Of a stretch of DNA of 45,245 nucleotides, positions 1-45,245 are shown in pieces. Source of the stretch: an uncultured Prevotellaceae bacterium (GTDB lineage: Bacteria; Bacteroidota; Bacteroidia; Bacteroidales; Bacteroidaceae); the NCBI GenBank assembly GCA_900320565.1, contig ONSR01000008.1, positions 1-45,245 on the forward strand, read 5' to 3'. The position numbers were made by a program, and so were the translations under genes. Below the pieces are notes generated by a model. It made no database searches and had not been told where the DNA came from. It saw only the letters and a list, made by a program, of their open reading frames with translations. How positions within the stretch are numbered: position 1 is the stretch's first letter; each line of letters starts with the position of its first letter.

Positions 1-1736
1 GTCTTCGACTTGTTCTCGTTCAGCCAATCCGACTCGATGAGGTCGATGCCTTCGCCCATATCGAGTTCCCACTTGCCGTTTCCCTTGTTCTCAAGAGGCA
101 TGGGGCGCCACTCGTCGCTGCCAGATGGGCCACCCTGCGAGGTGTTGTAGATCGTGCCTTGTAACATGACAGCCTGCATCGAGCCCGCTGTCTGAACTTC
201 CACCTTGCTGATGATTAACGAAGTCGTTTGCCCGCCAAGTACGAGTTCTTCCCAGCCCGAAGAAGGGAATTCCTGCGTAAAGGCTGGTCCTCCATTATGG
301 CTGATAGTCAGTTTCATGCTGTTGATGCCGATGTCACCACCGCCTTCGATGGTAAAGTTGACCTTATAATCTTTACCACCATTATTGTAAAAGACGTCAT
401 TTCCTGAGCCATCTTGTCCCTTGACATAGAACTCGAAGGTCTTCGACTTAATGTTATTGAGCCATTCCTCCTCTATGATTTCGTACCCTTCTTTACCGAA
501 TTCGAGCATCCAATAGCCGCTGCCTGACGGATTTAACGGCATCGCACGCCACTCGTTGCTGCCAGAGGGACCGCCGTTCTCCGTGTCGTACATCGTGCCG
601 GACACTTCCACGCTTCTTATTCCGTCTGAGGTCCAGACCTCAGCCTTCATTATCTTCAGGGACGTTGTCTGCCCTTCCAGGTTCAACGGAACTGCATTCT
701 CATGGTCGAAATACATTTCGAAAGGCTCGCCGCCATTGTGGCTGAGTGTCAGTATCACGCTGTAAATCTCCTCTTGCGACGTGTTTTCCGTGAGGAAGAA
801 GCGGAACTTGCTGCCTTCCTTATTCTTGCCCAAGAAGAAGTACTCCCCGTCAACTACGACCTGATAATTGACCTCGAGGACATAGTCCTTGTTGGGTTCC
901 AGGCCGTTTGTCACGTCAAGTCCCATCATGTCGGTATAGAAAAACATCATGTTGCTGCCCTGGTCGTAGAACTGCGGAGCATCTATTCCGCTCCAGCCGC
1001 CTTCCGGTTCTTGTCCCTCTTCATATATTCTGTACTGAAGACTCACGTCGTCCGTGCTCACGCCTTCAGCCGTCTTGAACAACAAAGCGAACTGATCGAT
1101 ACAGAGCGAACTGAGTTCTCCAAGTTGATCCTCAGGTGTGCGACTTCCATCACCGTTGAAAGAGTAGCTCCGACCCTCGCCACCAACGTTCAGAAACAAG
1201 TCTGCAGTAGATTCTTCGAGGAACTGAATCTTATTAATTAAGGTGCCACCTGAGCCGGTAGAGAACGTTACCTTGTAGTCCTCACCACCATTATTGTAGA
1301 AGACATCATTGCCGGAATTGTCCTTGCCTTGTATATAAAACTCGAAAGTCTTGAACTTATTATCCCAACTACCGTCAACGAGATCTCTCCCACCAGGTAT
1401 ATCAATCATCCAGTTGCCATCTCCCACATCCACGAAACCTACTTCTTGCCACTCTGCATCGCTTTCCGGACCTCCGTTTGCAGTCTTATACATCGTGGCT
1501 TTAAACTTCATATCTGTAAAGGTTCCCGATGTCGTAACCTCTGCTTTATGGATTTTCAACGATGTGATATACCCGCCTAAAAGAAGCTCATCAAAACCTG
1601 AAGCAGGAATCATCTCTGTAAAAGTCTCCCCGCCATTCATACTGAGAGTGAGCCTCAAACTCGTGATTTCACTGGCTTTTGCACTCCAAACTAATGCGAA
1701 CAACGCCATTAAAAGGGTAAAAATCTTTGTCTTCAT
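1..1736 (-). CDS. Secreted protein with tandem repeat modules (3' part outside window)
   Basis: This frame is open from an ATG at 1736 down to base 1 with no stop, so about 578 residues of the N-terminal part are visible. It begins with a clear signal peptide (MKTKIFTLLMALFALVWSAKA without its last residue is the hydrophobic part, cleavage after about residue 21). Three related modules follow at about residues 25-155, 325-450 and 455-578. Each has a strand like LTxSxNGG, a TSLxIxKxEV segment, a G(T/A)xYxTxxGGPxSxxEW motif and KTFEFYxxGxDxSGNDVFYNN. A different segment of about 165 residues separates modules 1 and 2. I recognise no named family; beta-rich surface or extracellular modules are a fair inference. 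A TTG-N19-TATCTTTG promoter lies just upstream. The many plus-strand open frames here are shadows of this gene. Confidence 0.85.
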   Translation of the reverse strand, partial: MKTKIFTLLMALFALVWSAKASEITSLRLTLSMNGGETFTEMIPASGFDELLLGGYITSLKIHKAEVTTSGTFTDMKFKATMYKTANGGPESDAEWQEVGFVDVGDGNWMIDIPGGRDLVDGSWDNKFKTFEFYIQGKDNSGNDVFYNNGGEDYKVTFSTGSGGTLINKIQFLEESTADLFLNVGGEGRSYSFNGDGSRTPEDQLGELSSLCIDQFALLFKTAEGVSTDDVSLQYRIYEEGQEPEGGWSGIDAPQFYDQGSNMMFFYTDMMGLDVTNGLEPNKDYVLEVNYQVVVDGEYFFLGKNKEGSKFRFFLTENTSQEEIYSVILTLSHNGGEPFEMYFDHENAVPLNLEGQTTSLKIMKAEVWTSDGIRSVEVSGTMYDTENGGPSGSNEWRAMPLNPSGSGYWMLEFGKEGYEIIEEEWLNNIKSKTFEFYVKGQDGSGNDVFYNNGGKDYKVNFTIEGGGDIGINSMKLTISHNGGPAFTQEFPSSGWEELVLGGQTTSLIISKVEVQTAGSMQAVMLQGTIYNTSQGGPSGSDEWRPMPLENKGNGKWELDMGEGIDLIESDWLNENKSK

Positions 1737-1776
1737 ATGCTTTTATATTTGGTTAAATTCATACATATTCCCGCGA

Positions 1777-1806
1777 CAAAGATACGAAGAAAATGATAAC
1801 ATCCAA
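1777..1806 (-). promoter_or_regulatory. Bacteroidetes-type promoter of the repeat-module protein
   Basis: On the minus strand the -7 box TATCTTTG lies at 1777-1784 and a TTG (-33 region) at 1804-1806, separated by 19 nt. This matches the Bacteroidetes TTTG/TTG-N19-21-TAnnTTTG arrangement. It sits about 40 nt upstream of the ATG at 1736. Confidence 0.65.
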
Positions 1807-1875
1807 CTTTTTATTTAGGAAAATAACAAAAACTCCGTGCTTTTTCATTTGACTTGACATGGGACAATAAAAAAC

Positions 1876-2007
1876 AAAGCGTGCCAAGTCTTTCAACTAA
1901 GCACGTTAAGTTGATCAATTAAGCACGTTAACTTTGCAAAGTTAACACGTTAAGTTTGCAAAGATGGCACGTTAAGTTTTGCATCTTAACGTGCCATCTT
2001 TGCAATT
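1876..2007. repeat. Six-unit 22-nt-period intergenic array (array A)
   Basis: Six contiguous units start at 1876, 1898, 1920, 1942, 1964 and 1986, each exactly 22 nt. The common core is GCACGTTAAG followed by TTTGCAAAG; the sixth unit is the reverse complement of the motif. Bases 1956-1976 and 1985-2005 form a perfect 21-bp inverted repeat with an 8-nt loop. The array lies between the MFS stop (2053) and the promoter of the gene starting at 1736, both on the minus strand, so it may end MFS transcription. There are no spacers between units, so it is not CRISPR. It belongs with the arrays at 9939, 22942 and 42634. Confidence 0.8.
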
Positions 2008-2052
2008 GAGGCTCGCCGTCTGAAAATCAGCGGCTTAGGAAACGAGCTTTCC

Positions 2053-3672
2053 TTACTTGATGTTCGGCTCTTCGAGGCCCAGTCCCTTCTTCTTATCGAC
2101 CATCTTCAGGACGAAACCAAGCAGGAGTGCTGCTACGCCGAGGCTGGCCAACATTACCAGCGGGGCTGTGTAGTTGAACTGAGTCGGGTCGGTAACTCCA
2201 GGATTCGTCTTGTCCAAAACCTTGCCGATGAGCAGTGGGAAGAGCCAAAGACCTATGTTCTGAATCCAGAAGATGAGTGCATAAGCAGAGCCTATAACCT
2301 TGGCATCCACCAGTTTAGGCACGCTTGGCCACAAACTTGCAGGCACCAGAGAGAACGAGGAACCCAGCACAAGAATGGTGATGTAGGCAATCGCGATGCC
2401 GCCGATGGCTGAGCCCTTGAACAAAGGCAACACGAATGCAAAGGTCAGATGGCAGAAGATGAGGAGCAACGAGCCCAGAATCAGCATCGTGGCTGCCTTG
2501 CCTTTGTGGTCAACATAACTGCCCAAGATGGGTGTGATGAGCACAGCCAAGAGTGGGAACACCGCGAAGATGCTCTCGGCAGACTGCCTCATGTAACCCA
2601 TATAACAATAGGTAACGAGGGCGAGGATGCTGACGCAAAGCAAGCCGTATTTCGCTCCGACCTTCTTCTGGAAGTTGCTTGCGAAGCCAGTAGCCGCAAC
2701 AAAGAGCATGATGAGGTACTGAACGATGGTCACATCGGGCTTTGCCCAGAAGGAGTTAGCATCGGGTGCCACGAGTGTGAGGTTGCATTGCAGCATGTTC
2801 ACGGCGTACTTCTGGAAGGGGAAGATTGCGCTGTAGTAGAGCACGCAAAGCAGGGCCACAAGCCAGAAGCCACTCGAAGTGAGGATTTGTCCCAAGTCGC
2901 TGATCTTGAAGGGGTCGTCCTTCTCCTCTGCCTCGCCAGTCTGCGCGTCGAGTTTCCTATCCATAAAGAAGTAAACAATACTCATGATGAGAGCAATGCA
3001 CATCAACACTACGCCAAAGGCAACCGAGCGAGAAACGCTGACTTGGCCGCCCAAACGAGCGAAGAAGGGCGAGAAGATCATGCAAGTTGCCACGCCAAGA
3101 CGGGCCAGAGCCATCTCCGAACCCATTGCCAAAGCCATCTCTCTGCCCTTGAACCACTTGACGATACCGCGACTGACGGTAATGCCGGCCATTTCCACAC
3201 CACAGCCAAATATCATGAAACCGCAGGCAGCAAACTTAGCGGAGGCTGGCATCCCCTCATAGAAGGGCGAGACGCCCAGTTCCTCGAACACGGGAATGTA
3301 GTTCAGATGGCTGTTGAACCATGCCTCCAAGCCTGTGCCCATGAAAGATTCATCCACGGCGTACCACTTGATGCAAGCGCCTATGAGCATCACAACGGCA
3401 GAAAGAACCATTGTGAAACGCACGCCCATCTTGTCGAGAATGATGCCCGCGAAGATGAGGAAGAAAGCAAAAACGTTCAGGAACACCTCGGAGCCTTGCA
3501 TCGTTCCGAAGGCCGTACTGTCCCATCCACGAGTCTCCTGCATCAAATCCTTAATGGGAGAAAGGATGTCCATGAAGATGTAACTGCAGAACATGGCGAG
3601 CGCCAAGAGCAGAAGAGCCGTCCAGCGCATGCCGGCGCTGTCGCGTAAAGTCTTTTGAATTGCTTGTGTCAT
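2053..3672 (-). CDS. MFS transporter
   Basis: This 539-residue protein has about twelve hydrophobic segments, starting with WTALLLLALAMFCSYIFMDI, and a central hydrophilic loop around residue 245 (DAQTGEAEEKDD), as in major facilitator superfamily carriers. Motif-A-like DKMGVRF follows TM2 and DRKLD precedes the central loop. The substrate cannot be read from the sequence; related Bacteroidetes proteins are annotated only as MFS or NarK-like transporters. It lies 43 bp downstream of the S9 peptidase gene on the same strand and may be cotranscribed with it. The gap carries a period-8 repeat. Confidence 0.85.
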   Translation of the reverse strand: MTQAIQKTLRDSAGMRWTALLLLALAMFCSYIFMDILSPIKDLMQETRGWDSTAFGTMQGSEVFLNVFAFFLIFAGIILDKMGVRFTMVLSAVVMLIGACIKWYAVDESFMGTGLEAWFNSHLNYIPVFEELGVSPFYEGMPASAKFAACGFMIFGCGVEMAGITVSRGIVKWFKGREMALAMGSEMALARLGVATCMIFSPFFARLGGQVSVSRSVAFGVVLMCIALIMSIVYFFMDRKLDAQTGEAEEKDDPFKISDLGQILTSSGFWLVALLCVLYYSAIFPFQKYAVNMLQCNLTLVAPDANSFWAKPDVTIVQYLIMLFVAATGFASNFQKKVGAKYGLLCVSILALVTYCYMGYMRQSAESIFAVFPLLAVLITPILGSYVDHKGKAATMLILGSLLLIFCHLTFAFVLPLFKGSAIGGIAIAYITILVLGSSFSLVPASLWPSVPKLVDAKVIGSAYALIFWIQNIGLWLFPLLIGKVLDKTNPGVTDPTQFNYTAPLVMLASLGVAALLLGFVLKMVDKKKGLGLEEPNIK

Positions 3673-3678
3673 AATATG

Positions 3679-3702
3679 ATGTTATTGTGTTATTTCGTTA
3701 TT
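3679..3702. repeat. Period-8 micro-repeat (three octads)
   Basis: Three consecutive octads share the ending GTTATT: ATGTTATT, GTGTTATT, TCGTTATT. They fill much of the 43-bp gap between the S9 peptidase stop and the MFS start. This belongs to the class of A+T-rich period-7/8 arrays seen elsewhere in the window. Confidence 0.6.
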
Positions 3703-3715
3703 TTCTCAGGTCGAA

Positions 3716-5938
3716 TTACTTCTTCAGCCACTTGTCGAGCCAAGCAAAATAAGTCCTCTGCCACAAGATACCGTTTTGTGGTTTGAGCACCCAATGGTTC
3801 TCGTCGGGGAAGATGAGCAGTTGCGCTTCGATGCCTCGCATGCGGGCGGCGTTGAAGGCACTCATGCCCTGGGTGGCGTTGATGCGGTAATCCTTCTCGC
3901 CATGTATGCAGAGGATGGGTGTGTCCCACTTGTCAACGAAGCGATGCGGCGAGTTCTCGTAGGTCTTTCGGGCGCGTGCCGTCTGGTCTTTGTTCCAGTA
4001 TGCATCGTCATACTCCCAGTTGGAGAACCAGTTCTCCTCTGTCTCGGTGTACATCGCCTCGAGGTTAAATGCACCATCATGCGCGATGAAGCACTTGAAG
4101 CGACCTTCGTGATGACCTGCCAGATAGTAAACCGAGAAGCCACCAAACGAGGCACCGACAGCTCCGAGGCGGTCCTTATCGACGTACGGAAGGTTCTCTA
4201 CGGCATCGTCTATCGCGGAGAGGTAGTCCTTCATGCACTGTCCTGTCCAGTCGCCGCTTATCTCCTCGAGCCATTCCTGCCCGAAGCCCGGGACGCCGCG
4301 ACGGTTCGGAGCAATCACGACATAACCCTGCGAAGCCATGATCATAAAGTTCCAACGGTAGCTCCAGAACTGGCTGACGGCACTTTGGGGGCCGCCTTCG
4401 CAGAAGAGCAGCGTGGGATATTTCTTCGCGGCATCAAAGTGAGGAGGCAAGATAACCCAGGTCAGCATCTCCTTTCCGTCGGTGGTCTTCACCCAGCGCT
4501 GTTCGATGCTGGGCTTCGCAAGCTGGTCGAGGATGTCCTTATTCACTTCGGTCAGCTGCTTTATCTGTGTGTCAGCAATCGTGTCGCCAGGATTAACGAC
4601 ATAGAGGTCAGCAGGTTCCGTGATGCTGTGACGCTCTGCAACAAGTTCCTTTTCGTTAAGCATCTGCACGGAACCAAAGTCGGCCCAGTCGTTGGAGAGT
4701 TGCTTCACCTCGCCCTTCAAGTTGGTCTTGTAGAGATTCTCTGTGGCGTGCCAAACCCCTATATAATATAATGTATAGGAGTCGGGCGCCCAGCAGAAGT
4801 CGTCCACGCTGGAGTCGAACGACTCGGTGACATAGGTCTTGGTGCCTTCCTTCAGGTCGTAGATGCAGAGGCGCTGGCGGTCGCTCTCGTAGCCGTCGCG
4901 CTCCATTGAGAGCCAAGCCACGTAGCGTCCATCGGGAGAGAACTTCGGATTCGTGTCGTAGCCGACGTTCTCATCCTTATGCTTAACGTTGATTTCCTGG
5001 TCTTTCAGTGTTTTGGTGGGATTCAATTGCTTGCCGTCGCCATGATAAGCCATGGCAGCACAGGGCAGAATGCCAAACTCCCGACCCTCTTTGCACAGGT
5101 TCTTTGTGTGCTCAATATTGTTAAGGTCGCGAGCTTCAACTTCATAAAGGAAGATGTCGCTATCGGTCGAGATACTATATTCCAAGCCGGTCTTACAGCG
5201 ACAAGTAAAGGCAATAGACTTTGAATCAGGGCTCCAAGCCAATTGCTCAATGCCGCCGAAGGGCTCCATGGGGCACTCGAAGGGCTCGCCATCGAGGATG
5301 TCGAACTCCTCACCCGTTTCGAAATCGATGACGAAGGGATGCTGGATGCTCTCCACATAGTGGTCCCAATGGCGATACATCAAGTCGTTCACGACGCGAC
5401 CGGTCGCTTTGGGCAGGTCTTCGGGGTTCTTCTGGATGATTTCATTGAAGTCGATGCTTTTCAAGAGGATAGCCTTCTTGCCATCAGGAGCGAAGAGGAA
5501 GCCCTCGACCTGGCCGTCGGTCTTGGTCATTTGCTTGCGGTTCTTGCCGTTCAAGCCCATCTTCCAGACCTCACCCTCGCGGAGGAAAGCGATGGTTTCG
5601 TTGTCCAGCCATTGCACATCGGTCTCGTTCTCGGCATCATTTGTCAGTTGCTTCTGTTCGCTGCCGTCTGCATTCATCATCCAAAGAACCTGGTGGCTCT
5701 TGTTCTCCGCTACGCTGTAATAGCCCATCTGGAAGGCAATGTGCTCTCCGTCGGGCGAGGCTTGATAACCACTGATGCGGCTCATTGCCCAAAGAGCCTC
5801 GGGCGTCATGAGGTCGCCATCAAGTTGAATGGTTTGTTTCTCTATGTTAACCTTGTCGTTTTCCTTCTGCGTACCGCAAGACATGAGTAATAATGAAAGA
5901 ATGAAAAAATGAAAAAATGAATGCTTACTGTGTCTCAT
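3716..5938 (-). CDS. S9-family prolyl oligopeptidase-like serine peptidase, lipoprotein
   Basis: This 740-residue protein starts with a lipoprotein signal peptide ending in the lipobox LLMSC (Cys about 21), so it should be anchored in the envelope. The N-terminal two thirds contain WD40/TolB-like propeller repeats with SPDG, APDG and SPDS turns (for example SPDGEHIAF, SPDSKSIAF, SPDGRYVAW). The C-terminal alpha/beta-hydrolase domain has the nucleophile motif GASFGG (Ser about 597), the acid in HGEKD (Asp about 683) and the base in DENHW (His about 715), a complete S9 triad. It probably cleaves short peptides in the periplasm; DPP-like versus acylaminoacyl-type specificity cannot be decided. 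It lies 31 bp downstream of yidC. The signal-peptide DNA is built on a period-8 repeat (5895-5922). Confidence 0.9.
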   Translation of the reverse strand: MRHSKHSFFHFFILSLLLMSCGTQKENDKVNIEKQTIQLDGDLMTPEALWAMSRISGYQASPDGEHIAFQMGYYSVAENKSHQVLWMMNADGSEQKQLTNDAENETDVQWLDNETIAFLREGEVWKMGLNGKNRKQMTKTDGQVEGFLFAPDGKKAILLKSIDFNEIIQKNPEDLPKATGRVVNDLMYRHWDHYVESIQHPFVIDFETGEEFDILDGEPFECPMEPFGGIEQLAWSPDSKSIAFTCRCKTGLEYSISTDSDIFLYEVEARDLNNIEHTKNLCKEGREFGILPCAAMAYHGDGKQLNPTKTLKDQEINVKHKDENVGYDTNPKFSPDGRYVAWLSMERDGYESDRQRLCIYDLKEGTKTYVTESFDSSVDDFCWAPDSYTLYYIGVWHATENLYKTNLKGEVKQLSNDWADFGSVQMLNEKELVAERHSITEPADLYVVNPGDTIADTQIKQLTEVNKDILDQLAKPSIEQRWVKTTDGKEMLTWVILPPHFDAAKKYPTLLFCEGGPQSAVSQFWSYRWNFMIMASQGYVVIAPNRRGVPGFGQEWLEEISGDWTGQCMKDYLSAIDDAVENLPYVDKDRLGAVGASFGGFSVYYLAGHHEGRFKCFIAHDGAFNLEAMYTETEENWFSNWEYDDAYWNKDQTARARKTYENSPHRFVDKWDTPILCIHGEKDYRINATQGMSAFNAARMRGIEAQLLIFPDENHWVLKPQNGILWQRTYFAWLDKWLKK
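5895..5922. repeat. Period-8 micro-repeat inside the S9 peptidase signal peptide
   Basis: Octads GAAAGAAT, GAAAAAAT, GAAAAAAT and a partial GAAT run in register at 5895-5922. Read on the minus strand they encode the HSFFHFFILS part of the signal peptide, so a simple intergenic-type repeat has become coding. Confidence 0.6.
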
Positions 5939-5973
5939 CTTTAATCTCTAATCCTTAATCTTTAATCAATTAT
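5939..5973. repeat. Period-7 micro-repeat between yidC and the S9 peptidase
   Basis: Five heptads in register: CTTTAAT, CTCTAAT, CCTTAAT, CTTTAAT, CAATTAT. The array fills the whole gap between the S9 peptidase start codon and the yidC stop codon, and the last heptad contains that stop. Confidence 0.75.
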
Positions 5974-7826
5974 CTTCGTTTCGCTTGTTCCTGCTGCATC
6001 TTCTGCAAAGCCTCGAGGCGTGCTTGCAAGCCCGACACCTTCTTGGGATCGTTCTTGTGCTGCTCGCGATAAGCCTCCAGACCGGCAAGGAGTTTTGCAT
6101 CATCAGTCTTCATGCGCAGGTACCACATCGTGAGGATATTGAGCAAGCCGGATATGAAGTAGAAGTAACTCAGACCGCTCGAGTAGTTGTTAAACCAGAA
6201 GAAGAACATCAGAGGCATGAGGTACATCATCCATTGCATCATCTTCATCTGCTGAGCTTGCTCGCCTGTAAACTGGTTTTGCTGCTGGCGCATCGAGATC
6301 CAAGTATTGATAAGGTTCGTCGCACTAAAGAGGATACAGAAGAGACTCAAGTGGTTGCCGATAAGCGGAAGGCTGGTTCCCCAACGGATTGGGTCGTCGT
6401 AAGCACTGAGGTCGCTTGCCCAAAGGAAGCTCTCGCCACGCAAATCGATGGCATTGGGAATGAAGTTGAACATCGCAATCCAGATAGGCATCTGTATGAG
6501 CATCGGCAAGCATCCGCCCATAGGACTGACGCCGTACTGACTATAGACCTGCATCATGGCCTGTTGCTTCTGCATAGCCTGGTCGGGATTGGGATATTGC
6601 TTGCTGAGTTCGTCAAGTTTTGGCTTGAGGACACGCATCTTGGCACTGCTCAAATAGCTCTTCTTTTGGGTTGGCCAAACAGCCACCTTCACGATGACTG
6701 TCAGCAAGAAGAGGACGATACCCATCGGCAGGCCCATGGTCTTGAGCCAGTCAAAGACATAAAGAATCGACCAGCGATTGATGAAGCGGAATATCCACCA
6801 ACCGAGATAAACGAGTTCGTCGAGGTCGGCATCCGAGCCATAAGCCGTCATCTTGCTGTGTGCCTTGAGGATATGGAAGTCGTTCGGGCCAAGGTACATC
6901 TGCAGGTGAGTGGGCTCCTTACCTGTCACATCGAACGGAATCTGCGCCTTTGCCTGATATTCCTTCAGGTAGCCTGCATAATCGTCGTTAGGCATTTGGG
7001 AGGAAAGAGCTGCCTTCGTCATGGGCTTATCCGCGATGAGGACGGCGCTGAAGAACTGGTTCTTGAAGGCAATCCACTCGAGAGATTCCTCGGGCTCCTT
7101 GCTGTCGTTGCTCGTCTCACTGAGCTTCTTCACGCCTTTGCCCTGCCTTTTGTAGGTGAGAGAACTGTAGCGGTTCTCAAAGTCCTTACCCTTCTCCTGC
7201 TGCAGAACTGCTGCCTTCCAGTCGAGGAGCAACGTCGTCTCGCCAGGCATGGCTAATCCCTCCAGCCCCTCCGACGTAATGTTCATGTCGAGCATATAGG
7301 CGTTGGGACGTAGGGTATAGCTGACCTGAAGCTGTTTCCCCTCCTGTTCTGCCACAAAAGTAACGGTGGAGTCGGTCTGCTCGGCAATGTTGAAGACGAG
7401 ATCTAACAGGCTGAGGTTCTGCTGCTTAAGCGGCAAAGTCAACTTCATCGAAGCGTCTTCTTTGCCGAGAATCACGACATCGCCATCCCTGCGACGGCTC
7501 TTGTAGCCGATTATCTCAGCATCCTCGACCACAGCACCCTTGCTGTTGAGGCCCACCTTCACCTTATTGTTCTGAAGGACAATGCGCTGTCCCTCGCCAT
7601 TACTCTGCGAGAAGAAGAGAGCGCTGCTGTCCGGCTGGGCTGGAGTAGCTGCAATCGTTTCGGCTTCAACCTTCTCGGCTTCTGCTTGTTTCTGCTGCTC
7701 CACAGCAGCGATACTATCCCTTTGTGCCATAGCTTCCAACTCTTCCTTACTGGGCTGACTGTACCAGCTGAAGCCAATGACTACGAGGGCAATGAGAATA
7801 AATCCTGTAACTGTATTTTTATCCAT
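5970..7826 (-). CDS. yidC: Membrane protein insertase YidC
   Basis: This 618-residue protein has an N-terminal transmembrane anchor (residues 5-20), a large periplasmic beta-domain (about 60-350) and the conserved C-terminal insertase core with five membrane segments. The core contains GLPMGIVLFLLTVIVK, the SPMGGCLPMLIQMPIWIAMF motif and SGLSYFYFISGLLNI, ending in a basic tail (QEQAKRR). It inserts inner-membrane proteins alone or with SecYEG. Length and architecture match Bacteroidetes YidC. Upstream is a TACTTTTG -7 box at 7857, divergent from the DUF3078 gene promoter. The S9 peptidase and MFS genes follow closely and may be cotranscribed. Confidence 0.97.
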   Translation of the reverse strand: MDKNTVTGFILIALVVIGFSWYSQPSKEELEAMAQRDSIAAVEQQKQAEAEKVEAETIAATPAQPDSSALFFSQSNGEGQRIVLQNNKVKVGLNSKGAVVEDAEIIGYKSRRRDGDVVILGKEDASMKLTLPLKQQNLSLLDLVFNIAEQTDSTVTFVAEQEGKQLQVSYTLRPNAYMLDMNITSEGLEGLAMPGETTLLLDWKAAVLQQEKGKDFENRYSSLTYKRQGKGVKKLSETSNDSKEPEESLEWIAFKNQFFSAVLIADKPMTKAALSSQMPNDDYAGYLKEYQAKAQIPFDVTGKEPTHLQMYLGPNDFHILKAHSKMTAYGSDADLDELVYLGWWIFRFINRWSILYVFDWLKTMGLPMGIVLFLLTVIVKVAVWPTQKKSYLSSAKMRVLKPKLDELSKQYPNPDQAMQKQQAMMQVYSQYGVSPMGGCLPMLIQMPIWIAMFNFIPNAIDLRGESFLWASDLSAYDDPIRWGTSLPLIGNHLSLFCILFSATNLINTWISMRQQQNQFTGEQAQQMKMMQWMMYLMPLMFFFWFNNYSSGLSYFYFISGLLNILTMWYLRMKTDDAKLLAGLEAYREQHKNDPKKVSGLQARLEALQKMQQEQAKRR

Positions 7827-7856
7827 ATAGGTTATGTATTTTTCTATTTAGGCGTA

Positions 7857-7864
7857 CAAAAGTA
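7857..7864 (-). promoter_or_regulatory. Predicted -7 box of yidC
   Basis: TACTTTTG on the minus strand fits TAnnTTTG and lies about 30 nt upstream of the yidC ATG (7826). No clear -33 TTTG is visible. Confidence 0.5.
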
Positions 7865-7868
7865 CAAA

Positions 7869-7903
7869 AAACTTTAAACTTTAGCCCTTAAACTCTAAAC
7901 TTT
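7869..7903. repeat. Period-7 micro-repeat between divergent promoters
   Basis: Five heptads in register: AAACTTT, AAACTTT, AGCCCTT, AAACTCT, AAACTTT. The array lies exactly between the -7 box of yidC (minus) and that of the DUF3078 gene (plus), so it occupies the -33 region of both promoters. Confidence 0.75.
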
Positions 7904-7907
7904 TTCG

Positions 7908-7915
7908 TATCTTTG
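7908..7915 (+). promoter_or_regulatory. Predicted -7 box of the DUF3078 gene
   Basis: TATCTTTG, a perfect TAnnTTTG, 16 nt upstream of the ATG at 7932. The -33 position falls in the heptad array and has no clear TTTG. Confidence 0.6.
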
Positions 7916-7931
7916 CACAAAATTAGAACAA

Positions 7932-9248
7932 ATGAAGCGGCTTACAATACTATTCATTACCTGTTTTATGGTCTTGGGAGCCAGTAGCGCCACCAAGACG
8001 AATGCAAAGGAAGAAGAAAAAGCAGACTCTTCTCTGCTTCTGAAGAACTACCTGAAAGCTCTCGAAACACTGGTGAAGGAACGAGACTCGCTGAATACAT
8101 CAACGGCGACCTCTGCCCCGAATGCCTACTACTACCAGATTCTTTCACAGCCTGCGCTTTATAGTTCATCGATACATCAAATGTTGGGACAAACCGACTT
8201 GAGCAGTTCTGACCAGCAGCTGCAGCGTCTCTTTGCCTCCAGAAAGATGTTGTCTTCGCTTTATACCGGAGCTCCTCAGCTCGTCAGGCAGACGGAAAGT
8301 GACATCACAGGACAGGCTGCCATCCGAGGCGACATAAACGACAGACTGACGGCTGCAGACAAACTGGCCGACAAAGTAGCCGCTGCCTCACTGGTTCCTG
8401 AGTTGGACGGACCGGTGGAGGTCATTACCCGTCGCCCTAACTTCTGGAAGTTCTCGGGTACCACCTCGCTGCAATTTGCACAGAACTATATCTCGGACAA
8501 CTGGTATAAAGGCGGCGAGACCAACTGGATAGGCAATTTCGACCTCACATTGCATGCCAACTACAACGACCAACGCAAGATAACCTGGGAGAACACGCTG
8601 GATGCGCAACTGGGTTTCCAAACGACGGAGACCGACGAAAAGCGCACTTTCCGACCGAGCCACAACCTTCTTCGCTACACCGGCAATGCCGGCTACAAGG
8701 CTTGGAAGAACTGGTATTACTCTCTTTTGGTCATTCTGCAGACCCAGATTGCACCCAATTATCAGAGAAACACCGATAAGATTACATCGAAGATACTGTC
8801 TCCGTTAGAAATCACGATTGCCCCCAATATGAAGTACGAAATAGCATGGGGCAAGAAGAAGCAGTTCACGGGACAACTCAACATTGCCCCCCTTGCCATG
8901 AAGATTGTGTATGTCAACGATGACGAACTTGTCACAAACTTCGGCATAGAAGCAGGGAAGCACCAGAAGACCACGTTCGGTCCCAACATCACGCTCAACA
9001 CGAAGTGGCAGATATGCAAGCAAGTCTCTTGGACAAACCGCATGTACTGGTTCAGCAACTTTGACTACAACATCTGGGAATGGGAAAACAACATCAACTT
9101 TACCATCACCAAACTCATCACGGCGAACCTTCATCTCTATCCGCGCTTCGATAATAGCAACAAGAATTATCGTTCCGGAAAGAATCACGACGGCACCTAC
9201 TTGATGTTCAAGGAACTGCTAAGTCTGGGCCTGACCTACAATTTCTGA
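7932..9248 (+). CDS. DUF3078 outer-membrane beta-barrel protein
   Basis: This 438-residue secreted protein has a signal peptide (about residues 1-25). The C-terminal two thirds consist of alternating beta strands rich in Trp, Tyr and Asn, with [32 protein letters not shown] and a final aromatic strand LSLGLTYNF typical of outer-membrane barrels. I recognise the pattern of the Bacteroidetes DUF3078 family (WKxxGxxxLxxxQxxxxNWxxGGxN). The family has no firm function. engB follows 20 bp downstream on the same strand, so the two may share the promoter at 7908. Confidence 0.8.
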
Positions 9249-9268
9249 GGCAAATACCCGTTTCGACC

Positions 9269-9862
9269 ATGCTCATCAAATCAGCCGAATACCTTATCAG
9301 CAGCGCCCGTGTGGACCAATGTCCGCAGGGAGATTTGCCGGAGTTCGCTTTTATAGGGCGAAGCAATGTAGGCAAGTCCAGCCTCATCAACATGCTGACA
9401 GGCAGAGCGGGTCTGGCCAAAACGTCTGCCACACCTGGCAAGACCATCCTCATCAACCACTTCCTAATAAATAAAGAGTGGCATCTTGTCGACCTCCCAG
9501 GTTATGGTTACGCCAAGCGGGGACAGCAGCAAAGGGACGAACTGCAACGGATGATAACGGGCTACATCCTGCGTCGCGAACAAATGATGAACCTCTTTCT
9601 TCTTATCGACGCGCGCCACGAACCACAACGTATCGATATGGAGTTCATCGAATGGCTCGGCGAGAACGGCATCCCATTCAGCATCGTCTTCACGAAAGCC
9701 GATAAGCTCTCGAAGGGGAAGCTTGCCGCTAACATCAAGCATTACCTCGGCGAACTCTCGAAACAATGGGAGGAACTGCCGCCACACTTCATTACAAGCA
9801 GCGAGACAAAACAGGGCAGAGAGGAACTTCTTGACTACATCGACGAGATTCTCGGTAATTAG
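9269..9862 (+). CDS. engB: Ribosome biogenesis GTP-binding protein EngB (YihA/YsxC)
   Basis: This 197-residue protein has the usual length of the family. G1 is GRSNVGKSS (about 30-38), G2 lies near TPGKT, G3 is DLPGYGYA (75-82), G4 is TKAD (142-145) and G5 is SSE near residue 175. The family is an essential GTPase acting in late 50S subunit assembly. It starts 20 bp after the DUF3078 gene. A strong 18-bp inverted repeat at 9979-10018, part of a 22-nt-period array, follows and could end the transcript. Confidence 0.97.
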
Positions 9863-9938
9863 TTTTGTCACAAATATCGCCATTTTACTTTCTTTTTGCT
9901 ATTTTTGCACACTCCTTAAAAGGGGTGAAAACAGCACG

Positions 9939-10020
9939 AATCACGTCGAATTTGCAAACGCAACACGCCATGTTTGTCAACGCCCTACGTTAAGTTGACC
10001 AACTTAACGTAGGGCGTTTG
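9939..10020. repeat. Four-unit 22-nt-period intergenic array (array B)
   Basis: Units start at 9939, 9961, 9983 and 10005. The first two are of the CACG...TTTGCAAA / CACGCC...TTTGTCAA type. The third reads AACGCCCTA, CGTTAAGT, TGACCAAC from 9979, and the fourth is its reverse complement. The outer frame AACGCCCTA...TGACCAAC is the same as in the array at 15281, where the inner word differs. The array lies between convergent genes engB and lptD. Confidence 0.75.
9979..10018. terminator. 18-bp perfect hairpin between convergent engB and lptD
   Basis: AACGCCCTACGTTAAGTT (9979-9996) is followed by the 4-nt loop GACC and its exact reverse complement (10001-10018). The plus strand continues GATTTTTAA, a short T-run. 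It is placed to act as the terminator of engB and may work in both directions. Confidence 0.6.
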
Positions 10021-10305
10021 ATTTTTAACTGCGTTGCTTTTACAGAAGAATCACGCAAAAAAGTGTGCAAAAACACGATGAAATGGCCGATTTTGTAAGG
10101 CGCAGTTGTCAAATCAGCACTTTCCGCTTTTTGAGCCACCTTGTAACATCTTGATTTTCAGCATGGATTCGATTTGAGCGCATTTCTTTGAAAAAATGAC
10201 CAAAACCATGTCCGAGACCATTTTAAGCGATTCTGGAGCATTCACCCAAAATTGAAGTGTAAGCAAAAGGCCCTATTTCGTGACAATCTGTCAACAGACA
10301 AATCG
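10021..10305. other. Non-coding space before the 3' end of lptD
   Basis: About 285 bp between the hairpin and the lptD stop. I see no convincing gene, RNA or promoter here, only scattered A/T-rich runs. Confidence 0.5.
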
Positions 10306-13083
10306 TCAATACCACTCGACGTTGCTGCTGTAGGAACTCTGCTTCTTCCATCGCAAAGCATCGGTCAGGGTGCCGGCCTTGCAGGCGAAAAGGAAGTTGA
10401 AACTGGTGTACGGATAGACAACCATGCTGCAAGACATGGAGAAGCAATGCAGGTCGCGGGCCAAGGAAAGCGTCGTCATACTCAACCTCTTGTAGTTGAA
10501 GTCGTAGCCGGACGAGAAGTTGATGTTCCAGCCCTTGGCAATGCCGACATTTCCTGAGAAGTTGAGCGTATGGGTAAACTTGTAGGGATAGCGCATCCGC
10601 TTGGGGTTGATTGGCGCAGCAGTATTCTCACGCATAGAGACACCATAGCTGACGGTCAGGCTCCAAGGCATCTGGAACTTAAGGTAACCATCCTCGTCTA
10701 TTTCGGTGGATGCATTTTCCGTTTCCGCTTCCCTACCCTTCTTTCGGTCAGGATCGACGTTCTGCATCATAGGATCCACGTCTTCGTCGTCGTATCCATC
10801 TTCGTCGTCATCATCAGCAGAACTGCTGGCAAAACGTTTCGAAACCTTGTCCTTCATGCCAAGCAACTTCCTGAACGTCTGGTTATTGAAGGTGTAATGG
10901 ATGTTCTGACTCATGCCCTGGAAACGTCCGAAGCGTCCCTTGCCCCATTCGGTATGGTTGCCTACATAAACATTGCCGTTCTTGTCGAACTCGTAGGCGT
11001 AAGTGGCAAAGACAGCATTCATGGAGAAGGTATAAGTCTTCGTCAGTTTAAGACGCAGGTGCATGCTGAGGTCGCTCCACGGCTTCGTCTTAGCAGCCAT
11101 ATTATAACTCATGGACATACCCAGCTCGTCAATAAGGCTGATCTTCTTCTCGCCCGTCGAGTCACGGCTGGACCGCACCTTCATCTCAAGATTATTGGAG
11201 ATATCCAGCTGGACGCTTCCGCTCATGCCATTAGGAGCCGTGCCATAAGCGCCACCCGAGAAAGGAGAGTAAGTCACCGTGGAGACATTGCCGTCCTTAT
11301 CCGTACGGACATACGTGTCGTAGAAGCCCCACATCGGCTTGCTGAAATCAGGAGCATAGTTAAAGCTAACGGAGGGGGAAAGCATGTGTCGGATGGCCTT
11401 AATCTTCTTTCCGCCAAACCAAGGCATGGGCGTATAGTAGCCATAGAGCTTCGTGTTGGCCGTTAAGCTCATCGTGAAATTATAGACATTATAGAAGCCA
11501 TTTACAGTATCTCGCTTCACTGTCCTCTTGTCTTCGTCCCACGACTGCATGACCTTCTTCGAGTACATACGGTCGATGAACGTGAAGTTCGGCGTAATGT
11601 TGATATACTTGAATATGGGGAAAGTGGCATTAATGGGTATCTGGTGTCTCATTCCATTACGCCAATCCTTAATCAGACTACTCTTGAAAAGCAAATTCTC
11701 CTTGGTATTGATGCTATTGGTGAGTGTTCCACTGTAGCTCACGCCAATCTTCTCGTACCAACGCTCCTTGCCGGCCATCTTCTTTCGCTTGAAAGGATAG
11801 AAGCGGTTGAGCTGAATCGTAAGGTTCGGCAGGGTAACGGCAAGGCTGCTGTCACGCACCTGCTGCGACAGGTTGAACGTGCTGCTAAGCGTCAGGCCTA
11901 TATTGGGAAACGACTTGCTGTAGCTGATACTACTCGTCCTGACACTCTGCGTATAGCTCTCCGGATTGTACATGCTTACGAGATTGTTGCGCTCGTAGCT
12001 GCTTGTCGAGAAGTTAACACTTGCCGTAAAACTCTGCGTCGGGTTAGCCTTCGGGTCTTGTCGATGCGTCCAGGTTACCTTGAAACTCTTCGATACAGAA
12101 TAGTCCGGCATATTCTTCTCGCCGTTTTGTGTGTACTGATAGCTTAGATAGAGGTTTCCACTATAGCGATATCTCTTCTTATAAGTAGATTGTCCCGAGA
12201 GAGACCAAGAGCCCTTCGTGTATATGTCTGCCAGGATTTTGGCATCCACATAATCATTGAATGCAAAATAGTAGCCGCCCTCACGCAAATAGAAACCTCG
12301 CGTCGTCTCATCACCATAGCTGGGCATGATGAAGCCACTGCTGTACTTATCCTTGAAAGGGAAGAAGCCATAAGGAATTGCCAGAGGCAAAGGCACGTCG
12401 CATACAACGAGATAAGTCGGTCCGAACACCACATCCTTGCCAGGACGCATCTTGGCTCTCGTCATGTTAAGGTAGAAGTGAGGATGCTCGGCATCGCAGG
12501 TCGAGTAGAATGCCTTCTTGACATACATCGTGCCGCTGCTATCACGCTTGCCGTCCATACTCTTCATGTAGCCTTCTCCCTGTTGGGTATAAACGTTGGA
12601 GATGAATGCCTTGCGCGTCTTGAAGTTATAGCTGATGCTATCTGGCTCGTATTCATCCTTACCTTGACGGAAGAGAGGCTTGCCCGTAACGTTGCCCAAC
12701 GAGTCTGTTCGGCTGGTAGCATGAACAAGGCTGCTGTCAATAGCGATATTGATAATATCCGCCTCGAGTTCAAGATTCTGGTATTGTACCTTGCTGCCGC
12801 CATACAGATGAGCATGGGAGTGAGCGTAATCGAAGGTAATTGAGTCTTCGGCAGAATAATTGACGGGCATATCGAGGGCATTCTTGCTCTTGCGCGTCGT
12901 ATCGACAGGTACAGTGTCCTGCGCCGCGGTATCTGGCAAAATGGTATACGAACGCAAGGGTAGGCTGTCTTGCAACAGCGAGTCAACGCCATTCCTCAGG
13001 AATGCAACTCTTCCTGCAGGACGGGCTGCCAGTGCTGCCAGAACATAGCATGCCGTCAGTATCGATAATAATCTTGCCTTCAA
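10306..13083 (-). CDS. lptD: LPS-assembly protein LptD (OstA-like)
   Basis: This 925-residue outer-membrane protein has a signal peptide (MKARLLSILTACYVLAALAA). An OstA/LptA-like beta-jellyroll region follows (about 70-230: ITFDYAHSHAHLYGGSKVQY, LEADIINIAIDS). A long barrel continues from PYGFFPFKDKYSSGFIMPSYG to a terminal aromatic residue (SSNVEWY). Bacteroidetes LptD proteins have this size and the FFP motif. It places lipopolysaccharide in the outer leaflet. A very acidic insert (SSADDDDEDGYDDEDVDP, about residues 760-780) interrupts the barrel and is probably a surface or periplasmic loop. A TACCTTTG box lies 25 nt upstream of the ATG. Confidence 0.88.
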   Translation of the reverse strand: MKARLLSILTACYVLAALAARPAGRVAFLRNGVDSLLQDSLPLRSYTILPDTAAQDTVPVDTTRKSKNALDMPVNYSAEDSITFDYAHSHAHLYGGSKVQYQNLELEADIINIAIDSSLVHATSRTDSLGNVTGKPLFRQGKDEYEPDSISYNFKTRKAFISNVYTQQGEGYMKSMDGKRDSSGTMYVKKAFYSTCDAEHPHFYLNMTRAKMRPGKDVVFGPTYLVVCDVPLPLAIPYGFFPFKDKYSSGFIMPSYGDETTRGFYLREGGYYFAFNDYVDAKILADIYTKGSWSLSGQSTYKKRYRYSGNLYLSYQYTQNGEKNMPDYSVSKSFKVTWTHRQDPKANPTQSFTASVNFSTSSYERNNLVSMYNPESYTQSVRTSSISYSKSFPNIGLTLSSTFNLSQQVRDSSLAVTLPNLTIQLNRFYPFKRKKMAGKERWYEKIGVSYSGTLTNSINTKENLLFKSSLIKDWRNGMRHQIPINATFPIFKYINITPNFTFIDRMYSKKVMQSWDEDKRTVKRDTVNGFYNVYNFTMSLTANTKLYGYYTPMPWFGGKKIKAIRHMLSPSVSFNYAPDFSKPMWGFYDTYVRTDKDGNVSTVTYSPFSGGAYGTAPNGMSGSVQLDISNNLEMKVRSSRDSTGEKKISLIDELGMSMSYNMAAKTKPWSDLSMHLRLKLTKTYTFSMNAVFATYAYEFDKNGNVYVGNHTEWGKGRFGRFQGMSQNIHYTFNNQTFRKLLGMKDKVSKRFASSSADDDDEDGYDDEDVDPMMQNVDPDRKKGREAETENASTEIDEDGYLKFQMPWSLTVSYGVSMRENTAAPINPKRMRYPYKFTHTLNFSGNVGIAKGWNINFSSGYDFNYKRLSMTTLSLARDLHCFSMSCSMVVYPYTSFNFLFACKAGTLTDALRWKKQSSYSSNVEWY

Positions 13084-13107
13084 TTGCTATACAATTATTC
13101 CAATTTG

Positions 13108-13115
13108 CAAAGGTA
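13108..13115 (-). promoter_or_regulatory. Predicted -7 box of lptD
   Basis: TACCTTTG on the minus strand, a perfect TAnnTTTG, ends 25 nt before the ATG at 13083. No -33 TTTG is evident at the usual spacing. Confidence 0.55.
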
Positions 13116-13165
13116 AGACTATTTTCCGACACTTTGTGTCTTTTTCCTTTATTATTATGATTTTT

Positions 13166-13699
13166 TCACTCAAAGCGGGCCATCCAGGCCTTGAACACGG
13201 CAATACCGTCGCTCCCGAACTTCTCCAAACTGCGTATGGCCTGCTCGGGAGTCTTCTCTATATCGAGACGTGTCTTTGAGTAGTACTTGTCGGCATAACA
13301 GATGATTTGCTCCTCGATGCTTTCCGGCGTAAAGTCCTGATGCGGCAGGGGCAGGTTCTGACGTTCTATCTCTGCGGCCGTGAGCCCAGTTCCCGTGTGC
13401 CGCTCTGCCACTCGGGCATGTAGGGGCAGTCCTTCGGCACGAAGTATCTCTGCTCCAAGAATGCCGTGACGAATGTAGGGCTCTGTCCCATAACAGAAGA
13501 TGGAAGGTGCATCGACGCGACAGATGCCGATGTCATGGAGCATTGCGGCTTCCCAAAGAAGCGTCTCATCTGCCTTCAGCTCTGGATGAGCCTTGGCGAT
13601 TTTCAGGGCTCGTCGAGCCACATCTGTGCTGTGACGAAGCAGGATTTGCTCCAATTGCGTATTGCCTTCGCAATACCTATGTATTAACTCTTCGACCAT
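13166..13699 (-). CDS. HD-domain phosphohydrolase
   Basis: This 177-residue protein fits the HD superfamily. Metal ligands appear in order: His23 (RHSTDVARRAL), the HD pair His55-Asp56 (AAMLHDIGI), His78 (RHGILGAEIL), His101 (ERHTGTG) and Asp137 (CYADKYYS). This HDIG-like set is typical of small stand-alone HD phosphohydrolases acting on nucleotides or phosphoesters; the substrate is unknown. It lies upstream of lptD on the same strand, but the 82-bp gap contains lptD's own -7 box. It is divergent from the DUF1846 gene. Confidence 0.85.
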   Translation of the reverse strand: MVEELIHRYCEGNTQLEQILLRHSTDVARRALKIAKAHPELKADETLLWEAAMLHDIGICRVDAPSIFCYGTEPYIRHGILGAEILRAEGLPLHARVAERHTGTGLTAAEIERQNLPLPHQDFTPESIEEQIICYADKYYSKTRLDIEKTPEQAIRSLEKFGSDGIAVFKAWMARFE

Positions 13700-13731
13700 T
13701 TCTCATCATTTCTTCTGCAAAATTACAAAAT

Positions 13732-13766
13732 AATTATGAATTATGAATTGTGAATTATGAATTTCT
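13732..13766. repeat. Period-7 micro-repeat in the DUF1846 promoter
   Basis: Heptads AATTATG, AATTATG, AATTGTG, AATTATG and AATTTCT run in register. The third heptad supplies the TTG at 13748-13750 that sits 19 nt upstream of the -7 box TACCTTTG, so the repeat appears to contribute a promoter element. Confidence 0.75.
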
Positions 13767-13777
13767 TTGTACCTTTG
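13748..13777 (+). promoter_or_regulatory. Promoter of the DUF1846 gene
   Basis: TTG (13748-13750), a 19-nt spacer and TACCTTTG (13770-13777) match the Bacteroidetes promoter. A ribosome-binding site AAAGGAGG follows at about 13793-13800, eight nt before the ATG at 13808. An in-frame ATG at 13757 lies inside this promoter and is rejected as the start. Confidence 0.7.
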
Positions 13778-13807
13778 CAACTTGAAAGCAGTAAAGGAGG
13801 TAATAAG

Positions 13808-15271
13808 ATGAAGTACGGATTCGACAACGACAAATACATTTCCATTCAGTCGCAGCACATTCAGGAACGCATTGCCCAGTTCTCCGGCAAGCTTTACCTT
13901 GAGCTGGGCGGCAAACTCTTCGACGACCATCATGCCAGCAGAGTATTGCCCGGATTCCAACCCGACAGCAAGCTCAGGATGTTCCAGCAGCTGAGTTCCA
14001 GTGCTGAGATAGTCATCGTCATCAGCGCCCTCGATATTGAGAAGAACAAGGTCCGTCAGGATTTGGGCATTACCTATGACGAAGACGTGTTGCGCCTGCG
14101 GTCGGAGTTCCAGAATCGGGGCTTTATGGTGAACGGTGTAGTCATCACCCATTACAATGGCCAAAGCAGTGCCGCCATCTACCGCCGTCGCTTGGAACAC
14201 CTCGGAATACGTGCTTATTACCATTATAATATTGAGGGTTATCCCAGCAACGTTGCGCTGATAAATTCCGACGAAGGCTTCGGCAAGAATGATTATGTAG
14301 AGACCACGCGTCCGCTGGTCATCGTGACGGCTCCCGGACCTGGCAGCGGCAAGATGGCCGTCTGCTTGAGTCAGCTCTATGCCGAGCGCAAAAGAGGCAA
14401 GGAAGCCGGTTACGCCAAGTTCGAGACCTTCCCTGTATGGAACCTCCCCCTGAAGCATCCTGTCAACATTGCCTATGAGGCTGCTACGGCCGACCTGGGT
14501 GACGTCAACATGATTGACCCCTTCCACATGGATGCCTACAATAAGGTTGCCATCAACTACAACCGTGATGTAGAGATATTCCCTGTCCTCAACACCCTCT
14601 TCGAAGGCATCTACGGCACATGCCCCTACAAGTCGCCGACCGATATGGGCGTGAACATGGTGGGCTTCTGCATCTGCGATGACGATATCTGCCAGCAAGC
14701 AGGCAAGGACGAGATAATCCGTCGTTACTACACCGCCCTGAACCAGATGGCCGACGGCGCTTGCAACGAGAACGAGGTCAACAAGATTGCCTTGCTGCTC
14801 AAGCAGGCCAAAATCAGCACCGACGACCGTCGCGTCACCGTCGAAGCACGTCGTCGTTTGGAGGAGTCCGGTGTTCCATCGTCGGCCATGGAACTCGAGG
14901 ACGGCACCATCATCACTGCCGCCTCGTCGCCCCTGCTCGGCACAGCATCCTCGCTGCTGCTCAACGTGACAAAACACCTTGCAGGCATCGACCACGAGCT
15001 CAAGCTTATCTCGCAAGACCTCATCGAGCCCATCCAACGAACAAAGATTGAGTATTTGGGCGGACACAACCCTCGCCTGCACACCGACGAAGTGCTGGTT
15101 GCACTCAGCGTGCTGAGCCGTCAGGACGAGAACTGCCGCAGAGCACTTGCCCAACTGCCCAGCCTGTCAGGACTCCAGGCGCATACCACCATCATGCTGG
15201 GCGAAGTAGATCGCAAGATATTCAAGAAGCTTGGTGTGGACCTCACTTGCGACCCCGTCAAGAAATATTGA
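13808..15271 (+). CDS. DUF1846 family protein
   Basis: This 487-residue protein starts MKYGFDNDKYISIQSQHIQERI and continues with FSGKLYLELGGKLFDDHHASRVLPGFQPD, VITHYNGQ, APGPGSGKMAVCLSQLY and KSPTDMGVNMVGFCI. These are hallmark segments of the DUF1846 family (PF08903), a conserved family of about 490-500 residues with a P-loop-like APGPGSGK stretch. The biochemical role is not settled. The start at 13808 is favoured over the in-frame ATG at 13757 because the promoter and a strong AAAGGAGG lie between them. The gene stands alone; a 22-nt-period array begins 10 bp after its stop. Confidence 0.9.
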   Translation: MKYGFDNDKYISIQSQHIQERIAQFSGKLYLELGGKLFDDHHASRVLPGFQPDSKLRMFQQLSSSAEIVIVISALDIEKNKVRQDLGITYDEDVLRLRSEFQNRGFMVNGVVITHYNGQSSAAIYRRRLEHLGIRAYYHYNIEGYPSNVALINSDEGFGKNDYVETTRPLVIVTAPGPGSGKMAVCLSQLYAERKRGKEAGYAKFETFPVWNLPLKHPVNIAYEAATADLGDVNMIDPFHMDAYNKVAINYNRDVEIFPVLNTLFEGIYGTCPYKSPTDMGVNMVGFCICDDDICQQAGKDEIIRRYYTALNQMADGACNENEVNKIALLLKQAKISTDDRRVTVEARRRLEESGVPSSAMELEDGTIITAASSPLLGTASSLLLNVTKHLAGIDHELKLISQDLIEPIQRTKIEYLGGHNPRLHTDEVLVALSVLSRQDENCRRALAQLPSLSGLQAHTTIMLGEVDRKIFKKLGVDLTCDPVKKY

Positions 15272-15280
15272 GCACGAATA

Positions 15281-15368
15281 AACGCCCTATAGGGGAGTGA
15301 CCAACGCCCTATAGGGGAATAAGCAACGCCCTATAGGGGAATGACTCTTCCTCTATAGGGGATTTTTA
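15281..15368. repeat. Four-unit 22-nt-period intergenic array (array C)
   Basis: Units start at 15281, 15303, 15325 and 15347. The first three read AACGCCCTATAGGGGA followed by a variable 6-nt tail (GTGACC, ATAAGC, ATGACT). The fourth is degenerate (CTTCCTCTATAGGGGATT). Each unit contains the self-complementary 10-mer CCCTATAGGG. The array lies between the convergent DUF1846 and outer-membrane barrel genes. Its first unit shares AACGCCCTA and TGACCAAC with array B. Confidence 0.85.
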
Positions 15369-15415
15369 TGCCCCTTATTTCGGGGCTCACATCAAAGCGT
15401 AGTTGTTTAGGCTTT

Positions 15416-16210
15416 TCAGTACCTGTAGGCGGCGCCTATAGTAGCATAGATGGGATACATCTTGAAGGTAATTGCCTCGAAGTTGCGGTCCCAAATGTCA
15501 GTCATACCCCAGTCAAGCAGGCCGAAAACGTTCACGTGCTTTGCGGTTTTCCAGTCAAACGCGATCTCGATGCCAAGAGCTACGGGCTGCATCTTCTCGG
15601 GGAAGTTGTCGGGATAGGGTGTGGGGTTCTCTCGCGACATCAGGATCTTGGTGCCAGTCGGCACGTCCTCGCGCAAATAGCCAATGCCTTCGTCGTTGTC
15701 GAAGACCTCGCCCGAGAATGTCTGGTGGAAATAGAGACTCAAGTAGGGGCCAGCAGAAACGTTCCATCTGGGGCTCATTCGGAACGTGGCAAGCAGAGGG
15801 AGCGTCACACCCCACATTTCGGTATTGGTGACATTCGTGCCCGTAAAGTAGCCCTTCGTCACCTCGCCCTCCTGCTCGAGCCAGACATAGTAGTTCTTCA
15901 CGTCGGCATTCGTATGGAACCCTTCCCAGAAGAAATGTGCTCCGGCACTGATGCCCCAACGCTTCGTAAACATCTTGTAGCCATCAATGCCCAAGCTGAC
16001 ACCGCCTCTCGGGCTGAAGCCGTTCACCTTTCTTATCTCGGCCGGCAGGGGAATGGGCGTGGTTCCTCCAATGACATAGCCTACTCGAGCGATGAAGCCT
16101 CCGCCTTTCAGGCCTGTAGTAGGGCCCCACTTTTCCCAACGGTCCTCTTGAGCATTAACCGATGCAGAGAGGAAAAAGAGTGTTAATATCGTAAATACAA
16201 TGTGTTTCAT
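15416..16210 (-). CDS. Outer-membrane beta-barrel protein (PorT-like)
   Basis: This 264-residue protein starts with a signal peptide (MKHIVFTILTLFFLSASVNA, then Q). The rest is a series of amphipathic strands (GLKGGGFIARVGYVIGG, GGVSLGIDGYKMF, WGISAGAHFFWEG, WNVSAGPYLSLYF) ending in IGAAYRY, typical of small 8- to 10-strand barrels. The ATG at 16210 is chosen because AAAGGA lies just upstream and the signal peptide follows directly; an in-frame ATG at 16252 would overlap the upstream gene. It lies 13 bp after the PCMD lipoprotein gene, so the two probably form an operon. No specific function is recognised. Confidence 0.75.
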   Translation of the reverse strand: MKHIVFTILTLFFLSASVNAQEDRWEKWGPTTGLKGGGFIARVGYVIGGTTPIPLPAEIRKVNGFSPRGGVSLGIDGYKMFTKRWGISAGAHFFWEGFHTNADVKNYYVWLEQEGEVTKGYFTGTNVTNTEMWGVTLPLLATFRMSPRWNVSAGPYLSLYFHQTFSGEVFDNDEGIGYLREDVPTGTKILMSRENPTPYPDNFPEKMQPVALGIEIAFDWKTAKHVNVFGLLDWGMTDIWDRNFEAITFKMYPIYATIGAAYRY

Positions 16211-16223
16211 ATCTGTTGTCCTT

Positions 16224-17435
16224 TTATTCGCAGAATAGCTGAATGTTATCAATTAAGAGTTTGCTACCGATGGCTCCCATAAAGTGAGCACCCTGCCAAC
16301 TGCTTGCAAAACCAATGATAAGGCTGTAGCCCCTGTTTGCCAGCACCTCGGCATCAATCTCGTCACGATATTCAACAGGAATCGTAAACTCCTGCCACTC
16401 ACTTGTAACACCATGAATGGGGGCATCGGAAAGTTTGTCCGTGCCATCCTCGTTATAATAGTGAGGCAAACGTCCCAGGGCTACGATGTGAGGACTGGAC
16501 AGGACATCATTGCCATCGAGCTGTATCTTGTTGCCCTCAGCATCCTCGTTGCGGTAAAGCACCACATATGCATCAGGCTCATCCCATACGCCCTCCATCG
16601 TTTGCCCTGCTTTATTCCAATAATCTTCGGCACGCTCGTAACGCAACCATACACGCATCTGGACAGGTTTGTGCTCGAAGGGCGAGCCGAATTGCGTAGC
16701 CTTAAGAGCATTCTTAATAGCATTGCTGACGTCGAAAACGCCATTGAACATCGAACCGGAGGCGATACGCATGCCAGCCAACTTACCGAAAGGACCTGTA
16801 TCACATGTCTCAAGTTTAAGGCAGGCGCTGCCATCAGGACCTCCGCCAGCAACGGGCGTCGAAGGATATTCCATAGGCTTTGCCAACGACCTGCTTATCT
16901 TGAAGCCCGGGTTGCCATTCTTCCATACGCCATCCGTAAAGACTTCCGGAGCGCTCCACATGTAGAACTTGCCCGACGGATCGAGGTAGTAATCCTCAAA
17001 ATCAAAGGTCAGATTACCTTCGCTGGGCGTATCGTGCTCAATCTTAATACTATAGTTGCGGCTCCAAGCCTTGTCTTCCGAAACGACATGGAAGCGGCAA
17101 ACTCTTTCATCGGAGAAGTCAACTTCAGAACCGTTCTGGAAAGGAGTCTCATCGCCATCTTCTGTTAGCATAAAGATGGAAGCTCCTTCGGTGACACGAA
17201 GCGTAAGGGGAACGCTATGCACATTGGCATAACTGCGTACTATAAACACGATGTCCGTTTCAGACGATATGACAGTCTGCATCGTGTCGTACTCGTGATA
17301 GAAAATGCCGGTAGGAGATTCAAAATGAAGCGACACGGCTTCTATGTCGCATTCGGTATTTGCCTGTTCTGCTTTAATGCAAGATAACATCAAAAGAGGA
17401 ACGGCAACGAGTGCCACAATGGATGTTTTGTTCAT
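16224..17435 (-). CDS. PCMD-domain lipoprotein
   Basis: This 403-residue protein starts MNKTSIVALVAVPLLMLSC, a lipoprotein signal with Cys19. An N-terminal region of about 130 residues looks like an Ig-like/DUF4988-type module (VPLTLRVTEGASI, WSRNYSIKIE). The C-terminal part (about 140-403) has LTFDFEDYYLD, FYMWSAPEVFTDGVWKNGNPG, GGGPDGSACLKLET, MRVWLRYERAEDYWN and KLLIDNIQLFCE. I recognise this as the Bacteroidetes PCMD domain (putative carbohydrate metabolism, PF13201). The start at 17435 is chosen because the -7 box lies at 17469-17476, over an in-frame ATG at 17471. It probably forms an operon with the barrel protein downstream. Confidence 0.8.
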   Translation of the reverse strand: MNKTSIVALVAVPLLMLSCIKAEQANTECDIEAVSLHFESPTGIFYHEYDTMQTVISSETDIVFIVRSYANVHSVPLTLRVTEGASIFMLTEDGDETPFQNGSEVDFSDERVCRFHVVSEDKAWSRNYSIKIEHDTPSEGNLTFDFEDYYLDPSGKFYMWSAPEVFTDGVWKNGNPGFKISRSLAKPMEYPSTPVAGGGPDGSACLKLETCDTGPFGKLAGMRIASGSMFNGVFDVSNAIKNALKATQFGSPFEHKPVQMRVWLRYERAEDYWNKAGQTMEGVWDEPDAYVVLYRNEDAEGNKIQLDGNDVLSSPHIVALGRLPHYYNEDGTDKLSDAPIHGVTSEWQEFTIPVEYRDEIDAEVLANRGYSLIIGFASSWQGAHFMGAIGSKLLIDNIQLFCE

Positions 17436-17468
17436 GTTCTTTGAGTGCAGTTTACTTATATTCGGATG

Positions 17469-17476
17469 CAAAGGTA
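17469..17476 (-). promoter_or_regulatory. Predicted -7 box of the PCMD operon
   Basis: TACCTTTG on the minus strand, 33 nt upstream of the chosen ATG. It overlaps an in-frame upstream ATG (17471), which therefore cannot be the start if this promoter is used. Confidence 0.6.
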
Positions 17477-17541
17477 TAACTTTTTTAGTAAAGAGAACCG
17501 CAGTTTACGGTATAAATGTGCATTATTACCACTTTTTTGTC

Positions 17542-19293
17542 CTATTGCTCCACTACCATTCGTTTTATGACAATGTCTTCCAAAGGCCGATTGTTCTTAT
17601 CCGTCTCCACGCCTTGAATAGTCTTGACCACTTCCATCCCCTCAATGACTTCACCAAAGACGGTGTATTGTCCATCGAGGTGAGGAGTGCCGCCACGTAT
17701 GATATAGTCATTGATCATCTGCGGCGACAACCCGATGCCTTTCTCTGCCAACACAGTACGCACCCTGTCGAGGTCATATTCGGTCTGCTTCTTGCCATAA
17801 ACAATATAGAACTGGCTGCCGCTGCTTTCCATTTCAGGATTAACATCATCAGGCTCCCTTGCTGCCGCCAATGCACCACGCCAATGGTAAAGGTATGGCA
17901 GGTCGAACTCTGCCGGAATGGTATAGCCTGGCCCACCGTTGCCAAGCAACTGGCCCGGTTCTGCATTTCGACTGTCAGGATCACCTCCTTGAATCATGAA
18001 ATCCTTGATACATCGATGAAAGAGTGTTCCATCGTAGAAGCCTTCGCGAGCAAGTCTGAGGAAGTTCTTGCTGTGCAGAGGCGTGTCTTCCGAGAGAGCG
18101 ACACGTATGTTGCCTACACTTGTCTCGATGCGAATGACATGACGCTTCTCTTTCTTCCTGGCATCTGCAGGAAGTGCACCAAGGCAAAGGAAAGCGAGAA
18201 GAATGACGAGAGGCTTTTTCCCAAACAAATACAACTGCAGGAAAGGACTGACACGAAGCAATTGGCTTGCCAACAAGCAGAAAGCTATCACGACGAGAGC
18301 TACACTTACAGAAAGCACGATGGACAGCACGAAGTTGGGTTGATTGGCATTCAACCATTCTCCCACTTGCGGCATCTTTGGCAAGAGAAGGAAGTGAAGC
18401 AGATAGATGTCGAGTGTACGTGTGCCTATAAAACTGAGGAAACGACCCGTTCTCTTCCCTTCGTCGAACCATGTTTTATAATGTCTGAAGAACATTACCG
18501 CAAGCAATAAGAGGCAGTACATCGCTATGGTTCGAGGCAGGTTGACCCAAACCTTTCTGAGTGTATGCAGTTGGAAGAACTCAGCACAGCAGACGACAGC
18601 CAATGTTACAACCAGCGGGAAGAACCATGAAGTGTCGAACAACTGTTCTACCCTACTCCAATAACGTCGGACAATGTTGCCAAGCAGGAAGAACTGCATG
18701 TATCGAATGGTCTGCACAAGACTGGAATAAGTAAAGAACATGTCTTTGTGATAGGTAAAGGTCTTAGGCATATAGAGCGTCTCGTAAGCAATGACGCTGC
18801 CTGCCCATCCAACAAACAAGAGTGTCGGAGCCAGCCAATCGTTCTTGCCTATGAGTCTTTGCAGAAGGTTCCCGACATAACAACAGACATAATATATAAT
18901 GAACATCTGCAGCAGAACCCAAGTGAACCAGTAGCCTCCTTTAGTCGGGCTTGCCATCAGAAGCATGAAGTTATCCCAAAAATCACCCTTCTTCCTGAAT
19001 ATCACGAACAGGCAAAGGAACACCAGAGTAGGGATGACCTGCACTTTAAACTTCTTCCAGGTGAGTTTTAAGGCATTGGGGACGGTCCACGAGAACGTGG
19101 CTTTATAAGCAAGGAAGCCGCTCACGAAGAAGAACAAGGGCATCCGCATTAGTACCAGGAAAGGAAGTGCTGCGCTTGTCTTCTCGTTTTCGTGGAAAGC
19201 AAACTGTGCCACATGATAGGCCACCACCAGTATCATCGTAAAGCCTCGCAAGGCATCCAGCCAAGAGAGACGCTTATTCTGTTCGTTGTTCAT
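17542..19293 (-). CDS. Acyltransferase-3 membrane protein fused to a cyclophilin peptidyl-prolyl isomerase
   Basis: This single 583-residue frame joins two unrelated domains. Residues 1-355 form an acyltransferase-3 family protein (SWLDALRGFTMILVVAYH, RMPLFFFVSGFLAYK) with about ten membrane segments; this family O-acylates surface glycans. Residues 395-583 form a complete cyclophilin-type isomerase (VGNIRVAL, FYDGTLFHRCIKDFMIQGGDP, GPGYTIPAEF, GSQFYIVYG, YTVFGEVIEGMEVV). Between them KKPLVILLAFLCLGALPADA looks like a former signal peptide of the cyclophilin; as an eleventh helix it would place the isomerase in the periplasm. No stop separates the parts. A TTG codon (LFGKK) could in principle start the cyclophilin separately. 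The gene overlaps the upstream glycosyltransferase by 20 bp, last in a polysaccharide operon. Confidence 0.88.
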   Translation of the reverse strand: MNNEQNKRLSWLDALRGFTMILVVAYHVAQFAFHENEKTSAALPFLVLMRMPLFFFVSGFLAYKATFSWTVPNALKLTWKKFKVQVIPTLVFLCLFVIFRKKGDFWDNFMLLMASPTKGGYWFTWVLLQMFIIYYVCCYVGNLLQRLIGKNDWLAPTLLFVGWAGSVIAYETLYMPKTFTYHKDMFFTYSSLVQTIRYMQFFLLGNIVRRYWSRVEQLFDTSWFFPLVVTLAVVCCAEFFQLHTLRKVWVNLPRTIAMYCLLLLAVMFFRHYKTWFDEGKRTGRFLSFIGTRTLDIYLLHFLLLPKMPQVGEWLNANQPNFVLSIVLSVSVALVVIAFCLLASQLLRVSPFLQLYLFGKKPLVILLAFLCLGALPADARKKEKRHVIRIETSVGNIRVALSEDTPLHSKNFLRLAREGFYDGTLFHRCIKDFMIQGGDPDSRNAEPGQLLGNGGPGYTIPAEFDLPYLYHWRGALAAAREPDDVNPEMESSGSQFYIVYGKKQTEYDLDRVRTVLAEKGIGLSPQMINDYIIRGGTPHLDGQYTVFGEVIEGMEVVKTIQGVETDKNNRPLEDIVIKRMVVEQ

Positions 19294-20317
19294 AGTTCAT
19301 AATTAAGGTTGATACTTCCTTTCCGCATTGCTTCACATTATAGTATTGTTCTGCCAGAGCACGTCCTCTTTGCCCCATTGCCTTTGCTTCTTCTGGATGA
19401 TTGACTATGTACTGCAACTTTTCCACCCAGCCCTCTACATCTTTTGGCTCAAGCCAGAAGCCACAACCTTCTGCCTCAATATCCATCGGCATTTGCGGGT
19501 TGCGGGTACAAAGGATGGGAAGCCCAAAAGCAAGGGCTTCGACAACAGTCGTCAGTCCGACTGTATAGTTGCTCTCCTGACAGCAGATGCAGACACATTG
19601 GCTTTGCGCGACCATCAAGGCGATTTCGTGAGGGATGAGACGACTGCCGTAATGTATCTCTATATTCTCTTGGGGATGAAGGCTCTCGAAATAAGCCTGT
19701 CGAATCTTTTGGACATAAAGTGTTAGCGGCAAACCTGTCTTGTGGAAGGCTTCAAGCAGCGTCTCGTAGTCCCTCAACTCTTTCCCTGTTGAGATGAAGC
19801 GGCTGGGATGCTTTCCGTCTGGCTTCAAACTATCATAATAGTCAAGGTCAGCCCCCCAATGCACCATGCTCATTCGGCTTGGGTCGGCTTTCTTAGACAG
19901 GAGACTGTCTTGCATAAGTTTCTCGGAGAAGAAGATCATGTGATCCATTCCTCGATAGAAAAGGCGAGCAAAAGCCTCGCGTAATGGGTTCTTTGCCTTG
20001 ACGATTGGCTGGTGATGCCACACGACAATAGGGTGACGATAAAGTCCCAAAGCCCGAAGCAAGATGATGGGTTCGATGCCAAATGCATGCGTGGCATAAA
20101 GAACATCGTATCGTTTGCGACAAGTAAGCACTTTCCAAGTTGCGACTATCATGTCTCGAAGCCGCTTGTAAGTGTGTATCTGATGATGCCACACCACATC
20201 TATTCCGTAGTCCTTCAACTGCAAGGCTCCATAAAGGAAGTGCGAGGAGAACACGCCTTCCTTCCATTCACGAACGATTCGCTCTGTGTCTTGTGTATGA
20301 TAGAAATATACTGTCAT
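19274..20317 (-). CDS. Glycosyltransferase, GT4-like (GT-B fold)
   Basis: This 347-residue protein starts MTVYFYHTQDTERIV. The C-terminal nucleotide-sugar-binding half shows the GT4-like pattern: VVEALAFGLPILCTRNPQMPMDIEAEGCGF, then a late helix EEAKAMGQRGRALAEQYYN. It should transfer a sugar to a lipid-linked or surface glycan intermediate; donor and acceptor are unknown. The ATG at 20317 lies one nt after the TGA of the upstream acyltransferase with GGTGGAAG before it, so it is preferred to a GTG at 20338. Its 3' end overlaps the fusion gene. Confidence 0.85.
   Translation of the reverse strand: MTVYFYHTQDTERIVREWKEGVFSSHFLYGALQLKDYGIDVVWHHQIHTYKRLRDMIVATWKVLTCRKRYDVLYATHAFGIEPIILLRALGLYRHPIVVWHHQPIVKAKNPLREAFARLFYRGMDHMIFFSEKLMQDSLLSKKADPSRMSMVHWGADLDYYDSLKPDGKHPSRFISTGKELRDYETLLEAFHKTGLPLTLYVQKIRQAYFESLHPQENIEIHYGSRLIPHEIALMVAQSQCVCICCQESNYTVGLTTVVEALAFGLPILCTRNPQMPMDIEAEGCGFWLEPKDVEGWVEKLQYIVNHPEEAKAMGQRGRALAEQYYNVKQCGKEVSTLIMNYEQRTE
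19281..19301. repeat. Period-7 micro-repeat at the glycosyltransferase/fusion overlap
   Basis: Heptads GTTCGTT, GTTCATA, GTTCATA run in register. On the minus strand they encode the end of the glycosyltransferase (MNYEQRTE) and, in another frame, the start of the fusion protein (MNNEQNKR), so the overlap of the two genes is built on the repeat. Confidence 0.55.
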
Positions 20318-20318
20318 T

Positions 20319-21317
20319 TCATTTCTTCCACCTTCCACTCAGCCAAGGCACACGTTCCACGAAAGGAACGGCAACGAAGCATAGGGTAAAGGAGAGTATC
20401 AGGATGATGATAAGGTCAGGAATGCTTTTGTTTATGCTGTGGTCAAGCAGTCTGCTGACGTGAACATAACTCAGCATTATAGGGTAATGCATGACGAAGA
20501 AGACCATGCTGTGCTCGCCGATGAAGTTAATCACAGGCACTCGAGGCGTTGGCAATGAGAGTAGGACACCTGAGATGCCCAACAGAGAGAGGAGCATGAT
20601 GAGGAGCACATTCCAGAAGGAACCTATCCAGAGATTCGTCTTCATTTCGTACTCGCCATGTAGGTAGATGTTGGCAAAGACGAAGCCTATGAAGAGTAAA
20701 ATGCTGATAAAGAGGGTCCAACGCTTTGTCAACTTATCAAGGATATGGTGCCACACCTTCCCCATATAAAAGAAGAAAGTGCCGCAGAAGACATTACTTA
20801 AGTAGAACCACAAAGGGTTCCCATGCAAGAAGAGCCAGTAACCGATGGCTGGAAAGAGCAGCACAACCCAATGCAAGTAACGCACTCTCTCGATGAAATG
20901 CATCAGGACATAGGTCGTGAAGAAGGAAAGCAGGAACCAAAGCGGACTGTTACCAAAGGTAAGACCGCCTATTTGCCAACGGAATTTGCTCAACACAGCA
21001 ACTGCTTTGGCTGGTCCTTCCGGGTAAAGACAAAACCAGCAGAACGTCATAACTCCTCCTATGATGCCCCACGAAAGGTAAGGTACGAAGAGACGACGAA
21101 TGCGGTCTCGCAGGTAAGGAAGCGTCTCGCCTGTAATGCCTTTATTGAAGTAGCCTGCCTTAAAGAAGAAGAAACTCATGAAGAAGAATGTCCAAGCCAT
21201 CGTTTCCTTCCACCAAGTGGCTCCACGAAGTTGCGTCTGGCAGATGGCATGAAGCGTCACCATTCTGAGGATGCACAGTCCACAAAGCAAATCAAAGGCA
21301 TTGTTACGCTGCTTCAT
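20319..21317 (-). CDS. Acyltransferase-3 family membrane protein
   Basis: This 332-residue integral membrane protein has about ten hydrophobic segments. It starts MKQRNNAFDLLCGLCILRMV, with the family's N-terminal FDLLCGLxIxxxVxxH pattern and His24, followed by FFFMSFFFFKAGYF and an RLFVPYLSWG segment. Members move acyl groups across the membrane onto surface sugars (O-acetylation of O-antigen or capsule). It overlaps the flippase gene by 14 bp and is followed by the glycosyltransferase after 1 nt, so translation is probably coupled. It is distinct from the second acyltransferase-3 domain in the fusion gene. Confidence 0.85.
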   Translation of the reverse strand: MKQRNNAFDLLCGLCILRMVTLHAICQTQLRGATWWKETMAWTFFFMSFFFFKAGYFNKGITGETLPYLRDRIRRLFVPYLSWGIIGGVMTFCWFCLYPEGPAKAVAVLSKFRWQIGGLTFGNSPLWFLLSFFTTYVLMHFIERVRYLHWVVLLFPAIGYWLFLHGNPLWFYLSNVFCGTFFFYMGKVWHHILDKLTKRWTLFISILLFIGFVFANIYLHGEYEMKTNLWIGSFWNVLLIMLLSLLGISGVLLSLPTPRVPVINFIGEHSMVFFVMHYPIMLSYVHVSRLLDHSINKSIPDLIIILILSFTLCFVAVPFVERVPWLSGRWKK

Positions 21318-22758
21318 CCTTTCCTTTATTAAATATATAATGTATAGACTCGCGCATTATCTTTGCCCCACTCACCCACATAATGCCGCCATAAAGGATG
21401 GCAGCCAGAAGGATGCGACTCGACAAGAGCAGCCACAAGTTCTCGATTCCCTTGGTGAGCCACCAGGTTAGGCCAAGCACAATGAGTGTGAAGACGAGGA
21501 AAGGTACGGTATCCTTCAGGGCTTCCATGAAGGTGAGGCCTGTCAAACGCCAAGCAAACCACTGCCATATCGCGAGCCAGGCAATGTTGAGCGCCACGAA
21601 ATAAACTACCATCGGAAGGAATCCGTAAGGGTAAAGCAGGATGAGACCTGCCCAAACTGCCAAGCATTGGCCTATCGTGCAAGCCATGTTGACGTCGCTC
21701 CGACCTCGACTTATCGTGAGATTGCTGTAGAGCGTGGTAATCGGAACGAAGGCTCCATGCAGGCAAAGCAGGGAGAGAATCAAGCCGCTCTCCCTCCACT
21801 TCTCGCCTCCAGCGAGCAAGATGAACTCTTGTGCAACCAAACCTAGCCCTAGCATAGCGGGGAAGGAGACAAAGCAAATGAATCGCAACATCTTTCGGAA
21901 AACCTGACGATAGCGGCCTATCTCGTCCGTGACTTGTGCCAGAGTGGGTTGGCTGGTGCTCGTCACCATACCGTTTATCGTGCTCGAAGCCATATCATTC
22001 CACTTCTTGGCGTTCGAATAGATGCCGGCTGTGTGGTCGCCAAAGAACTTACCAAGCAAGACGGAAAAGGCGTGGAGGTTGCAGATGTTGACGATATTCG
22101 TGAGCATCAACTTGCTGCTGAAGCCGAACATCTTCCATGCAGGAGCAAGATTGAACTGGAGTGTTGGCCTCCAAGGCGAGAAGAACCAGGCCATAATCTG
22201 TGTGATGAAGACAAAACAGATTGCCTGCGTCACGATGGCCCAATAGGCGAAACCCTTGACAGCCATTGCGATACCAACGATTCCAGAGAGAAGCATAGCT
22301 GTCAGCGAGCAGATGCTGGTCTGCCTGACCATCAGGTGTCCGAAGAGATAGGCACGTTGAACTGTGCCAAGACCAGAGAAGAGGAAGCCCAGGAAAAGCA
22401 CTCTGGCAAGCGGAATCAGCTCTTCCTGCTCATAGAAATCTGCGATAAGTGGGGCGCAGAACCACAAGATAATGTAGAGCGAGGCACTAACCAGCAGGTT
22501 GAACCAAAAGACGGCATTGTACTCTTCGTGAGTCGGCTCGCGCCGGTTGCAGAGTGCCGCCATGAAACCACTCTCTTGAAGGGCATTCGCGAGGGCTGCG
22601 AAGATGTTCAACATCGCTACCTTACCGTAGTCATTCGGCGTGAGATAGCGGAGCAGAACCAGTCCGAAGACGGCACTTATCAACTGCATCAAGCCGTTCG
22701 ATAACCCGCCCCAAAGCATACCTCCGGCAGTCTTTTGCTTTAATGATTTCTCTTCCAT
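21304..22758 (-). CDS. Oligosaccharide flippase, Wzx-type (MOP superfamily)
   Basis: This 484-residue protein has 12-14 membrane segments and the usual start of Wzx/RfbX-type flippases (SLKQKTAGGMLWGGLSNGLMQLISAVFGLVLLRYLTPNDYG is the first of these, of which the key parts are SLKQKTAGGMLWG and LRYLTPNDYG). Further matches are LQESGFMAAL, YSNAKKWNDMASS and QPTLAQVTDE. It should flip lipid-linked sugar units to the periplasmic face. It is the first gene of the operon, with a near-perfect promoter only 8 nt upstream of the ATG, so its 5' leader must be very short. No Wzy polymerase is visible in the window. Confidence 0.9.
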   Translation of the reverse strand: MEEKSLKQKTAGGMLWGGLSNGLMQLISAVFGLVLLRYLTPNDYGKVAMLNIFAALANALQESGFMAALCNRREPTHEEYNAVFWFNLLVSASLYIILWFCAPLIADFYEQEELIPLARVLFLGFLFSGLGTVQRAYLFGHLMVRQTSICSLTAMLLSGIVGIAMAVKGFAYWAIVTQAICFVFITQIMAWFFSPWRPTLQFNLAPAWKMFGFSSKLMLTNIVNICNLHAFSVLLGKFFGDHTAGIYSNAKKWNDMASSTINGMVTSTSQPTLAQVTDEIGRYRQVFRKMLRFICFVSFPAMLGLGLVAQEFILLAGGEKWRESGLILSLLCLHGAFVPITTLYSNLTISRGRSDVNMACTIGQCLAVWAGLILLYPYGFLPMVVYFVALNIAWLAIWQWFAWRLTGLTFMEALKDTVPFLVFTLIVLGLTWWLTKGIENLWLLLSSRILLAAILYGGIMWVSGAKIMRESIHYIFNKGKDEAA

Positions 22759-22765
22759 CGCACTG

Positions 22766-22796
22766 CAAAGGTACGAATAAGCAAGAGAAAAACAAA
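22766..22796 (-). promoter_or_regulatory. Promoter of the polysaccharide operon, TTTG-N19-TACCTTTG
   Basis: On the minus strand TTTG (22793-22796) is followed by 19 nt and TACCTTTG (22766-22773). The box ends 7 nt before the flippase ATG (22758), which predicts an almost leaderless transcript. Confidence 0.75.
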
Positions 22797-22941
22797 AGAA
22801 AATGAGAATTTTCTAATTGTTTTTACGAGCGAGTCATTTGCTCGAGTGAGTAAAATATGTTGACAAAACCGACAGCTTCGACACGAGAAGATTACAGACT
22901 TCGCTGGTCGATTGTGGTCGGACTATCTGGCAACTTGAAAA

Positions 22942-23029
22942 AGATGGCGTGTTAAGTTGGCAAACTTGACACGTTAAATCATCAAACTTAACACGCCGAA
23001 TTGACAAACTTGGCACGCCTCGTTTTGAG
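22942..23029. repeat. Four-unit 22-nt-period intergenic array (array D)
   Basis: Units start at 22942, 22964, 22986 and 23008. Each has (G/A)(G/A)C(A/G)(C/T)G(T/C)(T/C) followed by a CAAACTT-like junction, the same consensus as arrays A and F. Bases 22946-22958 and 22985-22997 are 13-bp inverted repeats. This is the only array placed between two diverging operons (polysaccharide and V-ATPase). Confidence 0.8.
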
Positions 23030-23299
23030 ACCAAGCTAGCATCTTTGCAAGGCACTGCATTTCAAATGGTTACAAAATGCCTTGAAACTCACTTTTCTGG
23101 GCTCTTTCCTAAAGAAGGAAGCACACCCCATCCTTTCATTTTCGCAAAGAGGAATCATAGAGAAGAGCATTTCACAGCATCCTTTCAGGCAAGAAAAATC
23201 TTTACAGATCCTGTGCAACATCGCTATTTGTCGCGAGTGTTTTTTGTTTTTCTTCCAAATAAATCTTCATTTCTTCTTCTTTTATTCCTAATTATTTCG
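23030..23299. other. Non-coding leader region upstream of the V-ATPase promoter
   Basis: About 270 bp between array D and the V-ATPase -7 box. Small open frames exist on both strands but lack a ribosome-binding site or recognisable protein. No RNA gene is seen. Confidence 0.5.
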
Positions 23300-23307
23300 T
23301 ATCTTTG
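23300..23307 (+). promoter_or_regulatory. Predicted -7 box of the V-ATPase D-I-K genes
   Basis: TATCTTTG, a perfect TAnnTTTG, 19 nt upstream of the subunit D ATG (23327). It marks subunit D as the first gene of this transcript. Confidence 0.6.
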
Positions 23308-23326
23308 CACCCGCAAATAGACAAGT

Positions 23327-23932
23327 ATGGCAATAAAGTTTCAGTATAATAAGACCTCGTTGCAGCAGATTGAGAAGGCTCTGAAGATGCGTCAACGCAC
23401 CCTTCCAATCATTAAGAGCAAGGAAACGGCGCTGCGATTGGAGGTGAAGAAATGTAAGGAGGAAGCCGACGAACTCGAGCGAAAGTTGCAGAGCCAAATC
23501 GAGGGATACGAGAAGATGTACGCGCTCTGGGGCGAGTTCGACACATCGCTCGTCAGTCTGGACGACGTCGAATTGAGCGTCAAGAAGATTGCCGGCGTCA
23601 GGGTTCCCATCCTGAACAACATCAGCCTGAAGGTGAAACCCTTCGGTTTGTTTAGCGCTCCGAAGTGGTACTTCGATGGAATCAAGCTCCTGCAAGGGCT
23701 CGCCAAGACTGCCGTAGAACGCGAATTCGTCTTCGCCAAGCTGCATCTCTTGGAGCATGCACGCAAGAAGACGACCCAGAAGGTTAACCTCTTCGAGAAG
23801 GTTCAAATCCCTGGTTATCAGGAGGCAGTGCGTAAGATTAAACGTTTCATGGAGGACGAGGAGAACCTCTCCAAGTCGTCGCAGAAGATATTGAAGTCGC
23901 TTCAGGAGAAGAGAAAGGAGGACGTCGCATGA
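23327..23932 (+). CDS. ntpD: V-type ATP synthase subunit D
   Basis: This 201-residue, highly helical protein has the family's N-terminal coiled coil (FQYNKTSLQQIEKALKMRQ, TALRLEVKKCKEEADELE), a short middle region (VSLDDVELSVKKIAGVRVP) and a C-terminal coiled coil (EFVFAKLHLLEHARKKTTQKVNLFE, then IPGYQEAVRKIKRF). Subunit D is the central rotor shaft linking the A3B3 headpiece to the membrane ring. It overlaps subunit I by 4 bp (ATGA). In Bacteroidales the usual order is E, small protein, A, B, D, I, K; here D has its own promoter and no E, A or B lies upstream. Confidence 0.93.
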   Translation: MAIKFQYNKTSLQQIEKALKMRQRTLPIIKSKETALRLEVKKCKEEADELERKLQSQIEGYEKMYALWGEFDTSLVSLDDVELSVKKIAGVRVPILNNISLKVKPFGLFSAPKWYFDGIKLLQGLAKTAVEREFVFAKLHLLEHARKKTTQKVNLFEKVQIPGYQEAVRKIKRFMEDEENLSKSSQKILKSLQEKRKEDVA

Positions 23933-25800
23933 TTGAGAGAATGAAAAAACTCACCTTCCTGGTGACTCAGAAGGAATACGACGCGTTTATCGACGGCCTG
24001 CGAGAGCAAGGAGTGGTGCACGTCCAACAACTGAAGCAAGGACAGACCAGCCCTGCCCTGCAGAAAGCACTCGACGAAAGAGTCCGCTATCAGCAGGCTC
24101 TCGACTATCTCGACATTTCGCTGAAGGCGTGGGAGAAGGAAGCAGAAGGAAATTCAGAACTTAAAATTCAAGACTCAAACACACTCCTCGATGAGGTTGA
24201 ACGTCTTAAAGCCGAGGAAGTCAGCATTCGTCATACGATAGACGAGGCAGAGAAGAATATCCAGAAGCTTGAGCCTTGGGGTAACTTCGACTGGGAGAAA
24301 GTGAAGGAACTCCAGGAAAAGACGGGCATGCAGGTGTATTTCTACGCTTGCGGAGCCAAGTCGTTTCAGGCTGAATGGGCTGAGAAATACTTCGCCACAC
24401 CCATTGACGAGTACCGCAAACGCACGTACTTCCTGGCATTCTCCGATGAGGAGCCAGACATCAAGGCTGAGCGTCTCGAGTTGCCAAACGGCTCGCTCGA
24501 CCAATATAAAAAGGAAGCAGAAGAAGCCAAGGCTGCCCTCCAGCAGAATCACGACACGACTTGCGAGGTCGCTCGTCAGTACAGAGATACGCTCGAAGCA
24601 GGTCTGAAGCAGGCTCAAGGCGAGATACAACTGCGCCAAGTGGAGCTTTCGGACGAAGGCATCGCAGACGGCGCCGTCCGACTCATGGTGGGATGGACGC
24701 TCGAGGAAAAGGCCGAAGCACTCAGCAAATGGCTCGACGAACAACATATATACTATGAGCTGGAGGACCCGGCCTACGAGGACGACGTGCCCGTGAAGAT
24801 AACCAACGACGGCTACACCAGCCTCTTCGAGCCCATCCTGCGTATGTACTCGCTCCCCAACTATCACGACATCGACCCGAGCCTCTTCTTTGCGCCGTTC
24901 TTCATGCTCTTCTTCGGACTCTGTCTGGGCGATGGCGGCTACGGCCTCATCGTGCTGCTTGGCGGCATTTATCTCGCCCTGAAGGGCAACGACGAGACCA
25001 AGAAATACGGACGTCTCGGCATTTGGCTGGGCTTGGCAACGCTCGTCTGCGGTCTGCTCACAGGCACCTTCTTCGGCATCGACCTGACGCAACAGGATTG
25101 GGCATTCCTCGCTCCCGTCAAGCCTTACTTCCTAAACGACAATGGCGTCGGCAAGATCTTCGGTTACTCACCTATGATGGTCATCTCCGTCATTATCGGT
25201 CTCGTGCAAGTTCTCTTGGGAATGGTGCTCAAGGCATGCAAGGCGTGGAAGAACTACGGCTTCGGCTATTCCATCGGCACCTTCTCGTGGGTGGTGGCGC
25301 TGCTCTCTGCAATCGCCCTCTTCGGCTTGCCCGCTTGCGGAGTCGCCCTGCCTCAGGGACTCGTATATGCACTCTACGGACTCATCGCGATTAGCGTCGT
25401 CGGCATATTCCTCTATAATAATCCGTCGGCTTACAAGAACCCGATACTCGGTCCGCTGTTGAACATCGGCGGAGGCGTCTGGGCTACTTACGGAATGGCA
25501 ACAGGCTTGCTTGGCGACTTGCTGAGTTACATCCGCCTCTTCGCCCTCGGATTGACGGGCGGCGTGCTCGGTGGCGTGTTCAACGCCCTAGCTTTCGACC
25601 TCACGTCCAGCCTGCCATGGTTCATCCGCTGGCTGCCGATGGTGCTCATCTTGCTTGCAGGTCACGGCATCACCTTCGCGCTGAGCATGATAAGCGCATT
25701 CGTTCATCCGATGCGACTGACGTTTGTCGAGTTCTTCAAGAACGCGGACTTCAGCGGCGGCGGCAAGGAGTACACACCCTTTAGGAAAGTTCAAAGTTAA
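23929..25800 (+). CDS. ntpI: V-type ATP synthase subunit I (a-subunit, stator)
   Basis: This 623-residue protein has a cytoplasmic N-terminal half (1-320) with long coiled coils and a C-terminal membrane half of seven to eight helices beginning FAPFFMLFFGLCLGDGGYG. The helix with the essential arginine appears to be LGDLLSYIRLFALGLTGG, and GHGITFALSMISAFVHPMRLTFVEFF closes the domain, as in other V/A-type subunits. It forms the ion channel interface with the K ring and the peripheral stalk attachment. Translation is coupled to subunit D by ATGA overlap. A period-7 repeat (24150-24184) codes for residues 74-86 within the coiled coil. Confidence 0.95.
   Translation: MIERMKKLTFLVTQKEYDAFIDGLREQGVVHVQQLKQGQTSPALQKALDERVRYQQALDYLDISLKAWEKEAEGNSELKIQDSNTLLDEVERLKAEEVSIRHTIDEAEKNIQKLEPWGNFDWEKVKELQEKTGMQVYFYACGAKSFQAEWAEKYFATPIDEYRKRTYFLAFSDEEPDIKAERLELPNGSLDQYKKEAEEAKAALQQNHDTTCEVARQYRDTLEAGLKQAQGEIQLRQVELSDEGIADGAVRLMVGWTLEEKAEALSKWLDEQHIYYELEDPAYEDDVPVKITNDGYTSLFEPILRMYSLPNYHDIDPSLFFAPFFMLFFGLCLGDGGYGLIVLLGGIYLALKGNDETKKYGRLGIWLGLATLVCGLLTGTFFGIDLTQQDWAFLAPVKPYFLNDNGVGKIFGYSPMMVISVIIGLVQVLLGMVLKACKAWKNYGFGYSIGTFSWVVALLSAIALFGLPACGVALPQGLVYALYGLIAISVVGIFLYNNPSAYKNPILGPLLNIGGGVWATYGMATGLLGDLLSYIRLFALGLTGGVLGGVFNALAFDLTSSLPWFIRWLPMVLILLAGHGITFALSMISAFVHPMRLTFVEFFKNADFSGGGKEYTPFRKVQS
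24150..24184. repeat. Period-7 micro-repeat inside the ntpI coding sequence
   Basis: Heptads AAATTCA, GAACTTA, AAATTCA, AGACTCA, AACACAC run in register within an otherwise G+C-richer gene and encode GNSELKIQDSNT. The length of 35 nt is not a multiple of three, so neighbouring sequence must have compensated if it was inserted. Confidence 0.6.
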
Positions 25801-25823
25801 ACATTAAACCAATAACAATTAAC
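25789..25823. repeat. Period-7 micro-repeat at the ntpI stop
   Basis: Heptads GTTCAAA, GTTAAAC, ATTAAAC, CAATAAC, AATTAAC. The first two encode the last residues of subunit I (VQS) and its TAA stop. Confidence 0.65.
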
Positions 25824-25930
25824 AAACCCTCATAAGACATTGTTCATTATTTGCGACCTCGCAAGCGAAGCCAAAACAGCACATAAATAATAATATAAGG
25901 TTGCGAAGCCTCGCCAAGCATTGCACGATT

Positions 25931-26417
<487 letters not shown>

Positions 26418-26449
26418 AGACCCCCTCTAACTCCCCCTTAATGGGGAGG
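26418..26449. repeat. C/G-rich palindromic element, copy 1
   Basis: AGACCCCCTCTAACTCCCCC followed by TTAATGGGGAG. The arms CTCCCC and GGGGAG can form a hairpin. It begins at the first base after the ntpK stop. Copies with the same GACCC...CTAACTCCCC layout lie at 28807 (inverted) and 29466. Confidence 0.75.
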
Positions 26450-26450
26450 A

Positions 26451-26478
26451 CAAATAACAAATGATTAAACGGTAAATA
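26451..26478. repeat. Weak period-7 micro-repeat before the nucleotidyltransferase
   Basis: CAAATAA, CAAATGA, TTAAACG, GTAAATA run in approximate register immediately after the palindromic element and just upstream of the ATG at 26484. Confidence 0.4.
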
Positions 26479-26483
26479 ACAAG

Positions 26484-27398
26484 ATGAAACCAACATTATT
26501 CCTTCTTGCTGCAGGTATGGGTAGCCGTTATGGCGGCCTGAAGCAGCTCGACACGCTCGGTCCTCAGGGTCAGAGCATCATGGATTACAGCATATACGAC
26601 GCTATTCAAGCTGGCTTTGGAAAGGTCGTGTGGGTCATCCGTCACGACTTCGAAGAGCAGTTCCGCACGCAGATTCTGTCGAAGTATCAGGGCCACATTC
26701 CTTGCGAACTGTGCTTCCAGAGCCTCGACGCGCTGCCAGAAGGCTTCACAGTACCCGAAGGACGTCAGAAGCCTTGGGGCACCAACCACGCTGTTATGAT
26801 GGGTAAAGACGTCATCAAGGAGCCCTTTGCAGTTCTCAACTGCGACGACTTCTACGATCGTGACGCGTTCCGCGTGATGGCGAAGTTCCTCAGCGAACTC
26901 CCCGAAGGCAGCAAAGGCAAGTACGCTATGGTGGGCTTCCGCGTAGATAACACTTTGAGCGAAAGCGGCACCGTGAGTCGCGGCATCTGCGAGAACGACG
27001 AGCAGACGCACTTGCTTACTGGCGTCGTAGAGCGCACGAAGATTGAACGCCACAATGGTGTCGTGCAGTATCTTGACGAGAACGACGAGTGGGTAAGCAT
27101 TCCAGACACCACTCCCGTAAGCATGAACTTCTGGGGATTCACTCCGGACTACTTCGAGTACAGCGAAGACTTCTTTAAGAAGTTCCTCTCCGACCCGAAG
27201 AATCAGGAGAACCTCAAGAGCGAGTTCTTCATTCCTCTGATGGTGGATCACCTCATCAAAACAGGTCAGGCCACTTGCGAGGTGCTCGACACGACCAGCA
27301 AATGGTTTGGCGTGACCTATCCTGAAGACCGTCCTGAGGTTGTGGCAAAGCTTGCTGCTCTCCACGACGCAGGTCAATATCCCGCACAAATGTTCTAA
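26484..27398 (+). CDS. Sugar-phosphate nucleotidyltransferase-like protein
   Basis: This 304-residue protein begins with the NTP_transferase signature LAAGMGSRYGGLKQLDTLG (residues 8-26). KPWGTNHAVMM and LNCDDFYDRDAF follow, the latter carrying the likely metal-binding aspartates. It should activate a sugar phosphate with an NTP, as in the glucose-1-phosphate nucleotidyltransferase superfamily, but the substrate is not clear. Its C-terminal part (EFFIPLMVDHLIKTGQATCEVLDTTSKWFGVTYPED) is typical of a Bacteroidetes branch often annotated only as nucleotidyltransferase. A strong hairpin terminator follows 11 bp after the stop. A long antisense frame here is a shadow. Confidence 0.85.
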   Translation: MKPTLFLLAAGMGSRYGGLKQLDTLGPQGQSIMDYSIYDAIQAGFGKVVWVIRHDFEEQFRTQILSKYQGHIPCELCFQSLDALPEGFTVPEGRQKPWGTNHAVMMGKDVIKEPFAVLNCDDFYDRDAFRVMAKFLSELPEGSKGKYAMVGFRVDNTLSESGTVSRGICENDEQTHLLTGVVERTKIERHNGVVQYLDENDEWVSIPDTTPVSMNFWGFTPDYFEYSEDFFKKFLSDPKNQENLKSEFFIPLMVDHLIKTGQATCEVLDTTSKWFGVTYPEDRPEVVAKLAALHDAGQYPAQMF

Positions 27399-27409
27399 TA
27401 ACAAACTCG

Positions 27410-27436
27410 GCCTCACTCTCTTTTGGAGGGTGAGGC
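27410..27436 (+). terminator. Hairpin terminator after the nucleotidyltransferase
   Basis: GCCTCACTCTC, loop TTTTG, GAGGGTGAGGC pair over 11 bp (one G-T pair), followed by TATTTATTT. It ends only 15 nt before the ATG of the fucosidase, so that gene either is reached by read-through or has a promoter I cannot see. Confidence 0.75.
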
Positions 27437-27451
27437 TATTTATTTCTGCTC

Positions 27452-28744
27452 ATGAAACGCTTTGCCTTTTCCTTCATACTGTCTCTGGTTGCACTATTAG
27501 CTGTGGCGCAGAGCATCGCGGACGACACACGTCGCATCCGCGAAGAGTTTCAGGACCGCAAGTTCGGCATTTTCCTTCATTGGGGCATCTATTCCATGCT
27601 GGCCGACGGAGAATGGGTAATGCACAATCGTCACCTTGACCGAGGCGAGTACGCCAAGCTTGCGGGAGGCTTCTACCCTTCCCTCTTCGACGCTCGCGAA
27701 TGGACAAAGCTCTTCAAGGAGGCTGGCGCTCAGTACATCACCTTTACCAGCAGGCATCATGATGGCTTTTCGATGTGGGCAACGAAGGCAAGCCCTTACA
27801 ACATCATGGATGCCACTCCCTTCAAGCGCGACATCATTGGTGAACTCGCACAGGCTTGCAAGGAACAAGACCTCAAACTCCATTTCTACTACAGCCACAT
27901 GGATTGGCAGCGCACGGACTACCCGACGGGAGCTTGCCAGAACTGCCCGCACGACCCTTCAACCACGAATTGGGACACCTATTATGCTTTCATGAACCGT
28001 CAGTTGACTGAGCTCCTGACCAATTACGGCCCGATTGGAGCCATTTGGTTCGATGGCATGTGGGACCACAAGGAGAAGGAATTCGACTGGCGACTCGAGG
28101 AGCAATACGCCCTCATCAAGCGTCTGCAACCCACTTGCCTCATAGGAAACAACCATCATGGCTCGCCTATCGGACTCGAAGACTTTCAGCTCTTTGAGCA
28201 AGATCTGCCGGGACAGAACACAGCTGGTTTCTCCGGAGAACAAAAGGTATCACGCCTTCCCCTGGAGACATGCATGACGATGAACAACACCTGGGGTTAT
28301 AGCATTACCGACAGAAACTATAAAGATGGCGACGAACTCATTCGTCGTCTCGTCACGGCGGCAGGTTTGAATGCCAACTTCCTGCTCAACATCGGCCCGC
28401 GTCCAGACGGCAAACTGCCCGACCAAGCAGTCAAGATACTGAAGCACATTGGCAGTTTCATGAAAGCAAACGGCCCAGCCATCTACGGCACGCGTGGCGG
28501 ATGTATTCCTCCACAAAGTTGGGGCGTCACGACTCAAAAGGAGAACACACTCTATATACATATATTAAATAATGTAGAGGACGGACAAATTCTCCTTCCT
28601 CTCACGGAACAGAAGCTCACGAAGGTCACGATGTTTGCAGACGACACTAAGCTAAAGTTCAAACGCGACAAGGAAGGTTACCGCATATTCCTGCCCAAAC
28701 TGCCCGAAACAGTTGACTGCATCCTTCGGGCAACAATGAAATAA
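27452..28744 (+). CDS. Alpha-L-fucosidase, GH29
   Basis: This 430-residue secreted enzyme has a signal peptide (MKRFAFSFILSLVALLAVAQ). The catalytic barrel starts with FGIFLHWGIYSMLADGEWVMH, includes YITFTSRHHDGFSMW and places the nucleophile at Asp201 in IWFDGMWD. The C-terminal part carries LLNIGPRPDG and a small beta domain. GH29 enzymes remove terminal alpha-fucose from host glycans, plant xyloglucan or milk sugars. Released fucose would be taken up by systems not in the window. The gene starts 15 nt after a terminator hairpin without an obvious promoter. Confidence 0.93.
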   Translation: MKRFAFSFILSLVALLAVAQSIADDTRRIREEFQDRKFGIFLHWGIYSMLADGEWVMHNRHLDRGEYAKLAGGFYPSLFDAREWTKLFKEAGAQYITFTSRHHDGFSMWATKASPYNIMDATPFKRDIIGELAQACKEQDLKLHFYYSHMDWQRTDYPTGACQNCPHDPSTTNWDTYYAFMNRQLTELLTNYGPIGAIWFDGMWDHKEKEFDWRLEEQYALIKRLQPTCLIGNNHHGSPIGLEDFQLFEQDLPGQNTAGFSGEQKVSRLPLETCMTMNNTWGYSITDRNYKDGDELIRRLVTAAGLNANFLLNIGPRPDGKLPDQAVKILKHIGSFMKANGPAIYGTRGGCIPPQSWGVTTQKENTLYIHILNNVEDGQILLPLTEQKLTKVTMFADDTKLKFKRDKEGYRIFLPKLPETVDCILRATMK

Positions 28745-28783
28745 AGACCCAGACCCTCCCCAGCCCTCCCTTAAAGGGAGGGG
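28745..28783. repeat. C/G-rich palindromic element, copy 2
   Basis: AGACCCAGACCCTCCCCAGC then CCCTCCCTT, A, AAGGGAGGG, a 9-bp perfect inverted repeat. It starts at the first base after the fucosidase stop and faces copy 3. Confidence 0.75.
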
Positions 28784-28806
28784 TTAAAATCCCCAGACAA
28801 ATGCTT

Positions 28807-28840
28807 CTCCCCCTTTAAGGGGGAGTTAGAGAGGGTCCTT
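28807..28840. repeat. C/G-rich palindromic element, copy 3 (inverted)
   Basis: CTCCCCCTTTAAGGGGGAG followed by TTAGAGAGGGTCCTT, the reverse orientation of copies 1, 2 and 4. Copies 2 and 3 together make a converging pair in the 109-bp gap between the fucosidase and uridine kinase genes. Confidence 0.75.
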
Positions 28841-28853
28841 AAATAGTGACATT

Positions 28854-29465
28854 ATGTATATCATCGGCATCGCCGGAGGCACAGGCTCTGGCAAAACAAC
28901 AGTCGTAAAGAAGATTCTCGAGACGCTTCCCACAGACAGAGTAGCGCTCATTCCACAGGATTCCTACTACAACGACACATCGCACCTCACACCCGAGGAG
29001 CGCAAACGCATCAACTTCGACCATCCCGACGCTTTCGACTGGAAGCTCCTGACCGAGCAGATACAGGCCTTGCGACAAGGGAAGAGCATCGAGCAGCCCA
29101 CATATAGCTACCTGATCAGCAACAGACTGCCCGAGACGGTACACGTCGAGCCATGCGAAGTCATCATCATCGAAGGCATTATGGCGCTCTGGAAGAAGCA
29201 GATGCGCGACCTCATGGACTTGAAAATCTTCGTTGATGCCGACCCGGACGAACGACTGATCCGCGTCATCCAGCGCGACACGGTTGAGCGCGGACGCACC
29301 ACACAAATGGTGCTCGACCGCTATCGGGACGTCTTGAAGCCCATGCACGAAGAGTTCATCGAGCCGACAAAACGGTATGCCGACCTCATCATCCCGCAAG
29401 GCGGAGCCAACCAGCAAGCCATCGAGATCATGAGGACCTATATCATACATCGAATCAAGCCATAA
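28854..29465 (+). CDS. udk: Uridine kinase
   Basis: This 203-residue protein has the P-loop GGTGSGKTT (residues 8-16), a DSYYND motif, NFDHPDAFDW, and the lid region with FVDADPDERLIRVIQRDTVERGR. These are diagnostic of uridine/cytidine kinase, which phosphorylates uridine or cytidine in pyrimidine salvage. Length is usual. The gene is bracketed by palindromic elements: copy 3 ends 13 bp before the start, and copy 4 begins at the base after the stop. Confidence 0.95.
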   Translation: MYIIGIAGGTGSGKTTVVKKILETLPTDRVALIPQDSYYNDTSHLTPEERKRINFDHPDAFDWKLLTEQIQALRQGKSIEQPTYSYLISNRLPETVHVEPCEVIIIEGIMALWKKQMRDLMDLKIFVDADPDERLIRVIQRDTVERGRTTQMVLDRYRDVLKPMHEEFIEPTKRYADLIIPQGGANQQAIEIMRTYIIHRIKP

Positions 29466-29496
29466 AGACCCTCTCTAACTCCCCCCTAAGGGGGAG
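29466..29496. repeat. C/G-rich palindromic element, copy 4
   Basis: AGACCCTCTCTAACTCCCCC then CTAAGGGGGAG. CTCCCCC and GGGGGAG form the stem. It has the same orientation as copy 1 and ends 16 nt before the lytic transglycosylase start, so its GGGGGAG may serve as a distant purine-rich leader. Confidence 0.75.
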
Positions 29497-29512
29497 AATA
29501 ATTACAGCGTGA

Positions 29513-30697
29513 ATGTTTAATGTAACAAGGTTCCTCTCTTTTAAAGGGAGGTTAGGAAGGGGCTTTATCCTTTTTCTACTCTTTCTTCTCGCCGCTTGTA
29601 CGGGCAAGCAGGAGAAACTTCCTTCTTCATCCCCCCTTTGGGGGGAAACAGAGGAGGGGCCTTACGACCTGCACGAGATACAGGCCAGCGGCACGATTAT
29701 CGCAGGAACCCTGAGCGGACCGGACACCTACTACGAGTACCACGGCCAGGGAATGGGCCCGCAATTCATGCTTGCCGAGGCCTTTGCACAAAGCATCGGA
29801 GTCGTTGTGCAAATGGAAATCTCGCCAGACACCGCAACATTGTTAAAGAGACTCGAAGACGGAGAGATTGACTTCATTGCCCTCGAGATGCCGAAATGGC
29901 AGACGCGCAAGAACGAATCGCTGCTTAGAGAAGCCATCGACGAGTGGTGGCAGCCCGAACGCATCAAGCAAATCCAGAGCACAGCCAGCAACACGACATA
30001 TACCGTACGACGCCAGATGCGGCCAGTCATGCAGGATGCCGCTCACGGAATCATCTCTCCATACGACGATCTCCTTCGCCGTTACAGCTCGACAGCCGGC
30101 TGGGATTGGCGACTGCTGGCTGCCATGTGCTATCAGGAGTCAGGCTTCGACCCCAATGCCGTCTCGTCGATGGGGGCGATGGGACTCATGCAGTTGATGC
30201 CCTTCACAGCCGATGCGATGGGAGTTCCACGGGATAAACGCTTCGACCCAGAGCAGAACATCGCAGCTTCAGCACGTTACATCAGGAAGGTCAGCCAGTC
30301 GTTTTCCGACATCAGGGACGCCGAAGAGCGCATCAAATTTACGTTGGCCGCCTACAATGGAGGTTCCGGACACGTTCGAGACGCACAGACTCTGACCCAA
30401 AAAGCCGGCAGGAATCATCAGGTTTGGCGGGAAGTGGCGCCCTACATCCTGCGCCTTGCCGAGCCACAATATTACCGAGACCCAGACATCAAACACGGTT
30501 ACATGCGCGGAAGCGAGACGGAGGCTTATGTCCGTCTCATCATGAACCGATGGGACCAGTATCGTGGCAGCGCCCGTTCTTTCAGCACTGGCAGCACATC
30601 AGCCCCAGCCAAGAAGAGCCTTCAGGACGGTCAGTACAAGAGTGTCGTCAAGCCTGCCGAAGAGTGGGTGCCAGAAGATAATCATCATAACCCATAA
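29513..30697 (+). CDS. Lytic transglycosylase lipoprotein (MltF-like, shortened substrate-binding domain)
   Basis: This 394-residue protein has a lipoprotein signal ending FLLFLLAAC (Cys29). Residues 55-155 resemble the start and end of an SBP_bac_3 domain (ASGTIIAGTLSGPDTYYEYHGQG, RLEDGEIDFIALEMP), but the second lobe is missing. Residues 195-345 are an SLT domain with catalytic Glu209 in YQESGFDPNAVSSMGAMGLMQLMP and AAYNGGSGHV. It cleaves peptidoglycan glycan strands from the outer membrane. The n-region of the signal peptide (SFKGRLGRG) and the linker after Cys29 (SSSPLWGETEEGP) are translations of palindromic elements. The start is the only ATG upstream of the signal. The DUF6078-like gene follows closely. 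Confidence 0.88.
   Translation: MFNVTRFLSFKGRLGRGFILFLLFLLAACTGKQEKLPSSSPLWGETEEGPYDLHEIQASGTIIAGTLSGPDTYYEYHGQGMGPQFMLAEAFAQSIGVVVQMEISPDTATLLKRLEDGEIDFIALEMPKWQTRKNESLLREAIDEWWQPERIKQIQSTASNTTYTVRRQMRPVMQDAAHGIISPYDDLLRRYSSTAGWDWRLLAAMCYQESGFDPNAVSSMGAMGLMQLMPFTADAMGVPRDKRFDPEQNIAASARYIRKVSQSFSDIRDAEERIKFTLAAYNGGSGHVRDAQTLTQKAGRNHQVWREVAPYILRLAEPQYYRDPDIKHGYMRGSETEAYVRLIMNRWDQYRGSARSFSTGSTSAPAKKSLQDGQYKSVVKPAEEWVPEDNHHNP
29531..29567. repeat. C/G-rich palindromic element, copy 5, translated in the lipoprotein signal peptide
   Basis: CCTCTCTTTTAAAGGGAGG then TTAGGAAGGGGC, in the inverted orientation. It lies wholly inside the lytic transglycosylase frame and encodes LSFKGRLGRG at residues 8-17. 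Confidence 0.7.
29621..29663. repeat. C/G-rich palindromic element, copy 6, translated in the lipoprotein linker
   Basis: CATCCCCCCTTTGGGGGGAA followed by ACAGAGGAGGGGCC. CCCCCC and GGGGGG form the stem. It encodes SSPLWGETEEGP (about residues 39-50), just after the lipid-modified Cys29. Confidence 0.7.
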
Positions 30698-30709
30698 CGA
30701 ACTACCACC

Positions 30710-31144
30710 ATGCCAAGAAAAATCTACACAACCCTGCCGTCAGACTATACCGTCTGTCTGCACAAAGACTGCCCTGTGGCAGCAACCTGTCTGCATCAGA
30801 TTGCCTATTCCACGCTGCAAAAGAGCGAGGCAATCCTGAATCTCATCAACCCGGAAACATGCACAAAAAGCAGTCGCTGCCAGTTCTATCGCGACTCGAA
30901 ACCGGTGAAGTTTGCTTACGGATTCACAGGTTTCCAGAAGAGGATGTTCCCAGCACAATATAAGACTTTCATGAATTCCCTCATCATGGAGTTCGGACGA
31001 AACGAATATTTCGCCTATCGTCGCGGCGAGACTCCCCTTTCACCGAAGTATCAAGAGACCGTCATCGCAGCGCTTCGGAAGGTCGGCATCACAGAGGATT
31101 TCCCTTTCGACCGTTACGAGGAACATATCAACTACTGTGACTAA
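30710..31144 (+). CDS. Small conserved Cys-rich protein (possibly DUF6078)
   Basis: This 144-residue protein has no signal peptide. It has an N-terminal cysteine set at about residues 16, 21, 27, 51 and 57 (CLHKDCPVAATCLHQ, CTKSSRC), which could bind a metal. The second half is basic and aromatic (FAYGFTGFQKRMFPAQYKTF, YFAYRRGETPLSPKYQ). I believe it belongs to the Bacteroidetes DUF6078 family, but this is from memory of the pattern and not certain. It starts 12 bp after the lytic transglycosylase and is probably cotranscribed. A 22-nt-period array with a strong hairpin begins 2 bp after its stop. Confidence 0.7.
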   Translation: MPRKIYTTLPSDYTVCLHKDCPVAATCLHQIAYSTLQKSEAILNLINPETCTKSSRCQFYRDSKPVKFAYGFTGFQKRMFPAQYKTFMNSLIMEFGRNEYFAYRRGETPLSPKYQETVIAALRKVGITEDFPFDRYEEHINYCD

Positions 31145-31145
31145 G

Positions 31146-31233
31146 CCAGTACTCACGTGTGAAAACTCCAGTACTCTCGTGTGAGTACTGGAGTTTTCTC
31201 GTGTAAGTACTGGAAACGTGACGTGAGGCGTTG
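31146..31233. repeat. Four-unit 22-nt-period intergenic array (array E)
   Basis: Units start at 31146, 31168, 31190 and 31212. The first two start CCAGTACTC, followed by (A/T)CGTGTGA; the third and fourth are related with inverted parts (CTCGTGTAAGTACTGG). It lies between a plus-strand gene ending at 31144 and a minus-strand gene ending at 31248. The word is different from the other arrays but the 22-nt period is the same. Confidence 0.85.
31161..31198. terminator. 16-bp perfect hairpin within array E
   Basis: GAAAACTCCAGTACTC (31161-31176), loop TCGTGT, and its exact reverse complement (31183-31198). The arms end in AAAA and TTTT, so it resembles an intrinsic terminator in both directions, fitting convergent genes. 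Confidence 0.65.
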
Positions 31234-31247
31234 GACGAGACGTTGTC

Positions 31248-33389
31248 TCAACTGATACGATTCAACACATACCTGGTACGACTCTTATCGCGCTTGTTGA
31301 TGATTGTCAGCGCATCGTACGTCACGGACAGGACAGCGTACACCTTAGTTTCACCATCCTCGAATAGTAGAAGGAGGTCTCCGCTTTGGGGATTATTAAG
31401 AAGATAGTCAAAATGTTCCTCGTTGTTGAGAGTGCCGGTACCATCGGCATCGAAGGCCAGCGTCACCTCTTCCCCGTCCAGCATACCTTTCCATGTACCG
31501 ACAAGTTCTGCAGCGGCGTTGCCGTCAATCTGTTTCCCTACGGAAAGCGAGGAAGACGATGACGTTCCCTTGCTCTTGAAAATATTGTTCTTCAGGGGTA
31601 CAGGCAAATATGTTCCTACTATGTAGAGCGTACTGTCTATCACGGCAGAACCCATGAACGGACCGCTGGAAACAAATGTCGCAGCACCATTGCTCTGGCC
31701 GAAGGAATAGGGTTGCAACAACACATCTTTGCGAATCCCGACTGGGGCGGCACTGATGGTAAAGCCTGCATAATGGAAGACAGGGCGCATAGTATATCCC
31801 TCCATGTCATCTGCTTTGACCGTTTCCGGCATCGTTATCTCAGAGTCAAATGTCTGCACTTCCTGATTCTCCGTTTCTGCCTCGATAGTTCCGATGAAGA
31901 CACTGTCCACCACTTCGCCTTGTGGATCGACAATCTCAAAGCCAGTCTCTATGTCGGTCGGAGGAGTTTCTTCTACTGCGGCAGCCACACTGACCTTCAC
32001 TTCCTTGGTTTGCTGTGTGGCAGCAGTTGCAGAGCGCTGCGTGTATTCGGGGAAGAGTCGCATTGTATGCCCTCCAAAAGTTAACGACGTGTCGAATATC
32101 TTATGCTCCTCCACCTCGTTCCATGCAAGAAGGCGTCTGTTCGTCAAATATCCCTCCAGTGCCGCTTTGCCATAGAAAGATAGTTCACCATTAGCATACG
32201 CCTGAGAGGTATAATTGCGCATATTGCGTAACATTCCCATGCTCAAATGTCCAGTCACCTCGGTGCCAGCCTTCACTTTGGCACGTGCTCCAACCAGACT
32301 GCCAATAGTCGCGAAGTCAACTTCCATCATAGGACCAAAGAAAACACTGCCATCCAGTGTCAAATCTACATGGGCTTTGTCTTCGCTGGATTCATCCCCA
32401 GACACATTGAATATCTCAAAATGATCCTCTTCTCCTTGGTGTGTCCAACTCATTTTGCGAGTGTACGTACGCTCAATGCCCATGTCCAGATTCATCTCTG
32501 CTGTCACATCGGCAAAAGCACCAATTGCTGCTTCCAGATTCAGCAATCCCCAGATAGTCCCTATTTTAGTCTTGGGGCCAAGCTTATTGACATGACAAGT
32601 CGTATTTTCTTTTGCCTGTAGACTTAGGCCTACACCATAGCCATAACTCATGGTAAGGTCGGCGTGTCTGTATTCCGTCGAGAAAATAACATTGCCTGAC
32701 ACCTTCACCTCTCCTTTCACATTTATGCTGCCAATATCATCCAACGCCAATCCGCTATTGACACTTAAGGTGACGGGAGGAATATCTATCTGAGGTGCCC
32801 GTCTCCCCGAGGACTGAGCATTCATCTCAGTTTGTACACGGCCAGCAAGGAACAGGCGGCTGAAGATTTCATCCAATGCCACAGCTTCTATATCGACTCT
32901 TATCTCGCCCGCAACAGTCATCACGTTTGTCACCTTTGCACACAGGCCATAGGGGAAGACGCTATCCTCTTCGCCATCCAGACCATAGAAGAGTTTCATT
33001 CCCTTCCTCGGCAATATCGACGAAGGAGTGTCGGTGCGGTAGAATATCGACTGCCCGTCGAAGCGGATAATCCAAGGCAAGTCTGCGACTATCGTCAGTT
33101 GCTTGACGTCCTCTTGGAACTCCATCACATTCCTGTCGCCAATGGCAACACTGTCTATCTCAGCCAAAGGGATTGCGATTGTCGTGTCCTTCGACCAGAA
33201 CACCTGCGACACAGGCTCACCATGCAACACTCCTTCAGCATCAATACATGAACTCGTCACACTGTCCAAACTATTAGTATAAAACAGATTCACTACGCCA
33301 GTATTGCGGAACACCAGTACCTGCTCATCCTCAGCAAGCATGCGGCCTGCCATGAGGAAAGATAATATCAAAAGTATGTATTGTTTCAT
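31248..33389 (-). CDS. Large secreted protein with C-terminal lipocalin-like domain
   Basis: This 713-residue protein has a signal peptide (MKQYILLILSFLMAGRMLA). The middle part (about 190-470) is a long stretch of regular beta strands (VTLSVNSGLALDDIGSINVKG, VKVSGNVIFSTEY, LTLDGSVFFGPMMEVDF). Residues 615-713 (LVGTWKGMLDGEEVTLAFDADGTGTLNN...) look like a lipocalin-like domain similar in layout to the C-domains of the three upstream paralogues. I do not recognise a named family. Its start overlaps the stop of the third paralogue by 4 bp (ATGA), so it is translationally coupled and probably works with those proteins in the envelope. Confidence 0.8.
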   Translation of the reverse strand: MKQYILLILSFLMAGRMLAEDEQVLVFRNTGVVNLFYTNSLDSVTSSCIDAEGVLHGEPVSQVFWSKDTTIAIPLAEIDSVAIGDRNVMEFQEDVKQLTIVADLPWIIRFDGQSIFYRTDTPSSILPRKGMKLFYGLDGEEDSVFPYGLCAKVTNVMTVAGEIRVDIEAVALDEIFSRLFLAGRVQTEMNAQSSGRRAPQIDIPPVTLSVNSGLALDDIGSINVKGEVKVSGNVIFSTEYRHADLTMSYGYGVGLSLQAKENTTCHVNKLGPKTKIGTIWGLLNLEAAIGAFADVTAEMNLDMGIERTYTRKMSWTHQGEEDHFEIFNVSGDESSEDKAHVDLTLDGSVFFGPMMEVDFATIGSLVGARAKVKAGTEVTGHLSMGMLRNMRNYTSQAYANGELSFYGKAALEGYLTNRRLLAWNEVEEHKIFDTSLTFGGHTMRLFPEYTQRSATAATQQTKEVKVSVAAAVEETPPTDIETGFEIVDPQGEVVDSVFIGTIEAETENQEVQTFDSEITMPETVKADDMEGYTMRPVFHYAGFTISAAPVGIRKDVLLQPYSFGQSNGAATFVSSGPFMGSAVIDSTLYIVGTYLPVPLKNNIFKSKGTSSSSSLSVGKQIDGNAAAELVGTWKGMLDGEEVTLAFDADGTGTLNNEEHFDYLLNNPQSGDLLLLFEDGETKVYAVLSVTYDALTIINKRDKSRTRYVLNRIS

Positions 33390-33976
33390 TGTTTGATAAG
33401 ACTGTACAAATCGTGATGATATTCATCATACAAATAACCATTAACGAGTGTAAGTAACCAAGGATGATCATCATAATAAAACATAAGTACGGAATTACCC
33501 TCAATTATATAGGTAAAAGTTCTACTCCTCCATAGCCCAGTACCATCGTTGAAAAAGGTTATAATATCAGATTCGGTTCTATAATAATCCTTCCATTTCC
33601 CAACGACATCACCTGGTGCCAATTTCTTAGCCACCTCAGCAACAGGCACGCTGAGCATTTGGCTCTTACCTATCATAACCCCATTGGCTGTTACTTCAAT
33701 ATAGAAAGGCATCTTCGACAGATCAACATTCTTGAACGTATCTGCATTGCCAACAGTAAGCGAAAGCACACCGAAGTCGTTGGTCGTGGACTGCTTCGTC
33801 TCACTGTAGAATATCTCACCTGCACTGTTAGACAGCGACACCGTTACTGTCACCGTCTCATTGGCGCGAGCCTCACCCGTCGCTGTGTTCAGCAACGATA
33901 CCTGATAACCAATCTGCGCCTTAACACACATGATGCCTGCCACAAAGCATAGCATCGTTAACATTTGTCTCCTCAT
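33386..33976 (-). CDS. Constant-N/variable-C secreted protein, paralogue 3
   Basis: The 196-residue protein has a signal peptide (MRRQMLTMLCFVAGIMCVKA). The N-domain (97 residues, QIGYQVSLLNTATGEARANE to SVPVAEVAK) is nearly identical to the two upstream paralogues. It resembles the domain found at the start of many Bacteroidetes secreted proteins, which ends in a SQLLSVPYA-like motif. The C-domain (VVGKWKDYYRTESDIITFFNDGTG...) is lipocalin-like but strongly diverged. The ATG at 33976 is preferred to one at 34021 because the signal peptide starts there. The stop overlaps the start of the 713-residue gene. Confidence 0.8.
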   Translation of the reverse strand: MRRQMLTMLCFVAGIMCVKAQIGYQVSLLNTATGEARANETVTVTVSLSNSAGEIFYSETKQSTTNDFGVLSLTVGNADTFKNVDLSKMPFYIEVTANGVMIGKSQMLSVPVAEVAKKLAPGDVVGKWKDYYRTESDIITFFNDGTGLWRSRTFTYIIEGNSVLMFYYDDHPWLLTLVNGYLYDEYHHDLYSLIKQ

Positions 33977-34041
33977 TTCGTCATTAGTATTTGTATATAC
34001 ATTAACCTCGTTCAGACTCAAGAATAAATCTAAACTTAAAA

Positions 34042-34671
34042 TTATCTTTCTAATACATGTAAAGAGGAGGATTCATCCCATAATAAACTTCCATTGTAGT
34101 ACTTGAACATCATTCTTATTATATTTGGATCATCATATTCTCCAGCACCAATTAAATATATATTTGCCCCATCCACCTTATAAAAATACTGTTCAGTTTC
34201 CGTATGTTCGGGATAATAAGTAGTTATTGTTGCTGTCCCATCCTCATTGAAATCCACTTCATCACTGGATTTATAACGCCATTTCCCAATATACAGACTT
34301 TTATTAATCGGCGCCATCTGCTTTGCCACCTCTGCTACTGGTACGCTGAGCATTTGGCTCTTGCCTATCATCACGCCGTTAGCTGTCACTTCAATATAGA
34401 AAGGCATCTTCGACAGATCAACACTCTTAAATGTATCTGCGTTGCCGATGGTAAGCGAAAGCACGCCGAAGTCGTTGGTCGTAGACTGCTTCGTCTCACT
34501 GTAGAATATCTCTCCCGCACTGTTAGACAAAGACACCGTTACTGTCACCGTCTCATTGGCGCGAGCCTCACCCGTCGCTGTGTTCAGCAACGACACCTGA
34601 TAACCAATCTGCGCCTTCGCACACATAATGCATGCCAGAAAGCAAAGCATCGCTAACATTTGTCTTTTCAT
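34042..34671 (-). CDS. Constant-N/variable-C secreted protein, paralogue 2
   Basis: The 209-residue protein has a signal peptide (MKRQMLAMLCFLACIMCAKA) and the same 97-residue N-domain as its neighbours, differing at two positions from paralogue 3 (SLTIGN, FKSVDL). The C-domain (LYIGKWRYKSSDEVDFNEDGTATITTYY...) shares only the xGxW...F..DG...Y..DG.....FKYYNG outline. AGAGGA lies upstream of the ATG. The DNA of the C-domain is visibly richer in A+T than that of the N-domain. Confidence 0.82.
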   Translation of the reverse strand: MKRQMLAMLCFLACIMCAKAQIGYQVSLLNTATGEARANETVTVTVSLSNSAGEIFYSETKQSTTNDFGVLSLTIGNADTFKSVDLSKMPFYIEVTANGVMIGKSQMLSVPVAEVAKQMAPINKSLYIGKWRYKSSDEVDFNEDGTATITTYYPEHTETEQYFYKVDGANIYLIGAGEYDDPNIIRMMFKYYNGSLLWDESSSLHVLER

Positions 34672-34751
34672 ATGTCCTCTAAATTATATATCTTGTATTA
34701 TCATTCGTTTTACCACGAAATAACATAAAGAATAGCATTTCACAGGAGTAA

Positions 34752-35381
34752 CTATTTTTCCCAATATTCTTTATCATCAAAAGCAATTAAACGTCCATTA
34801 CAATACTTGAAAACCCATTTAAGTTCTCCAGGATGGTATTCAACATTGTCATCATTATATACATAGATAAAAGTGCCGTCAACCACATAATGATATTCTC
34901 CATAAATATTATCTCCAGAGCCATAGGTTACTTTCCCATCCTCTTTAAATGTTAAGGTATAAGGGTCTAGTTTCCAAATTGTCCCCACAATCAGACTCTT
35001 ATCTAGGGGCGCCACTTGCTTTGCCACCTCTGCCACTGGCACGCTGAGCATCTGACTTTTGCCTATCATCACGCCATTGGCTGTCACCTCAATATAGAAA
35101 GGCATCTTGGTCAAATCTACATTCTTGAAAGTGTCAGCATTCCCGACGGTAAGCGAAAGCACGCCGAAGTCGTTGGTCGTGGACTGCTTCGTCTCGTTGT
35201 AGAATATCTCACCTGCGCTATTAGATAGTGACACCGTCACCGTCACCGTCTCATTAGCACGAGCTTCACCCGTCGCTGTGTTAAGCAACGATACCTGATA
35301 ACCAATCTGTGCCTTAGCAACATGTATGCTTGTCAAAATAAACAACAACGTAATTATAACATTCCTTTTCCTCATAATCAT
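34752..35381 (-). CDS. Constant-N/variable-C secreted protein, paralogue 1
   Basis: The 209-residue protein is the first gene of the four-gene operon behind the promoter at 35402. The signal peptide (MIMRKRNVIITLLFILTSIH...) differs from those of the other two copies. The N-domain (residues 25-121) differs from paralogue 3 at two of 97 positions (FYNET, DLTK). The C-domain (IVGTIWKLDPYTLTFKEDGKVTYG...) is lipocalin-like and diverged. An ATG at 35375 is an equally possible start. The three copies probably arose by tandem duplication. Confidence 0.82.
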   Translation of the reverse strand: MIMRKRNVIITLLFILTSIHVAKAQIGYQVSLLNTATGEARANETVTVTVSLSNSAGEIFYNETKQSTTNDFGVLSLTVGNADTFKNVDLTKMPFYIEVTANGVMIGKSQMLSVPVAEVAKQVAPLDKSLIVGTIWKLDPYTLTFKEDGKVTYGSGDNIYGEYHYVVDGTFIYVYNDDNVEYHPGELKWVFKYCNGRLIAFDDKEYWEK

Positions 35382-35391
35382 TTATTTATAA

Positions 35392-39099
<3,708 letters not shown>

Positions 39100-39107
39100 A
39101 CTAAACG

Positions 39108-39341
39108 ATGAGACAGGAAGAACTTTCCCTGGAAGAACAAGTGGAACGCATCCGCAGGAAGCGGGCAGGACAACACGACAACACCAAGATCAGAATGGTG
39201 CTCAACACGTTGTTCCTCGTCTTGGCAGCCATCGGACTTGCCATGTACTTCTTCGGTGGCGAGAATCATATGCCGGCACTCATCGTCATTGCCGTCGGCA
39301 TGGCGTTCAAGGTCATAGAATTCATAATGCGTCTCCTCTAA
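39108..39341 (+). CDS. Small two-helix membrane protein
   Basis: This 77-residue protein has a charged N-terminus (MRQEELSLEEQVERIRRKRAG) and two hydrophobic helices (about 30-48 and 55-75). It lies 8 bp after the beta-galactosidase and 8 bp before the porin, so it belongs to the operon. No family is recognised. Confidence 0.75.
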   Translation: MRQEELSLEEQVERIRRKRAGQHDNTKIRMVLNTLFLVLAAIGLAMYFFGGENHMPALIVIAVGMAFKVIEFIMRLL

Positions 39342-39349
39342 TCCAAAGC

Positions 39350-41611
39350 ATGAACCGTAGGTTATTCATATCGTTGCTCCTCTTCTGCACCCTGCTGACA
39401 GCAAGTGCTCAGACACATCGTGTCAATAAGGACGGAAGCAATGCCGCCCTCTACGATGATGGCGAAACATACATCGTAAGGGATGACGACTACGGTTCAT
39501 ATACAGATGGAGCTGGTAATCGCACAACCTGGGGACGCGACACGACAAAGCATAAAAACGAGAAACCTATTCCCATCGGACAATTCCAATGGGTATTGGA
39601 ACCTCGTCTTGGCACCGTCGTCGATGCGGAAAACAATGATACCGTCGTGCATGACTTCCAGAAATGGAACGCCACCGATGGCTATACAGGCGAATACAAC
39701 TACCTTGCCAACATTTCGTCTCCACGCTTGAGTCGTCTCTACTTCAACCGAGACAACACTTCCGACGAGTTTCTCTTCCTACAGCCCTATAGCTTTTTCC
39801 GTGGCTCGCTACAGGACTTTCGCTTTACCAACACAAAGAGTCCCATCACGAACCTTGCCTATCATTCATGTGGCAACAGGCAGACTGGCGAGGACCGCGT
39901 CCGTGGTTACTTCGCCACCAACATCAACAAACTTGCCGGTCTGGGCTTTAAGATAGACTATAGCTACGGCGTTGGCTATTATTATGCTCAGCCAAGCAGC
40001 ATGTTCGGTAGCACATTCTATGGCTATTATCGCGGCGAACGGTATAACATCCATGCTTACATTGGCGTCAACCATATGAAGATGGGCGAGAATGGTGGCA
40101 TCGAGGATGACCGATACATTGAAGATCCTTATAGCCTTGGGCAATCATACGATTCGAGGAACATACCGACGATGCTCGACCAGACATGGAACAGGAACCA
40201 CGAACAGCATGCATACCTTTCGCATCGTTATAACATGGGCTTTACGCGTGTCATTGAGGTACCCGACTCCTTAAAGCCCACTCCTCCATCTGCTGCTGAG
40301 CTTCTATCCGATTTGCCCGACAGCATTCAGACTGTGCTTCGAGGAGATACCTTAGCACGAAGACTTGCTATTGACTCGCTCATGCAAGTTTGGCAAGGCA
40401 AACAGGAAATACCCAAAGAGTTCATTCCCGTCACCAGTATCATACACACCTTTGAACTAAGCAATCTTAAGCACGAATACCTGTCCCACAACACAACCAA
40501 GGATTACTACACTGATTGCTTCTATGGCGATGGGAACAAGATGGCGGACTTGACAAAGGCTCTTTCTGTGCGCAACACCTTTGGCATTGCTCTTCGCGAA
40601 GGATTCAACAAGTGGGCACAGATGGGCATTACGCTCTTTGGTACTCACAAGCTGCGCACATACCAATTGATGGATGGACAAGACGGGCTGACCCGCTACA
40701 CGGAAAACGACATCTCTGTAGGCGGTGAACTGGCTCGCACTCAAGGTTCTCGCTTCCACTTCAACACATCTGCCGAGGTATGGCTTGTCGGCGAGCATGT
40801 TGGCGATTTAAACATAGATGGCAAGACTAACCTACAGTTGCGCCTTGGCAGACGTGACAGCCTCTTTACCGATGTGCACGTCAACTTCATGCATCGCAAG
40901 CCGACCTTCTTCTTCCGGCATTATCACTCGCAAGTATGTTGGTGGGACAACGATGATCTGAGTCGGGAAGTACGCCTAAAGATTGATGGTACACTTCGCC
41001 TCAAGAAACTCGGAACAAAACTGCAAGTCGGTTTCGAGAATGTATCGAACTATACATACTTTGGCATGCAGAATACTCTGCATGCTGGAAAGAGCGCAAC
41101 AAGTATCATCCCTACAGATTACAGCCATGCAGTTGATGTTATGCAAACCGGCAGCGTACAGGTATTTGGAGCGACGCTTGCCCAAGACCTCCATTGGAAG
41201 TTTATACATTGGGATAATCAGGTGAGTTACCAGACGAGCAGCAATCAGGATGCCTTGCCACTTCCGAAACTAAACATATACACCAATCTTTATCTGCTCT
41301 TCCGCATAGGCATTGCAAAGGTATTGCGTGTGCAGATTGGTGGTGACATGCGATTCTTTACATCATACTACGCGCCTGACTATAGCCCTGCCATTCAGCA
41401 GTTTGCCGTGCAAGACACCAATTTCGAACGAGTAAATATAGGGGGCTATCCTATCGTTGGAGTTTACGCCAATATGCATCTGAAGCACTGCCGCCTATAT
41501 GTCTCAGCCCGTCATGTCAATGCTGGCTCCGGACATTCATTCCTCGTGCCACATTATCCCATTAACCCTTTGACCATCCACTTCGGCCTGAGCTGGAACT
41601 TCTTCAATTAA
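39350..41611 (+). CDS. Putative porin, Bacteroidetes Porin_10-like
   Basis: This 753-residue outer-membrane protein has a signal peptide (MNRRLFISLLLFCTLLTASA). After a short N-terminal region (TWGRDTTKHKNEKPIPIGQFQW), the rest is a large barrel. LSRLYFNRDNTSDEFLFLQPYSFF, FTNTKSPITNLAYHSCG and NINKLAGLGFKIDYSYGVGYYYAQ match the start of the family often called putative porin (PF14121). The final strand IHFGLSWNFF ends with an aromatic residue. A role in uptake of the sugars released by the glycosidase is plausible but not proven. The oxidoreductase starts at the next base after its stop. Confidence 0.85.
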   Translation: MNRRLFISLLLFCTLLTASAQTHRVNKDGSNAALYDDGETYIVRDDDYGSYTDGAGNRTTWGRDTTKHKNEKPIPIGQFQWVLEPRLGTVVDAENNDTVVHDFQKWNATDGYTGEYNYLANISSPRLSRLYFNRDNTSDEFLFLQPYSFFRGSLQDFRFTNTKSPITNLAYHSCGNRQTGEDRVRGYFATNINKLAGLGFKIDYSYGVGYYYAQPSSMFGSTFYGYYRGERYNIHAYIGVNHMKMGENGGIEDDRYIEDPYSLGQSYDSRNIPTMLDQTWNRNHEQHAYLSHRYNMGFTRVIEVPDSLKPTPPSAAELLSDLPDSIQTVLRGDTLARRLAIDSLMQVWQGKQEIPKEFIPVTSIIHTFELSNLKHEYLSHNTTKDYYTDCFYGDGNKMADLTKALSVRNTFGIALREGFNKWAQMGITLFGTHKLRTYQLMDGQDGLTRYTENDISVGGELARTQGSRFHFNTSAEVWLVGEHVGDLNIDGKTNLQLRLGRRDSLFTDVHVNFMHRKPTFFFRHYHSQVCWWDNDDLSREVRLKIDGTLRLKKLGTKLQVGFENVSNYTYFGMQNTLHAGKSATSIIPTDYSHAVDVMQTGSVQVFGATLAQDLHWKFIHWDNQVSYQTSSNQDALPLPKLNIYTNLYLLFRIGIAKVLRVQIGGDMRFFTSYYAPDYSPAIQQFAVQDTNFERVNIGGYPIVGVYANMHLKHCRLYVSARHVNAGSGHSFLVPHYPINPLTIHFGLSWNFFN

Positions 41612-42607
41612 ATGCCACAGCCTATATATAAAGAAATACGATGGGGCTTCATCGGTTGCGGTGAAGTAACCGAGAAGAAGAGCGGACCTGCATTCAATCT
41701 TGTGGCAGGCTCGCGCATCTGGGCTGTAATGAGTCGTAGCAAGGAAAAGGCTTCCTCTTACGCAGAACGGCACAACATCCCTCGCTGGTACACCGATGCT
41801 CTGCAGCTTATCAACGATCCGGAGGTCAATGCGATTTACATCGCCACCCCGCCCTCATCGCACGCCACTTATGCCATTATGGCGATGAAGGCAGGCAAGC
41901 CTGTTTATGTAGAGAAACCCCTCGCAAGCAGTTACCTCGACTGTCAACGCATCAATCGTGTCAGCGAACAAACGCACGTGCCATGCTTCGTGGCTTATTA
42001 CAGGCGCTATCTGCCCTACTTCCAAAAGGTGAAGGAACTTGTAGAGAAAGGGGCCATTGGCAAGGTGACGTCCGTACAGATACGCTTTGCTTGTCCGCCA
42101 CGCGACCTCGACTATAACAGTACAGCACTTCCCTGGCGTGTGCAGCGCGACATAGCTGGCGGAGGTTACTTCTATGACCTTGCACCTCACCAGATTGACC
42201 TGCTGCAAGAAATATTCGGACCGATTGTCAGGGCGAAGGGCTTCAGCAGTAATCGTGGCGGACTTTATGAGACGGAAGACACCGTGAGCGCAGCCTTCCA
42301 GTTTGCCGACGGCTTGCCCGGCAGCGGCTCGTGGTGCTTTGTCAGCCACGAGAGTGCCCGTACCGACCGCATCGAACTGATTGGCGACCGAGGACAACTG
42401 CATTTCTCCGTCTTCACCTACGAGCCCATCGTCATGCGTAATGAGCAAGGGCGTCAAGAGTTCCACGTCGAGAACCCCGAACACGTTCAGCTCCCACTCA
42501 TTCAGAGCGTAGTGGAACATCTGCAGCAAAGTAGCATCTGCACTGCCGACAGCATCAGCGCCACCAGCGTCAACTGGGTGATGGACCGCATTCTGGGAAA
42601 GATATAA
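41612..42607 (+). CDS. Gfo/Idh/MocA family oxidoreductase
   Basis: This 331-residue protein has a Rossmann N-domain (RWGFIGCGEVTEKKSG, IYIATPPSSHA, VYVEKPLASSY with the EKP motif) and a C-terminal alpha/beta domain with GGGYFYDLAPHQIDLLQ, where the histidine is in the usual catalytic position. Such enzymes oxidise or reduce sugars or inositols with NAD(P). It starts directly after the porin stop and is translationally coupled. The sugar substrate cannot be read from the sequence. Array F begins 27 bp after its stop. Confidence 0.9.
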   Translation: MPQPIYKEIRWGFIGCGEVTEKKSGPAFNLVAGSRIWAVMSRSKEKASSYAERHNIPRWYTDALQLINDPEVNAIYIATPPSSHATYAIMAMKAGKPVYVEKPLASSYLDCQRINRVSEQTHVPCFVAYYRRYLPYFQKVKELVEKGAIGKVTSVQIRFACPPRDLDYNSTALPWRVQRDIAGGGYFYDLAPHQIDLLQEIFGPIVRAKGFSSNRGGLYETEDTVSAAFQFADGLPGSGSWCFVSHESARTDRIELIGDRGQLHFSVFTYEPIVMRNEQGRQEFHVENPEHVQLPLIQSVVEHLQQSSICTADSISATSVNWVMDRILGKI

Positions 42608-42633
42608 TGACTCTCCGTACAGGACATCTTCAA

Positions 42634-42721
42634 ACACGGCGTGCCGCGTTGGCAAACTTAACGTGCCGCGTTGACAAAGATGGCGTGCCGCATTGGCAAA
42701 GATGGCGTGCCGCATTTTATT
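42634..42721. repeat. Four-unit 22-nt-period intergenic array (array F)
   Basis: Units start at 42634, 42656, 42678 and 42700. The core is GGCGTGCCGC(G/A)TT followed by G(G/A)CAA and AGAT or ACTT. The GCAAAGATGGC junction is also present in array A. It lies between the oxidoreductase stop and the ECF sigma gene, both on the plus strand; the last unit ends in TTTTATTTG, about 65 nt before the sigma ATG. Confidence 0.85.
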
Positions 42722-42786
42722 TGCACTTAAGGGGTATTTGATTTCTCGCCTCAGTGGTCTTATATATAAAAGCGTCTTAAACAGGT

Positions 42787-43278
42787 ATGGACTACAGCAA
42801 ACGACAGTTCGAGCGGCTCTTCAAGGACAGCTATCCGCACATGTATCGCATGGCGTTCTCCCTGGTAGAGAATGCTGACGATGCCAAGGATGCCGTGCAT
42901 CAGGTGTTTGTCCAGATGTGGAGAGGCAAGCCTGAAATAGCCACGGAAAGCATCCGAGGCTATCTGCTCGCTGCCACAAGGAACCAATGCCTGCACATCC
43001 TGCGCGACCGGCAACTGCAAAGACGGCTGAAGGAAGAACTTCAGAAGGAGACTGCCTGGCAGAAGGATGAGGGGCGGGAAGAACTGTTGCAGCAACTTCA
43101 GCAGGTTATCGACGACAACCTGACGGAGCAGGACCGCCGAGTGCTCCAGCTACACTACGAGGACGAGATGACCTACGCGGAAACTGCCTCTGTGCTCGGC
43201 ATCAGCTCGTCGGCAGTCAACAAACACATCACGCGCTCGTTGGCCAGAATCAGAGAAACCCTTAAAATTGCAAAGTAA
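42787..43278 (+). CDS. ECF-type RNA polymerase sigma factor
   Basis: This 163-residue protein has region 2 (about 8-75: FERLFKDSYPHMYRMAFSLVENADDAKDAVHQVFVQMW, YLLAATRNQCL) and region 4 (about 110-160: LTEQDRRVLQLHYEDEMTYAETASVLGISSSAVNKHITRSLARIRE) with no region 3, as in ECF sigma factors. It redirects RNA polymerase to an envelope or nutrient regulon. The downstream membrane protein starts 1 nt after its stop and is the likely regulator or partner. I see no TAnnTTTG promoter directly upstream; a TATTTG at the end of array F is the nearest resemblance. Confidence 0.93.
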   Translation: MDYSKRQFERLFKDSYPHMYRMAFSLVENADDAKDAVHQVFVQMWRGKPEIATESIRGYLLAATRNQCLHILRDRQLQRRLKEELQKETAWQKDEGREELLQQLQQVIDDNLTEQDRRVLQLHYEDEMTYAETASVLGISSSAVNKHITRSLARIRETLKIAK

Positions 43279-43279
43279 C

Positions 43280-44842
43280 ATGAAGACGGAAGACATCGAC
43301 AAGAGAATCGGCATACCCGACGTGGACAAGGAGTGGGCACGCTTCGAGCAGGAAGTCATCGGCAAGGAGACAAAGAGGCACTCTGCACTCGCTTGGGCTT
43401 TAGGCATCGGCATCGCAGCATCCGTGGCGTTGCTCCTTATATATAATATAGGAAAGGAACAGACAGAGCAGCCGCTCATGGCACAAGTAGAGCCAACCCA
43501 GCCCGAGCATGCGTCCGAGCCTGCAAGAGTGCCGACAAAGGAAGTGGTTACAGAAGTCTCAAAGCCCGTCATTGCTCCACGCAAAGAACTTGCTTTAGCG
43601 AAAGCCAATGCCCCAGCTGCTTCGTCGCTTGATATTCCTGCCCGTGAATATACAGGTGCAGTTCAGAAATTCAAGATGGACGACATCGAAGATCTCGCCT
43701 TCGAGTCTGTTGACCAGGCTCTTCAAGGGCAGATTGCAGAACGGGACATCGCTTCGGCAGACTTAGGTTCAGGCACCACTATGCACCTCCGGGGGATAGG
43801 AGATAGCATCATCGACCAGATTGGCAAAACGGATTCATTTCTCGTGGTGGTCAACGGCAAGACTCTGTTTGACTCACGTGGCATGGCGTCAGAAGAAATC
43901 GACAGACGCATTGAAGAGTACCTCAAAGAGCAAGGTCTTTTGCAAGACATAAAGATACCTTGTAATAACGGTGCAATAGTAATTATGGCCTCCACTCCAG
44001 AGGAAAGGGAAGAACTTCAACGCATGATAGCCAATGCTACTATCGTTCCCACTTCGGCAGATTTGGGTTCAGGCACCACCATGCGACTTCGGGGAACAGG
44101 CGACGGGCCAAGCGACAAGGACAGAATCGACTCCACGCTTATCCTGGTCAACGGCGAACCGCTGCCCGATTCATTAAAGCAAAGGATTATGGGAAACGAC
44201 ATGGACGACATTGACACCTACATGCCTCGGTACTTTTCTCAGCAGGGACTGATGATTGACAGCGTGTACGTCCACAAAGACAGTTATTATACCGAGAAGT
44301 ATGGCGGACGTGCCAAGTATGGCGTGATAGAGATAACGACCGTGCCCGACACCTATAGCGACGCTTACGTCTGTAAGCATCCGAAACTGAAGAAGAAATA
44401 TCACCGTGTTGAGGGCTACATGTTTGATAACAACGGCAAGCCTTTGACGGAAGCCTACGTGCATGTAGAACGGGATTTTTTTATAGGTGCTGCAACCGAC
44501 TCCACGGGCCATTTCGTCTTTTGGGTTCCGAAAAAGGATGTCACGCTTTGTGCCGAACAAGCAGGCTACAAGTCCTTCAAGTTCTCTACAACGGCTACAA
44601 CATGCGGCTGCGAGGAAACTCACAAGAGCAAATCGCCGGTTTGCCTAAATATGTGCCCGAAGAAAACGAGGTACGGCTTCTTCCCCAAGGTGTCATACGT
44701 GGTTCACATAACAGTCCTCCCAATGACTCCATCCTTTACCTTATCAACGGAGTGCCTCAACCAAAGGAAAACAACAAGTGGTTGGACAAGAGGTCTTATC
44801 TCGACTACTTCAAAGGGCAGCATTTGCTTGTCAGCAGAGTAA
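43280..44842 (+). CDS. Membrane-anchored protein with TonB-plug-like and CarboxypepD_reg-like modules, 5' part of a frameshifted gene
   Basis: This reading frame gives 520 residues starting MKTEDIDKRIGIPDVDKEW. A cytoplasmic N-terminus of about 40 residues is followed by one membrane helix (ALGIGIAASVALLLIYNIG). Two TonB-plug-like modules then occur, each starting SADLGSGTTM(H/R)LRG and continuing with LxxVNGxxLxDS and, in the second, a DSVYVHKDSYYTEKYGG...GVIEITT strand. A CarboxypepD_reg-like module follows (RVEGYMFDNNGKPLTEAYVHV...DSTGHFVFWVP). After about residue 440 (position 44600) the frame becomes nonsense; the true continuation is in another frame to 45237. It follows the sigma factor by 1 nt and resembles an anti-sigma or signal partner. 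The ATG at 43280 is preferred to a TTG at 43268. Confidence 0.7.
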   Translation: MKTEDIDKRIGIPDVDKEWARFEQEVIGKETKRHSALAWALGIGIAASVALLLIYNIGKEQTEQPLMAQVEPTQPEHASEPARVPTKEVVTEVSKPVIAPRKELALAKANAPAASSLDIPAREYTGAVQKFKMDDIEDLAFESVDQALQGQIAERDIASADLGSGTTMHLRGIGDSIIDQIGKTDSFLVVVNGKTLFDSRGMASEEIDRRIEEYLKEQGLLQDIKIPCNNGAIVIMASTPEEREELQRMIANATIVPTSADLGSGTTMRLRGTGDGPSDKDRIDSTLILVNGEPLPDSLKQRIMGNDMDDIDTYMPRYFSQQGLMIDSVYVHKDSYYTEKYGGRAKYGVIEITTVPDTYSDAYVCKHPKLKKKYHRVEGYMFDNNGKPLTEAYVHVERDFFIGAATDSTGHFVFWVPKKDVTLCAEQAGYKSFKFSTTATTCGCEETHKSKSPVCLNMCPKKTRYGFFPKVSYVVHITVLPMTPSFTLSTECLNQRKTTSGWTRGLISTTSKGSICLSAE

Positions 44843-45237
44843 TGGATTACAAGAATGTCAAGCAACGCTACATCGAGAAGTATGGAGAGGCAGCAAAGCA
44901 CGGCGTCATAGAGTACATCTGTGTAGAGGACACACTATGCGACTACTATATGGACCAGCATGAGGAACTGAAAGCAAGCCGCCGTCGTGTGACGGGCGTA
45001 GTGTATGACGAAAACGACGAGCCTTTAGAGCATACCATGATTCATATATTTCATGATAGAAGGATATGGGGAACAGAAACGACTGACTCCACAGGCCATT
45101 TCGTCTTCTGGGTTCCTCGCACAGATGCCACGCTTCACTTCAAATACATTGGCTATAAGGCAGTCGTCGTTGAGGCAACCGATACGTTCCATACAATCTA
45201 TCTTCTGCCCGAAGCCACGGAGCGGAGCATGAAATAA
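44602..45237 (+). pseudogene. 3' part of the frameshifted TonB-plug/CarboxypepD protein
   Basis: From the ATG at 44602 this frame gives 211 residues: a third TonB-plug-like module (MRLRGNSQEQ, DSILYLINGVPQPKENN, YIEKYGEAAKHGVIEYI) and a second CarboxypepD_reg-like module (RRVTGVVYDENDEPLEHTM...DSTGHFVFWVPRTDATLHFKYIGYKAVVVE), ending ERSMK at 45237. GYNMRLRG here aligns with GTTMRLRG of module 2. It overlaps the 5' frame by 240 bp, so it is most simply the continuation of that gene after an indel or small deletion near 44600. Expression from its own ATG cannot be excluded. Confidence 0.65.
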
Positions 45238-45245
45238 AAAACTTA

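Follow-up and report, generated by a model that had tools for sequence, protein, structure and literature searches.

What holds a tandem repeat to one step while its words change? The question is raised by a stretch of 45,245 nt, hereafter the window (contig ONSR01000008.1 of assembly GCA_900320565.1, from an uncultured Prevotellaceae bacterium), in which an earlier note had described six intergenic arrays with a 22-nt period. The window was compared with itself by sliding 44 bases along it at lags 5 to 60, with a cut-off of at least 27/44 identities. Lag 22 gives exactly six regions (1864-2001, 9936-10003, 15257-15374, 22926-23032, 31122-31231 and 42621-42744), and these are the six spaces already noted; lag 44 gives four regions, and the only remaining lags with any region are 7 (four), 8 (one) and 14 (two). 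TRF independently gives period 22 at three of the arrays, A, C and F.

The six arrays of the window

Array A (1869..1993) holds in the lag-22 scan about five to six units of 22 nt in the frame CAA-N6-CACG-N6-TTG, and lies in a tandem gap between two genes of the minus strand (3-1736 and 2053-3672). The fold and a minus-strand self-match place at its right edge an inverted repeat (1956..2005), in which two oppositely oriented units pair over a stem of 21 bp. Array B (9936..10026, lag-22 scan) is found between convergent genes for a YihA/YsxC-type GTPase and an LptD-like protein; it is the weakest (27/44), with about three units followed by a long terminal hairpin, so that the “four to six units” of the earlier note were generous here. 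This terminator-like hairpin (9979..10018, plus strand) has an 18-bp stem and a 4-nt loop, then TGATTTTT. Array C (15262..15369; lag scan and TRF) has four to five units based on CCCTATAGGGG in a convergent gap (13757-15271, plus; 15416-16210, minus), and its last two units form another terminator-like hairpin on the plus strand (15329..15360), followed by GATTTTTA.

Array D (22945..23026), with about four units in the lag-22 scan, separates the divergent genes of a flippase-like protein (minus) and of V-type ATP synthase subunit D (plus). Array E (31132..31226) has about four units based on AGTACTGGAGTTTTCTCGTG, folds as a single long hairpin and lies in a convergent gap (30710-31144, plus; 31248-33389, minus); its word is matched on five further contigs of the same genome. 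Array F (42624..42729), about four to five units of GGCGTGCCGCATTGGCAAAGAT by lag scan and TRF, occupies a tandem gap, with the gene of an ECF-type sigma factor downstream of it.

A consensus had been proposed for A, B, D and F. What they share is the frame CAA...C(AC|GT)G...TTG and not literally CACGTTAA, array F reading GGCGTGCCGC; C and E do use different words in the unchanged 22-nt register. None of the six arrays is located in a called gene, as had been stated, the closest called gene ends being at 15271 (C), 31144 (E) and 42607 (F). Rfam models gave no match at gathering score in the window. The units adjoin one another at 22 nt, no more than about 10 of their bases being variable, and unique spacers of the CRISPR type (about 20 nt or more) are absent from them.

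One step and many palindromes

In 427 kb of the window's genome, at the same cut-off, we observe 63 intergenic lag-22 regions against a mean of 0.7 at 14 other lags, of which the highest is lag 16 with five; lag 23 gives none. A lag-22 region is present in 47 of 140 gaps, and 100 dinucleotide-preserving shuffles give a mean of 0.02 and a maximum of one, so that the signal is absent from shuffled intergenic DNA and arrays do exist elsewhere in this genome. No array out of 50 has its midpoint inside a called gene; a few run into a called gene end by at most 36 bases, and nine lie at stretch edges, where gene calls are less sure. By extrapolation, the six loci of the window belong to a set of roughly 300 arrays. 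When stretches of the same genus are added, the count rises to 107 intergenic regions (G011 and G023 each contributing their orthologous stretches), with one region each at lags 20 and 23, and 14, individually unchecked, at lag 21.

Palindromes of their own, set at the same 22-nt step, occur in other species and in two other genera. GAACCATGGTTC occurs at 13 sites in four loci of one genome and at 0-1 site in 30 others; GTTTCTGCNGCAGAAAC, with at most one mismatch, at 176 sites in one genome and none in 30; GCACCGTGGTGC at 250 sites in one genome and 0-10 in 30. CAAACAATATTGTTTG, again with at most one mismatch, has 135 sites in one genome and 0-1 in 14 congeners, and among 100 of these sites 51 of the 52 steps inside a locus are divisible by 22. 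Locus C carries in three species three different words, all at lag 22: relatives do have arrays, written in other words at orthologous loci. The orthologous gaps are without a lag-22 array for locus F in G007 and G012, and for locus B in G012; in one array, two close species differ in length by exactly 44 bases. At a cut-off of at least 29/44, three of seven sampled genomes from other genera of the family have lag-22 regions, matches which, like some further scans, are unscreened for coding and in part (G010 and G056, for example) look coding. Other families of the order gave no lag-22 region in small samples (203 kb, 12 genomes).

The unit of the window's genome is a dyad, CAA-N6-C(AC|GT)G-N6-TTG. 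In a centre-anchored test, 158 units from 43 of 52 arrays were phased solely by their central CACG/CGTG, the nine arrays without this phase being omitted. Arm positions 2-8 of the two sides are complementary in 43-84% of the units, for a shuffled expectation of 33-68%, and in 23-26% at 2,887 CACG/CGTG sites outside arrays; no complementarity was seen at positions 9-10. Taken singly, the consensus dyad of each array is weak (7/52 at p <= 0.01, 14/52 at p <= 0.05). Since units were chosen by their core, core conservation in the information profiles arises partly by construction, and conservation was therefore re-tested without the core. For 25 lag-22 arrays of other species, picked without use of any palindrome, units 1 and 2 match at the same positions as units 3 and 4 more often than chance would give (z 5.9). 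This consistency is absent from the window's genome (43 arrays, z -1.1, P 0.87), so that held and drifting positions are not demonstrable there. Some positions of the unit are thus conserved and others drift in other species, a pattern undetected in the window's genome.

The arrays could be ordinary minisatellites, produced by neutral slippage or template switching, with a quasi-palindrome correction preserving their symmetry. Template switching does perfect imperfect palindromes, units are similar within an array, length changes by whole units, and in the arrays of the window's genome conserved and drifting positions form no consistent pattern. But slippage offers no reason why independent loci whose words are unrelated should all have 22 rather than 20, 23 or 24, and it leaves unexplained both the position-consistent conservation in other species and the even spacing described below. 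Because it is at lag 22 and multiples of 22 that unrelated words give the prominent signal, neutral slippage is disfavoured, and we consider this origin very improbable.

The constancy of the period while the words differ, which the earlier note had reported, is seen across loci, species and genera. For this reason its suggestion of a common process or machinery that reads two turns of the helix is still the preferred one; as a whole, the interpretation in that note is supported in part.

Folding and gene ends

The arrays might act in RNA as bidirectional terminators or 3'-end structures, tandem units folding as hairpins; the 22-nt step would then be the size of a compact hairpin (a stem of about 9 bp and a 4-nt loop). 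In favour of this, the right edges of B and C are the two best-paired terminator-like sites of window positions 1-20000, each with a T-run after it, and for five of the six window arrays the fold is better than that of shuffled sequence (z -3.2 to -8.6). As single strands many arrays fold well, with a mean z of -2.9 over 41 of them on both strands. T-runs of at least four are found outward at 26 of 82 edges and inward at 15 of 82 (p = 0.07), and in G024 five of nine listed sites or clusters end with four or more T. Placement points in the same direction: in tandem gaps 21 of 27 arrays are closer to the upstream stop (p = 0.006), and convergent gaps are favoured, with arrays in 9 of 17 against 6 of 33 divergent ones (p = 0.02).

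On the other hand, terminator-like sites over the whole of positions 1-20000 are not above shuffles (22 against 17.7, sd 4.0), array F fails to fold (z +0.39), and arrays do occur between divergent genes: D, those 6 of 33 gaps, and two of the four arrays of G016. Stem mismatches have no strand preference, G-U being as frequent on the transcribed strand as on the other (11 and 11), and a second count (48 and 73) goes opposite to the RNA expectation. Pairing is no better inside units than across them (2.50 against 2.39 of 5), and two close species show three compensatory double changes, no excess over shifted controls (0-2). These three results give no support to a single fixed RNA hairpin per unit. 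Termination, besides, needs neither an invariant step nor an even spacing. For the arrays as a whole the terminator reading is in our opinion rather unlikely. A terminal CTGGC/CTGCC boundary motif was also dropped, being weak (15 outward and 7 inward of 154 edges).

Larger repeats, spacing and a putative reader

The earlier note knew of no described element with this combination; a related one, BrickBuilt of Porphyromonas gingivalis, a 23-nt minisatellite/MITE with one word at 19 places, is in print and is the nearest described element (PMC4596501). Like the 22-nt arrays, it is intergenic and head-to-tail without spacers, forms a dyad with long predicted stem-loops, expands and contracts by whole units and belongs to the same order of bacteria. 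The paper, in the passages covered, reports it from P. gingivalis as well as P. gulae and describes a leader, a tail and IS5-type terminal repeats; in 10 of 19 cases terminators and/or polyadenylation sites were predicted close by (PMC4596501). The arrays of the G054 genome may resemble it further, being part of a longer element (about 550 bp in most of 17 loci compared) whose outer blocks, on either side of the array, are conserved. The 22-nt arrays differ from BrickBuilt in that they change word per species and per locus, reach hundreds of copies and are evenly spaced, whereas the same passages hold neither a change of word between species nor even spacing (PMC4596501). The periods, although nearly identical, differ as well, lag 23 being all but empty here, and in the window's genome long common flanks were seen for few copies. 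The paper also mentions in passing, with no locations or analysis in those passages, 22-nt tandem direct repeats in P. gingivalis W83 (PMC4596501), of the same period and order of bacteria as ours.

The arrays could be selfish, MITE-like elements akin to BrickBuilt that a transposase or a replicative process has propagated; their even spacing would result from insertion (target) immunity around existing copies, and changes in their unit number from slippage. The elements of G054, two duplicate pairs in the window's genome (354 bp at 91.5% and 422 bp at 84.6%), the 44-base length difference and the presence or absence of arrays at orthologous gaps are consistent with this, and transposases with 22-bp sites and target immunity do exist (Mu, Tn7). 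A comparison of 53 flank pieces from arrays of this genome gave 31 matching pairs (E <= 0.01), but among the 25 pairs listed long shared flanks are confined to two locus pairs. Inspection by eye of the aligned copies, a duplicate pair and the set from G054, showed no clear terminal inverted repeats. Moreover, to produce the three words of locus C, independent insertions would have had to strike one and the same site again and again. We consider such an origin unlikely.

REP/BIME and REPIN sequences share with the arrays their hundreds of intergenic palindromic elements per genome, their species-specific families and, for some, a regular tandem arrangement, and both termination and protein binding have been proposed as their roles in the parts of PMC3116915 considered here. 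They go with the RAYT transposase. Its model PF01797 passes the cut-off in 5 of 31 genomes of the genus and in the E. coli control, but gave no match in the window's own genome or in three relatives rich in arrays (G000, G007, G011 and G023, genomes 72-89% complete). A REP/RAYT origin was rejected on this ground, and, as far as this one transposase goes, the result also weighs against the MITE-like reading. Their spacing differs too: above 200 bp the REPs of P. fluorescens SBW25 do not deviate from a random arrangement, according to the same parts of that paper (PMC3116915), whereas the 22-nt arrays avoid one another over kilobases. A literature search extending to few subscription journals, which found the BrickBuilt and REP papers, found no published description of 22-nt palindrome arrays.

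Even chromosomal spacing lay beyond the reach of the earlier six-locus reading. In the window's genome the array-bearing gaps are evenly spaced (39 intervals, mean 7.7 kb, CV 0.34); control gaps matched by orientation and length have a CV of 0.70, and none of 1,500 draws was as low. The regularity holds in each half of the data, and one interval is under 3 kb against 8.8 in matched gaps. Heptamer-array gaps are irregular (CV 0.95, 17 intervals), as are array-free gaps of at least 200 bp (CV 0.91, 18 intervals), all gaps of at least 200 bp having a CV of 0.57. Spacing is weaker in G023 (CV p = 0.15-0.19), depends on the cut in G011 (p = 0.01 at the looser, 0.27 at the stricter) and is not significant over the six intervals of G007. 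Mutual avoidance of loci is also found in another genus: in G054, counting two spellings, no interval is under 15 kb for 8.4 expected, and with all spellings at no more than one mismatch over 0-1.82 Mb, 5 of 43 are, for 13.1 expected (P 0.0002); a 366-kb array-free stretch gives this genome a high overall CV.

From the period, the dyads, the species-specific phased palindromes, the lack of a strand preference among the mismatches examined, the intergenic placement and, in the window's genome, the even spacing, all of them observed, we tentatively infer, with a confidence that stays below even, that the arrays serve in double-stranded form a putative dimeric, cooperative and fast-evolving protein which organises or insulates the chromosome. 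Each array would be a double-stranded DNA platform and each unit one dyad site for a homodimer; the 22-bp step would set successive dimers on the same helix face, two turns apart and side by side, where they may cooperate. The sequence preference of the protein would shift between species while its footprint and oligomer geometry would stay constant, so that the palindrome would be rewritten and the step kept. Since the arrays recur at even intervals, they would probably work regionally, each over several kilobases, by seeding or delimiting chromosome domains (nucleoid organisation, topological insulation). Contiguous 22-bp units with proteins on one helix face are known from plasmid iterons and tandem transposase sites (R6K iterons, Mu ends), but these are each a single locus with one word on a replicon or transposon, whereas the 22-nt arrays are chromosome-wide, palindromic and word-changing.

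Some observations sit less easily with such a protein platform. Single-strand folding and the terminator-like hairpins of B and C are superfluous if the arrays are purely protein sites, the several word families within one genome are unexplained by one protein, and the bias to 3' ends and convergent gaps counts against the platform, as do the copies in larger duplicated elements, the weakness of the dyads of single arrays, the negative position test in the window's genome and the less regular spacing in relatives.

The wider proposal, that in this bacterial family chromosomes are marked throughout by evenly spaced arrays, in the hundreds, of palindromes in 22-bp phase, rewritten per species and read by a fast-evolving cooperative putative protein, is possible but doubtful. 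If true, the rapid change of words and the few long array-free stretches would fit a code of domain boundaries or, alternatively, a self-mark separating the own chromosome from foreign DNA, with a Chi-like logic in dyadic form. A protein reading the arrays would offer a natural experiment, in which geometry is fixed and the recognition sequence repeatedly replaced in sister species, and even spacing would make chromosome organisation in such bacteria directly testable. Even if the arrays are terminators or mobile repeats, current descriptions leave the invariant 22-nt step, the free wording and the avoidance over kilobases unexplained. A regulator encoded next to the arrays was dropped as a candidate, one array near a HU-HIG/TIGR01201 gene being too little to build on; this array, one of the four of G016, lies upstream of that gene.

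The 22-nt period in intergenic DNA

The earlier note had placed contiguous arrays of 22-nt units in six spaces of the window, A to F (at 1876, 9939, 15281, 22942, 31146 and 42634), all clear of coding sequence. Self-comparison of the window in a sliding 44-base frame, at lags (offsets) 5–60 and with a cut of at least 27/44 identities, bears this out: lag 22 yields exactly six regions, at the same places, and hexamer-model gene calls leave all six outside genes. Among the remaining lags only 44, 7, 8 and 14 are positive, with 1–4 regions each. TRF also calls A, C and F, with a 22-nt period. Tandem runs of heptamers such as AATTATG and ATCTTTA occur elsewhere in the window (5937-5967, 7869-7903, 13732-13763, 25928-25959 and 35560-35603), and between genes at 28745-28850 lies a G/C-run inverted-repeat pair, CCCTCCCTTAAAGGGAGGG ... 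CTCCCCCTTTAAGGGGGAG, with many matches in the relatives G012 and G019.

The window comes from a 2.63-Mb draft genome, 122 contigs in all, in which it is contig C44. An exact 18-mer of the main array word occurs in 21 stretches of Bacteroidales/Bacteroidaceae assemblies, e.g. RUG11599 and RGIG4467 (ruminant per title). The window and 20 further stretches form an own-genome sample of 426.6 kb where, at 30/44 or more, there are 49 regions at lag 22, 31 at lag 44, 37 at lag 7, 6 at lag 14 and 0–3 at any other lag. In intergenic DNA at 27/44 or more, lag 22 gives 63 regions, whereas 14 other lags average 0.7, the strongest of them, lag 16, giving 5. In the comparison with shuffled DNA that the earlier note had called for, a lag-22 region occurs in 47/140 gaps, against a mean of 0.02 and a maximum of 1 after 100 dinucleotide-preserving shuffles. 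From the 49 occupied gaps of the sample, whose contigs were chosen for main-word matches so that array density is perhaps biased upward, we extrapolate a genome-wide total of ~300.

Dyad units and their changing words

The array units are dyads. When they are phased solely by the central CACG/CGTG (43/52 own arrays, 158 units), the two arms are complementary at positions 2 to 8 in 43-84% of units, versus 33-68% with one side shuffled and 23-26% at 2,887 such tetramers outside arrays; at positions 9 and 10 of the same units they are not. The consensus of these units is CAAACTTAACACGTTAAGTTTG, i.e. CAA-N6-C(AC|GT)G-N6-TTG. The register is kept even where the word switches inside one array, from AAATCC...GGATTT to AGGGAC...GTCCCT (stretch L011, 4467-4675). 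Pairing within a unit does not exceed that between neighbour units (2.50 vs 2.39 of 5 positions, 51 neighbour pairs); the arms therefore seem to come from a vocabulary particular to each array and used in both orientations, and not to be tied to one hairpin.

Flanking genes placed four of the six window gaps in relatives (B, C, D and F; A and E were unplaced). That words change while the period stays, a point that the earlier note proposed to check in sister strains, is seen at gap C, which reads CCCTATAGGGG in the window, CTTAACGTGTTAAG in G007 and GAGGCACGCTCTTATTGCCAAC in G019, with lag 22 throughout. Orthologues of gap B hold lag-22 arrays in G007, G011 and G023, and none in G012, whose gap is only 7 bp; at gap D the scan is positive in G007 and G023 and below threshold in G011; at gap F neither G007 nor G012 has a lag-22 array. 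G011 and G023 are close species; 18/21 of their arrays align, with compensatory double changes no more frequent than in shifted controls (3 vs 0-2). One G011 array (L084:14461-14614) is exactly 44 bases, two units, longer than its G023 counterpart on L087, evidence, as read from the alignment, of whole-unit gain or loss. A second word family of these two species, built on AATGGTTAACCATT, likewise has lag 22 (L146:5764, L147:6825, L152:16394, L158:15349, L159:8400 and 13711).

Same-genus stretches (378 kb, 20 genomes) contain 12 lag-22 regions, several with new palindromes, and after further stretches were added at least one region was found in 14/21 genomes, both counts being over all sequence, coding or not; no region was found in 203 kb of stretches from 12 genomes that belong to other families of the order. 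Whole-genome pattern searches show that the palindromes are species-specific: GAACCATGGTTC has 13 sites at four G016 loci, with steps of 22 or 44 between neighbours, versus 0-1 in 30 other genomes; GTTTCTGCNGCAGAAAC, with at most one mismatch, 176 in G021 and 0 in 30 others; GCACCGTGGTGC 250 in G024 and 0-10 in 30 others. In another genus, CAAACAATATTGTTTG with at most one mismatch has 135 sites in G054, a single site in one congener and none in 13 others; in a third, GACCTAGGTC has 13 exact sites in G051, all four close pairs being 22 or 44 apart. In profiles of G016, G021 and G024 the palindrome is conserved and the rest of the unit near-random, for units that had been picked by their core. 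A core-free test therefore asked whether, in arrays detected solely by their lag, the positions at which units 1 and 2 agree are also those at which units 3 and 4 agree: they are in 25 arrays from other species (z 5.9), and 43 own-genome arrays show no such consistency (z -1.1).

Spacing and carriage by larger repeats

In the window's genome the array-bearing gaps are evenly spaced. At 27/44, 49 of the 144 gaps that reach 76 bp are occupied, and the 39 intervals (mean 7.7 kb) have a CV of 0.34 versus 0.70 for gaps drawn at random with orientation and length class matched, a value as low being reached in 0/1,500 such draws; 1 interval is below 3 kb where 8.8 are expected. The evenness holds in each data half, without the window, under a null with a fixed number per contig, and at a stricter cut (CV 0.46 vs 0.71, p = 0.001). 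Gaps with heptamer arrays are irregular (CV 0.95, 17 intervals), as are array-free gaps of at least 200 bp (CV 0.91, 18 intervals); all gaps of that length give 0.57.

In G011 the looser cut gives p = 0.01 for CV and 0.001 for short intervals, and the stricter cut does not support CV evenness (p = 0.27); G023 is suggestive at best (CV p = 0.15-0.19), and G007 has too few intervals. In G054 two spellings (100/135 sites) define 48 loci at least 16.5 kb apart, with 0 intervals below 15 kb vs 8.4 expected; with all spellings at one mismatch or fewer, in the first 1.82 Mb, for which the sites are fully listed, 5/43 intervals are below 15 kb vs 13.1 (P 0.0002), and the overall CV is high (1.28) because of large empty stretches. 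These loci thus avoid each other without strict periodicity. For exact-palindrome loci listed on eight G024 contigs, 2/77 intervals are below 2 kb vs 14.7 under an exponential, cruder null. On contig C1 of G054, 0.54-0.91 and 1.87-2.84 Mb are nearly devoid of the two counted spellings; these zones lie near GC-skew sign changes (19 sampled stretches) and are possibly origin and terminus.

Larger repeats carry some of the arrays. The G054 array, which mostly has four units, sits within an element of ~550 bp (17 loci compared; stretches L168-L170, L182, L184-L194 and L196-L198, contig C1), and the window's genome has two non-coding duplicate pairs with an array inside, L015 15053-15406 / L021 2998-3351 (354 bp, 91.5% identity) and L018 1221-1642 / 12433-12854 (422 bp, 84.6%). 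Dispersal with insertion immunity is therefore a serious rival to the binding-site reading given below. A search for RAYT transposases was negative in the window's genome, G007, G011 and G023. A weaker match to the 422-bp family is found at window positions 9928-10268, which take in array B and some of its right flank.

Probable termination, proposed binding, and described elements

No array midpoint falls inside a gene (0/50 in the own-genome sample); 27 arrays are in tandem gaps, 10 in convergent ones, 4 in divergent ones and 9 at stretch edges. On joined contigs, 9/17 convergent, 28/94 tandem and 6/33 divergent gaps are occupied (convergent vs divergent p = 0.02), and of the 27 arrays in tandem gaps, 21 are closer to the stop codon of the upstream gene. 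The right edges of B and C are the two best-paired terminator-like sites of window 1-20000, where such sites overall are not above shuffles (22 vs 17.7, sd 4.0). T-runs are mildly commoner outward than inward (26/82 vs 15/82, p = 0.07). For some arrays, termination is probably a secondary role. Both strands of the arrays fold well (mean z -2.9; 45/82 strands below -2; in the window five of six at z -3.2 to -8.6, F at +0.39), and stem mismatches show no wobble preference for the transcribed strand (11 vs 11).

The nearest described element that we found is BrickBuilt of P. gingivalis (PMC4596501, seen in part): intergenic 23-nt tandem repeats with dyads, stem-loops, leader, tail and IS5-type ends. 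The same text mentions 22-nt repeats of strain W83 without locations; the passages seen of PMC5771137 mention BrickBuilt and not 22-bp repeats. For REPs of P. fluorescens SBW25, spacing above 200 bp is described as not different from random (PMC3116915, seen in part). We recognised no description of 22-nt palindrome arrays or of their even spacing in the literature searched, which excluded most subscription journals.

Double-stranded binding sites for a putative cooperative dimer fit the arrays better than RNA hairpins or neutral minisatellites, because of the fixed step, the free yet dyadic wording, the orientation-free centres, the position-consistent conservation in other species and the even spacing. 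This dimer reading is tempered by the own-genome arrays, which taken alone give no sign of held versus drifting positions. One of the four G016 arrays (L142:4613-4712) lies directly upstream of a gene (4864-5334) for an HU-HIG / TIGR01201 HU-related DNA-binding protein, a possible candidate for the array reader.
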